Source: Prinia subflava (lineage: Eukaryota > Chordata > Aves > Passeriformes > Cisticolidae). Taken from it: a stretch of DNA of 64,000 nucleotides. Each line of letters starts with the position of its first letter. The first letter of the stretch is position 1. The notes beneath the pieces were generated by a model. That model had not been told where the DNA came from. It made no database searches and saw nothing but the letters and a program-made list of their open reading frames with translations. Shown one piece after another: positions 1 through 64,000 of this stretch. Location: positions 62,001-126,000 of the forward strand of contig NW_026961085.1 in assembly GCF_021018805.1 (NCBI RefSeq). The letters are read 5' to 3'. The translations under genes were made by a program, and so were the position numbers.

Positions 1-2033
1 ACATTTATCACAAGCTTGAAACTTCTATAGTAGAGGCACCTAATTCCTTCCTATCTCTGCTTTCAGAATATGCTCAGCTAGAACAACTGTTGGCTGTATT
101 CCCAGTAGCTTATTCCTGACACAACAGGAGGGCCAAGGTGCTGCATTATTTCTGCAGTCAGTTTGTCATGGCTGCTGGGAATTTTGGCAGGGATGTGGTG
201 TGGCTTAGAGTCTCAGTGCTCCCCATGCTTGGAGGCGGCATTTGAATTCTGCCCCCAAAATCAAAATGGGAAGTTGTTGATTGTGGTGGTAGAGATGGCC
301 ATGACGCTCAGAGTGCTTCGGTAAAATTTCAGAAGGTTTCAAGCATCAGCTCCTTGTTATCTAAAAGTCTTTCATACCTTTTCTATGTAGTCTCCCATGG
401 GTAGCTCTACACAGCTCTGGCTCTTTCTCTCCCTCTCTCTTCCTTCTGCAGTTCCAACTTGCTCCTTCCTGTCCCCAGCACAGCCACCTAACCTTGTGTC
501 CCTTGTACAATGTCTTGCCCTTTCTGTCTCTTGCGCGACCTCCCCTTCCTCCTCAGAGCACAGCCAGCAGACTCAACTGACTCCAACCAGCTAACTCTTT
601 TATCACACCCATAGCTGTGAGGGCAAGGCTGTTCCCACTCTTGAGTAATTAACACAGCTGCAATATATCAGAGGCAAAATTGCCTTTAGCACTCTCTGTC
701 TCCCCACAGTTGATCTGCAATATTTCTTCCTAGAGTGTTTTCCCTATAAACTTAATTTACTTAGAAGCTGCACCTGTCAGAAGTTTGTCCAATGGGTGTC
801 CCTTCCCTGAAGCCTGGAATCTCTAGTGCCTTCCTGTATCCCCTCTCTGCAGGAAATAACAGATACAAAGTGAAAGGAGTTCATTACAGGCTCTTACACT
901 ATTCATTATTATCTTGGGGAAAACATTCAGAATATATGAGTAAAGCCTTGCAAATGATGAGGAATCCTGAAAAATGAGAAGGAGCACAACATCCTGCCTT
1001 TCTAAGGGGAACCTGGGCTGCTGAGAATTTATGTCGTGGTGTAAGAGCTGTTAAAAGGAATGAGAGTAGAAGCCTCTTCCCTTCACTGGAAGTTGCTCCC
1101 AGGATTACAGGTTCTGGCAGGAAGTTGGCTGAAGAACAGTGGTAATGCTTCTGGTAGATTTTGGTGTACAAATGCTTGTTCATCACAACCAGGACCTGGC
1201 TCATGAACAACTGTCTGTGTCTTCAAACAGCTTTGCTACAGCAGCAAGGGCTCCTTTCACACCTATGAACAGCAAGCTGAACTGAGCAGCCCCAGCAGAG
1301 CTGCAAAGCCCCTCTGTCCTTCCCCAGTCACTCTTGTATCACCCACCTTTCTACTGAAATTGAGCTTTGTGTGCACGCTGCTCAGGTCGGCTTCCCTCAG
1401 CTCACGGCAGGAAATGGATACTTCAAACAATCTGCATGAGTTTCACAGAGGAGTTTTGGAAACTCCTCCCTTTATAAAGAAAGAAGTCTTGGTTTTGTTT
1501 TAAAAGAATAGCTTCTCTCAGGCTCATTTTGGAAGTGACTGGGTTTCTCTCGGTGGATAGAATTTAAACACTGAGAAGCAGTGAAAATTTTAGATGGTCT
1601 GTTTGCCAGAATGTATGGAAAGATTTCAGATATATCAAGACTAGAAGTATTGGGCTCAAAGAAGTAAAGGGGTGACAACCTTTATCAAAAGGTTCTCTAA
1701 ATTCAGTGTCTGATGTGCTGAGGGCTGAGCAGCAGGCCTGAGCCAGAGCTGACTTACAAGATGAATTCTGGGCACTGTGTCACTAACCCCATCAGTATTT
1801 AGCGAGAAATAGACAACAAAGACGCTTGTGCTGGCTCTGTATAACCTTGTGCAGTTATCTGCAGGAAATATATCACTTTAAGAAACTTTCCCAACTGACA
1901 GGAATAGAAGCTTATCTGTAAGGTATTTTAGGGGAAAACTCTCTGTGCCCAGGCCTGGGCTCTGGCCAAGGCCGGCCGTGGCTGGTCAGGAAGTGTGCCG
2001 TCAGATCCAGGAGTTGGTGTGCTAAAAATAGGA
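1..2033. other. Left arm outer part, no recognised gene
   Basis: Mirrored at 37402-39434. I see no domain-bearing frame here. Open frames are short, and the largest encode low-complexity or anonymous peptides. Confidence 0.6.
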
Positions 2034-2150
2034 TCAAGTCACTTTGTTCTTGTGTGTGTTGCAGCATGGACACATCAGGCGGGCTTGCAACACACACACA
2101 CACACACAGAGCTGTGAGGGGCCCTGCAGCCCAGCTGCTGTGCTTTAGCA
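2034..2150 (-). pseudogene. RNF20: Decayed RNF20 RING-exon fragment (left arm)
   Basis: On the minus strand an intron tail with a (GT)n run leads into an exon-like stretch (2034-2084) encoding ARLMCPCCN, then a TGA stop after 16 codons. The true RNF20 last exon (40252-40428) starts ARLTCPCCN and is preceded by an intron tail that also matches at DNA level (the segment around CACAGCAGCTGGGCTG). Because intron sequence is shared, this is a copy at the DNA level and not a retrocopy. The rest of the RING is not recognisable. The neighbouring exons are absent, so it is a fragment. Confidence 0.65.
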
Positions 2151-2377
2151 TGGCAGTCATTCATTCCCTAAACACAAGGGCAGTGGACTTTAATTGCAAA
2201 GCCTCTCTTTGCAATGGGATTGCTTTTGCCCTGCAGCCTCCATGAGCACGGGCTTTGTGGGAACAGGGACCATCACAGCCTGTGTCCTGGAAACAGACCC
2301 AGGAAAATGAGCAGATCCTGCTGGCTTTTGCTACTGCTGTAGCAGTGATCCTACCAGCAACTCCTATGGCAAGTTAT

Positions 2378-2975
2378 TACAATGTAGAAAATTAAAGGGG
2401 CTTTCAGGCAGAGGTGTGGGGATAGGAATAACAGTTCTTTACTAGTATATATGACAAAACAAACAACAACTACTACAGCATTAACAATAAACAGAATCAA
2501 GAATCCCGAGGGGCTTTGGTTTCACAAAGCCCGGGGCAGTCTGATCTCTTGGGACTCTGAGAGCACCAAGCTGGAGCGATGGGAAATCCCGGGCTGGTGG
2601 ATGAGATGTATCAGAAGCTCTGTCTGTGGTAGCTGGAGCAGCAGGGATGTCCTGGCAGGGCAGGGCAGTGCAGGGCTACGGAGTGGCAGAAAACCTCAAA
2701 GCAGTGCAGAAGAAATGCCGGCGGTGGGACAGGGCCACCCTAGCAGGGCAGGAGGAGGCGAGCTCAGGGTTCCGGCGCACAGGAGGAGATGGTGGTCGAT
2801 TTTCCAAGACTGGACGAAGTGGTAACAGCAAACTCCTGCAGCAAGCAGCAGCCTGGCCATTCTCTTTCCCATGCCCAGAGCAAGAGAGCGAAGCTGTCCC
2901 CAGCCCTGTCCTTTACCTCCCCCAAAACCCGTGATACCTCTCCCCTCTGAGGGAAACTGCCAGAAACTCAAAAAC
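2378..2975 (-). mobile_element. Probable LTR (left arm)
   Basis: In minus orientation the tail of this block reads like an avian retroviral R/U5 region: a TATA-like stretch, an AGTAAAGAACTG motif, then pyrimidine-rich sequence ending near TTTTCTACA. No internal retroviral genes are attached. I could not find a target-site duplication, so both borders are approximate. Mirrored at 36460-37057. Confidence 0.5.
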
Positions 2976-3659
2976 AATAGGTGTAGCCGATGCTGCTATC
3001 TCCTTTGACCACTTCTTTGTTTTAGTCGAGTATCCTGTAGTTAGTCTCCTAGCAACTTATGGGAAAAAAATCTGTAAGTGAAAAAGAAGCAAATCTAACC
3101 TCCAACACCAGTTCTCCTGGATCTTGGAGAATTTCAGCCCTTGTGTCCATAGCCCGCCCTTCAGCCCCAGCCTGCAGCAGTTACAGTCACTGTTGCCTCC
3201 TCCTTGCTCCAGCTCACTTGCCAAGGTGCCGCCAAAGCCGGCTCAGGAGGCTGACTCAGGATCCCTATTGGCTTCTGGTCTCCAGGATGACCTTCAGAGG
3301 GACACTTGGAGCACTTCCTAAAGAGCTGCCTGTGGCATAGGGGGTAGATTTGTCCGCCCTAGGTGGCTCATGGTTGGGGTTCTACGCTCAGTGGAGTCCC
3401 AGAGTTTCTTCAGCAGCCTTTGCAGTGAGTTCTTAGTGAACATGTGGCTTTGCTGCCATCCCAAATCTCTGCTTGCCTTGCCCAAACTAAGTCCAAGTAG
3501 GGCATGTGCTGGGCATGGCTGGAGATTTTTTCATGGCCAGAAGCCTCCAGCATCACCTTTACATCTGCTCATTGTTTTGGGTAGCACAAATCACAAAACA
3601 CTCATCTCAGCTGACAAATGTAATTTCTTGCAGATTGCTACAGCTGCATTTCTGATTGA
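2976..3659. other. No recognised gene
   Basis: A GC-moderate stretch between the probable LTR and the AT-rich tract. The open frames (for example 3059-3340 and 3370-3681 on +) show no family resemblance. Confidence 0.5.
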
Positions 3660-4612
3660 CAAATACACAAGATTCAGTTGAAAAATGTCATTTTATTACA
3701 AATTGCTACACCCATGCTGACAATACAGAACTGTACAAATCTCAATTAAGGTTAAAAAAGGAATTTATTAGATTATTACAACAATGCTATGTAAAATTTA
3801 CAAATACTTCAGTTAACAAAACTAAATATATTGCCAACCTCTGCAACAACTCAATGTACACAAAGATCAATTAGGTGCTTAACAACTTCATTTATTACAT
3901 ATGACTGCAAGTGTACAGCCCATATAGAAATACAAAAATATACATTCCCTCTGTAAATAACCATGTACCAACAACTCAGTCGATATAATTATAAAATTAT
4001 ACCACTCCATACATGTTGAATTAGAATTAAATACCTATATATACACAAATACATAAATACATAGATAACTATTACAATCTACACATGTCAATACTGATTA
4101 CATATTACGTTACATGCTACATTATATACACATACATATAAAACAAACCTATGTATAAATATAAAAATATCACTATGCCAAGGCCAAGCTAAGTATCTAT
4201 CCAATTGCATCAATACACATATAAAGGTATATATCTGGATACATATGTAAATATAATTGCTTATAGAAATAGGTCAATATACATATACAAATATAAAAAT
4301 AGACATATATACCTATAGAAATACCAATATACCTATTTAAAGAGCCATGTACCTATAACTGCATCAACAGAAATAGATACCTACACAACTCTATACATAG
4401 GAAATAGAACTAAAACCATCTAACAACATACATGTATACTTAGATACATATATACACATATATGTAATTACATATATGTATATACACAGCATACATCCAT
4501 AAATATAACAACAGTCATATTCGCCATATTTGCTATACAAATACCAATACACGTATATAAATATCCATATAATTATCCCTCTCTATGAGCAAGTCCATAT
4601 GTCTTTAAACAG
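3660..4612. repeat. AT-rich tract, about 1 kb (left arm)
   Basis: A long run of imperfect TATA/ATAA-type short motifs with very low GC, ending abruptly where a GC-moderate module begins. Shorter tracts of the same character occur at 5780-6060, 15397-15582 and 17343-17450, each next to an HSF5-locus-related module. Confidence 0.75.
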
Positions 4613-4755
4613 AACTATAAACGGAGGGATTCCAGCTGCCCCATCTTCCAAGCCTCTCCGTTGTTTCCTTCTGTGCAGAGCAGCTCTCCTGGACAGGGAC
4701 AGCAGGTGGGACATTTAGGAAGCAAAGGGAACACTGAGTCAGTATCAGGACGTTT
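4605..4755 (-). pseudogene. HSF5-locus-related exon-like module (copy 1, left arm)
   Basis: One of three diverged copies of a short module (others at about 6045-6230 and 17440-17610). On the minus strand each has a CTCAGTGTTCCCTTTGCTTC-type acceptor region, followed by an open frame ending in a GQ(V/L)E(S/Y)L(C/R)L-like tail next to an AT-rich tract. It resembles the end of intron 1 and start of exon 2 of the intact gene. The function is unknown and it is probably decayed. Confidence 0.4.
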
Positions 4756-4809
4756 CACTTGTTAGCACCTGCACTTCCATCACGGAAGGAAAAATCTCAG
4801 AGCCTCCCC

Positions 4810-5083
4810 AGAAGCATTAAAAAGGAGAAGCAGGCAGAGCGGGACAGGGTGTGGTGAGCGCAGCTGCAGCGGGACTGTCTCGCAGCCGCCGGCAGCCCAG
4901 CACAGCCGGCACAGCTCCCGGGCCCTGCCGGCACAGCTGCCTTGCCCAAGGACAGCCCCTGTGCCGGCCGGGGCAGCTGTGCCGAGCAGCCCCAGCACAG
5001 GCACGGCCCGCTCCCGCCCAGCCGGGCGGCACTGCCCACGGCCAAAGCCCATGCCGCCCTCACCCCCATCCTGCCTCACCGGC
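4810..5083 (-). pseudogene. Decayed HSF5-like exon 1/intron 1 junction copy (left arm)
   Basis: GC-rich block that aligns well with 9580-9820, the start of intron 1 of the intact HSF5-like gene, including the GCCG|GTGAG donor context and a long shared stretch around CCGGCCGGCACAGGGGCTGT (minus strand). The DNA-binding-domain exon that should lie upstream is not present. It is therefore a partial, rearranged copy of the HSF5-like locus. Confidence 0.6.
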
Positions 5084-5521
5084 CCTGTGGCCTCACCCGG
5101 GGTCTCGAGTGGCAGCAGCACATCCCTGTTCACTGCTCTTGCTGGTGGCCTTCAGCTTCTCTCTCTGCTGGCTCCCATCAGTCTGCGGCTGTTTTCAAGG
5201 TCTTCAGTGCAGCTGTGGCAAAAGTGGAGCCTCTGGAATTGATTCCAAGGCCTGGCAGAGCTGCAGTCCGGGACTCTTCTGTGCTGCCTGCTGGCCCCCT
5301 CCATCCCCTCAGCCCTACCGTCCCCTCGCCAAGCCCTCAGCCCCCTTCACTTTCTTCAGCCCCTCACAGTCCTCTCACCCCACTCAGTCCGTTCTGACCC
5401 ATCCCATCCGCTTAGACCCACCACTCCCCTCAGCCTGTGACACTTCCCTGCCACCTCAGTGCCACAATCGCCCTCTGCTCCCCCCCACCCCTCAGTCCCC
5501 CAGCACCTCAAGGTCACCAAC

Positions 5522-5767
5522 CCTTCAGTGTCACCGCCTCCTCAGCCCCCTCAGTCTCACCGTCCTTCAGCAGCTCCTCAGGGGACGGTGCCTGGGGCCA
5601 CCAGCAGCTCCCACCGCTCCAGGGACACCAGGCTCTGGAACTGCTGCTCCACCCGGCCCGGCCACCAGCTCGGACCCAGCACAGGAAGAGGAGAAAGAGG
5701 GGGGACAAACAGAAAAGCAAAAGGTGAAAAAGGCAGCTGAGGGGGAAAGAAGTAAAAATGCAGCCTA
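5522..5767 (-). repeat. 246-bp segment, copy A
   Basis: GC-rich segment identical by eye over 246 bp to 15151-15396 in the spacer and mirrored at 33668-33913. One minus-strand frame reads ...RVEQQFQSLVSLERW... to a stop, but I do not recognise it. It lies just upstream (minus sense) of the decayed HSF5-like junction copy. Confidence 0.85.
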
Positions 5768-5779
5768 AGTCTACACAGC

Positions 5780-6060
5780 TCTATGTAGCTAAACTTCCAT
5801 ATACTTCTAACTAAATAACTATGCACATTTATAAATTTAAATATAACTATATATATTAGTGTTGTTACTCTATACATACATGTAAATCTGAAAATCTATA
5901 AATGTAATTACATAAATATAAATATAATTTTATCATATCTATAACTATATATATGTTAATTGTATAGATGCATAAATATATGCACATATAACTCTACAAA
6001 TCTAAAAACATAACTATATGGGTATAGAAATAAAACTATAGCAATCTCTAAATGTATCTA
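5780..6060. repeat. AT-rich tract (left arm)
   Basis: Low-GC TATA/ATAA-type sequence between the 246-bp segment and the second HSF5-related module. Mirrored at 33375-33655. Confidence 0.7.
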
Positions 6061-6230
6061 TAAACAGAGAGATTCCACCTGCCCGGCGGTCACAGGCTCT
6101 CCCTCTGGTCCTTCTTCGCACGCAGGGCAGCCCTCCTGGCAAGGTAGATCAGATGAATATCTGGGAAGCAAAGGGAACGCTGAGTCAATATTGCCCTTTG
6201 TACATCCTTCCCTTTGGAAGTAAGTGTACT
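6045..6230 (-). pseudogene. HSF5-locus-related exon-like module (copy 2, left arm)
   Basis: The closest relative of the spacer module at 17440-17610. On the minus strand a pyrimidine-rich acceptor is followed by a frame reading CQEGCPACEEG... to GQVESLCL and a stop. It lies about 0.8 kb downstream of the intact gene's terminal exon, so it could be an unused downstream exon or a piece of a second gene unit. Confidence 0.4.
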
Positions 6231-7006
6231 GCTATCAACGACTGTAAAAGATGGCCTGAAAGGCAGACTCTCACTAGTGAATTTCAGACCTGCTCTTGAA
6301 ACAGCAGGAATCCTTCCTAGTTTTCAAAACTTCCGAAATTTTGAAGTATCCCAGCAAACTCACAACACTTCCATTTCAAATGGCACCCATGACAGCTTGA
6401 AACAGAGACAGTCCCAGCTCCCATAAAGAAGCCAAATCTTGTTCCTTCTCTGTGCTGACAGTTCTCATTGAAATGGCTAAAGCTGAAAGGTGCTGTGAGC
6501 TGAGTTATGAACCAGGACCGTTTCCTGCCATCTACAAACTGCCCTCTGCAGTGAGCAACAGCTCCTCCAGCAACACCACTAGCTCTGGGATGATAAGCAG
6601 GGAGGGAAAGAGCTCCCTACGAGGCTGACAGACTGCACCAGCTTTGCTCAAGAATGCAGATCCAAAGGGCTCTTCTCTCCTATTAGTTCTTGTGAATTTG
6701 CGGTAACTTTTTTCCTTGGGCTACTGGATTTGTGACTAATGATTTGTTTGGCCTCAGAGCTTCCGCTACTTGTATTTTTAATGTATCTCACTATAGCTGT
6801 CAGCAGACTGCTACTACATTGATATAATTCTTGGAGAAAAAAAGCTCAGACTTCTACATTGACTTTTTGCTGTGGTATTCCTCTCCCGCTTCAAGAGTCA
6901 TTCAGTGTTCCCTCCAGAATACTGTCAACCTGCAGCAAAATTATCCACGGACTTCAGCACAAAACTGGGACATGTGGGTTGGTGACACAACTCCCACAAG
7001 CTCATG

Positions 7007-7012
7007 TTTATT
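7007..7012 (-). promoter_or_regulatory. Poly(A) signal of left HSF5-like gene
   Basis: AATAAA on the minus strand, about 35 bases beyond the TGA of the HSF5-like terminal exon. This spacing supports that exon as the true 3' end. Confidence 0.65.
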
Positions 7013-7045
7013 CCCTGCTCTCTTGCCACAGCAGAGGACTCGGTG

Positions 7046-10000
7046 TCAGAGCCTCTGGAGAAGCATGGAGGGCAGGGCTTGGGGAGATGGTGCCAGTGCA
7101 GGATTTGAACTAAATGCATCAGGAAGCACCAACCCTACAGACAAGAACTCAACTCTTTTGATCTCCCTTCCTGTCACAGGCAGGCTCAGAGCAGCTGTCT
7201 CACACCTCTCTAAACCAATGTGGGCTCTCTCCTCACCAAGCTCCTTGGGCTCCTGGGACCTGTGCCCACAGCTCCTGGTCCCAGATGAAGCTCCCTCTGC
7301 TGCAGCCCTGTCCATACTGTCCTCTCCTGAAGACTCGGGGGCAACGCTAATATTGTCCTGAAAAGAAAAACAGGAAGAAAGAAACTGAAAGATCACTGGC
7401 TATTTTCTGTAGGGACACAGTAGTTCAGAGCCTGCAACATCTCCTTCTCTTAAGGAAGAAAATGCTTTTAAAAACTTGTAGAAGACAAAAGGTCATCATT
7501 CTTTGCAATAAGATATGGGATTCTTCCCAAGAAAATGAGCACCCAAACTTGACCAACACAGGCTCACACCTTTTCATCCTTACTCAGGCGGAAACTTTTT
7601 CATTCCCTCTTTCAGAAATCTTGCTTTACAAAGCAAACCCTTCCCTGTCCAGTCACAGCTGAGTTGAAGAATGCTTTGCTTCTCAGCTATGCAATGACAT
7701 TCAAAAGCTCTCAGTACAGCCCCTTTTATCCCTGTCCAATGGACTTACCTGAGCAGAGGGACACCTTTCAGGCAGGGATGGTGAAACCATCTTCTCCAGT
7801 GTCTCAAGCACAAGGTCCAGATCCAGTGGTGGCAATTCCTCTTCACCAGGAGTACTCCATACCCAGCTGGGGGCTGTCCATGCTGCATAACCACCACTGC
7901 AAGCTGGAGCACTGGGGGCTAAAGTGCCCAATGCAGCTGCAAGAATCCAAACACATTGGTCAGGCTCCAGAATGTGGCTTTGGGACGCAGAGCTCTGTTG
8001 CTGCCTTGGATCAAACATCACAGGAAGCACACAGCAACCTCAATTCCAGAAATGTATTCAAGCTTCCCAGGGAACTGGAAGAGTGAGTTCTTTCTCTTAA
8101 AAATATTTATCCTTATTGATGTGTACATAGATTAAAGTATGGATTGTAAAACTTATATAGACACACACATACATGAACACTTTATAATCACAGCCTTTTG
8201 CATCTCCCCAGCCGCTTTTGGATTTGGCTGCTTGCGTTTCTCATCACAAGAGACCACAGAAAGGGGATTCATACAGGAAGAGCCCAGATCTTTAGACACA
8301 CATGCTGAAATTAAATTGGCAGTTTGTTCTAAAAACAACCTTGTGGGTGAGGCCGTAATTGTGCAGCTGCAGTGGCTCTGGGGCACACAGAGCTCATTTC
8401 AGTGGCACTGCTTGATTTGCAGGATAGACAGTCTTAAACATCTGCAATATCCTATCACTGTCCTAGTTTGGCTTCATTCAAAGAAAGAAGGCAGTTCACC
8501 TAACACTGACCACTTGTCAGGCACTATTTTTCACCTTTCCCTTGCACCTCAGCAGAGAGGATGTCTGGAAAACGTCCAGAACACTATCAAATCTGCAGGA
8601 AAGACACGAAAAGCAGACTGAGAATCTTGCTGGTTTTAAGGTCCCTCTTCCTAATACACTTGACACTCTCTACCTGATTCTCACTTGAGATTTACCCATG
8701 ACACAGCACTGTGGGAAAACACTTCAAAGGGTCAGTTTCCTGGACCTGTTTGAAAAGCAAGGGTGGAAACTCTTTCCCTACCCGATGGGTCATTGGCTGT
8801 TGAGCGCTGCTCTGAGCATCTGCAACTGCTGCTCTCTGGAGAAGCCACGGAAGTGCTGTGATGGTCTATGGGAACAATGAGCTCAGGGTGGCACTTGAGG
8901 TCCATGCGAACCAGTGGAATGATAAGCTCATGCTTGAGCTGAAATTTGCATGTGCCAGTTTCCTCTGATGAAACCCCAGGAAGTCCGGATGTGGCTAACA
9001 CTATCTTGGGAGATGCTACGAAAGCCTCAGACTCCTGAGGACCTGGACTTTGCCTGAAAGGGCCTGCAGGCAGCTCTGAATCCTCAGATGAGGCAGCAGC
9101 AAGGTCCTGGTAGGAGAGTGCTGTGTAGCAGTGAGGGAAGAAGGAAGGAAGCAAAGGGAAGGCTAGGTCACTATTTGCCTTCGGGTATGTTTTCCTTGCC
9201 AGCAACTGTATTTCTGTTATGGAAGACAAAAGCTCCCATCCTCCCAAGCAGAGTGAGAAAGAAGGAAAAAAAGCAAACAAACAACCAAACCCAACATGTT
9301 CTGGGGCCATTCAACAAGAATTTCCTTGTCTACTTAGCTCTCCCCTATTTGTTCAACTGACTGGGAAAACTGTCCCACTGCCATTCCTTGGCAGGAGGCA
9401 ACTGCCAGAAACCAAACTACCACGTCTGTTCCCCTCTGCTCCAAACGGGACAGGAGGCTCCCCCCCACTGGGCCTGACCACAACTGAGCCCTCGGCTCAC
9501 ACGCACTCACAGAGAGTTCCCCAAGCATCCTAGGGCCGGGCAAGGAGCAGCGCCAGCCACGGCGCAGGGCTGGGCCAGCTGCAGGCCGAGCGGACCAGGG
9601 TGTGGTAAGCACGGCTGCGGTGGGACTGTCCCACAGCCGGCACAGCTCCCGGGCCCTGCCGGCACAGCTGCCTTGCCCACGGACAGCCCCTGTGCCGGCC
9701 GGGGCAGCTGCGCTGAGCAGCCCCAGCATGGGCAGAGCTCGCTCCTGCCCAGCCAGGCACTCCCCCCGCCGAAGCCAACGCCACCCTCTGTGCCCGCAGC
9801 TCCCACCCCGTCTCACCGGCTCTGGGCAGCTGCCCAGCGGGGAAGGCGGGCAGCGGCCGGTCCGTGTGGAGCTGCTGGAAGCGGCTGGGCTGGCGGCTGC
9901 GCACCTCCAGCCCCGCCGCCAGCCGCAGCCTATTAGCCCTGGTCAGGCGCTTGATGCGGAGGAGGAGGTCGGGGCGGTCACGGCGAAAGTTGGGATTCCT

Positions 10001-10330
10001 GAAGTGGAGCCAGCCCCCGGCATCGCCCGGCACAGCTGCGCCAACCCAGCCCGGCACCTTTTGGAAGCCGTAGAGGTTCAGCTGGCGCACGAAACTGCCG
10101 AAGTGCGTGGCTTGGAAAGAGTCCGGGGCCGCCCCCACCCCCTTGCTGCCCCCGCCATGGGCATTGGCCGGGCTGAGCAGCTCCCGCTCGAAGAGGGAAC
10201 GGTCGATGAGTAGCCCCCGGGCCTGGCTGTCCCAGCGCACGGAGCGGACGCAGGGGTTGTTCACCAGGCGCCACAGCTTGGCGGGGAAGGTGCTGGCGTT
10301 GAGCCCGGCAGGCAGCGGCACCTCCGCCAT
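7046..10330 (-). CDS. HSF5-like heat shock transcription factor, left copy
   Basis: Four coding exons on the minus strand: 9817-10330, 8782-9120, 7749-7936 and 7046-7357. They join in phase (1, 1, 0) with GT/AG borders to give 450 codons plus stop. Exon 1 carries an HSF DNA-binding domain (about residues 14-130): FPAKLWRLVNNP at 15-26, recognition-helix FVRQLNLYGF at 80-89, and the FRNPNFRRD wing at 110-118, followed by KRLTRAN and LAAGLEV. A Gly-rich insert sits between helix 2 and the recognition helix. This pattern is that of HSF5, not HSF1-4. No HR-A/B coiled coil is visible, also like HSF5. The start was chosen at MAEVPLP (10328-10330) because of a strong CACCATGG context; the frame is open further upstream. 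HSF5 is a testis-expressed factor needed for male meiosis. Function here is inferred from the family. Confidence 0.88.
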
Positions 10331-12532
10331 GGTGCTGATCACCGACTGTCGCCACAACGCCCGAAGCGTAACGGCCACGGCTGCACCGGTGGCACACAGC
10401 CTGAGGGGGGCGCTGCATTTGGCCCCGCGCGTGCCCAGCGTGGCCCCAGCACAGGCCGGACTTGGTGGTGGAGACGAGCGCCGCGGAGCTGGGGCTGTGG
10501 GCACAGCGCGGGCATGGCGGCTCCCGGGACTGGCCGGGCAGGGCAGGGTATGGCAAGGTGCAAATCCTTTTATTTTCTCTAGCTGCAGTCATCCTTCTGC
10601 CTTTGCTTTGCAGCACAACCCCAAACAACTAAGGCAAGTGCAGGACCTTTCGAAAGGGGGTCCAAATTGAGCAGTCCCACGGGAAATTCTTTCTATTTGT
10701 CCAGTTAAAGCAAAATCACTTTGTGTTCTGCATAGCTGAAGGGAGGAAAAAGATCTTAGACTGAGTAGCTGTACTATTTTGGTTGGGGCTGGAAACAGAG
10801 TTCCCCACTTGAAAGCAGACTGGTCAAATGGGAGAAGGGGAAATTGTGAAATAAGAGAATTGAAGACGTTCTGTTTGCCCCTTTTCCAGCCAGCTGGCTA
10901 GTGCTTTCTCACTGTGTTCAGCAGATTTGGCACATTTCTCATTCTTTGGAGGTAGAAGCAGCAAGAGGAAGGGGCAGCAATTTTGTCAGCATTTTCATCA
11001 AAGCTAAAATCCTGTCCCCTGGAAGGATGTTGCTTTTTGTGAGGGATTAATCACCTACAGTTACAGTGAACTCATGCTGGTGTCTTCGCCAAGAGGTTTC
11101 GCATTTTTCTTTCCGCAGGAATAATTTCTTCCCCTCTTTTTTTTTCCCCAGTCAGGGGACAGTTACAACACAAAATCTCTCCTGCAGCCAGGTATTTTCA
11201 ATAAAGCAACAAAGATGATCTTGCAATCATCTGTGCTTTTGTCACTTGCTCTTTTTATTTTAAATTCTCTCTTCAACTGGAAACAGTTTTCATAGCATGA
11301 AAAAATAGACCTATTTCTTCCATCTCTTTTAATCAATGCCCTTTTTATGTCTTTATATCATTTAACCATGAGGGCTCATGTGAGTGTATTTGGTGGTATG
11401 GCAGAAGCTCATCCCACACACAGTGGATGTTCTCCTTACTTCCAGCCTGAGTTCCAGGTGATATTGCCTGCTCTTGCCCTCCTTCCAGGTCCCTTTGTGA
11501 GCAGCCTAGCTCTGTCACTTTCTGTTGCTGTCCTGTGGGTGGCATGCTGACACAAGGATTGTTGGTCTCATCACATTCTGGAGTAGTCTTTTGGACTGTT
11601 TTAAAAATGCCCTGTCGTCTCTTCGTCTGTGTGCTGGCTTTCTGAGAAAAATTGGAACCTAATACCTAGAAAATCTCTTCCCAATTCATCTTAAATTGTT
11701 TAAAATAGAACCTGAATTATGAATGATCCACCTGGGTGGGATAGGGTTTGTCTTTAAACACAGTGTCTTTAATCCACTGATATGAGATGGGGTGGAGTGT
11801 TGTCACAGCCTTGGAGTTGGGATACCAGAAATCTCAACATCAAGAAGACAACTAAGGAAGGGCTTGGGTGAGTTTTGCTTTATGTGTTCTTGTATTCCAA
11901 GAAGTCATGTGGATGGACATGCTTTTGTGTTCTTGACCTGTGTTTGGAAGAGCCAAGTGTCCCTGCAGGCCAAGCAGACAAGGATCAAAAGACAAGAATC
12001 TGTCTGGATGCATCCTTCTTTCTGCCAGAAATCCTCAGAGGAGATGGGGGAGACACTGTAGTATAGCCCAAGGGGCAGGCATATGTCAGCTTCACAAACA
12101 TGGGACAAAAATGGGGAATTTCTGATATGGTAAAGCAGCTGCTGTGCCTCCTCCTGACAGCCTGTGTCTTGAGCCTTTGGGGTTCCTTCCTCATCCCTCA
12201 GTGACACATACTAACAAAAACTAGACAGGTTGTTTCTTGAATGCCTTAGACATGTGCCTAATCCAAGTACAAAATACCTACAAATTCAAGGTAGGGGGGA
12301 GTAGCTGTCAACTGGAGAGGGCTTTTGCTCAGATCCTTCTTCATCACAGCTTCCTCCAGTCTATTGTGGGACAGGTGTCCTGGGCGACATGTGGCTGATG
12401 CAAAGCAACATCTTCTCTGCAGAGCTAAGGTGGCAATTTGGCAGTTGATCACTGTTAGAACCCACATCCACGAAGGCAAGAGTCACCGAGGTTCTTGTTA
12501 ATAATCCCTTGGTTCAGCTAAGAGTGAATTAA
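10331..12532. other. Upstream flank of left HSF5-like gene
   Basis: The first 200-300 bases are CpG-rich and continue the GC-rich exon 1, so they probably hold the promoter. I see no canonical heat-shock element there. The rest, to the GAAT microsatellite, has no recognised gene. Mirrored at 26903-29104. Confidence 0.5.
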
Positions 12533-12632
12533 GAATGAATGAATGAATGAATGAATGAACGAACGAATGAATGAACGAACCAACGAATGAATGATTGAAT
12601 GAATGAATGAGTGAATAAATGAATGATTGATT
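12533..12632. repeat. (GAAT)n microsatellite (left arm)
   Basis: About 100 bp of TGAA/GAAT tetranucleotide repeat with a few interruptions. It contains one of the two arm-to-arm substitutions (T at 12600). Confidence 0.85.
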
Positions 12633-12646
12633 GGCATTTGTGTGTA

Positions 12647-13039
12647 TGATGCCTTAGGGCTGGGCTTTTCTGTTTTGTGTGATAGCACTGAGTGGTGCTC
12701 GGATCTTCACGAGGTGATGGGGGTAGGGCAGTCTTGTTCAAGGACATTGTCTCCAAGCTCCAGGCCCGAGCACAAACAACCTGGAAGAGAAGGGCAAGTC
12801 GAGAGGATGGCGTTTCGTGATTCGGGGTTATTGGTTGGATGGTGCATTGCTATATGCAAATGAATGGAAACTTGTAAAAGGGGTAAGATCTGGGGACAAG
12901 CCCCTTTTTCGTCTTCATCTTGGAAATATTCGGGCTGGGCCACTTCTGTGGGTCTGGAGACGCAAGGGCATGGACTTGAATAAACACTCATTTTGTTCCT
13001 TTCACTCTGTCTAGCCTCTGTTTCAGCCTCAGGGCATCA
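12647..13039 (+). mobile_element. Solo LTR, 393 bp (left arm)
   Basis: Begins TGATGCC and ends GGCATCA, with imperfect inverted termini. It is flanked on both sides by the 4-bp target duplication TGTA (12643-12646 and 13040-13043). An AATAAA signal lies near 12979 in plus orientation. No internal genes are present, so it is a solo LTR of an endogenous retrovirus. A 4-bp duplication fits a gammaretrovirus-like (ERV1) element, but the family is not certain. Confidence 0.75.
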
Positions 13040-13040
13040 T

Positions 13041-13066
13041 GTATATATATATATATATATATATAT
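13041..13066. repeat. (TA)n microsatellite (left arm)
   Basis: About 12.5 TA units directly after the solo LTR. The mirror copy at 26362-26394 is 8 bp longer; this is one of the two indels found between the arms. Confidence 0.9.
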
Positions 13067-13328
13067 GCACATAGGGTTTATTTTAGAACAATTTGGTTGC
13101 AGTGGAAGGCAGGTATTTAGCCATTCCAGTTATTATTATCTCTAGTCACATAGCAATATGACAACATAAAAATATTACATGAGGAAATGTAAGAAAGGGG
13201 GAAAAAAGCACATTAAGAGAGAGAGAAAAAGAAAAAGAGTGAAAAAACATATCATCACTCCTGGATCTTGTGATGGGACTTGACTGTTGCAGCTTAGATT
13301 TTCAGTGGTCAAAATGATGGTCATCATC

Positions 13329-13678
13329 TGTCAGGGATGGGGGGTGATGTTGCAGCACAGCTGGCCTGCATCTGGACAAAATTAATTTGGTCATAAATCC
13401 AATTTAGCTGACCTGGCTTGTTCTAGAAACAACTCCCTAAGTGAACAATGGAACTGGAACAGAGACCTCAGCCAAAGCCATGGAAGCCCTGGATGCAAAC
13501 ACATTGCTGGCCAGAGATCTGGACAGTGCAGAGATCCCAACCAATTGCCTATCTAAACCCAGGAAATTCAAACCCCCTATAAAAAGAAGCTCTGAACAAT
13601 AAAACGGGCTGTTTGCTGATGACCCTTGGTGTGTACTGTGTTGTGTGCCTGTCTCCAACCCATGACCCTCATGTAACA
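13329..13678 (+). mobile_element. Probable second LTR (left arm)
   Basis: TGTCAGGG start, TATA box at about 13577 (CCTATAAAAAG), poly(A) signal at about 13597 (CAATAAAAC) and a TGTAACA end give the layout of an LTR in plus orientation. I found no target-site duplication, so the borders are tentative. Confidence 0.45.
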
Positions 13679-14009
13679 GGGAGATGTCTGTGAAACACAA
13701 AGTGCAATAAGTTTAGAATAAGGTGAGGCTCAGTAGGAATGCCCAGGTACCTGCCTGGAGAACTGGAAGTTGTATAAGGGAGGGCAATTAGCAAGATAAG
13801 AAGCCTTGCACGATTTGTGTCTTATGAGCCTCAAAGGTTTGTCCCCAAAGCCACCCACGGAGTCAATCCTTCTTTGGAGGACCAACTGGGAATTGGCCAA
13901 TTCCCAACTGACAATTCCTTTGGGAATGTCCCCAAGGACCAACACAACCAACATTTCTTGGGGTGCGAAAAAAGGTGTTTTCCCTCCAAAACCATCCTGG
14001 AGACCCTAC

Positions 14010-14542
14010 CTGGAGCACCCCAAAGGTGCAGTGGTAGCCCATGTGCACCAGGCAGCGCAGGGTCAGCTTGAGCACCACAGAACTCTTGAAGCACATGAAA
14101 TTCCAGACGTTCTCCAGCAGGAAGAAGTGTGACCAGTAATAATCGCAATAACTGCGGGGATAGCAGGAAATCGGTGTGGCCAGGGGACACCAGACGGGGC
14201 TCTCACTCCTCAAAAAATCCCCTCCACACCCGCAAGGGGACCCCAGACATAGGGTCTCACCTGAGGAATGAGACCACCAGGGAACTCTTGAATTTAAAGC
14301 AGGTGTGGGAGTTGAAGCTGTTCATGCCACCGAAGCCCTGGCATTAGGGGCTGCCACGGAACATCTCCACATCACCTTTTTGGGGCAGTTTCTGTCTCAA
14401 GGAATTGGTTTTCTTGCTGGACGTGACGAGCTTGAGGAGGATGTTCCAGTCCTTGATGAACACTGCGGTGCTGGGGTTGTTGAGCCAGAACAGCTGTGCT
14501 GCTGGCTCCCACATCTTGATGACTAGAGCATCTCTGAGACTC
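14010..14542 (-). pseudogene. DNMT1: DNMT1 fragment, two exons (left arm)
   Basis: Minus-strand exons at 14261-14542 and 14010-14151, with AG/GT borders and an intron between them. The first encodes MWEPAAQLFWLNNP and LPQKGDVEM, then an in-frame TAA, then CQGFGGMNSFNS. The second encodes SYCDYYWSHFFLLENVWNF to MGYHCTFGVLQ. These match the DNMT1 catalytic domain around the PCQ loop (motif IV) and the ENV motif. The TAA replaces the proline codon just before the catalytic cysteine, and there is a 2-base frameshift near the start of the first exon. ENVRNF has become ENVWNF. The intron is kept, so this is a DNA-level duplication and not a retrocopy. Nothing else of DNMT1 is present. Confidence 0.85.
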
Positions 14543-14559
14543 CTGCGGGACACGGCTGG

Positions 14560-14740
14560 GCTGGAATGGCCAGGCCTGGGTGGCAGGGGTCAGGGGTGGG
14601 CAACAGGAATGGCCAGGAATGGCCAGGCTTGGGTGGGAATGGCCAGGCTTGGGTGGAATGGCCAGGCTTGGGTGGGAATGGTTAGGGTTAGGTGGGAATG
14701 GCCAGACCTGGGCACTGCGAATGGCCAGAGCCAGGTGGTA
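14560..14740. repeat. About 20-bp minisatellite in DNMT1 intron (left arm)
   Basis: Tandem units of the type GGAATGGCCAGGCTTGGGTG with length and base variants, lying upstream (minus sense) of the first DNMT1-like exon. One variant creates two telomere-like TTAGGG/GTTAGG units near 14686-14695. Confidence 0.75.
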
Positions 14741-14742
14741 AC

Positions 14743-15142
14743 AGCCAGGGCTGGGCACAAGAAATTTCCATCAGATTTTCTAATTTGGAGGTTTGTAGCC
14801 TCCAGGCAGTGATAGTTCGCCCCCTCTGCAGTAGCCATTACTTCACCAAAGCTCACCTCCTCCCTTGAGGCAAGCCTGGCCTTGCAAAGCACCCTGGCCC
14901 TGCACAAATGAGCAAAGGTTTTGAGTCACTGATCATGAGTAGATAAATAGTCCAGTCTCTCACAGTCACTACTCTAGGCTGTCTCTTCCCTCCACAATTT
15001 CTGTTTTAGGCACCTCCAGGTTTACCTCCAAATACCCACAAGAATCAAAAGAATACACATCAAAAGAATACACATCAAAAGCTGTTCTTCCTCTTGGACC
15101 TGGCTTAGTTCCAGCATCTTGGGGATTGAAAACTGGCACAGC
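14743..15142. other. Inner end of left arm
   Basis: No recognised gene. A minus-strand frame (14969-15150) encodes a short anonymous peptide containing a twofold FDVYS repeat, produced by a 15-bp tandem duplication absent from the right arm. Confidence 0.5.
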
Positions 15143-15150
15143 CGGTGTGT

Positions 15151-15396
15151 CCTTCAGTGTCACCGCCTCCTCAGCCCCCTCAGTCTCACCGTCCTTCAGC
15201 AGCTCCTCAGGGGACGGTGCCTGGGGCCACCAGCAGCTCCCACCGCTCCAGGGACACCAGGCTCTGGAACTGCTGCTCCACCCGGCCCGGCCACCAGCTC
15301 GGACCCAGCACAGGAAGAGGAGAAAGAGGGGGGACAAACAGAAAAGCAAAAGGTGAAAAAGGCAGCTGAGGGGGAAAGAAGTAAAAATGCAGCCTA
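15151..15396 (-). repeat. 246-bp segment, copy B at the spacer junction
   Basis: Identical by eye to 5522-5767. It starts within 10 bases of the point where arm pairing ends. Other HSF5-related duplicates here are visibly diverged, so this exact match stands out. Confidence 0.85.
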
Positions 15397-15582
15397 TATG
15401 CGTATACAAATGTGTATACAAACATCCATCTATCCATCTAAACATCAATATAACTCTAACTATGTATGCAGATTTATAAATATAACTTCATACATGTATA
15501 AATATTACTCTACACATATATGAATGTACTTAGCAAATCTAAAAATGTAACTACATATATTTAAATATAATTCTATCATATC
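15397..15582. repeat. AT-rich tract in spacer
   Basis: Low-GC TATA-type sequence like the tracts that follow the same 246-bp segment in the arms. The wording differs, so only the composition is shared. Confidence 0.6.
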
Positions 15583-16628
15583 TGTTATAAATGCCAATAC
15601 AATATTCCAGTTAAAATAATTTGGTTTATTAACAAAAGATTGAATTACAGAATTATGCTAAACCCACCAACAGCAGAGATACTTGAAAATTTTTACCTGG
15701 AAAATGCCAAGGGTGAACCTTGAGACACAGAACCTGGCTGTCTGCTGTCTCCCCCTAGGTTCACAAATTTGTCCGGTTCGGGGCTTGGTTTTTATACACT
15801 TTATTCTGCCCTTGGCAACAGTTCCTCATTTTCCCCCTTTGTGTCTAAGCTAGCTATTCAAATTCATGGATGTCTCTGGCTCAGCTGAAAAGAGTCCCCT
15901 CTCTCTGGTAAGGTGTTAATTTCTGGTTTGGGCAGATTTCCTGGCTGATTAATGGTCCGAGATATGGATGATGATGCTTGATGCTGGGTGAGAGTGGTGG
16001 CTGGTGGTGTTGATGGTCCTGCCGCCTTATCTTGATGGGTCTCCTCCCGGTGCTTGAGGAGACTGCTGGTTTTCCCGTAAACCTTTTGTCTATTTCTGAA
16101 TGTGAGCTTCTGGGGTGGTGCCTGCCTTTTCATAATTTGGTTTAACAAAATGTTACAAGGTGTCCTGAAACTTATACTTTCATACAACACACACATATAT
16201 ATATACAGTTTTATAGTTTTCTGTTGCCATGAGGTTTTTTTCCTGGTTTGCCAAGCGTTCATATTGAAGGAGAAATGTGCAGTTTCTCGCACTCGTGAAT
16301 ATAAACACAGGATCATGTTTTATAAACACTGGCCATGTTTTGCTAACTGTCTTTCATTGTTTACATATTTCTAGGTGGGAGGAGAAAGGTGATTGACAGT
16401 TGGCTTGACCAATGTGGATTGAGAGGTGGAATTCCATCCTCCAATCCATGGGCCTCATAGGAAATGTATAAAACTGGGTTTTTGTAAATAAAGTGGTCTT
16501 CCTGCCCTGCATGCTCTGAGCCCAGAACTGTGTCCCGAGTCTTATTTTCTGGCCAGGCCCCGCAGTGATAGTTTTCAATAAATTTCATTAACTATAAGAA
16601 CATGAATTAACATTCTACATTTTTCACA
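15583..16628 (-). mobile_element. LTR A, minus orientation, with nested insertion
   Basis: Runs from TGTTATAAATGCC to TTTTCACA in plus sense and is flanked by the 5-bp duplication ATATC. In minus sense it has a TATA box (GTATAAAAACC) and an AATAAA close to the TTATAACA end. It is the same family as LTR B at 16658-17342. The extra length comes from a 346-bp insertion at 16222-16567. No retroviral genes are attached. Confidence 0.7.
16222..16567 (+). mobile_element. Nested LTR-like insertion inside LTR A
   Basis: A block absent from LTR B, flanked by the direct repeat ATAGTTTTC (16213-16221 and 16568-16576). In plus sense it has a TATA box (TGTATAAAACTGG) and an AATAAAGTGG signal followed by a GC-richer tail ending CCCCGCA. 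That layout is LTR-like, but a 9-bp duplication is unusual for a retrovirus, so the class is uncertain. Confidence 0.45.
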
Positions 16629-16657
16629 ATATCTATATATACTCTTAATTATACACT

Positions 16658-17342
16658 TGTTATAAACGCCAGGACAAATTTATTGCCAAATTCAATAGTT
16701 TGGTTTATTAACATCCAAATCACAAAATTTAGAATCAAATTATAACAATTTTAAACAATAAAAACAAAACAATACGAACCCCACGAACAGCAAACTTACT
16801 TGACCGAAGTTCTCCCGGGAAAAGTAGAGCCAAGGGTGACCCCAGAGACACAGGACCTGGCAGCCGGTGTCTCTAGCTGGGTTCACAAATTTGCCCACCT
16901 AAAGGCCCAACTTAAATACCCTTAGTTTCCCCCTCGGCAACTTTCCTTCCATTGTTTCTCTAATCATCGGCCATTAACTTTATTTACATTAAATCCCGAA
17001 AGGGTCCCCGGGCACATTCAAATGCTAATGTCCAGAGCTAGTCCTTGCTTTGAGTAACTGTCGTAGAGGTGTGTGATGACCGATGTAAGTCCTCGCTGGC
17101 ACGTCTTTGCTGGCATGTAGCGTTTGACCGTTGCGAGTCCCGATGAGTTTAGCTGCACGTAGGCAGGAGCAAGTCATTCTCACCTTCTATTTTTGGAACC
17201 CGGAAGATCAGGGAGGTGCTTTCCAGAAGTTCGTGAAACGTGCGGGTTGAGCAGACACACACATACCTTTATACAATATATATCACAGTTCCCAATCTAT
17301 AATGATTTATAGAACATGAATTAAATAACCATATTTCCCACA
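16658..17342 (-). mobile_element. LTR B, minus orientation
   Basis: TGTTATAAACGCC to TTTCCCACA in plus sense, flanked by CACT on both sides. It is a clear relative of LTR A (shared AATAAACCAAA region, a conserved GGTTCACAAATTTG stretch and the GAACATGAATTAA end). The two LTRs are only 29 bp apart with no internal region, so they are separate insertions or a collapsed pair. Confidence 0.7.
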
Positions 17343-17450
17343 CACTTCTATAAATATGAATATATAGATGTATAAACACAATTCTATATAATTGTAAATA
17401 TATGGATATATAAATATAACTACAGATCTATAAATCTATGTATAAACGGA
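17343..17450. repeat. Short AT-rich tract in spacer
   Basis: TATA-type sequence next to the decayed HSF5-related unit, matching the position such tracts hold in the arms. Confidence 0.5.
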
Positions 17451-18114
17451 GGTATTCCACCTGCCCAATGATCACAGGCTCTCCTTCAGTCTCTTCTTCC
17501 CACTCAGGGCAGCCTTCCTGGCAAGGCAGATCAGACAGATATTTGGGAAGCAAAGGGAATGCTGAGTCAATATTGGTTTTTGTGCATCTTTCCCTTTGGA
17601 AGTAACTCTCCTTCTACCAAAGAGTGTAGAAGATGATGTGAAAGGCAGACTCTCACTTGGGAATTTGAAGACTGCTCTTTAAAGAACAGGGATCCTTCCA
17701 AGTTTTCAAAACTGTGTAAAGCATTGCAGTATCTTGATAAAGTCTCAGCACTTGCAGTGCAAATGGCAACCTTGAGAGCTTGAAACACAGTTCCAGCTCC
17801 CACAAAGAAGCCCAGCCTTGTTCTTTCTCTATGTTGACAGAGCTCACTGAAATGTGACTATGCTCAGTCCTCACTGAAATGGCTGAAGCTGAAGGGTGCT
17901 GTGAGCTGAGTTATGAACCAAACTGGGACATGTGGGTTGGTGACAACTTCCACAAGGTCATGTTTATTCCCTGCTCTCTTGCCAAAGTGAAGGACTCAGT
18001 GTGAGCCTCTGGAGCAGCGTGGGAGGGCAGGGCTTGGTGAAGCTGTGCCAGTGCAGGATTTGAACTAAAGGCACCAGGAAGCACCAACCCTTCAGACAAG
18101 GACTCAACTCTTCT
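17440..18114 (-). pseudogene. Decayed HSF5-like 3' end (part 1)
   Basis: On the minus strand this aligns with 6045-7150 of the left arm: exon-like module, 3' flank and the second half of the HSF5-like terminal exon. It encodes GLVLPGAFSSNPALA where the intact gene has GLVLPDAFSSNPALA, then shifts frame, and the stop is lost. It is interrupted at 18114 by a solo LTR; the remainder is at 18769-18970. Confidence 0.75.
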
Positions 18115-18764
18115 TGTTACAAACAGGTTTTAACTAAGTAATTCAAGTTCTGTCTAATTACGAATGGTTGGTATCTGTTTTGGTTTGCTAAGTTGAAAGT
18201 TTACCTCAACTCTGTTTTAAGACAGATTATTAATTACCTCTACCCATTTTTAATCACCTCATCCAATTGTTAGTATCCATCCCTGCTTGTTAGTTAAGAG
18301 TTCACCGTGTTAATCATTCTCACCCATTTACTCCTCACCTGTATATCCTGGTCCCATTCCTCAGGTATTGCCCTGCTGCTCCCTAAAATAGCATCTGATA
18401 TGCAAATAAAGGAGATACCAGAACTCTGGGTATTACTCAGAAATAAAAGACTCTGAAGACAAAGAGCCAGAGCAGAATCCAAGACTGAAAGTGATGCCCC
18501 TGGACAGATGCAGAAGTAAGACTACTAGCCAAAGCAGCTTCATCTGGTTGCCGTGATCTGAACCATCCTCCATTGGCAGGATGTCCCTGGACAATGAGGA
18601 CGGGAGCCCCAGCTCTGCTGCGAAGTGAAGCTGACTGCACCTCCTCCTCAGAGTTGCTGAAGAGACCAGCAGTGGCATGCGTGGCCCCTCAAGCCCCCAC
18701 CCAGAGCTGATTTCTCTAATAAAGGTGTTAAAAACAAGCAGGTCTCCTTGCCCTGTTTATTACA
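18115..18764 (+). mobile_element. Solo LTR, 650 bp, inside the decayed HSF5-like exon
   Basis: Starts TGTTACAAAC, ends TTTATTACA, and is flanked by the 4-bp duplication TTCT (18111-18114 and 18765-18768). Comparison with the intact exon at 7140-7170 shows the empty site directly. AATAAA signals near 18404 and 18720 support plus orientation. No internal genes. Confidence 0.8.
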
Positions 18765-18768
18765 TTCT

Positions 18769-18970
18769 GATCTTCCTTTCTGTCACAGGCAGGCTCAGAG
18801 CAGCTGTCTCACACCTCTCTAAACCAGTGTGGGCTCTCTCTTTACAAAGCTCCTTGGGCTCCTGGGAAATGTTCCCTTAGCTCATGGCACCAGGCAAAGC
18901 TCCCTCTGCTATAGCCCTGTCCATAGGATCCCCACCTGAAGATGCAGAGGCAACATTAATATTCCCCTTT
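18769..18970 (-). pseudogene. Decayed HSF5-like terminal exon (part 2)
   Basis: Continuation beyond the LTR, aligning with 7165-7357 (first half of the intact terminal exon, minus strand). The block around GGCAGGCTCAGAGCAGCTG is conserved, but the GACAATATTAGC exon start is altered. Exons 1-3 are not found next to it. Confidence 0.7.
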
Positions 18971-19189
18971 GTTGCAGTGCCTTCTTGAGGTGTTGCCTCA
19001 AGACTACCGGGCTACCTAAGGCACCACAGCGGCTTAAGGTACAGCCAGCAGGCTGTGCCAGCTGACCAGATCCCTGTAGGTTCTTGTCCTGGACAATGCT
19101 GGAAGACACTGATGGAACATTGCAACAACAGTGAAGAAGTGAATGAAGGACTCTGCTGAGCTGTCACAGGGCATTTATTGGAGCATCTG

Positions 19190-20310
19190 GGAAGAACTCC
19201 CAGACAACCAACAAGGCTTGTGCTTTGAGCAAAACAAGAAACAAAACAAAGCAACCAAAAGCACTGTTCACTCTGCAAAGCAAGGCTTTGTGATCTACAC
19301 AGCTCTTACATGGAAATCAAGCAAATTAGGCAGTAACAGCTTTGCCTTTACTCTGCAGACATGGAAAACACTAACTAATGCAGAATGAAAGCCAGTACCG
19401 GAAAAGGTGGGTAAGTGTCTGCAGCAGCTCCTGTGCTTGTTGGGAACACTGACAACCAACAAGGCTTGTGTTTTAAGGAAAACGAGATAGCAAGACACAG
19501 TAACCAAAAGAAGACTTCTCTGTTCCATCTGCAAAGCAAAGCTTTGTGTTCTACATAGCTCTTACATGGAAATCAAGCAAATTAGGCAATAACAGCTCTT
19601 GCACTGCAGACATGGAAAACAACAACTGGTGTAGAATGTAAACCAGTACTGGAAACAGCAGGAAAGTGTCTGCAGCAGCTTCTCTGCTTGCTGGGAACAG
19701 AGACAACTAACAAGGCTTGTGTTTTGAGCAAAATAGGAAAGCAAAAGAAAACAACCAAAAGTGGGCTTCTCTGTTCCATATGCAAAAGAAAGCTTTGTGT
19801 TCTCCATAGCTACTACATGGAAATCAAGCAAATTAGGCGGTAACAGCTTTGCTCTTGCTCTGTAGACATGGAAAACAACAACTGGTGCAGAATGTATACC
19901 AGTACTGGAAAAGGCAGGAAAGTGTCTGGAGCAGCTCCTTTGCTTGCTGGGAACACAGATAACCAACAAGGGTTGTGTTTTGAGGAAACCAAGAAAGCAA
20001 AACACAGCAATCAAAAGAAGACTTCTCTGTTCACTCTGCAAACGAATACTTTGTGTTCTACATAGCTGTTACACGGAAATCAAGCAAATTAAGCAGTAAC
20101 ATCTTTGCTCTTGCTCTGCAGATGTGGAAAACACCAACAGGTGCAGAATGTAAGCCAGTACTAGAAAAGGCAGGAAAGTGTCTGCAGCAGCTTCTTTGCT
20201 TGCTGAGATCACAGAAAACCAACAAGGCCTGTGCTTTGAGCAAACCGAGAAAGCAAGACACACAAGCTGGAAGGAGACTGTACTGTTCATTCTGAAAAGC
20301 AAAGCTTTTT
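19190..20310. repeat. About 250-bp tandem repeat, roughly 4.5 copies
   Basis: The motif GACAACCAACAAGGCTTG or close variants recurs at about 19203, 19451, 19702, 19958 and 20214, i.e. every 248-256 bp, with whole units between them similar. Minus-strand frames stay open across units (for example 19562-20041), giving a repeated peptide of no recognised family. I regard this as satellite-like DNA. Confidence 0.8.
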
Positions 20311-20319
20311 TTCGCGAGA

Positions 20320-20600
20320 GAGATAAGGGTCTTCATATGCCCGAGCTTCCACACTTTGGGATTTAACAGGAGGTTTAAGGAGGGATATTGTGTAGGTGGT
20401 TTAGGAAGACTCTACCTTCCTAGTGCCTTAGCCACCAGGGAAAGGAAGAGGAGCTTAGGATATAAGGAGGGTGCGCTTTCCAAAACCCCGAGAGAGAAAA
20501 CCCTGCAGGTGTGTGCCCCAGTGGACTCTGACTCTTTATTAGAATAAAGTTGAAGTGGTCCTTTGTCTCCTTTTTACACATAAACCTCTGGCATTTGTGG
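20320..20600 (+). mobile_element. Possible LTR fragment
   Basis: TATA-like AGGATATAAGG at about 20458 and an AGAATAAAG signal at about 20541, followed by a TGGTCCTTTGTCTCC tail, resemble an LTR promoter/polyadenylation region. No termini or duplication were identified. Confidence 0.35.
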
Positions 20601-23600
20601 ATTTTCCAGACATGATTTTAAAAGCAAATTGGTTCTAAGGAAAGCAGATTGTGAGTTATATTACATTAAAGAATAGTCTTGAAAACACTAAAAAGTATGT
20701 CTCATTGTCAGATCAGGCTATCTAGAGCAAGCTGTATTGTGTCAAGCCAAGAAAGATTTTTAAAGCTGATTTGACACCATGCGGGTGTAAAATTACTAAT
20801 CTTTGCCTTGTGCTGTATCATGCACAGCTCTGAGATTTAAGGCCTCAGCTCTCTGACTTTGCAGACGTAAGTAATCATACTGTGTTTGGTACTGCTGGGG
20901 TGAAGGTTGTAGCACAAAGCTCCTAAATAATCTACCATTTCATTCTATCCATAGGGAATGTCTGGTGAATCCTGGTACCAGTCATGTAAGATCAAGGAAC
21001 AGAGAACAAAACACAGCTGCCAAAGTTCCTTGAGTATAAGAGCAAAACCCCATCAGTGGAGACCACCAGGCCAGCACCCCCTGCCCTGCCTTCAGTGCTG
21101 TGCAGAGCCATGCGGCACCTCAGTCAGGGCACAGGCAGCCACAAGTGTGGCTGTGGCACAGGGGCTCCTGAGAGCCTGTGTGATGGTGGGACAAGCTGCC
21201 CCAGCCCTGGCCCTGGCCCTCTCCAAGGTGTGGGCAGCAGCACAGGCTCCCTGCCCTGCACAGTTATTTGCACCAGGGTGCCCTGCACCAGCAGGTGCCC
21301 TTGCCCATCCATGTGATGTCTTCCCTCAGGGTGCCACTCCTGCATGGCCACACTCAGGGTGCAAGTGAGTACATCTCAGCCAGAGCAGGAGGTTGCCTTT
21401 GCTTCCCAAACTCACCTGAGAAGTGAGCAGCAAAGTTGTCCTCCCTTACTGGAGGAGACCATGGCAAGACCTTGCTTGGTATCAGCCTGCAAGAAGCCAG
21501 CTGCACTCACAGAGCAGCCCCACAGCACAAAGGGTCAACAGCCAGCTGCCACCCAACCCCAGCAGCCTGAGCGTGGCACACAGCCTCTGGTCTGCGAGCC
21601 TCTCTGGCCTGCGCAAGAGCGGTCCTGCCAGTGGCAGCAGCAAGGACAAGCCGGCATTGCCGTTGGCTCCCCAAAGCCTCTGCTTGCTGAGTAGCACCAT
21701 AGACACTTCCTTCCTCCTAACCACACATCCCTGGCACCCCAGCACAGGCAGAGATGGGTGAAAGGCAGCTGTTCTCACATTTGCCAGGTCCTTAATCAGC
21801 CTCTCCAGCCTGCTGGCTCTCAATGTCCTCCTCAGGATAAGAGAGAAGTGGGAAAAGATGAGCAGTGATGCCTCTGTGGCTTGGTTGAGGGAGCAGCACT
21901 CAGGCACAGAGCCCAGAGTGGAGACAGACTCATTGCACAGCAGTGGCTCAACTCCTTCTCCAGGGCTTTGATGGATGGGACACAGATCACTCAGGCTCCC
22001 TTGGTCCTGTGAAGAGGGAGAGAGCTGCATGACCCCCAAGCCACCTCTTCTCTCCTGTCATGCAGCTCTACCTGAGAGCTGCCCACAGCTTCAGGGCCAG
22101 CTCTCCGCAGCTGGGGAGTGGTGCTCCTCTGCTCCTGAGCATGCCCTGTCTGGCTGCTCCTGAAGCACTCCCCAGATTACTCCTGGAGGGGGCCCACCCG
22201 TAGATCCTTTAGCACCTGAGAGTCCCAAAAAGAGACGAGCACAGGCCCTGCTGCCCCACAGCCTGAGGGCAGACGTGCACCTGCCCAGCCCTGTGGGTAG
22301 GACACAGAGGCAGGATGAAGCCCCATGGTTGGGGTAGGTCAGAGTTGCTGCTCAAGCCCTGCTACCATCTGATGTGCCCTGAGCAGAGGCTTTTACCCTT
22401 TCCCTTCTGGGGACCGAAGAGTGACCAGGAGGTGAGGGACAATGGAAGGACAACTGCCCCCATCCACTCCCTGCCCAGGCTCTGCAGGGAGGGCAGAGGT
22501 CATTCCCAGGGTGGTGTGTGCATGCCTGGAAACCTCTCCTGCCCTGCCATGGCACATGGCACCACAACTCACCCAAAAGTGGTAGTACTGGAGCTGGTGG
22601 GACAGGTGAGGATGTTGGAGCTGCCATGTTCATTGCTGCCTTCCTGCTGCTCCTCCTCTTTTCTCTCCCTCACTGCTGCTCAGCACCCACAGCTGATCCA
22701 GGGCCAGGCAGAGCTGTGGACGCAGGGTGGTTCGAGCTCAGAAAGCAGAGGCAAGCAGTGAGTTGCACATAGCCTCCCTAGCACTCCCTGGGGCAGGGCC
22801 CTGCCATTCTGCCCTGCTGATGTTGGGATGACACTGGTGTAGTGTGTCTTTGTCCTGGCTCCAGAGCCAGGGGGTAAGGCAAAGGCAGCTGGGCTCTGAA
22901 GGTTTTACTGCAGCTTGGCAACCACCAGTTCCTCTTGGAGAAGGAGAAGGAGAAGGTGCCTCTCGCTGGTCTTTGGGCCGTGGCTCAGAGCCACGGCCGC
23001 GCTTAGCACCACCTTGTCATCACTGAGAACCTTCCTGCAGAGCAGAGAGTGGTTGCTGTGAGGAAGGCAGCCCCTTCTGCTGTGGGACCTGGCCATGGCC
23101 ACGTGTCCCAGAGCTGTGGGGGAGCCCACCTGGAGCCAAAGCAGCTCCAGGCCTGGGACAGGAGGGCCCTGGCCTTGCTGCACGGACACGGGCCAGTCAC
23201 TGACATCAAGGATGGGAAGCAGGATAGCAGGGCTTGAGTTGGTGTTGCTTGCCCAGACCCTGCCTTCTCTCAGTGCTTCTGCCCAGACCCTGCCTTCTCT
23301 CTGTATCGGGACAGCCCCCTGCTGCTGGTTCTGCTGGCGCTGCCTCCAACTGACTGACAATCAGAGCTCAAGAGAAGCTGGGCTAGGCACTGAGGAGGGA
23401 CACTGCAGCAGGACTTGCAGGATGGACAATGCCTGCCTTGCACTGGGGAGCCCAGACACACCCGAGGCTAAGGCTCATCTTCCTCCACCTGCTGCCAAGG
23501 CTTTGCCTCCTGCAGCCCTGCATGCAGTCTGCTCCCTTTGCCCCAGGGGCACTTCAGCAATTCCAATCTGCTCAGCCTTCAGTTGACCATGACCCCAGGT

Positions 23601-24299
23601 GTCTGCACAGCTGCTTTACAGCTGGCTCTTCCCTAGCATCTCCAGGTGCAAGGACTTGTTCCTCCCGGGGTGCAGGAATCAGCTCTGAATATCATAGCTT
23701 GTACTGATGGCTTCTGACATGCGGCTCCCACCCTCCATGCCATTCCTTAATTAAACAAAGGAAAATTAAACAAGTAAACAAGCGGGTTTAAAGCTGGTTC
23801 CTTGTGCTATGGTAAGTTTTCCTGCCCCTCAAACACTTATTGGTGCCTCTTCCCCAGCAAAAGTCTTTCCTAGAATAAACCCTTTATTCCTAGGAGAAGG
23901 GCTGTTAACTGGATGCATGTGGCATTGTCTATTCCAGGATAGCCACAGCTGCTAAAAGCTTTCCAAGTCCTGGACTGTTGATTTCCTGGACCAGCTCCTG
24001 GGTGCACTTGCACCAAATTCAAGACAACTCTGTTTCATGGATGTCATTCAGCTTGAATTCTGTGTCCTCCTACCAGCCCCACAGGCCCATTAGCCCAGAC
24101 ATTCCTGGTGGTCTGCATTTGAGCAGCTGCTGCCCTGGACTGCTGGCTGAGGTGGTGTCTGCATCCCTGCTCTTCTGTTCTCCCTTTAGAGGCCTGGTCT
24201 GTGACAATGGTCTTTCTGTTTAGGCATGACCATAATGGTAGAAGACAGAGTCCTGTTGGTGCACACCAGCCAAGCTGTGGGAATGTCTCTGGCACACCT
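20601..24299. other. Spacer, gene-poor part
   Basis: About 3.7 kb, GC-rich from roughly 21.0 to 23.7 kb. Several frames stay open (for example 21482-22039 on -, 22315-22761 on +, 23095-23586 on +), but I recognise no domain and the frames overlap one another. A decayed coding origin cannot be excluded. Confidence 0.45.
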
Positions 24300-24686
24300 G
24301 CTGTGCCAGTTTTCAATCCCCAAGATGCTGGAACTAAGCCAGGTCCAAGAGGAAGAACAGCTTTTGATGTGTATTCTTTTGATTCTTGTGGGTATTTGGA
24401 GGTAAACCTGGAGGTGCCTAAAACAGAAATTGTGGAGGGAAGAGACAGCCTAGAGTAGTGACTGTGAGAGACTGGACTATTTATCTACTCATGATCAGTG
24501 ACTCAAAACCTTTGCTCATTTGTGCAGGGCCAGGGTGCTTTGCAAGGCCAGGCTTGCCTCAAGGGAGGAGGTGAGCTTTGGTGAAGTAATGGCTACTGCA
24601 GAGGGGGCGAACTATCACTGCCTGGAGGCTACAAACCTCCAAATTAGAAAATCTGATGGAAATTTCTTGTGCCCAGCCCTGGCTGT

Positions 24687-24867
24687 TACCACCTGGCTCT
24701 GGCCATTCGCAGTGCCCAGGTCTGGCCATTCCCACCTAACCCTAACCATTCCCACCCAAGCCTGGCCATTCCACCCAAGCCTGGCCATTCCCACCCAAGC
24801 CTGGCCATTCCTGGCCATTCCTGTTGCCCACCCCTGACCCCTGCCACCCAGGCCTGGCCATTCCAGC
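24687..24867. repeat. About 20-bp minisatellite in DNMT1 intron (right arm)
   Basis: Mirror of 14560-14740: units of CCACCCAAGCCTGGCCATTC type just before the DNMT1-like exon acceptor at 24884. A variant near 24734-24748 gives two CCCTAA-like units. Confidence 0.75.
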
Positions 24868-24884
24868 CCAGCCGTGTCCCGCAG

Positions 24885-25417
24885 GAGTCTCAGAGATGCT
24901 CTAGTCATCAAGATGTGGGAGCCAGCAGCACAGCTGTTCTGGCTCAACAACCCCAGCACCGCAGTGTTCATCAAGGACTGGAACATCCTCCTCAAGCTCG
25001 TCACGTCCAGCAAGAAAACCAATTCCTTGAGACAGAAACTGCCCCAAAAAGGTGATGTGGAGATGTTCCGTGGCAGCCCCTAATGCCAGGGCTTCGGTGG
25101 CATGAACAGCTTCAACTCCCACACCTGCTTTAAATTCAAGAGTTCCCTGGTGGTCTCATTCCTCAGGTGAGACCCTATGTCTGGGGTCCCCTTGCGGGTG
25201 TGGAGGGGATTTTTTGAGGAGTGAGAGCCCCGTCTGGTGTCCCCTGGCCACACCGATTTCCTGCTATCCCCGCAGTTATTGCGATTATTACTGGTCACAC
25301 TTCTTCCTGCTGGAGAACGTCTGGAATTTCATGTGCTTCAAGAGTTCTGTGGTGCTCAAGCTGACCCTGCGCTGCCTGGTGCACATGGGCTACCACTGCA
25401 CCTTTGGGGTGCTCCAG
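24885..25417 (+). pseudogene. DNMT1: DNMT1 fragment, two exons (right arm)
   Basis: Exons 24885-25166 and 25276-25417 in plus sense. The TAA before the catalytic cysteine is at 25081-25083, followed directly by TGC CAG GGC TTC (CQGF). Sequence and lesions are the same as in the left arm, so the fragment was already broken before the arms were duplicated, or conversion has equalised them. The upstream TLDVFSGCGG exon and downstream catalytic exons of DNMT1 are not present. Confidence 0.85.
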
Positions 25418-25748
25418 GTAGGGTCTCCAGGATGGTTTTGGAGGGAAAACACCTTTTTTCGCACCCCAAGAAATGTTGGTTGTGTTGGTCCTTGGGGACA
25501 TTCCCAAAGGAATTGTCAGTTGGGAATTGGCCAATTCCCAGTTGGTCCTCCAAAGAAGGATTGACTCCGTGGGTGGCTTTGGGGACAAACCTTTGAGGCT
25601 CATAAGACACAAATCGTGCAAGGCTTCTTATCTTGCTAATTGCCCTCCCTTATACAACTTCCAGTTCTCCAGGCAGGTACCTGGGCATTCCTACTGAGCC
25701 TCACCTTATTCTAAACTTATTGCACTTTGTGTTTCACAGACATCTCCC

Positions 25749-26098
25749 TGTTACATGAGGGTCATGGGTTGGAGACAGGCACACAACACAGTACACACCA
25801 AGGGTCATCAGCAAACAGCCCGTTTTATTGTTCAGAGCTTCTTTTTATAGGGGGTTTGAATTTCCTGGGTTTAGATAGGCAATTGGTTGGGATCTCTGCA
25901 CTGTCCAGATCTCTGGCCAGCAATGTGTTTGCATCCAGGGCTTCCATGGCTTTGGCTGAGGTCTCTGTTCCAGTTCCATTGTTCACTTAGGGAGTTGTTT
26001 CTAGAACAAGCCAGGTCAGCTAAATTGGATTTATGACCAAATTAATTTTGTCCAGATGCAGGCCAGCTGTGCTGCAACATCACCCCCCATCCCTGACA
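25749..26098 (-). mobile_element. Probable second LTR (right arm)
   Basis: Mirror of 13329-13678, with TATA and AATAAA on the minus strand. Borders are tentative because no target duplication is visible. Confidence 0.45.
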
Positions 26099-26355
26099 GA
26101 TGATGACCATCATTTTGACCACTGAAAATCTAAGCTGCAACAGTCAAGTCCCATCACAAGATCCAGGAGTGATGATATGTTTTTTCACTCTTTTTCTTTT
26201 TCTCTCTCTCTTAATGTGCTTTTTTCCCCCTTTCTTACATTTCCTCATGTAATATTTTTATGTTGTCATATTGCTATGTGACTAGAGATAATAATAACTG
26301 GAATGGCTAAATACCTGCCTTCCACTGCAACCAAATTGTTCTAAAATAAACCCTA

Positions 26356-26361
<6 letters not shown>

Positions 26362-26394
<33 letters not shown>
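26362..26394. repeat. (TA)n microsatellite (right arm)
   Basis: About 16 TA units, 8 bp longer than the left copy at 13041-13066. Confidence 0.9.
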
Positions 26395-26395
<1 letters not shown>

Positions 26396-26396
<1 letters not shown>

Positions 26397-26788
26397 GATG
26401 CCCTGAGGCTGAAACAGAGGCTAGACAGAGTGAAAGGAACAAAATGAGTGTTTATTCAAGTCCATGCCCTTGCGTCTCCAGACCCACAGAAGTGGCCCAG
26501 CCCGAATATTTCCAAGATGAAGACGAAAAAGGGGCTTGTCCCCAGATCTTACCCCTTTTACAAGTTTCCATTCATTTGCATATAGCAATGCACCATCCAA
26601 CCAATAACCCCGAATCACGAAACGCCATCCTCTCGACTTGCCCTTCTCTTCCAGGTTGTTTGTGCTCGGGCCTGGAGCTTGGAGACAATGTCCTTGAACA
26701 AGACTGCCCTACCCCCATCACCTCGTGAAGATCCGAGCACCACTCAGTGCTATCACACAAAACAGAAAAGCCCAGCCCTAAGGCATCA
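26396..26788 (-). mobile_element. Solo LTR, 393 bp (right arm)
   Basis: Mirror of 12647-13039. The TGATGCC/GGCATCA ends and the TACA/TACA duplication (26392-26395 and 26789-26792) are intact here too. Confidence 0.75.
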
Positions 26789-26802
26789 TACACACAAATG
26801 CC

Positions 26803-26902
26803 AATCAATCATTCATTTATTCACTCATTCATTCCTTCAATCATTCATTCGTTGGTTCGTTCATTCATTCGTTCGTTCATTCATTCATTCATTCATTCAT
26901 TC
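26803..26902. repeat. (ATTC)n microsatellite (right arm)
   Basis: Mirror of the GAAT repeat at 12533-12632, with a C at 26835 where the left arm predicts A. Confidence 0.85.
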
Positions 26903-29104
26903 TTAATTCACTCTTAGCTGAACCAAGGGATTATTAACAAGAACCTCGGTGACTCTTGCCTTCGTGGATGTGGGTTCTAACAGTGATCAACTGCCAAATT
27001 GCCACCTTAGCTCTGCAGAGAAGATGTTGCTTTGCATCAGCCACATGTCGCCCAGGACACCTGTCCCACAATAGACTGGAGGAAGCTGTGATGAAGAAGG
27101 ATCTGAGCAAAAGCCCTCTCCAGTTGACAGCTACTCCCCCCTACCTTGAATTTGTAGGTATTTTGTACTTGGATTAGGCACATGTCTAAGGCATTCAAGA
27201 AACAACCTGTCTAGTTTTTGTTAGTATGTGTCACTGAGGGATGAGGAAGGAACCCCAAAGGCTCAAGACACAGGCTGTCAGGAGGAGGCACAGCAGCTGC
27301 TTTACCATATCAGAAATTCCCCATTTTTGTCCCATGTTTGTGAAGCTGACATATGCCTGCCCCTTGGGCTATACTACAGTGTCTCCCCCATCTCCTCTGA
27401 GGATTTCTGGCAGAAAGAAGGATGCATCCAGACAGATTCTTGTCTTTTGATCCTTGTCTGCTTGGCCTGCAGGGACACTTGGCTCTTCCAAACACAGGTC
27501 AAGAACACAAAAGCATGTCCATCCACATGACTTCTTGGAATACAAGAACACATAAAGCAAAACTCACCCAAGCCCTTCCTTAGTTGTCTTCTTGATGTTG
27601 AGATTTCTGGTATCCCAACTCCAAGGCTGTGACAACACTCCACCCCATCTCATATCAGTGGATTAAAGACACTGTGTTTAAAGACAAACCCTATCCCACC
27701 CAGGTGGATCATTCATAATTCAGGTTCTATTTTAAACAATTTAAGATGAATTGGGAAGAGATTTTCTAGGTATTAGGTTCCAATTTTTCTCAGAAAGCCA
27801 GCACACAGACGAAGAGACGACAGGGCATTTTTAAAACAGTCCAAAAGACTACTCCAGAATGTGATGAGACCAACAATCCTTGTGTCAGCATGCCACCCAC
27901 AGGACAGCAACAGAAAGTGACAGAGCTAGGCTGCTCACAAAGGGACCTGGAAGGAGGGCAAGAGCAGGCAATATCACCTGGAACTCAGGCTGGAAGTAAG
28001 GAGAACATCCACTGTGTGTGGGATGAGCTTCTGCCATACCACCAAATACACTCACATGAGCCCTCATGGTTAAATGATATAAAGACATAAAAAGGGCATT
28101 GATTAAAAGAGATGGAAGAAATAGGTCTATTTTTTCATGCTATGAAAACTGTTTCCAGTTGAAGAGAGAATTTAAAATAAAAAGAGCAAGTGACAAAAGC
28201 ACAGATGACTGCAAGATCATCTTTGTTGCTTTATTGAAAATACCTGGCTGCAGGAGAGATTTTGTGTTGTAACTGTCCCCTGACTGGGGAAAAAAAAAGA
28301 GGGGAAGAAATTATTCCTGCGGAAAGAAAAATGCGAAACCTCTTGGCGAAGACACCAGCATGAGTTCACTGTAACTGTAGGTGATTAATCCCTCACAAAA
28401 AGCAACATCCTTCCAGGGGACAGGATTTTAGCTTTGATGAAAATGCTGACAAAATTGCTGCCCCTTCCTCTTGCTGCTTCTACCTCCAAAGAATGAGAAA
28501 TGTGCCAAATCTGCTGAACACAGTGAGAAAGCACTAGCCAGCTGGCTGGAAAAGGGGCAAACAGAACGTCTTCAATTCTCTTATTTCACAATTTCCCCTT
28601 CTCCCATTTGACCAGTCTGCTTTCAAGTGGGGAACTCTGTTTCCAGCCCCAACCAAAATAGTACAGCTACTCAGTCTAAGATCTTTTTCCTCCCTTCAGC
28701 TATGCAGAACACAAAGTGATTTTGCTTTAACTGGACAAATAGAAAGAATTTCCCGTGGGACTGCTCAATTTGGACCCCCTTTCGAAAGGTCCTGCACTTG
28801 CCTTAGTTGTTTGGGGTTGTGCTGCAAAGCAAAGGCAGAAGGATGACTGCAGCTAGAGAAAATAAAAGGATTTGCACCTTGCCATACCCTGCCCTGCCCG
28901 GCCAGTCCCGGGAGCCGCCATGCCCGCGCTGTGCCCACAGCCCCAGCTCCGCGGCGCTCGTCTCCACCACCAAGTCCGGCCTGTGCTGGGGCCACGCTGG
29001 GCACGCGCGGGGCCAAATGCAGCGCCCCCCTCAGGCTGTGTGCCACCGGTGCAGCCGTGGCCGTTACGCTTCGGGCGTTGTGGCGACAGTCGGTGATCAG
29101 CACC
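26903..29104. other. Upstream flank of right HSF5-like gene
   Basis: Mirror of 10331-12532. The last 200-300 bases before the start codon are CpG-rich and are the likely promoter. No other gene is recognised. Confidence 0.5.
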
Positions 29105-32100
29105 ATGGCGGAGGTGCCGCTGCCTGCCGGGCTCAACGCCAGCACCTTCCCCGCCAAGCTGTGGCGCCTGGTGAACAACCCCTGCGTCCGCTCCGTGCGC
29201 TGGGACAGCCAGGCCCGGGGGCTACTCATCGACCGTTCCCTCTTCGAGCGGGAGCTGCTCAGCCCGGCCAATGCCCATGGCGGGGGCAGCAAGGGGGTGG
29301 GGGCGGCCCCGGACTCTTTCCAAGCCACGCACTTCGGCAGTTTCGTGCGCCAGCTGAACCTCTACGGCTTCCAAAAGGTGCCGGGCTGGGTTGGCGCAGC
29401 TGTGCCGGGCGATGCCGGGGGCTGGCTCCACTTCAGGAATCCCAACTTTCGCCGTGACCGCCCCGACCTCCTCCTCCGCATCAAGCGCCTGACCAGGGCT
29501 AATAGGCTGCGGCTGGCGGCGGGGCTGGAGGTGCGCAGCCGCCAGCCCAGCCGCTTCCAGCAGCTCCACACGGACCGGCCGCTGCCCGCCTTCCCCGCTG
29601 GGCAGCTGCCCAGAGCCGGTGAGACGGGGTGGGAGCTGCGGGCACAGAGGGTGGCGTTGGCTTCGGCGGGGGGAGTGCCTGGCTGGGCAGGAGCGAGCTC
29701 TGCCCATGCTGGGGCTGCTCAGCGCAGCTGCCCCGGCCGGCACAGGGGCTGTCCGTGGGCAAGGCAGCTGTGCCGGCAGGGCCCGGGAGCTGTGCCGGCT
29801 GTGGGACAGTCCCACCGCAGCCGTGCTTACCACACCCTGGTCCGCTCGGCCTGCAGCTGGCCCAGCCCTGCGCCGTGGCTGGCGCTGCTCCTTGCCCGGC
29901 CCTAGGATGCTTGGGGAACTCTCTGTGAGTGCGTGTGAGCCGAGGGCTCAGTTGTGGTCAGGCCCAGTGGGGGGGAGCCTCCTGTCCCGTTTGGAGCAGA
30001 GGGGAACAGACGTGGTAGTTTGGTTTCTGGCAGTTGCCTCCTGCCAAGGAATGGCAGTGGGACAGTTTTCCCAGTCAGTTGAACAAATAGGGGAGAGCTA
30101 AGTAGACAAGGAAATTCTTGTTGAATGGCCCCAGAACATGTTGGGTTTGGTTGTTTGTTTGCTTTTTTTCCTTCTTTCTCACTCTGCTTGGGAGGATGGG
30201 AGCTTTTGTCTTCCATAACAGAAATACAGTTGCTGGCAAGGAAAACATACCCGAAGGCAAATAGTGACCTAGCCTTCCCTTTGCTTCCTTCCTTCTTCCC
30301 TCACTGCTACACAGCACTCTCCTACCAGGACCTTGCTGCTGCCTCATCTGAGGATTCAGAGCTGCCTGCAGGCCCTTTCAGGCAAAGTCCAGGTCCTCAG
30401 GAGTCTGAGGCTTTCGTAGCATCTCCCAAGATAGTGTTAGCCACATCCGGACTTCCTGGGGTTTCATCAGAGGAAACTGGCACATGCAAATTTCAGCTCA
30501 AGCATGAGCTTATCATTCCACTGGTTCGCATGGACCTCAAGTGCCACCCTGAGCTCATTGTTCCCATAGACCATCACAGCACTTCCGTGGCTTCTCCAGA
30601 GAGCAGCAGTTGCAGATGCTCAGAGCAGCGCTCAACAGCCAATGACCCATCGGGTAGGGAAAGAGTTTCCACCCTTGCTTTTCAAACAGGTCCAGGAAAC
30701 TGACCCTTTGAAGTGTTTTCCCACAGTGCTGTGTCATGGGTAAATCTCAAGTGAGAATCAGGTAGAGAGTGTCAAGTGTATTAGGAAGAGGGACCTTAAA
30801 ACCAGCAAGATTCTCAGTCTGCTTTTCGTGTCTTTCCTGCAGATTTGATAGTGTTCTGGACGTTTTCCAGACATCCTCTCTGCTGAGGTGCAAGGGAAAG
30901 GTGAAAAATAGTGCCTGACAAGTGGTCAGTGTTAGGTGAACTGCCTTCTTTCTTTGAATGAAGCCAAACTAGGACAGTGATAGGATATTGCAGATGTTTA
31001 AGACTGTCTATCCTGCAAATCAAGCAGTGCCACTGAAATGAGCTCTGTGTGCCCCAGAGCCACTGCAGCTGCACAATTACGGCCTCACCCACAAGGTTGT
31101 TTTTAGAACAAACTGCCAATTTAATTTCAGCATGTGTGTCTAAAGATCTGGGCTCTTCCTGTATGAATCCCCTTTCTGTGGTCTCTTGTGATGAGAAACG
31201 CAAGCAGCCAAATCCAAAAGCGGCTGGGGAGATGCAAAAGGCTGTGATTATAAAGTGTTCATGTATGTGTGTGTCTATATAAGTTTTACAATCCATACTT
31301 TAATCTATGTACACATCAATAAGGATAAATATTTTTAAGAGAAAGAACTCACTCTTCCAGTTCCCTGGGAAGCTTGAATACATTTCTGGAATTGAGGTTG
31401 CTGTGTGCTTCCTGTGATGTTTGATCCAAGGCAGCAACAGAGCTCTGCGTCCCAAAGCCACATTCTGGAGCCTGACCAATGTGTTTGGATTCTTGCAGCT
31501 GCATTGGGCACTTTAGCCCCCAGTGCTCCAGCTTGCAGTGGTGGTTATGCAGCATGGACAGCCCCCAGCTGGGTATGGAGTACTCCTGGTGAAGAGGAAT
31601 TGCCACCACTGGATCTGGACCTTGTGCTTGAGACACTGGAGAAGATGGTTTCACCATCCCTGCCTGAAAGGTGTCCCTCTGCTCAGGTAAGTCCATTGGA
31701 CAGGGATAAAAGGGGCTGTACTGAGAGCTTTTGAATGTCATTGCATAGCTGAGAAGCAAAGCATTCTTCAACTCAGCTGTGACTGGACAGGGAAGGGTTT
31801 GCTTTGTAAAGCAAGATTTCTGAAAGAGGGAATGAAAAAGTTTCCGCCTGAGTAAGGATGAAAAGGTGTGAGCCTGTGTTGGTCAAGTTTGGGTGCTCAT
31901 TTTCTTGGGAAGAATCCCATATCTTATTGCAAAGAATGATGACCTTTTGTCTTCTACAAGTTTTTAAAAGCATTTTCTTCCTTAAGAGAAGGAGATGTTG
32001 CAGGCTCTGAACTACTGTGTCCCTACAGAAAATAGCCAGTGATCTTTCAGTTTCTTTCTTCCTGTTTTTCTTTTCAGGACAATATTAGCGTTGCCCCCGA

Positions 32101-32389
32101 GTCTTCAGGAGAGGACAGTATGGACAGGGCTGCAGCAGAGGGAGCTTCATCTGGGACCAGGAGCTGTGGGCACAGGTCCCAGGAGCCCAAGGAGCTTGGT
32201 GAGGAGAGAGCCCACATTGGTTTAGAGAGGTGTGAGACAGCTGCTCTGAGCCTGCCTGTGACAGGAAGGGAGATCAAAAGAGTTGAGTTCTTGTCTGTAG
32301 GGTTGGTGCTTCCTGATGCATTTAGTTCAAATCCTGCACTGGCACCATCTCCCCAAGCCCTGCCCTCCATGCTTCTCCAGAGGCTCTGA
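29105..32389 (+). CDS. HSF5-like heat shock transcription factor, right copy
   Basis: Exons 29105-29618, 30315-30653, 31499-31686 and 32078-32389. Junction phases are 1, 1 and 0, total 1353 nt, 450 residues. Donors are GTGAGA, GTAGGG and GTAAGT; acceptors are CTACACAG, TTCTTGCAG and TTTTCAG. Exon 1 holds the whole DNA-binding domain. Exons 2-4 (residues 172-450) are Ser/Pro/Glu-rich with no recognised domain; an acidic-hydrophobic stretch LDLDLVLETLE in exon 3 could be an activation segment. The encoded frames are identical to the left copy. The exon 3 acceptor is the least certain: the frame is also open upstream as far as 31397. Whether one or both copies are expressed is unknown. Confidence 0.88.
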
Positions 32390-32422
32390 CACCGAGTCCT
32401 CTGCTGTGGCAAGAGAGCAGGG

Positions 32423-32428
32423 AATAAA
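32423..32428 (+). promoter_or_regulatory. Poly(A) signal of right HSF5-like gene
   Basis: AATAAA 34 bases after the stop codon. The mirror copy at 7007-7012 serves the left gene. Confidence 0.65.
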
Positions 32429-33204
32429 CATGAGCTTGTGGGAGTTGTGTCACCAACCCACATGTCCCAGTTTTGTGCTGAAGTCCGTGGATAATTTTGC
32501 TGCAGGTTGACAGTATTCTGGAGGGAACACTGAATGACTCTTGAAGCGGGAGAGGAATACCACAGCAAAAAGTCAATGTAGAAGTCTGAGCTTTTTTTCT
32601 CCAAGAATTATATCAATGTAGTAGCAGTCTGCTGACAGCTATAGTGAGATACATTAAAAATACAAGTAGCGGAAGCTCTGAGGCCAAACAAATCATTAGT
32701 CACAAATCCAGTAGCCCAAGGAAAAAAGTTACCGCAAATTCACAAGAACTAATAGGAGAGAAGAGCCCTTTGGATCTGCATTCTTGAGCAAAGCTGGTGC
32801 AGTCTGTCAGCCTCGTAGGGAGCTCTTTCCCTCCCTGCTTATCATCCCAGAGCTAGTGGTGTTGCTGGAGGAGCTGTTGCTCACTGCAGAGGGCAGTTTG
32901 TAGATGGCAGGAAACGGTCCTGGTTCATAACTCAGCTCACAGCACCTTTCAGCTTTAGCCATTTCAATGAGAACTGTCAGCACAGAGAAGGAACAAGATT
33001 TGGCTTCTTTATGGGAGCTGGGACTGTCTCTGTTTCAAGCTGTCATGGGTGCCATTTGAAATGGAAGTGTTGTGAGTTTGCTGGGATACTTCAAAATTTC
33101 GGAAGTTTTGAAAACTAGGAAGGATTCCTGCTGTTTCAAGAGCAGGTCTGAAATTCACTAGTGAGAGTCTGCCTTTCAGGCCATCTTTTACAGTCGTTGA
33201 TAGC

Positions 33205-33390
33205 AGTACACTTACTTCCAAAGGGAAGGATGTACAAAGGGCAATATTGACTCAGCGTTCCCTTTGCTTCCCAGATATTCATCTGATCTACCTTGCCAGG
33301 AGGGCTGCCCTGCGTGCGAAGAAGGACCAGAGGGAGAGCCTGTGACCGCCGGGCAGGTGGAATCTCTCTGTTTATAGATACATTTAGAGA
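33205..33390 (+). pseudogene. HSF5-locus-related exon-like module (copy 2, right arm)
   Basis: Mirror of 6045-6230. The acceptor-like TTCCCTTTGCTTCCCAG precedes a frame ending GQVESLCL and TAG at the edge of an AT-rich tract. Confidence 0.4.
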
Positions 33391-33655
33391 TTGCTATAGT
33401 TTTATTTCTATACCCATATAGTTATGTTTTTAGATTTGTAGAGTTATATGTGCATATATTTATGCATCTATACAATTAACATATATATAGTTATAGATAT
33501 GATAAAATTATATTTATATTTATGTAATTACATTTATAGATTTTCAGATTTACATGTATGTATAGAGTAACAACACTAATATATATAGTTATATTTAAAT
33601 TTATAAATGTGCATAGTTATTTAGTTAGAAGTATATGGAAGTTTAGCTACATAGA
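33375..33655. repeat. AT-rich tract (right arm)
   Basis: Mirror of 5780-6060. Confidence 0.7.
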
Positions 33656-33667
33656 GCTGTGTAGACT

Positions 33668-33913
33668 TAGGCTGCATTTTTACTTCTTTCCCCCTCAGCT
33701 GCCTTTTTCACCTTTTGCTTTTCTGTTTGTCCCCCCTCTTTCTCCTCTTCCTGTGCTGGGTCCGAGCTGGTGGCCGGGCCGGGTGGAGCAGCAGTTCCAG
33801 AGCCTGGTGTCCCTGGAGCGGTGGGAGCTGCTGGTGGCCCCAGGCACCGTCCCCTGAGGAGCTGCTGAAGGACGGTGAGACTGAGGGGGCTGAGGAGGCG
33901 GTGACACTGAAGG
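33668..33913 (+). repeat. 246-bp segment, copy C
   Basis: Right-arm counterpart of 5522-5767; identical in the opposite orientation to the spacer copy at 15151-15396. Confidence 0.85.
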
Positions 33914-34351
33914 GTTGGTGACCTTGAGGTGCTGGGGGACTGAGGGGTGGGGGGGAGCAGAGGGCGATTGTGGCACTGAGGTGGCAGGGAAGTGTCACAG
34001 GCTGAGGGGAGTGGTGGGTCTAAGCGGATGGGATGGGTCAGAACGGACTGAGTGGGGTGAGAGGACTGTGAGGGGCTGAAGAAAGTGAAGGGGGCTGAGG
34101 GCTTGGCGAGGGGACGGTAGGGCTGAGGGGATGGAGGGGGCCAGCAGGCAGCACAGAAGAGTCCCGGACTGCAGCTCTGCCAGGCCTTGGAATCAATTCC
34201 AGAGGCTCCACTTTTGCCACAGCTGCACTGAAGACCTTGAAAACAGCCGCAGACTGATGGGAGCCAGCAGAGAGAGAAGCTGAAGGCCACCAGCAAGAGC
34301 AGTGAACAGGGATGTGCTGCTGCCACTCGAGACCCCGGGTGAGGCCACAGG

Positions 34352-34625
34352 GCCGGTGAGGCAGGATGGGGGTGAGGGCGGCATGGGCTTTGGCCGTGGG
34401 CAGTGCCGCCCGGCTGGGCGGGAGCGGGCCGTGCCTGTGCTGGGGCTGCTCGGCACAGCTGCCCCGGCCGGCACAGGGGCTGTCCTTGGGCAAGGCAGCT
34501 GTGCCGGCAGGGCCCGGGAGCTGTGCCGGCTGTGCTGGGCTGCCGGCGGCTGCGAGACAGTCCCGCTGCAGCTGCGCTCACCACACCCTGTCCCGCTCTG
34601 CCTGCTTCTCCTTTTTAATGCTTCT
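34352..34625 (+). pseudogene. Decayed HSF5-like exon 1/intron 1 junction copy (right arm)
   Basis: Aligns with 29612-29870 of the intact gene, including the GCCG|GTGAG context and the CpG-rich start of intron 1. The DNA-binding-domain exon is missing upstream. Confidence 0.6.
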
Positions 34626-34679
34626 GGGGAGGCTCTGAGATTTTTCCTTCCGTGATGGAAGTGCAGGTGCTAACAAGTG

Positions 34680-34830
34680 AAACGTCCTGATACTGACTCA
34701 GTGTTCCCTTTGCTTCCTAAATGTCCCACCTGCTGTCCCTGTCCAGGAGAGCTGCTCTGCACAGAAGGAAACAACGGAGAGGCTTGGAAGATGGGGCAGC
34801 TGGAATCCCTCCGTTTATAGTTCTGTTTAA
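34680..34830 (+). pseudogene. HSF5-locus-related exon-like module (copy 1, right arm)
   Basis: Mirror of 4605-4755. CTCAGTGTTCCCTTTGCTTC precedes a frame ending GQLESLRL and a stop, then an AT-rich tract. Confidence 0.4.
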
Positions 34831-35775
34831 AGACATATGGACTTGCTCATAGAGAGGGATAATTATATGGATATTTATATACGTGTATTGGTATTTGTAT
34901 AGCAAATATGGCGAATATGACTGTTGTTATATTTATGGATGTATGCTGTGTATATACATATATGTAATTACATATATGTGTATATATGTATCTAAGTATA
35001 CATGTATGTTGTTAGATGGTTTTAGTTCTATTTCCTATGTATAGAGTTGTGTAGGTATCTATTTCTGTTGATGCAGTTATAGGTACATGGCTCTTTAAAT
35101 AGGTATATTGGTATTTCTATAGGTATATATGTCTATTTTTATATTTGTATATGTATATTGACCTATTTCTATAAGCAATTATATTTACATATGTATCCAG
35201 ATATATACCTTTATATGTGTATTGATGCAATTGGATAGATACTTAGCTTGGCCTTGGCATAGTGATATTTTTATATTTATACATAGGTTTGTTTTATATG
35301 TATGTGTATATAATGTAGCATGTAACGTAATATGTAATCAGTATTGACATGTGTAGATTGTAATAGTTATCTATGTATTTATGTATTTGTGTATATATAG
35401 GTATTTAATTCTAATTCAACATGTATGGAGTGGTATAATTTTATAATTATATCGACTGAGTTGTTGGTACATGGTTATTTACAGAGGGAATGTATATTTT
35501 TGTATTTCTATATGGGCTGTACACTTGCAGTCATATGTAATAAATGAAGTTGTTAAGCACCTAATTGATCTTTGTGTACATTGAGTTGTTGCAGAGGTTG
35601 GCAATATATTTAGTTTTGTTAACTGAAGTATTTGTAAATTTTACATAGCATTGTTGTAATAATCTAATAAATTCCTTTTTTAACCTTAATTGAGATTTGT
35701 ACAGTTCTGTATTGTCAGCATGGGTGTAGCAATTTGTAATAAAATGACATTTTTCAACTGAATCTTGTGTATTTG
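34823..35775. repeat. AT-rich tract, about 1 kb (right arm)
   Basis: Mirror of 3660-4612. Very low GC, made of varied TATA/GTAT motifs and not a perfect tandem array. Confidence 0.75.
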
Positions 35776-36459
35776 TCAATCAGAAATGCAGCTGTAGCAA
35801 TCTGCAAGAAATTACATTTGTCAGCTGAGATGAGTGTTTTGTGATTTGTGCTACCCAAAACAATGAGCAGATGTAAAGGTGATGCTGGAGGCTTCTGGCC
35901 ATGAAAAAATCTCCAGCCATGCCCAGCACATGCCCTACTTGGACTTAGTTTGGGCAAGGCAAGCAGAGATTTGGGATGGCAGCAAAGCCACATGTTCACT
36001 AAGAACTCACTGCAAAGGCTGCTGAAGAAACTCTGGGACTCCACTGAGCGTAGAACCCCAACCATGAGCCACCTAGGGCGGACAAATCTACCCCCTATGC
36101 CACAGGCAGCTCTTTAGGAAGTGCTCCAAGTGTCCCTCTGAAGGTCATCCTGGAGACCAGAAGCCAATAGGGATCCTGAGTCAGCCTCCTGAGCCGGCTT
36201 TGGCGGCACCTTGGCAAGTGAGCTGGAGCAAGGAGGAGGCAACAGTGACTGTAACTGCTGCAGGCTGGGGCTGAAGGGCGGGCTATGGACACAAGGGCTG
36301 AAATTCTCCAAGATCCAGGAGAACTGGTGTTGGAGGTTAGATTTGCTTCTTTTTCACTTACAGATTTTTTTCCCATAAGTTGCTAGGAGACTAACTACAG
36401 GATACTCGACTAAAACAAAGAAGTGGTCAAAGGAGATAGCAGCATCGGCTACACCTATT
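35776..36459. other. No recognised gene
   Basis: Mirror of 2976-3659; only anonymous short frames. Confidence 0.5.
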
Positions 36460-37057
36460 GTTTTTGAGTTTCTGGCAGTTTCCCTCAGAGGGGAGAGGTA
36501 TCACGGGTTTTGGGGGAGGTAAAGGACAGGGCTGGGGACAGCTTCGCTCTCTTGCTCTGGGCATGGGAAAGAGAATGGCCAGGCTGCTGCTTGCTGCAGG
36601 AGTTTGCTGTTACCACTTCGTCCAGTCTTGGAAAATCGACCACCATCTCCTCCTGTGCGCCGGAACCCTGAGCTCGCCTCCTCCTGCCCTGCTAGGGTGG
36701 CCCTGTCCCACCGCCGGCATTTCTTCTGCACTGCTTTGAGGTTTTCTGCCACTCCGTAGCCCTGCACTGCCCTGCCCTGCCAGGACATCCCTGCTGCTCC
36801 AGCTACCACAGACAGAGCTTCTGATACATCTCATCCACCAGCCCGGGATTTCCCATCGCTCCAGCTTGGTGCTCTCAGAGTCCCAAGAGATCAGACTGCC
36901 CCGGGCTTTGTGAAACCAAAGCCCCTCGGGATTCTTGATTCTGTTTATTGTTAATGCTGTAGTAGTTGTTGTTTGTTTTGTCATATATACTAGTAAAGAA
37001 CTGTTATTCCTATCCCCACACCTCTGCCTGAAAGCCCCTTTAATTTTCTACATTGTA
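36460..37057 (+). mobile_element. Probable LTR (right arm)
   Basis: Mirror of 2378-2975. The AGTAAAGAACTGTTATTCC region at about 36992 is the most LTR-like part. Borders are approximate. Confidence 0.5.
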
Positions 37058-37284
37058 ATAACTTGCCATAGGAGTTGCTGGTAGGATCACTGCTACAGCA
37101 GTAGCAAAAGCCAGCAGGATCTGCTCATTTTCCTGGGTCTGTTTCCAGGACACAGGCTGTGATGGTCCCTGTTCCCACAAAGCCCGTGCTCATGGAGGCT
37201 GCAGGGCAAAAGCAATCCCATTGCAAAGAGAGGCTTTGCAATTAAAGTCCACTGCCCTTGTGTTTAGGGAATGAATGACTGCCA

Positions 37285-37401
37285 TGCTAAAGCACAGCAG
37301 CTGGGCTGCAGGGCCCCTCACAGCTCTGTGTGTGTGTGTGTGTGTTGCAAGCCCGCCTGATGTGTCCATGCTGCAACACACACAAGAACAAAGTGACTTG
37401 A
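37285..37401 (+). pseudogene. RNF20: Decayed RNF20 RING-exon fragment (right arm)
   Basis: Intron tail 37285-37350 and exon remnant 37351-37401 encoding ARLMCPCCNTHKNKVT and a TGA. It faces the genuine RNF20 last exon, which lies 3 kb away on the opposite strand. The first CPCC cysteine cluster survives; the rest of the RING is lost. Confidence 0.65.
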
Positions 37402-39434
37402 TCCTATTTTTAGCACACCAACTCCTGGATCTGACGGCACACTTCCTGACCAGCCACGGCCGGCCTTGGCCAGAGCCCAGGCCTGGGCACAGAGAGTTTT
37501 CCCCTAAAATACCTTACAGATAAGCTTCTATTCCTGTCAGTTGGGAAAGTTTCTTAAAGTGATATATTTCCTGCAGATAACTGCACAAGGTTATACAGAG
37601 CCAGCACAAGCGTCTTTGTTGTCTATTTCTCGCTAAATACTGATGGGGTTAGTGACACAGTGCCCAGAATTCATCTTGTAAGTCAGCTCTGGCTCAGGCC
37701 TGCTGCTCAGCCCTCAGCACATCAGACACTGAATTTAGAGAACCTTTTGATAAAGGTTGTCACCCCTTTACTTCTTTGAGCCCAATACTTCTAGTCTTGA
37801 TATATCTGAAATCTTTCCATACATTCTGGCAAACAGACCATCTAAAATTTTCACTGCTTCTCAGTGTTTAAATTCTATCCACCGAGAGAAACCCAGTCAC
37901 TTCCAAAATGAGCCTGAGAGAAGCTATTCTTTTAAAACAAAACCAAGACTTCTTTCTTTATAAAGGGAGGAGTTTCCAAAACTCCTCTGTGAAACTCATG
38001 CAGATTGTTTGAAGTATCCATTTCCTGCCGTGAGCTGAGGGAAGCCGACCTGAGCAGCGTGCACACAAAGCTCAATTTCAGTAGAAAGGTGGGTGATACA
38101 AGAGTGACTGGGGAAGGACAGAGGGGCTTTGCAGCTCTGCTGGGGCTGCTCAGTTCAGCTTGCTGTTCATAGGTGTGAAAGGAGCCCTTGCTGCTGTAGC
38201 AAAGCTGTTTGAAGACACAGACAGTTGTTCATGAGCCAGGTCCTGGTTGTGATGAACAAGCATTTGTACACCAAAATCTACCAGAAGCATTACCACTGTT
38301 CTTCAGCCAACTTCCTGCCAGAACCTGTAATCCTGGGAGCAACTTCCAGTGAAGGGAAGAGGCTTCTACTCTCATTCCTTTTAACAGCTCTTACACCACG
38401 ACATAAATTCTCAGCAGCCCAGGTTCCCCTTAGAAAGGCAGGATGTTGTGCTCCTTCTCATTTTTCAGGATTCCTCATCATTTGCAAGGCTTTACTCATA
38501 TATTCTGAATGTTTTCCCCAAGATAATAATGAATAGTGTAAGAGCCTGTAATGAACTCCTTTCACTTTGTATCTGTTATTTCCTGCAGAGAGGGGATACA
38601 GGAAGGCACTAGAGATTCCAGGCTTCAGGGAAGGGACACCCATTGGACAAACTTCTGACAGGTGCAGCTTCTAAGTAAATTAAGTTTATAGGGAAAACAC
38701 TCTAGGAAGAAATATTGCAGATCAACTGTGGGGAGACAGAGAGTGCTAAAGGCAATTTTGCCTCTGATATATTGCAGCTGTGTTAATTACTCAAGAGTGG
38801 GAACAGCCTTGCCCTCACAGCTATGGGTGTGATAAAAGAGTTAGCTGGTTGGAGTCAGTTGAGTCTGCTGGCTGTGCTCTGAGGAGGAAGGGGAGGTCGT
38901 GCAAGAGACAGAAAGGGCAAGACATTGTACAAGGGACACAAGGTTAGGTGGCTGTGCTGGGGACAGGAAGGAGCAAGTTGGAACTGCAGAAGGAAGAGAG
39001 AGGGAGAGAAAGAGCCAGAGCTGTGTAGAGCTACCCATGGGAGACTACATAGAAAAGGTATGAAAGACTTTTAGATAACAAGGAGCTGATGCTTGAAACC
39101 TTCTGAAATTTTACCGAAGCACTCTGAGCGTCATGGCCATCTCTACCACCACAATCAACAACTTCCCATTTTGATTTTGGGGGCAGAATTCAAATGCCGC
39201 CTCCAAGCATGGGGAGCACTGAGACTCTAAGCCACACCACATCCCTGCCAAAATTCCCAGCAGCCATGACAAACTGACTGCAGAAATAATGCAGCACCTT
39301 GGCCCTCCTGTTGTGTCAGGAATAAGCTACTGGGAATACAGCCAACAGTTGTTCTAGCTGAGCATATTCTGAAAGCAGAGATAGGAAGGAATTAGGTGCC
39401 TCTACTATAGAAGTTTCAAGCTTGTGATAAATGT
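37402..39434. other. Right arm outer part, no recognised gene
   Basis: Mirror of 1-2033. One substitution against the left arm at 38900. Confidence 0.6.
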
Positions 39435-40251
39435 TTCCAAGAACTGGACAAAGGATGGGAGCACAGACAGATAGCACCAGAGGCAAGAGAACCAGAAAAA
39501 TAAACCAAACAACAGCTTTAATAAGAATTTGCACATAACAAGATTAATCTTCATGGTTAAGCTGCAGCAAAGGAACCGCTAGAAGTCCTTTTCTAAGAAG
39601 GCCAATGACAGCAATGCCTCAGCCTACGGAAGGTGAGCACATCAACCAGGGCTCATCAGCGGCATGCTGTTTTCTAAGGGTCTCCAAGATCTTTCCTTTC
39701 TCCTCCTCTGGATAGTAAGATGTTTAGTGTTTGTTTGGGGCTTGGGAGGATGTTTCCTAGTGCACCAGCCCTCAGCCGTTCTTGCTCTGACTCAGGAAGA
39801 TACACAGGTACCTAAGGAGTTACTCCACTGAGCCTACAGATTCAGTTCCTTGGCCTCTATTGGGCCTGCTAATGGTGAAACACTTCCCTCCCAGGAGCAG
39901 TGCCATCCCTTGATGGGATTTAATTAGCATCCAAAGCAGAGCCCTCAAATAAAGCTCTCACTAATCGCTGCTGCAGTTCAGCTTCCATCCCACACTTGCA
40001 GCACTTCAGTTGTGTGTTCCCATCTTGGCAGTGTGAAAGCGGGGGATCGGAAATTTCCTCTCAGGCACAAAGAGCACACAAAAACTGAGGGCAAGACCAA
40101 AGGGACAGGGCCAAGAAAGGAAGCAAGATCCAAAGTGTGTTTCTTTCGAGACCCTGAATGCACCTCCCAGAAAACACTGCAGCTCAGGTGGCAGAAGCTG
40201 ACAGAGAGGGAGGGAGGCTGGCTCAGCACAAGCAGAGGCTCTGTGAGGGCC
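39435..40251. other. Sequence between right arm and RNF20
   Basis: No counterpart in the window. A minus-strand frame (39316-39534) crosses the edge and starts with a hydrophobic stretch, but I do not recognise it. The RNF20 3' UTR must lie in the part just below 40252. Confidence 0.5.
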
Positions 40252-43200
40252 TCAGCCAATGTAGATCCTGTGGAAGTCGTTGGCCCCGAAGGCCGCGTTG
40301 CACTTGGGGCACTTGCGCTGCCGGGTGTCGTAGCGCGTCTTGACGCACTCGAAGCAGAAGACGTGGAAGCACTTGGTGAGCACTGCGTCCTTCTTGCGCA
40401 TGTTGCAGCACGGGCATGTCAGGCGGGCCTGGAAAACACGCACGCACGCATGCACACAAAGAGCTGTGAGAGGCCCAGCAGCCCAGCTGCTGTGCTCAGA
40501 GATGTCTCAAGATGAAGGTCCTTCCATTCCTCAGAAGGACAATGTGGTTTCTTCAGTGCCAGAGTACAGATGAGAGATGTCAGATACTGAAAGCGTGTCT
40601 ATACACCTTCTGACTAAAGTATAAAGGGAAGCTGATCAACACAGATACTCACCTTATAATCCTTGATTTCCTCCATCAGGATCTCATCACAGTTGGGAAC
40701 CATGTCAGGCTTCTTTGTGGTCTCCAGCTTCCTGCGCAACCTAGAAATATCTTCCTGCACAAAAACAGGAGATCAAGTGAAAGAGCAGTACATTCTCTGT
40801 CACAGCTCTTCAAGGATCAAAGAGAACATGCACCTGGCTAAGTCATGCCACCCATAGTTTCATCCCCTATAATCCAAGAGACAACATGATCATCTGATGC
40901 CACAAGTATTGTCAGTTATCAGCGCATAAAATCTGAAAGAGCCAAAACCTGATGAAGCCAAAATCAAAGTGAAACTGGACACCAAGACCAGTTTAGCTGA
41001 AACTCTCTGCAAGCTCAGTGTACAAGAAGGACACTAAAGCAGACAGGTCTTGAAGGATTGCGCACAGGATGTATACCTCAGCCCTTTTGAAATTGAACAT
41101 CTCTTTTTCTCTGGTTACTCTGTTTTCCACAATCTCCTCCTGAAAATCGTGTAACTTCTTCTGAGCCAACTCTAGCTGGGCCTTCAGATCATCTGCAAGC
41201 TGTGCTGCATCAATGGCCTGAGAAAGAAAACCAGCATAGAAAGACCAAACACAGAAGAACAGCTCTCATGATTTCTAGCCCCCTGTTATTACCTTATTAT
41301 TAACAAGTTCTAATCATTTTAGCAGAGCCAAACCTTGGCACACTGCAAAGCATGTCACTTCGAAAGACATTAATGATCATCCAATTCTCTTCCAAACATA
41401 CTTTCAGCCTTCCAGCTTCCACATTATCTCTACTAAATTGTTTAGAGGCAGTTCTATAGCTGAACTAGAGAGAACTGCAGGATGGCTATTTCTAACAATC
41501 TTCTCTCTTCACCAGTTCGCTTCCAACTTTATAACCAAATGCCCTTAACATCACAAGTTGTTGTATTAAGCACAGGTGACGCTGCTGAATTCTCCCCAGC
41601 TCCTCTTCATAGTGATATTCCTTTCCTTTCTACCTGTTTTAATGTAATTTCTGCATTTCTACTAAAACGTAACAAAGGCAACATCAGCCTTAAGACTTAG
41701 TCTTATTTTACTGCTAACACACCTACTTTTTTGATCTTAGGCATTTATTAAAAGTGTTCACATTCCCCAGCTCCATTTTCCTTTCGCTTATCCCATCTTC
41801 CTACAAAAGCTTTGAGTGCAGTTAGCTTCATCTGGCTGCTGTCTCTTTCTTTCACCAGAGGTTTCACAGAAACACGTATGACCTGCTTCTCCTTATCAAA
41901 GGAAAACATCAGTCTTTAGTACTTTAATCATAATTCTCTTCAAGACTCCTCAGCCTTCTGGTCTACTCGTCCAAAAGCAGGGAATACCAGGTTCTGTAAT
42001 ACCAGTGGAAGCTCAAAGCCGTCTATGCCTCCCACAAGGCAGCAGCTCCACCTCACAACCCAAGAGGAAACAAAGGGGTCTCTCACCTTGCGTTTGTTCA
42101 TTTCCAGGGCCTGTGTTCGCAGGCCCAACTCCTTCTCTCCTGTTCCAATACTGCTCTGCAGTAAGTGTTCCTTCTCCTCCAGCTTACGTACAACCTGCAG
42201 CTGGGCATCCACCTTGGAAAGGGAAACAGAAGGTACAGAAGGAATGAATGCATGGCCTGTGGGTCTTCAGAGCTGTCACTCGAGCTGCAGGCTAAAACTA
42301 CCCCTGATGCCCCATCATCAAGGAGGACACCTTCAGCTTGCCTTTTTCTCCCCAAACAGCCGTGCCTGTATCCAGAGAGTCATACTCAGATCTCTCTGGT
42401 TAACACTTTAAAACTTAGCAGTCAAATATTTGCAACAAAGATGTCTTAATTTTTGGACAGTGGCTTGAAGACTTGCTGCAAGGCAGTGAACAGTTTCACA
42501 GTGCTTCCAAGGATGACAGGATACAGAGCCATAGAACGGCCTGGATTGGAAGGGACCTTAGAGATCATCTACCCCAGCCTCCCTGGGGTAACTTCCACTA
42601 GGGCATGTATCTCAAAGCCCCATCCAAGCCTGGCCTTGAACACCTCCAGGGATGGGGCATCCACAACTTCTCTGGGCAACCTCTAGCAGTGCCTCACCAC
42701 CCTCTAAGTAAAGAATTTCTTCCTAACATCTAATCTAAGCCTGCCCTCTTTCAGTTCAAAACCAATGCCTCTTGTCATGCTCATACAAAAAGTTCCTCTC
42801 CCTCCTTTTTCTTCAGGTACTGGAAGGCTGCAATGAAGTCTCCCCTGAGCCTTGTCTTCTCCATGCTGAACAAGCCCAGCTCTCTCAGCCTGTTCTTGTA
42901 GCAGAGGTGTTCATTTCTTCTCATCATCTTTATAGGCTCCTCTGGACTCCCTCCAACACGCATCCATGAGTCTTTCCTGTGCTGAGGACCCCAGAGCTGG
43001 ATGCAGCACTGCAGCTAGAATCTCATGAGGGCAGAGCAGAGGGGCAGAATCCTCGCCCTCAGCCTGCTGCCCACACTGCTTTGGATGCAGCCCAGGACGC
43101 AGTTGGCTTTCTGGGCTCCCAGCGTGCACTGCTGGGTCACGTCCAGCCTCTGATCTACCACAGTCTGCAAGTCCTTCTCTGTTCCAGTGTTCTCAGTAAC

Positions 43201-46200
43201 TTCTCCCAGTCTGTATCCATGTATATCCATCCAATATACAAGCAGAAGTAGCATTACAACAGGAAAAGGAACTCCCACTTTTCCTCACCCATCTGCTCTC
43301 CACAGCAGTGAACCCGTAGGACATTTTAATGCTCATACAGCAGTCTCAGTTTCTTACAAAGACAGGCTCCTTTGAAGCCTGATGCACTCCTAGGCTGGTG
43401 AGAGGAACATTCCATCCTGAACTGATTTTGGTGAGGATAGTTAATTCTCTTCAGAGCAGCTTACATGCTGCTCTGTTTCATATTTTGGAGCTAAACACTG
43501 TCAGTAACACAGCACTGTTTCAGCTGTTGCTGAGCAGTATTTACACAGCACCAAGACCTTCTGTGTGTCATGCTGCCCACCAGCAGGTAGGCTGAGGGTG
43601 CCCAAGAAGCTGGGATGCCACACAGCTGATCCAGCCGGCCCAAGGGGTGCTCCTGTGCTCAGCAATAACAGCTGGTGGAAGGGAAGAAGTGGGAGGATGT
43701 TCAGAGCTGCAGTATTTATTTAATAACAATAAAGCATGATGAAGCCCTGCTTTCCTGGAGATGACTGAACTCCTGCCTGCCACAGGAAGTAATCAATTAG
43801 CAAACTTTTGTTTTGCTTGCATGGACATCTTTGCTTTAACTGTTAAACTGCCTTTATTTCATCTCACCAGTTTTCTCTGTCCCTTTTGATTCTTTCCTCT
43901 TCCCCTCAGTGGGGGAGCAAGCAAATGGTTATGTGCAGCTGCCTAAAACGCATAACACATAACAACACCTCCACCTTCCCCACCAGCTCTTTTGTCCTGT
44001 CTCCTTTTTCCATATTTACCTGTGTTTTCAGTGTCAAAACTTGGTCCGCAAGCTCTTCCTTTTCCTCTTTCAGCAGCTTATGGATCTGGTTGGACTTGAT
44101 GCGTTCTGACATCAGCTTGAAGTTGGCGTCATCCTTCTCCCGCAGCTGCTGCATCAGGCGGATGTTCTGCTCTTGCATGTCTTCAAAAGCTTGGCCTGTG
44201 ACATCCATTTCTGATAGCAGGGCCTCTTCCTCCTGCAAAAGAATCACAGGCTGAGGGCAAACTGTGCCCTGGACCGCCTACAGTGACCCTGGACATTTTA
44301 TTCAGAGACACCAAACCTTGTGAAGATGAAGGAAGATTCTTGGTGTCAGGGAACACTATCATCCCAACAACCAGAAAAACATACTCCCTACAAGTCTGCA
44401 CCACAGCAGAGATACTCTGAATTTGAAGGCGCAGAGAAGAGATGGTGACCTGTTGCCTGTCTGGCCGGATCAGCTTTGACACAGTTGTTGCCAGAGCTGG
44501 GCAGAAACCAACTCCCAATTCCCAGCAGCTAAACAGCGATCAGATACACCAGGCCAGAAATTCCACAGGCGGACAGCTTGACAGCTTCCAACCAACAGGC
44601 TGCCAAGCCCCCTAAACTCACTTTGGCCATTTCAGCATTGATAAAGTAGAGCAGTTCCGTTCTACAATAACAATTATTCTAAAAAAGTACATATCAATTA
44701 TTGGCTTGCCTCTGCCCTGCTGAGATGGTTCTGCTCTCTAATTGGATTAAGCCGTTTTTTAGCAGAAGGTATTTACGAGTTCCATGCACATATATTCACG
44801 AGATGAACTGAGGAGATAATAACTCTTAAAAAGAAATTGTAATCTTTTCCCCTCATGGCTGATAAAGCCAATTCTCCTCTGTGTGCTTCACCAAGGCCAC
44901 ATGTTTAACTGTTTAATGTTTAATCGTTACTAAACATTTCCCACCATGGCCTGCCTGTGATACCCCAGAGCCGAGGGTGGAGGGGGTTATTTTGTTGGTC
45001 GTTCTTTTGCTTGTTTTCTTCCCCTTTGGTAAACAAGGATCAAACTCATATCTCTGGCCCATACAGATATAAATTCCTTCTCTTTTCCTGGACATAACCT
45101 GAAGGCAGCTCCTTCACGGGTGCTCCGGCCAAAGGAGAACTCATCAGAAACTTCTCACCTGCTTAGCCATGGCAAGTTTCTTCTGCAAATATTCAATCTG
45201 TTCCTCCACTGCTCGGATCTTGCGGAGGGCATCCTCATCAGCCATCTTTTTACTCTCCTTTTTTTCCTTGTCTTCCAATTCTTTCACCCTCTGCCTCAGT
45301 TCTTCAAGCTACAAAAACCAACCAGAAATTACACTAAATACAACAATGTGCCCTGAGCATTGTTAAGAGCCTGTTTTCCCCAAAATTCTCTGAAACACTC
45401 AGGACTGCCTTCAAAGCATAGTAAAAAACCCTCATATCATTTTGACAGAGTATTACAGGCAGATGTACTATTTGAGATGGGCTGTAAGCCCAAGATCTTG
45501 ACTTCCACACCTTTGAAAATTTCACAGCATCTTTTATCAGAGTAGGAACATCAGTCTCTTGCAATTGTACATGCATGGATATGTGGACAGAGAGCATCTC
45601 CTCCTTTAAGGGCATCTGGACCTTTCTCCAGATAAGAAGGCGATAACAGGGAAAGGAGGAGGTAAAATAAAACATACAGAGACATAAACTTGGCAGACAA
45701 ATGGTAAGGGAGGCAGTGATGAAAATGAAACCTGGTTAGTCACCCTAACTGACGAGAGCACATCAGAGCGTGAAACTGTTTATTCCATCAAGGTCATCTG
45801 ACTGTGGGAGAAAACTCAAAACAAAATATACAGAGACACAAACCTGACAAAACAAACACAGAGACAAGGAGAGGAGGCAAACCTCTCCAGTCACAACAAC
45901 TGATAAACTTCCAAGAAACTACAGGAAGCACTTCCAGGAAGATCTTGGACTTGCTTAGACTTTCTAATTGATGACAATGTAAAGCAGAAATAGCTCCTGA
46001 ACTGGAAGGCCTGTGGGAATCGAGAGCTGTTCAAATCCCGAAGCAATGTGCAGGCAGGAGATCAAGGATGAACAAGTTGGGGTTAGTCAGAGAAGGGTAT
46101 AAAAGAAGCCAGTCCCATGGAAAATATGGGCAGACAGAACACATTTGTCTGGCTCAGCCTTGCACATGACCACCACATTCTGTCCTGACCTTCTTGTCCC

Positions 46201-49200
46201 TTTTTATTGCACATTTTCTTAACTATTGCCATGTAATCTAACTCTTTACCCCATGTATGTGTGCTGCACAGAGTAAGGGCTGCCTATAGGTGAGACCTGC
46301 TTGTGAGGAAGGCAAGAGGGGCTTGAACCACAGGAGTCCCAAACAGAGGGACATGCCGGTACTTAAGGGATCTGCAAATGGGTCTGTGCTTACAAACCTA
46401 GAAATTGTTGTGCGTGTGTGCCTGCACTAGCGACTAGTCCCTGTTTATCTCCAGACCATTCCAATCTCTAAGTGACAAAGCTGAGAAGACAAACAATCCT
46501 CAGTTCTGAGGAGAGAAACAACACGGTTCTGCTGCAGAGTATCTGAAAAGAAGTTTAAGTAACCCATTAAAAAGAAAAAAGGAAGAGGAATTAGAAATAC
46601 CTCAGCTTTTGCCTTCTTCTCAGCTGCCATCAGCTGCACCTTGTCTCTCTGCTCTTTAGGGGCAGAGCGGTACATATCTAGCAACAATTTCATCTCCTTC
46701 TGGCTCTCCTGGGCCTTCCTGGAGAAAGGGAGACAGACCACAGTGAGAACACAGCAGGCAAAGCCACACGGTTACACAGCCAGCATGAGAAACTGGCAAT
46801 ATTCTCTCCATCTCCCACATGGATATGGAGTTGTTGGTGGCTCATCTTATCCTGGTAACATAAAACAGCAGCTGAGTGACAGGCTGGAACTGAAACCTGT
46901 TCAGGCACATGGGTTGAAAGGCAAGGAGTGAGGTGGAAATGAAATATGTATCCTAACAATAAGCTACAAACTATCCACCTCTGCTTTGGGAACCATCCAG
47001 CAGGGGAACACTGCTGTGTCCTCTATTGATAACCTGCTGCTGTGAACTTCTATGCTATTGTTATGATAGAACAAATAAACATTACTTGACTCACACCATG
47101 AAGAATCTAGTTTGGTAATTCATGCTTTAGGCTATTGCAGGAAAAACACTTCCACACTGATCACATCACAATCAGATATGGAGGGTGTCAAGAAACGCTC
47201 TTGGCTCCAAACTTCAATGATGCTGATCCCACAAAAGCAAGAACATGTGAACACTCCAGGCTTGGGCACTGCTCCCACAGGAAAGGGAAAGACAACAACT
47301 CTTACTTGAGCTCAGCCTTCAGCTGCTTGATCACTTCAGCCTCCTTCTTTCTTCCATCTTCATGCTTCCCTTTCTCCTTCTCTTTGGACTCTCTCTCCTT
47401 CTCTGATTCCTTCTGCTTCTGCTTTTCCCGCTCTCGTTCCTTTTCCTTCTCTTTTTCTCGTTCTCTCTCTTTCTCCTTTTCCTTCTCTCGCTCCCTCTCC
47501 CTTTCTCGTCTCTCCCGCTCCCGTTCCTCTTCATCTCGCCTGGCCTTCGTTTCATGAACATCTTCAAAAGCAGCCTTGGGAACAGACACTTGGGCAGAAG
47601 GATCATCAGGCTCCTGCTTGATCTCTGTAGGTTCCTCCTTTGTGTCTTCAGCACTGGACTGGGACTGGAGGAGAGCACTGCCACTGCGAGAGCGGATCTG
47701 GCATGGAACAGCAAGAGAGATGATCAAGAAAACAGACATTTAAGTTCCTAGCCAGGAATCTTCCTCACCCCCTTCTCCCTTGTCTTCCAAGAGCCATGCT
47801 TCCACGCCCCCTTTTCATGAAGCACTACCACACCTAAAAAGGAAGAGCACTCACTTGGTCAAAGGAAGCAGCAGAGTGCAAAACTCCACAGAAAATTTCA
47901 CTGCATCCTGCACAGCGTATCAGAAAGATTGATATTGCTGGCAAGGGTGACAGCTTTCCCCCTTCTCCTAAGCACTTTCCCCTCTTTTCTGGCATTTCCT
48001 GCTATGTTACCTTGCTCAGGTCAGCCTGGGCCTCTCTCAGTTTGCGCTTGTATCTCAACACCTCCCCCTTCAACTGGTGGTTGTGATTCTGGAGGCTGCT
48101 GATGAGGTGGCGCATCTCCCGATTAATTGGGCCTGCAAAACCAGAAACACCTCTGTAACAAAACACACATCTGTCAGCCTTCTTGAGGCCTTTCACAGAG
48201 ATGCAGAACAAGCTACCTGACAATGACAAAGAACAAAATAAAACTATTACCATTCTGCCACACAACAGAGCAACATAGAACACTTGCAAACAAGAAGTCA
48301 CGCCAGTTTTATATGCCTTACAGATAAGGGGTATTTATACGTCCTTGCAAATTTACAGTCCTAAGTTCCCACCTAACATTACTTTTATACCCATGATCCT
48401 AAAGGAAACATGTCATATTACAAAAGAAATCTGATTTAAATGCTACTTCAGAAGTAATTTATTTCCTCTGATGAAATTTAAGAATTACTACTTTGCTACC
48501 TAGACTGCCCTTAGAGACTTGGAAATTAATCCTCCCCCCACAAGTAATTTTTAATAATGCAAATATCCTGTCATAAACCAAATTGTTAGCAAAATGCATT
48601 TATTACACAGCATCAAGAAGGAAGTCAGATAACATGGAACTGGCCTCCCAACAAAAGAGGTGAAAAGCTTTGTTTTTTGAGATGAAGAGACCTGCCAGAA
48701 CAAGTACTTAACAAAGTAACTAACAAAGAATCAAGCCAGGTGTTCTAGTGCACTGTAGCCCCTAACGGGCATTGGTGGGTAGGTGGTGTTTCTTTTCAGG
48801 TACAGCAGAACAACATCATACCTGCTTGCTCATTGGCAGCAAGTGTCTGTTCAAACTCTATCCGCAACATCTCATATTCTTTGCGGACTTGTGCCAGGGT
48901 GTCCTCTAGCTGAATCACCTCCGTGCGTAGCTTCTTGTGAAGGCTGACCTCATCTCTCTGAGGAACAAAAGGAAAACAGATCTCGGTGCCCTGAACCTGG
49001 AGTATCTCTCACCTCATCAACATAATACAAGCTACCACAGCAGCCTGAATTATTGCCAGAAATGTAAATTTCCTGAGCATTCGCGGAGGCACGCAGCAGT
49101 GATGGCTGGTGGCACAACAGAGTTCCCAGGCTGACGGAGCAGAGATGTTACCTCAATCAGCTCCACCTGGCGCTGGTGTGTGGCACGGGTGCCATGGAGC

Positions 49201-52200
49201 AGCGTGCGGGCCTCGTCAAGGTGTGCCTTCAGCTGGAGACTCTCGTTATACAAAACAGAAAACTGGGACTGCATGCAGCGATATTCTGGGGTCTCCTTCA
49301 CAGCCTCTTCCACTGCTCGTTGCAGCTCAACCTAGTTGGGACACAAGAAAATGCCACAAAAAGGAGTATTATCCCCTTGCCTTTGATTTCTCTCTCTCAA
49401 GACAGGGGAACAGTCAATCAAGCTGCCACAGGCAAAAAACAAAAGTAGAACTTCAATAGCATTGCTATGAAGTAGGTCCAAGTGATGTGCTTCAGGACCA
49501 ATTTTAAAAAGGCTCTGTCATCTCTGCATGCACTAGGCTGCTTCTCTTGCACAAGCACATCATGGAAGTTTTTGACTCTTGGGTCCTGAAATAGTTTCTC
49601 TCAAAGATGTGAACTTGGAAAATGTAAGAAATTGGAAGCACCCAGATCAATAAAGATGGACACACAGAAAAGTATGAGAGAACAGAGAAAGTGCACATGC
49701 AAGTAGGCATTATGTTAGCCCTCTACCAGTAAGACATGACTGACAGAAAGAGAAATGAAAAAAAAAAAGCAAACCCAAGGGACAGAACTGAATTCCTAGG
49801 AAAAAAAACATTAGCAAACAATTGTGACTAGCAGCAGTGAAACACACATATATACATGCATTCAGCTTAAAAGTAATTAGGAAAAAAAAAAAGTTGTAAG
49901 CTAAAGACCATTTCTCTCTAAATAAACTCATGTGGATAAACATAATTCAGAGGTGTTTCAACAGTTCCCAGCATCAGATCTCAAAAATGTAGGTTCTCGA
50001 GACAGACATTTCTTGTAACTGGCACTGACCACTAAGATGACATTTGAATTATTCTCCCCACCATGTACTTATCTACCACAGAGTCACAGCTTCTTGTGTT
50101 ATCACCTTTAAAATATCACAAACTCATAGGCCGTTTCCTATCTATCCATCCCCCACACTGGGAAAAACATAAATTCATTAACTCTTTCAAGAGCCTCTCT
50201 CCCCATACAAGTTCCCTGATTGTTTCTGTTCTCTGGTTCCACTTGCACAGGCAGTGGGGAAGAAGGAAGAGGGATCACTGCTTGTAAAGAGGTGAAAACA
50301 GGTTTAACCAGACATGGTTAAAATGGACTCAAAGATCAGAACGGGACACGGGCAGGAAACCATTACAATTTCCAACGGTGCCCACACGGTGTCACCAACG
50401 CGCCGAACTGCAAGTGGAGCCACAGACTCGATGAACCGTACCTGGAGCCAAGTGGAACACAGCTAAAGAGCAGGCTCAGAACAGACACTGCTAATGAGGT
50501 TTTCTGGAGACAGCACTGCAAAGCTGAGGGCAGCCCATTCCACAGAACACCTTCATCCTCACATAGCTACAGATGTCTCACCTTGAGCTTTTCATTGTGT
50601 GTTCTTACTTCCTCAAGATCCTGACGTAGTTCCTCCAACTCATTAAGGCGATTCCCAGCAAGCTCTTTATTCTCTTCCAGCTCTGCATTCATCTCCTCAA
50701 ACTGTTGGGATAAACTGCTTGTAAATCCTACTGTTCATGTGTCTCCTGAGAGTGCTAATGAACTATCTGCTGATGCAGTAACAGCAATTACAGACTAAGC
50801 AGTCAGGTAATGTGACCAAGTGAGACAGACTAATTCCACCAGGTGTTCCTTAAGTTGGAAACTTGTACACAGACAAAACGGCTTGCCCAGAGTCACCCAC
50901 CTGTGTGGCATAGGATGAAAATTATCTAAAATAAGTATCCAATTTCTGTTCAATTTGTGGCCCTTGCTCTCCTTGACTTTATTCTTCCCCTTGCCCACAC
51001 CCAAGCTGACCTTACCTTGCGGGCATTAATGGTAATTGTTCCCCCATAGAGGCTGCTCCCAGCTCCGTACACCTTGTAGCCTTTGGAATTTACCTGCAAA
51101 AAAAAGCAAGAGATTTCCTCCAGATTCACTGAAAGAGTGACAAGCGTATGGAGCAAATACCGACAAGAGTGATGGGAGTAGATCCAAGGCCAAAGAAGGT
51201 ACACTGCAGGTTCTCAGTTCTCCCAGCAAAGTCCCAGAGAGGATGTCATACACCCATCCAACACCACCCACCACTCCCAGGTTTCCTGGCCAGCAGGGCA
51301 GCGCTTACTCGTTCCAGGACATCAGCCAGGTGGCGGTTCAGCCTCTGCTCCCTCTTGCGGATCTTGTCAATGTCCCACTGAAGGTCATCAATCATGGTCT
51401 CCAGGACAGATACCCGTGATTCTGCTGTCTCCACCCTCTCTTGTAGCTTGGAGAACTGCAATCAAAGGAGGGCTTCAGCCAACATATGGCATAGAATCAC
51501 CTTTTCCTGAGGCTGCTCAGGAGTCATTTTCTCTTATTCATCATGTGCTTTTCATCTTTTGTTGTGGTGACAGGCTATTCCATGAACTGTCCTGACTTTT
51601 ACACTGGTCAAATCCCAAGACGGCCACAAAAGTAAGACAAAACTGAAAACGCAGAAAGAGCAGGAAGCTGATACTATCTGGCAAAATACAGAAGGAGCCA
51701 CGCCAGCGTGTTGAAAGGATTTTTTGATTTTCATCTTTTCAATCCCTATGTCTATCTACTCTACAGAGCACCTAGGTGCTCAGAGGTCTAATGCTGAGCA
51801 AGACCAGCATTAACACAATTTTTAAATTAACTGAAATCTCTCAGACAAATGCTGCTAATAATGTGAACCCCTTAATAAGTGGGATCATCTTGTAACTGGT
51901 ATCATTCTACTGTCAAACAACACAGAGAAACCAAGGAATTCAGACTGACAGGGATGTTGCCTCAAGTGTTCCAGGTGTCTACACAGCCACCTCACAGCAT
52001 CACCTGCTGCTTCCCTATTCTGCAGGTTCCTCTGCTCTCCTCTTTTCTTTAAAAGAGGAGAGCAGAGTTCTCTTAAAAGAGAAATCCATTTAAATCACTG
52101 ACTTGCTTATATCCCTTCCTTCAGTCATGTAACAAGCAAATCAACCTAATTTTTACAGAACATCTATGTACAGCTCTCCACAACAACAACCCTTTTCGTA

Positions 52201-54326
52201 CCTTTCAAACCATGCTCCTCCTGTGCCTCTCCAATGAAATAAGCTGCTTTCCAATCTATGGTAACCACAAATTATGCTAAGCAGGACCCCAAAGCAGATT
52301 TCTTTCTCTCTCCTTTTTATACCTCCTGAGACATGACTCTGTGCTTCTCCTGAAGAACATCAGCCAGTTCTTGCAGCTGTCCATTCTCATGTGACAGGTA
52401 GGAATTCAGCTCCGCTACTGCTTCTTCCATCAGTGAAATATCTGCAAGGTGCACAAAGAAATGGAAATTCACGGAAATCAACAAACACTAATTTGAATTC
52501 CTGAACAGCAAAGAGAGAAACAAGAAAACAGAAAAGGAAATTTCTGGGTCTAACTTCAGTTTACCTCTCCCACAGGTGTTTCCCTACACCAATGCCAGAC
52601 TTGGTCAGAGCACACAGAAGGCACACCAAGTATGAGTTGATCTTCCACTCAAGTTTTCACTGAAAAGATTGAAGTTATAACCTTAAGCTAATGAATTTTT
52701 TTCAACAGTCATCGGAGTGTAAAGTGAATCTGCTAGATTAATTTTAGAAGCTGGTCACTCAACTTTCTCTGCAGAACTCTGCTATGTTCAGAGCTGACAG
52801 CTACACAAAGCACAACACACCATTAGATGGGCACCATTTTGCTCAGAACTCAGTGGAAACTGAGCAGTTGGTTATTCCTACACCTTCTACTAAACTGCAA
52901 AGGAGGACTCCACCATCAGTTTGCAATGCTGATTTCACTTTTTTACTTGTAAGCATGAAGCCTTTTATGTGGTGGCTGAGGACAGCTGGCTGATAAGGCT
53001 CATCTGTGCTCTCTGACTTCTCAGGCACAGTACTGGCAGAAACAAGCTGCTTCTAAGCCCAACTTGCTGGGTAGAGCCCTCAGCATTCCAATACACAGGT
53101 AGCTACATTGCACTTCAGGCACCTGGTCCTTTAGTAGAGGTTCTGATAACAAGACTTTGGAAAGCCAAACAAATTCATTCTGGAAAATAAATGCACACGA
53201 GAAGGACTAGACCTTATTGTCTACAATGCAGGATCAGGCCTACGGTGGGGGCAGATAAGCGTTCTTGAATACCTGCCACCTTGGTCATACCTCCACTATT
53301 CAGCTTGTGAGACAGCACATCCACCTTCTCCTGCAGCTTGTCGTACATTGTCACAATCTGGGCAACAGCACGGCGAGAGGACTCCACACGCTCCTGCAGC
53401 TGAGATTCTATCTCCTCACTGGTACTGCTGGCTAGAGTGGCCAGGAAGGAGAATGCCGGCTCCAGTCCTTCTGCTGTGAACACAAAGAGGTGAAAAAAAG
53501 TAAACGTGTTCTAGAAGGTAGCATATCACTCATCTTTACAATCACAAAAACAAGTGTCTGTCAGCCTTGAGAAATGGACATCAGCATTGTCCACAGCTGA
53601 AATCCAGCTTTCCCACTGTCTCCAGATAGGTGCCTTACCTCGTTCCCTCTCATCTTTGCGCTCCTGATTACTGTCAGAGTCTGGTTCAGGTTCTGGCACC
53701 ACGAGTGCTTTTCTTTCAGACAAAAGGTCTCCAAGACCTTGGTCCAGGTCAAAGCGTTTCAGGATGATGCGGATATTTTCATCAAACTGAATGATAGGAC
53801 AAGCAAGGCAAGACCAGATAAAGAATGGATGTGAACAAAAGGAGTGCAATGGTACAGGAGAGACAAGAAAACAGTGTATATGAATTAACAAAAGCTGTTA
53901 CCAACCTGATTCCAGTATCGATTGATGATCAGCAGGGAGGCATCGTCGGTAGCCTGCCGACACTCCAGCTTCTCAATGTGCTCCCGCAGCTCATCTTCGA
54001 TGGCCTGGCGCTGGTCGAGCATCTCCGCAAGCTTCCGGTTCTTGGTCTGCAAGGTCCGGATATCCAGCTCCTCCTGGGCACAGGCACATGGGACACAGAC
54101 CAGGTCACAGAAGGGCTCATACTGACCCCGGAGACATTTTTGCCTCCAGATGAAAAAAACAAAAAGGTGGAGTGGGGGGTATGCAAGGACGACATACCGT
54201 TGAAGAAACACCACCAAGTTTTATGGTCTCCACAGTGGTGCCTGAATCTTCAACCCCTGCCTTCTTCTCCGGAGGTGCAGAAGTGCCAGGCTCTCCAGCA
54301 GTCCGTTTATTGCCAACTCCGGACAT
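40252..54326 (-). CDS. RNF20: RNF20 E3 ubiquitin ligase (BRE1A), complete
   Basis: Nineteen coding exons on the minus strand, in transcript order: 54198-54326, 53906-54073, 53639-53786, 53291-53473, 52323-52441, 51309-51455, 51016-51093, 50582-50701, 49152-49331, 48822-48957, 48011-48132, 47306-47697, 46601-46718, 45159-45308, 44020-44232, 42087-42212, 41077-41217, 40653-40754 and 40252-40428. All junctions are in phase; the total is 2949 nt, or 982 residues (human about 975). The start MSGVGNKR and the end HRIYIG match the family. Most of the protein is coiled coil. A Glu/Arg/Lys-rich low-complexity run lies in the 392-nt exon. The C-terminal C3HC4 RING has Cys929, 932, 944, 949, 952, 964, 967 and His946. 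RNF20 pairs with RNF40 and, with UBE2A/B, monoubiquitinates histone H2B in the nucleus. No lesion is seen. Confidence 0.97.
42213..44019. other. RNF20 intron with CR1
   Basis: A 1.8-kb intron. Besides the CR1 fragment I see no other element. Confidence 0.6.
42525..43215 (-). mobile_element. CR1 LINE 3' fragment in RNF20 intron
   Basis: Shows the typical reversed CR1 3' end (CCTGGATTGGAAGGGACCTT) followed by the conserved CR1 3' ORF/UTR block in minus orientation. About 690 bp, 5' truncated and interrupted by stops. Confidence 0.85.
44233..45158. other. RNF20 intron, no recognised element
   Basis: 0.9 kb with ordinary composition. Confidence 0.5.
45650..46300 (+). mobile_element. Possible LTR in RNF20 intron
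   Basis: A TATA box GGGTATAAAAG at about 46096 lies downstream of a diverged direct duplication of about 85 bp (45658-45755 against 45818-45905), like a U3 repeat. It is followed by a pyrimidine-rich, T-tract region. Termini were not identified. Confidence 0.35.
46719..47305. other. RNF20 intron, no recognised element
   Basis: 0.6 kb with no element seen. Confidence 0.5.
47698..48821. other. RNF20 introns on either side of the 48011-48132 exon
   Basis: Two introns (313 and 689 bp). I see no mobile element in them. Confidence 0.5.
49332..50581. other. RNF20 intron, 1.25 kb
   Basis: Contains short A-tracts (near 49758, 49800 and 49880) but no recognised element. Confidence 0.5.
51456..52322. 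other. RNF20 intron with hairpins
   Basis: 0.87 kb. Apart from the inverted repeat at 52030-52083, nothing is recognised. Confidence 0.5.
52030..52083. repeat. Perfect 17-bp hairpin plus adjacent short hairpin
   Basis: Arms 52030-52046 and 52051-52067 are exact reverse complements around a 4-base loop. A second inverted repeat (TTCTCTT...AAGAGAA, 52068-52083) follows at once. It lies inside an RNF20 intron. Confidence 0.8.
52442..53290. other. RNF20 intron, no recognised element
   Basis: 0.85 kb. An open frame at 52784-52993 has no family resemblance. Confidence 0.5.
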
Positions 54327-54368
54327 GGTCGCTGAAGTATACAGATTCCCACCTTCTCCAAGTTCCTC
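54327..54368 (-). other. RNF20: RNF20 5' UTR part of the first coding exon
   Basis: Bases between the start codon and the splice acceptor at 54369-54371 (TTCAG|GAGG in minus sense). The first exon proper lies upstream in the CpG island. Confidence 0.6.
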
Positions 54369-55243
54369 CTGAACATTAAAAAACACTATTAAAAAAACAC
54401 CAAATACACATCTACGCAGTCAATTTGATTTGGGGTTTTTAACACACTGACCCACCATGGTAACAAGATGCCCAAAACAGAGCAGGTCACGGAACTCAAA
54501 AGATTTTGAAAAATATTTGTTGGGAGGAACAGATTAAAAGTGGAAGACTGGTAAGAAGGACTGTAAATCACTCAAGTGACCTTGCAGCTGGGAATAACCC
54601 TTGATAAGCCAGTGATCCTCTGGCATGGACTGAGTTTAAGGGTGCCCACATCTCTAATACTGCACCTCTGCCCAAGTGCTGCTTTGGGGATCCCACAAGT
54701 AGCAAGGTAACGCAAATAAATCTACCCCTTGTGTTCAAACTGGGAATTTATGCCAGCCTGTGCTGACTCACACATTAAGCTGTAAAAGACACCAGCAGGA
54801 TCTGCACTGCAAGCAGAAAGTTGATGAAGAAGATCTCTACTGTTCTGTAAAGTTAAAATGGAAGCACTGTACCTTATCACACTCTGCAAAAAAATTGTCG
54901 TGCAGGTTCAGTCGCTGCTTTTCTGCACTAACAAAAATGAACTGGGTTAGACTTTAGCAAACAACTGAGATGGCGTGTATGTGGCACCAGTTCAGTGCAC
55001 AACAATCAAACTGCGCCTACTGAATCTACACACAAAGCCAGTCAAAGCTGAGGGCAGCAACACTCTGGAAGTAAATGAGCCCTGTAGTGAGAAAGTTCAC
55101 AAATCCTAAGGAACTGAAAAGCAACTGCGAGCCAAGGCTTGTAAAGATTCATTCCAAGAGTTTTCCTCTCTACCAGGAGAGATGCAGATATGTTTAAAGA
55201 GAACCCATTCCTAACTCAATGCAGTCCAAAAAGCTCTGGACTA

Positions 55244-55465
55244 ATAGAGAATCACAGAACAGCTGAGGCTGCAAGGGAGGACTGGAGGTCACCTGCCCTG
55301 TGCTCCTGCATAAAGCAGGCTCAGCCAAAGCCAAGGGCCCTGTCCAGGCAGCCTGAGCATCACCAGGCACAGAAACTCAGCCATGGCTCTGGGCAGCCTC
55401 TCCAGTACTTGATCACCCTCAACACTAAAATAGGTTTTTCTCATGTCTGAGAAGTATTTCCTGTA
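55244..55465 (-). mobile_element. CR1 LINE fragment
   Basis: AGAATCACAGAACAGCTGAGG opens a reversed CR1 3' end, followed by the CR1 AGGTCACCTGCCC and TGGGCAGCCTCTCCAGT blocks. Confidence 0.75.
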
Positions 55466-56271
55466 GTTCCCTAAAATATTATTGAGAAAAATTACAAGTG
55501 TATCCTCAAAGGGTTTCCAACACAAATTCTGGAGATGAAAAATGGAACCAATTAGATCTTCACTAGACATGAGCTGCGTTCTTCTGCCAAAGTCACTCAT
55601 GCTGTGCCAACCTCTGGACTGAACGAAACCAGAAGTGAATGAAGTGCAGACCATACCAGTAAAACCTGATTTGTTCCATTTCAGCCTATAATGGGGTTTA
55701 CAGTCAAACTAGGGGTTATGAACTGAACCTTCCAGTTCTTATCTGCTTTAACTGAGCAGTTCTACTGAAAGCCACAAGGCCATTGCATTTTGAAGATGAA
55801 GCTGGTACACTGCTTTGCCAAACCTCAGCATTTCACAAGCATCTTAACTTAGCATTGCCCTTCATCATATGCAAAATAGTATAACCATTATTTCTAAGTG
55901 AGTTACTGAAGCAGCACATATGGGCATCCTGTGAGGTATCTCTTAACAGAAACATTAAATTACATCTCAAAAAACAAAGACAACTGCCACGGAACCACTT
56001 TCCTTCACTTAGCAGCAGCACTGACTTTAGATGGAATTCTGAGAGCATCAGAAAGGAACAGCTGTCACTAAAAAGATCTCATCTGTCCCGTCAGTCCAGC
56101 AACCTACCACTGTCCACTGCCTTTCACACTTTCTGTCCACAGACAAAGTACCCCTTCCACTGCCTCCTGGCACCACTTCCCTCAGCTCTAGCTTCCCTCT
56201 CACCACCTCCTCACACACTGTACACCAGACCCCAACCCATTAATCTTTTACTGCCACAGGCCCACTCTTTC

Positions 56272-56455
56272 ACAGAATCCCATAACCATTTAGAATGGGA
56301 AAAACCTCTGAGATCAAGTCCAACCTACGAACCAACACCAGCTTGTCAGCCACACCCATGGCACTGAGTGCCATGTCCAGCCAGGGACAGGGACTCCACC
56401 ACCTACCTGGGCAGCCCGTTCCAGTGCCTGACAATCCTTTTTGCTGCTCACACAC
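56272..56455 (-). mobile_element. CR1 LINE fragment
   Basis: CACAGAATCCCATAACCATTTAGAATGG-type 3' end in reverse, followed by the CR1 CTGGGCAGCCCGTTCCAGTG block. Confidence 0.8.
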
Positions 56456-56944
56456 AGAAGAGGTAAAGAGCTCTAAGCGTGAATGTACATTTCTTTGAAT
56501 GTCAGATTTATTTCCTGTTTGACACAGAACAGCTAATTTGCTCTGCTAATGAACAAAGTAGTTTTACTTACTCCCTCTGTATTCGCTTTAAATAAAGATG
56601 GATTTCTGACACAAGCTCTATAGATTGAAACCCAAATTAGATTTTCTCTTCTCACTTACTACCATTTTGCAAGTAAATCCAAAACCTTTATTACACCTGC
56701 CACCACCAGATGTTCCTGAGACAGCACAGAAACTACACTACATACGTATAAACCTGTATTTATGTACAGACACAGAACAACAGAAATAAAAGCACAGATT
56801 TAAAAGCTGCTATTCAAGTTTATACTCCCCAGCAAGAACGTCAGTCAAACAATGTTCCAACCACAAGCCTAATAGGGATTTTTCCATGGCTACCGGTCAG
56901 GTTCAGCAGGAATATCTTAAGCATAGAAGGAGAAACAGGAAAAA

Positions 56945-57482
56945 TGCCAACCTCTCGCTCTGCCTGGCCCTTGTGTGGCGTGGCTGAGGTGCTGTGTCCG
57001 GTTCTGGACTCCTCAGCACAAAGACAAGGAGCTGCTGGAGAGGGTCCAGTGGCAGCCACAAAAATGATGAGGGCTCTGGAGTATCTCTCTTATAAGGAAA
57101 AAATGTGACATTTGGGCCTGGTTAGTCTGGAGAAGACTGGGAGGGGATCTCATTAATACACACTTAATACACACAAATATCTCCACGGTGAGTGCCAGGA
57201 GGGTGGTCCAGACTCTTTTCAGTGCTACCCAGCAACAGGATGAGGAACGGTGGCCATAAACTACAACACACAAGAAGTTCCACCTCAACATGAGAGAGAC
57301 CTTCTTTCCATTGAGGATGGCAGAGCACTAGAACAGCCGCCTGCGGACGTCGTGGACTCCCCACCCCCCCGGAAACACCCCAAATCCACCTGGATGTGTT
57401 CCTCTATCACCTGTTCCAGGTGATTCTGTCTTGGCAGGGGGTTTGCACTGAGTGATCTCAACCCGAAAGATTCTGTGATTCA
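56945..57482 (+). mobile_element. CR1 LINE 3' fragment abutting the RNF20 CpG island
   Basis: Plus-oriented CR1 with the GGTTAGTCTGGAGAAGACTGG and CCTTCTTTCCATTGAGGATGG-type blocks and an ATTCTGTGATTC 3' end at about 57482. The CpG island begins immediately after it. Confidence 0.8.
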
Positions 57483-57483
57483 G

Positions 57484-57960
57484 CTTCCCACACACACCGG
57501 CCGCTCCCACACCTCTTCCGTTCTCCCACAACCCGTGGGGGTCCTGCCCCCGGCCCCGGCATCTTCCCACAGCGCCAGGCGGAAAGGCCGCGCGCCTGTC
57601 CCTCCCTCCCCTCCGTGGGTGTGCGATGCCTCCAGCATCCAGCGACCCCGCTTCCTTCGCACAGCCACCTCCCGGCTCTCCCTGGCCCCGGCCCGCCCCA
57701 CAGACCCGCCGCAGGCACCTCGTCTTTCGCGCCGCCGCCGCCTCGCTCCGACCCACCGACAATGGCCGCCGACGGCCGCCCCTTCCGACCGCCATTTCGC
57801 CCTCACCCGTCATGGAGGAGCCGGTTTGCCCTCGCCCGACATGGCGGCGCTGCCGCGGCCCCAGACGCCGGCGCCCGCACCCGCATCAAAGATGGCGGCG
57901 CGAATCGACACGCCCACACGCGGCCCCGGCGGAGCGGCCGCCTCCCTGCCCGCCCCTCGA
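57484..57960. promoter_or_regulatory. RNF20: CpG island, RNF20 promoter and noncoding exon 1
   Basis: Dense CpG sequence upstream of RNF20, where a noncoding first exon is expected. Two minus-strand donor candidates are visible: GTGAGG with the exon edge at 57807 (strong) and GTGCCT at 57719 (weak). Repeated GGCGGC and CCGCC motifs occur. AAGATGGCGGCG at 57887-57898 matches a YY1 site, common in housekeeping promoters. The island may be bidirectional, but no gene is seen on its other side. Confidence 0.75.
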
Positions 57961-59718
57961 GCCGGGTGCCGGCCGGACGGCGCGGAAAGGGCGTTGGGGT
58001 GCAGAATGTAGGCGAAAGGTTCTGTGCCAGGCATGTTGTGGCAGCAGAGTAGGGGCAGTGATTGTCCCCCTGCATTCCGCACTGAAGACGCCACACCCTT
58101 GTTCCCCTCCAGCAGCGAGAATGTCCTGTTTTCCTCAATGCTGTTTGTAGATTACCTTTGTTAATTGTTCTGCAGAGACAACAGAGCAGATGAGGGAAAA
58201 CATACAAGAATAAAAACTGAGTAGTAAGGAGAGAAAGAGGGGTATTAATAATACTTGTATTAATACTTGAGATACTTTTGTGAAGGAAGTGAGAGAGCCA
58301 AGCAATCCAATGGCAGTGCAGAGGGAGCTGCAGAGAAAGTCTTGCAGCAATCTGCGCGATTAGAGTCTACCAGGAGTGTGACAAGTAGGGCTGCTTTTTC
58401 CTGAACCTTGCAAGTTCAACCAGTCCTTCACTTGCAATTGCTGCAAGAGAGAGTTGAGCACATTACAAAGTTAGTGTTGGTTAAGAATTTGAGTGACTGA
58501 AGCAGAGTGTTTCTTAGAAAGGATGTGCACATGTTTTTAGCATAAGCAGAGGGGAGCCTGATATGAAGAAAACCACCAAAGACCTAGAGATAAACTGAAT
58601 AAAAAACGTTGTGTAAGGAACAGCCTAGAGAGGAGACAATTTTGAGCTTGCAGTGTTGGTGTGCTCGGGATGTGGCCACAAAAGGACACTTGGATGGACT
58701 GATTCTCTTTCCATAAAAAAAGAAATGCACAGCCTTGTGACCAGGGTTGTGCTGAGCATCATCCATTACCTATTCCAAACCTCTATTCCAAATCAAAAGG
58801 ACCTACAGAACCTCAAATATTGTCTTTCCCTCAAGCTGTAAGAGCTGTAGCATCCATCAGTTTGCTATGAAAGCCCAACACACCGGTGTGAAATGCATCC
58901 TTTTTGGTAAGGTGGGAGGTGGAGACACAGCATTGTGAACTATTCACAGGTTACTCAGATGTGTGTGCAGATAAATCTGGAGCTTTGGCACACTCAGGAC
59001 AATACGTGCAGTGATCTTTGATCCAGCAGAAAGAACTGTGCTCTTTCCAAGAGGAAAGGCCCTATGGGAAATGGTGTGAGAGCTGATCTCTGTCACACCT
59101 GTTAGTGAACCTGAGATTGTAGTGAGAGGAAGGCTCTGCCCCGGAAGGCAGAGGGAAATCCTTTCTTTTGTGAGAAGATTTGTGTGCCTGGAGTCTGCTG
59201 AGGAAATAGCAGAGTACAGATTCATCCCAAAGGTGGGAACAGAAGAGCTTTGGCCAATCAGTTCCAGGTGCTGTCAGTGGCAGATGAAGAAAGGATTGCA
59301 GGTTGCACTTCAACTCAAGGAAGAGATTGGACAAATGGACCCAAGGAAAACGGAGCGTCCAGCCTAAGATAATAAGGTGGAAAAGTGACATCTTCAGGCA
59401 GCCAGTGACTAGGCAAAGCAAAATAGTACCCAAAACACTCACAGCAGACTAACTGCCCTAAAAGAGATAAGCAGATTCCAAATTCAATGGAGCAAAGCCC
59501 CGTCCATTAACATTTCTGTGATAAAGGTGTGCTTTTGTGTCAGCATGCAAATCAGCCTTTCATTTCCTAGGTTGTTAACTGGAACCACAGCAGACGCAGT
59601 GCCAGGTACCACAGGAGAGCAGATATGAAACACAGCCCTCAGTGTGTCCTGTGGCAGCTGGCACATCTGTTCAGTGCCTACTAGATCAGATCACAGAGGT
59701 AAAGGAAGGAAAAGTCTC

Positions 59719-59790
59719 AGGAAAAAAAAATTTAAATTAAAAAATTAAAAAAAAAAAAAAAAAGAAAAAGAAAAAAAAAAGGGAAAAATA
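59719..59790. repeat. A-rich low-complexity tract
   Basis: About 70 bases that are almost all A, with a few T and G. Confidence 0.85.
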
Positions 59791-60100
59791 GAAAATTCAT
59801 ATTAGTGGAACATGTTTCTAAATAAAAGTACCAGATCTGCCATATGTATTTACAGGTCTTTGACTTCAAAGCAAATGTATCTCTCTTCCTGAAAACAATC
59901 ACAAGAGATAAATAAATAGGATGAAGGGCTTCCAGTACTGAGCTTTTTAATCACCTTAATTTCCTCATATACTGGCTACAGATAAGGGGATTCTATCTTC
60001 CTCTGCTATTTTGATCATTGGTGCTTTGAAGCAAATAGAGAAACACCAGTGTCTTAAAAGACCTTTCTTAATGGCTGATTTGTGCAAGAGGCACTTTCCT

Positions 60101-60168
60101 GTTAACAAAGTGTGATGTAAGAAGATCTGTTAACAAAGTGTGATGTAAGAAGATTTGTTAACAAAGCT
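60101..60168. repeat. 28-bp tandem repeat, about 2.4 copies
   Basis: GTTAACAAAGTGTGATGTAA starts at 60101 and again at 60129, with a partial third copy at 60157; the period is exactly 28 bp. Confidence 0.85.
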
Positions 60169-61212
60169 GACCTTTGAAGCATAAAGCTTCAGTCCTAGCT
60201 CAAAATTTTGTCCTTTAGGTTTGTTCTGGTGTTCCCTCCTCTTGGCATGACTTCATCCTTACCTCATTGTGCCTAAGGATGTGCTGTAAAAATAGGATCA
60301 TTTTTGGTTTTCCTTTCAAGCATTGTGAAGTTGTTGTTGTTGCTGTGGGCATGAAATAGAATGAAAGGTGATGCTGCGGGGTGCTGTGCTAGGTACACAT
60401 TAATTAGAGACAACAGTGGAACTGTATTTGATAAGATCAGGTACTTTACCTAATGAGATCCGCCCAGTGCAGTGTACATCAGACCACACAGAAATGTTAT
60501 CACTCCACAGCATCCTCGATCTAGCCAACAATTGCTGTTTATGTTATTTAGGATGTTATCATGCTCTTGATAGACAAGCTGACTAAAGAAAATGAACACA
60601 CATAAAGCTGTAGCCAACGCACTTGAACTGAGTTCTTGCTTTTCCATTGAAAGAAATTGCACTACTTTTTTCCTATTATTATTATAGTTTTTATTGTTGC
60701 TGTTGTTATTGTTATTATTAAAACTGGATAGTTATTCTTATCTAAGTAACATAGTAGGATACGCATGACACACATCTGGAAAGAAGGCACTGATTATGTT
60801 TTGCCCACGTGTAGGAAAGGAATTCCATTTTCACCTGACCAGAACAGACTTGGATAGAAATGTTTCTTTTGCTTATATATGCTGCACAAAAATTTTCATT
60901 TGCTTTTGTTTTGTCATTTCCATCCCTAGCTGTCTTCCTCCTGTAGAGAAACACTTGATGCTAAATGGAGAATGTATATATGAATTGAAGGCGCTCTCTC
61001 ACTCCACTAATACCCAGAACATCCCGGCAGGCAATCTAAAAAAGACAGAATGAAATATTCCAGTCAGTGAGAAACCCGGCCTGGGAAGTCTCAGCAGGAT
61101 TATTAGCGATTGCCTTGCTGCCTCACTGCCCAGCTGCCATAGTGATCAGGAGAAATGAAAAGCCCATGAAATGGAGCATAGGCTCAACTGTTTTCTTCCC
61201 TTTTTCTCACTG

Positions 61213-61300
61213 GTGTTTGTTTGTTTGTTTGTTTGTTTGTTTGTTTGTTTGTTTGGGGTTTTTTTGTTTGGTTGTTGTGGTGGTGGTGGTGGTGTTGTTT
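61213..61300. repeat. (GTTT)n and (TGG)n microsatellites
   Basis: About ten GTTT units (61213-61256), followed after a short gap by a TGG/TTG triplet run. Confidence 0.85.
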
Positions 61301-64000
61301 TCCCCTATTTTTTTTTTTTCTGGCAACACACCACCTTAATTTGCTGTCTGTGCACAGAGGATTCCTATGTGCAAATGGTCCTGGAAACAGTGCTATGAAG
61401 AGTTTCCTGAAAAGGAGCTTACGACCACTATCTATATTATTTAATTGCAGTAGATGCATTTGAATTTTAAAGACAGGCTCTTCACAGTCCTGGTAAGGTT
61501 TTTAATGGTGCATTTAGAGACCACAGAAAGAAAATAAGCTGTGTTCAAAAATATTAAATAGTCAGCAGTGAAAATTACAGAATTTCCAAAATCAATTCTA
61601 GAAACTCTAATCAACTCTTTCATCTTTATACTAGCCAATGTAGCTTTTGTCATTATAACAGCTTTTCCTTCTAGATCATGGACTATTCACAGACTTTTGT
61701 ATCTTGCTTAAGTCTAACTTTAAGATTTTCAAAAAAATAATTTACCTGAATGAAATAAAAATATGAACTAAGAGTGAAGTACTTGAGTCTCCATGTTAGA
61801 TCCAGTATTAGGTGAAATGAAAAAGGGTTAACAAAACCATTCAGGTAAACTGAATTAAAACCTCTTAAATTTCAAACAGTGCTTCCTCTTAGAGATTTAA
61901 AGGAGTTTTAAAATAATCATCATTTGATACAATTTTCCTGAGAATCTCTGGGTAGGTAAAACCTTTTACAAGTGGTACTTAGGCTTTCCAGCTATACAGG
62001 CCGTTTCTCTCATGCCAGCATCTGACCTTTAGTTCCAGAAGTGCTCACCTAAAATTTACAGTGAGGGACAGCAGAGAAATTACTAAAACTCTGTGCTTCT
62101 CACACAAATGCAGTTTGTTAGTGAAAAATGCCCAGTGACCATACAAAACAACTTCACCCCATTCTGCAAGGGGAAGTTTTCCAGCAGTCCCTAAGGGATA
62201 ATTCCTCCTGACTCTCAGTTTAGAAATCTTCTGGTTTGCCTTTTCACCTCATTCTGGTTTTTAAGCATCAGCATCTTCTTTTTTAGCAACAAGTGCACTG
62301 TTCTAGGGCATTCTTCTATGTTGCAAGACAGAGCAAGTAACTGAGAGCCAATGTATTTTAACAGAGATTTTGAACAGCCACTAGACTTTATGTCTAAATT
62401 AAAATGTTTGTCCCTTTCTTAGAAATACTCTGTCCTCTGCAAGAGTCAGAACGTTGGAGCAAGACAGGAAGGAGGCTGGATCACCAGAGCATATGCCACT
62501 AAACTGGCCAAGGTACATCCTTTTCTCTGAGTGTCACCAGGCTTACAGTATTTCTGCAGTTCCATCATCATTTAACACCTTTCTGTGCTGGCTCACTCTG
62601 GTTTTCTTTTTGGCTGTGAACAGCCTTTTCTAATGGCTTTATTGTAGAAGCTAAAGAAGCATAGAAAAAGGGCGTCTGTGGCGGGGAAGGGTGCCCAATA
62701 CTCTCTAAAGTGAACTGGACTACAGTGAGTGTGTTTCTGTCATCTTCAGATGTGTGCAGCTGGGGTGGGTGAGATAACAGGAACAGTACTTAATAATTCA
62801 TCTGCAAGATGATTAAGCTATTGGTAAGGGCCTGAAAAGTCTGGCTATGGTTGTATATAGGAGACTTTATAGAAGCAAGACTTGGGAAATATATGAAGGG
62901 TGGTTAGTCCTGAAAAGAATCAAAAGCAAAGGCACAGACCAGGATGAAAATGAGATTAAACTATTTCAGCCTTTTCAGTGAATACTAATGTATCCTGGAC
63001 AGCCAAGCCAGCATGTATCTACCCCTACTGGAACTGTGTTTCCTCTGACTCTTGCTGTCTAAAGTTAAACACAATGGCCCTGACATATAAGTTCATGATA
63101 TCTCCTTAAAACAGCAAAGGACTTTGAACATTCTTTGTCCCCAGTAATCAATATAGAGCCTGAAAGAAAAAAAGAGAAAGCCACTGCCAGTCTATGTAAT
63201 TTGGTTATCCTCAATATTGTATTTCTATTCAAAATAGCCATCACAAATGTTTGCTGCTTCTTACAAAAGCAGAATGTAAGCAGAAAATATTAACTGGGAT
63301 TTTTCCCCCTGTAAATAATTACCAGGGGAAGAAAATTATTTGAAAAGTTAGCCTTTGAAGTGAACAACAGATACCTATAAGGAGAATGTATCCATTGTGC
63401 AGCTGACAGTACGGGAATAACGAGGCAATTGTTATCACGTGGTATCTGTGTGTAAAGGAATAGTACTGGCACTACAAAACTTCTCAGAGTGTTTGTGGAA
63501 GAGGTGCAGCCTTTGCAGGTTATGTACATACCGGCACAACATGTTATGCTAAACACATTATTCGTTCCTCCTGCTGGAAATGCAATGGTTTTGGATTTTT
63601 TTCAAAGGAGACCAGCCTTACAAAGCTTTTTTTTTCCTATGTCTCTCTTTTTTTTTTTTTTCCCTTTCCTGTCTTTTCACAGCTTCCTCCTTGTCCCTAG
63701 TAAGTGTTGAACACACTTCTCAAATTTCATTGCTACTGGCTGAAGACCCAAACATGTTTGCAGCTCTGTACTTCAGGCAGTGCCTTGCAGAGCAAAGCTG
63801 AGCATGTCCATCCTGCTGACCAGACCCTTAGGACATCCTGAATAGGAAGCTGTTTGTTTGATTTGCTGGCTGAATAATCAGCACAAGCAGCTTGAAATCA
63901 ACTGGAGTGTGCATGCCCTCATACCCTTACCTTCTGGTGAAAACCATGAGATCATAGGAGGAAAGCCAAGGAATCAGGAGGGGACAAGGAACACAAGGTG

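Follow-up and report, generated by a model that had tools for sequence, protein, structure and literature searches.

A probably Z-linked palindrome in Prinia subflava with paired RNF20 and HSF5-like genes and arms probably homogenised by gene conversion

Near-identical inverted arms raise the question of whether they are alike because they arose recently or because gene conversion has kept an older pair alike. The question is posed here by a contig of the Prinia subflava assembly (C516), of which positions 62001-126000 form the window, the 64-kb stretch of DNA that was analysed. Self-alignment bore out the inverted repeat claimed in the preliminary description, window positions 1-15149 being the reverse complement of 24293-39434. 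The 15-kb arms reported there, lying beside RNF20, were an effect of the window edge at base 1; over the whole contig the arms span ~42.4 kb, and RNF20 sits within the arm, with a full copy in each. The palindrome runs beyond the window on both sides, so that the window edges cut the arms, and comprises 42.4-kb arms and a 9.1-kb spacer for a total of 93.9 kb, with the joins taken as assembled:

C516:34786-77149, whole left arm, 42,364 bp
C516:86293-128637, whole right arm, 42,345 bp
Window 1..15149, inner portion of the left arm, which continues leftwards out of the window to C516:34786
Window 15150..24292, spacer, 9,143 bp between the arms
Window 24293..64000, windowed part of the right arm, which continues to C516:128637 (66637 if the window numbering is extended)

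The arms form an inverted repeat of more than 99% identity. Compared over the whole contig, they are 99.98% identical, with 10 substitutions in 42,345 bp (99.894% by BLAST when gaps are counted). The four indels are all short repeat-length changes, and neither arm carries a large insertion that is specific to it. None of the 10 substitutions falls in the 24 modelled coding exons. Chance is excluded as the origin of the match because it is so long and so identical. The first 15-kb stretch contains four substitutions (left positions 535, 11226, 12600, and 15143), where two had been counted earlier, together with the one 8-bp (TA)n difference and the one 15-bp tandem-unit difference that had been recognized. 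The GC content is 45.8% in the arm, 48.3% in the spacer, and 44.2% and 40.3% in the flanks, and a comparison of these values gave no clear trace of GC-biased conversion.

Each arm harbors two intact gene models, RNF20 and an HSF5-like gene. The latter is complete, with five exons and one copy per arm, and is accompanied by related fragments:

Window 6090..10330, minus strand, HSF5-like gene of the left arm, 410 aa, exons 10330-9817, 9120-8782, 7936-7749, 7357-7237, and 6160-6090
Window 29105..33345, plus strand, right-arm HSF5-like gene, with no difference in coding sequence from its left-arm counterpart
Window 4203..5061, HSF5-like-related fragments in the arm, resembling the exon 1/intron 1 region and the exon 5 region, 69-79% identical

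The form of the protein without exon 2 matches Prinia subflava P0001 exactly. Its HSF-type DNA-binding domain (Pfam PF00447, E 3.9e-17) is nearest HSF5 according to Pfam, the best PDB match (HSF5 chain 8zys, E 1.5e-39), and a tree of 48 rows, comprising the window protein and 47 of the best 120 of 324 proteins found. Identity with HSFY was rejected on the same three grounds. Among the matches listed, RNF20 and an HSF5-like protein are recorded on contigs of equal length in both Prinia (170,652) and Ficedula (348,679). In Cinclus, the HSF5-like protein found on the contig with RNF20 belongs to the other HSF5-like group of the 48-row tree, and therefore gives no support for linkage of the present gene. 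In the passages available of one study, HSF5 is expressed specifically in the testis and functions in male meiosis in mammals and fish (PMC11059408). By analogy, the palindrome's protein may likewise act in male meiosis.

The second gene of the arm is RNF20 (BRE1A), which is represented by two full copies and a decayed piece:

Window 40252..54326, minus strand, RNF20 of the right arm, 981 aa, 19 coding exons with canonical splice sites
C516:47109-61180, plus strand, RNF20 of the left arm, outside the window
Window 57757..57813, minus strand, start of the coding sequence in the longer isoform of RNF20, X1 (P0121)
Window 2047..2144, minus strand, degenerate left-arm copy of a portion of the final RNF20 exon, with its mirror counterpart at 37291-37388

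A genome search with RNF20 DNA returned 11 matches, two of which are full-length, both in the arms; the remaining nine are short and 65-77% identical. The corresponding search with ALDOB DNA gave one full-length match out of three, on C516. PGAP4 was confirmed on this contig by protein search, and MRPL50 and ALDOB were named from peptides. A second copy of RNF20 may raise or protect the dose of this H2B ubiquitin ligase.

The spacer provides a first insight into how the arms could have been kept alike. It contains the following:

Window 15151..18963, minus strand, degenerate 3' portion of an earlier HSF5-like copy, homologous piecewise to arm 5522-7354
Window 15151..15396, 246-bp tract identical to arm 5522-5767, after which identity drops sharply
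Window 19201..20308, tandem repeat with a 256-bp unit in 4.4 copies

The 246-bp tract sits amid otherwise diverged homology between arm and spacer, and from this pattern it is likely a gene-conversion tract. Neither tRNAs (in a scan that used the bacterial code) nor a CR1-type terminal repeat pattern was found within the window, and no Rfam family reached its gathering threshold in the window or in ten stretches of C516.

At 32.513-32.5715 Mb on a second scaffold, C53, lies a degenerate homologue of this locus, in which the stretch inspected has the inner arm end in single copy. The PGAP4 copy on this scaffold is interrupted by a stop at the fourth codon. Of the lineage changes in PGAP4, 12 are assigned to C53 and three to C516, with three unclear. 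C53 also harbors a DMRT-like cluster, with three of five DM-domain matches within 100 kb. Z and W sequence are therefore not cleanly separated here.

An indication of the age of the palindrome lies just outside the arms. An outer block at C516:29320-30788 recurs in inverted form at C516:128638-130443, with 141 differences in 1,367 aligned bases. Its divergence of 10.3% compares with 0.024% between the arms, a ~437-fold difference. The copy starts one base past the end of the right arm and follows the left flank collinearly. The 3,997 bp between the block and the left arm are absent on the right side. The block has matches in at least three places, namely the left and right sides of C516 and C53, a lower bound from the 40 of 296 candidates that were scored and with a ~400-bp high-copy stretch excepted. 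Distances are 0.099-0.106 between left and right and 0.069-0.108 between either and C53, values that, as sequence comparisons, point to an old duplication. The diverged block, read in the DNA of C516's own assembly alone, supports arms that are older than their identity implies.

The reading that we favor, and consider probable, is that of an old inverted duplication, likely on the Z chromosome, that carries two full copies each of RNF20 and the HSF5-like gene and whose arms were probably homogenised by gene conversion. The inverted duplication would once have extended at least to C516:29320. A deletion on the right side, or an insertion on the left, would then have set a limit that conversion did not cross, and inside this limit the arms would have been kept alike by arm-to-arm gene conversion. 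The preliminary description had named the correct pair of options, recent origin or gene conversion, and the outer block favors, short of proof, conversion acting on an older palindrome.

The other option, which we regard as unlikely while giving it real weight, is that the 42-kb arms arose by a recent inverted duplication and are too young to have diverged. The outer block would then be a relic of another, earlier inverted duplication, which involved the intergenic region between PGAP4 and RNF20. The few substitutions, the lack of a large arm-specific insertion, and the single inner arm end in the C53 stretch are consistent with a young duplication. However, the block lies flush with the right arm end and collinear with the left flank, and two independent inverted duplications meeting in this manner make a less simple account; the sharply bounded spacer tract identical to arm sequence also argues against it. 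That two haplotypes, or one locus, were joined in inverted orientation by the assembler is very unlikely. The contig is unplaced, the arm differences are few, and the joins come from the assembly alone, yet neither a hairpin read nor a spurious joining of haplotypes would be expected to produce a 9.1-kb spacer, differing inner junctions and outer flanks, or an inverted block that has diverged and directly abuts the end of one arm.

Placement on Z rather than W is likely for the homogenised palindrome on the basis of gene-order synteny and published FISH, with the contig itself unplaced. In the passages available, RNF20 lies on the Z of both chicken and ostrich, and the ostrich W is without an RNF20 FISH signal (PMC4133349). 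A Sylvioidea sex-chromosome paper, in the passages available, describes a Cisticolidae Z that includes parts of chromosomes 4A and 4. W linkage, with a W palindrome as reported in sparrows, blackbirds, and duck, is highly improbable: the avian palindrome reports, as cited or in the passages available, all concern W and the scaffold with the DMRT-like cluster has a homologous locus, but males would lack RNF20 and ALDOB, which have no other full-length match in the assembly, the decayed PGAP4 copy is the one on C53, and the ostrich W gave no RNF20 signal in the passages available. A germline-restricted chromosome was set aside; the only full-length RNF20 and ALDOB matches in the assembly lie on C516. 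An improbable extension of the Z-linked reading is that conversion maintains the sole RNF20 of the genome as two matching copies which, with the paired HSF5-like meiotic regulator, would form a dosage device of two copies per Z, leaving ZW females with two RNF20 copies after loss of the W copy.

The literature search returned no paper joining HSF5 with the bird Z chromosome, on a W gametolog of RNF20, or on the Prinia subflava genome assembly. In the titles and abstract beginnings of the palindrome and amplicon papers, among the matches listed, no Z palindrome with these genes appears, which leaves its absence unproven. The words HSF and RNF20 do not occur in the portions available of PMC7692361, PMC7599627, PMC4468903, PMC7787181, and PMC4377847, nor do Prinia, RNF20, or palindrome in the corresponding portions of the Sylvioidea sex-chromosome papers searched.

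Where the two sides differ in length by 4 kb, divergence jumps from 0.024% to 10.3%, and this offers a natural test of what halts gene conversion. The usual explanation of sex-chromosome palindromes is that they rescue chromosomes that are unable to recombine. If the favored reading is true, a gene-bearing Z palindrome with a diverged margin would indicate that homogenisation operates even where ordinary recombination can take place, and that it can retain a chromatin gene of broad need in addition to germline genes.

The human Y carries an ampliconic palindrome with HSFY. Mammalian Y ampliconic palindromes resemble the present locus as large inverted repeats with near-identical arms and an HSF-family gene per arm, for which conversion is the likely cause. 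In contrast, C516 likely belongs to the Z, a chromosome that undergoes recombination in males, its gene is HSF5-like rather than HSFY, and its arm also holds RNF20, which has no other full-length match in the assembly. The comparison with germline-gene palindromes of Y and W drawn in the preliminary description is thus apt in form, given the HSF5-like gene in the arm, and less so in that RNF20 is also doubled and the evidence leans toward Z and not W. The songbird W palindrome of Davis et al. 2010 reportedly shows signs of arm-to-arm conversion. It resembles C516 in such signs and, given the likely placement of C516, in lying on a songbird sex chromosome; C516 is likely on Z, has other genes, and is longer than the size reported there. 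The duck W palindromes, in the passages available, measure 15.2-345.5 kb and consist of nested repeats without robustly expressed genes; they too are avian sex-chromosome palindromes, if C516 is Z-linked as is likely, whereas its arms contain two intact genes (PMC7787181). The zebra finch Z, according to the part available of PMC13060935, harbors ampliconic arrays with PAK3L, and cluster 3 also has HSF5-like genes. HSF5-like genes would thus be duplicated on the Z of both songbirds, given the likely placement of C516, in arrays of many units with PAK3L in zebra finch and in a two-arm palindrome with RNF20 in Prinia.

The palindrome bears genes and is most likely Z-linked and kept together by gene conversion. 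The window corresponds to C516:62001-126000 in a 1.12-Gb assembly, with C516 denoting the whole contig (165,000 bases). Sequence comparison within the window identifies 24293-39434 as an inverted copy of 1-15149; the two stretches differ by 4 substitutions, by 8 bp in a (TA)n run and by one 15-bp tandem unit. Self-comparison of C516 defines the following features (C516 coordinates):

29320-30788, left flank, counterpart of the outer block
34786-77149, left arm (42,364 bp)
86293-128637, right arm (42,345 bp), inverted relative to the left arm
128638-130443, outer block, an inverted copy of left flank 29320-30788, flush outside the right arm

The palindrome spans 93,852 bp, including a spacer of 9,143 bp. 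The preliminary description placed 15-kb arms beside RNF20; the arms are in fact longer and each contains a complete RNF20, the smaller structure being apparent because the window cut falls inside the palindrome. The complete arms differ by 10 substitutions and 4 indels (15, 8, 4 and 8 bp) located in short repeats, and none of the 10 substitutions falls inside the modelled exons (4,179 bp).

Each arm also carries one complete HSF5-like gene. The RNF20 model consists of 19 exons with canonical splice sites encoding 981 aa, and matches the Prinia subflava BRE1A (RNF20) isoform X1 over its full length with a one-residue difference present as a gap. Both Prinia proteins, HSF5-like and RNF20, are recorded on a 170,652-base contig. 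A 2,751-bp RNF20 stretch has 11 matches in the assembly, two full-length, both in C516, and nine short at 65-77% identity.

The left flank harbors MRPL50 and ALDOB, named from peptides, and an intact PGAP4, corroborated by protein search. The order toward the palindrome is MRPL50, ALDOB, PGAP4 and the RNF20 of the left arm, which we take to be the usual vertebrate order. A 2,001-bp ALDOB stretch has one full-length match in the assembly and two short ones at 74-81%. Passages of PMC4133349 list chicken RNF20 as Z-linked and map ostrich RNF20 to Z without signal on W. A locus that is functional and needed in both sexes points to placement of C516 on Z. The right flank contains an FN3K-like open frame (C516:151278-151655), which is matched at 78% by C53:29.03 Mb, on another scaffold of the assembly, and at 76% on C12.

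Three of five DM-domain matches lie within 100 kb at 100 Mb on C53 (103 Mb), presumably the pattern of the DMRT1-3-2 cluster, and C53 is therefore taken as Z. A decayed but still collinear counterpart of the C516 locus lies at C53:32513149-32571531 (32.513-32.5715 Mb) and keeps the MRPL50 region at 96% and the inner arm end. Its PGAP4 has a stop at codon 4, and neither ALDOB, the HSF5-like gene nor RNF20, except for a weak 27% match, was found in this interval. Measured against nine other birds, PGAP4 accumulated 12 changes in the C53 lineage and 3 in the C516 lineage, with 3 ambiguous; dN is 0.0188 and dS 0.0225. The C53 homologue looks like a W-type gametolog within a mixed Z/W scaffold, or an old Z duplicate. 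Endogenous retroviral sequence is present at C516:134-141 kb and on C53 near 32.58 Mb.

The outer block bears on the age of the palindrome. On the left, 3,997 bp separate the block from the arm; the right side lacks these 3,997 bp. Across two aligned blocks, the left and right copies show 61 differences in 614 sites and 80 in 753, a combined divergence of 10.3% versus 0.024% in the arms, for which the Fisher p-value treats sites as independent. Left-right divergence (0.099 in block 1, 0.106 in block 2) is about the same as the divergence separating C53 from the left side (0.069 and 0.108) or from the right side (0.106 and 0.105). Private changes in block 1 number 42 on the right, 17 on the left and 21 in C53, and are similar across the three copies in block 2 (30, 32 and 29). 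Past C516:130443, the comparison yielded no additional inverted match to left-flank sequence; one 80-bp direct match there looks unrelated. The simplest account is a single old inverted duplication that would later have been interrupted by a length difference, with gene conversion homogenising the sequence inside that limit. A recent duplication is a possible but less simple alternative, since by coincidence it would have had to stop precisely at the edge of an older inverted block.

The spacer provides a second sign of gene conversion at the locus. Beside the arm-spacer junction, window 15151-15396 is identical over 246 bp to arm sequence at 5522-5767, and the homology flanking this tract has far lower identity. 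In C53, the inner arm end is followed by the sequence of the right spacer edge (C516:86245-86292), which suggests either an ancestral right and a derived left inner junction or a flip of the spacer. The 3' part of an older HSF5-like copy survives in the spacer, and further HSF5-like fragments lie in the arm; thus, the HSF5-like gene had likely undergone duplication at this locus earlier.

The arm gene encodes an HSF-type DNA-binding domain whose nearest solved structure is HSF5, and among the best 120 of 324 protein relatives the top ones are songbird HSF5-like and uncharacterised proteins. The five-exon model encodes 410 aa and, when exon 2 is omitted, gives exactly the Prinia subflava protein P0001; the coding sequence is the same in both arms. 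In a quick-method, midpoint-rooted tree of 48 rows, the 36 passerine rows cluster together with support, separate from the remaining 12, mainly HSF5 from other birds, reptiles and a mammal. The passerine group splits in two, and the window gene sits with Hirundo, Chamaea and Ficedula rows. Two Hirundo rustica HSF-domain proteins (P0049 and P0054) are listed with integrase-type domains. The assembly contains 23 HSF-domain matches: 12 on C27, three on C53, two on C516 and six on five other contigs. The C27 matches, located at 0.70-3.12 Mb with four scoring equally, are a separate amplified HSF gene group. The Prinia HSF5-like gene may act in the testis. In the zebra finch, a Z ampliconic cluster holds duplicated HSF5-like genes (PMC13060935, section 6).
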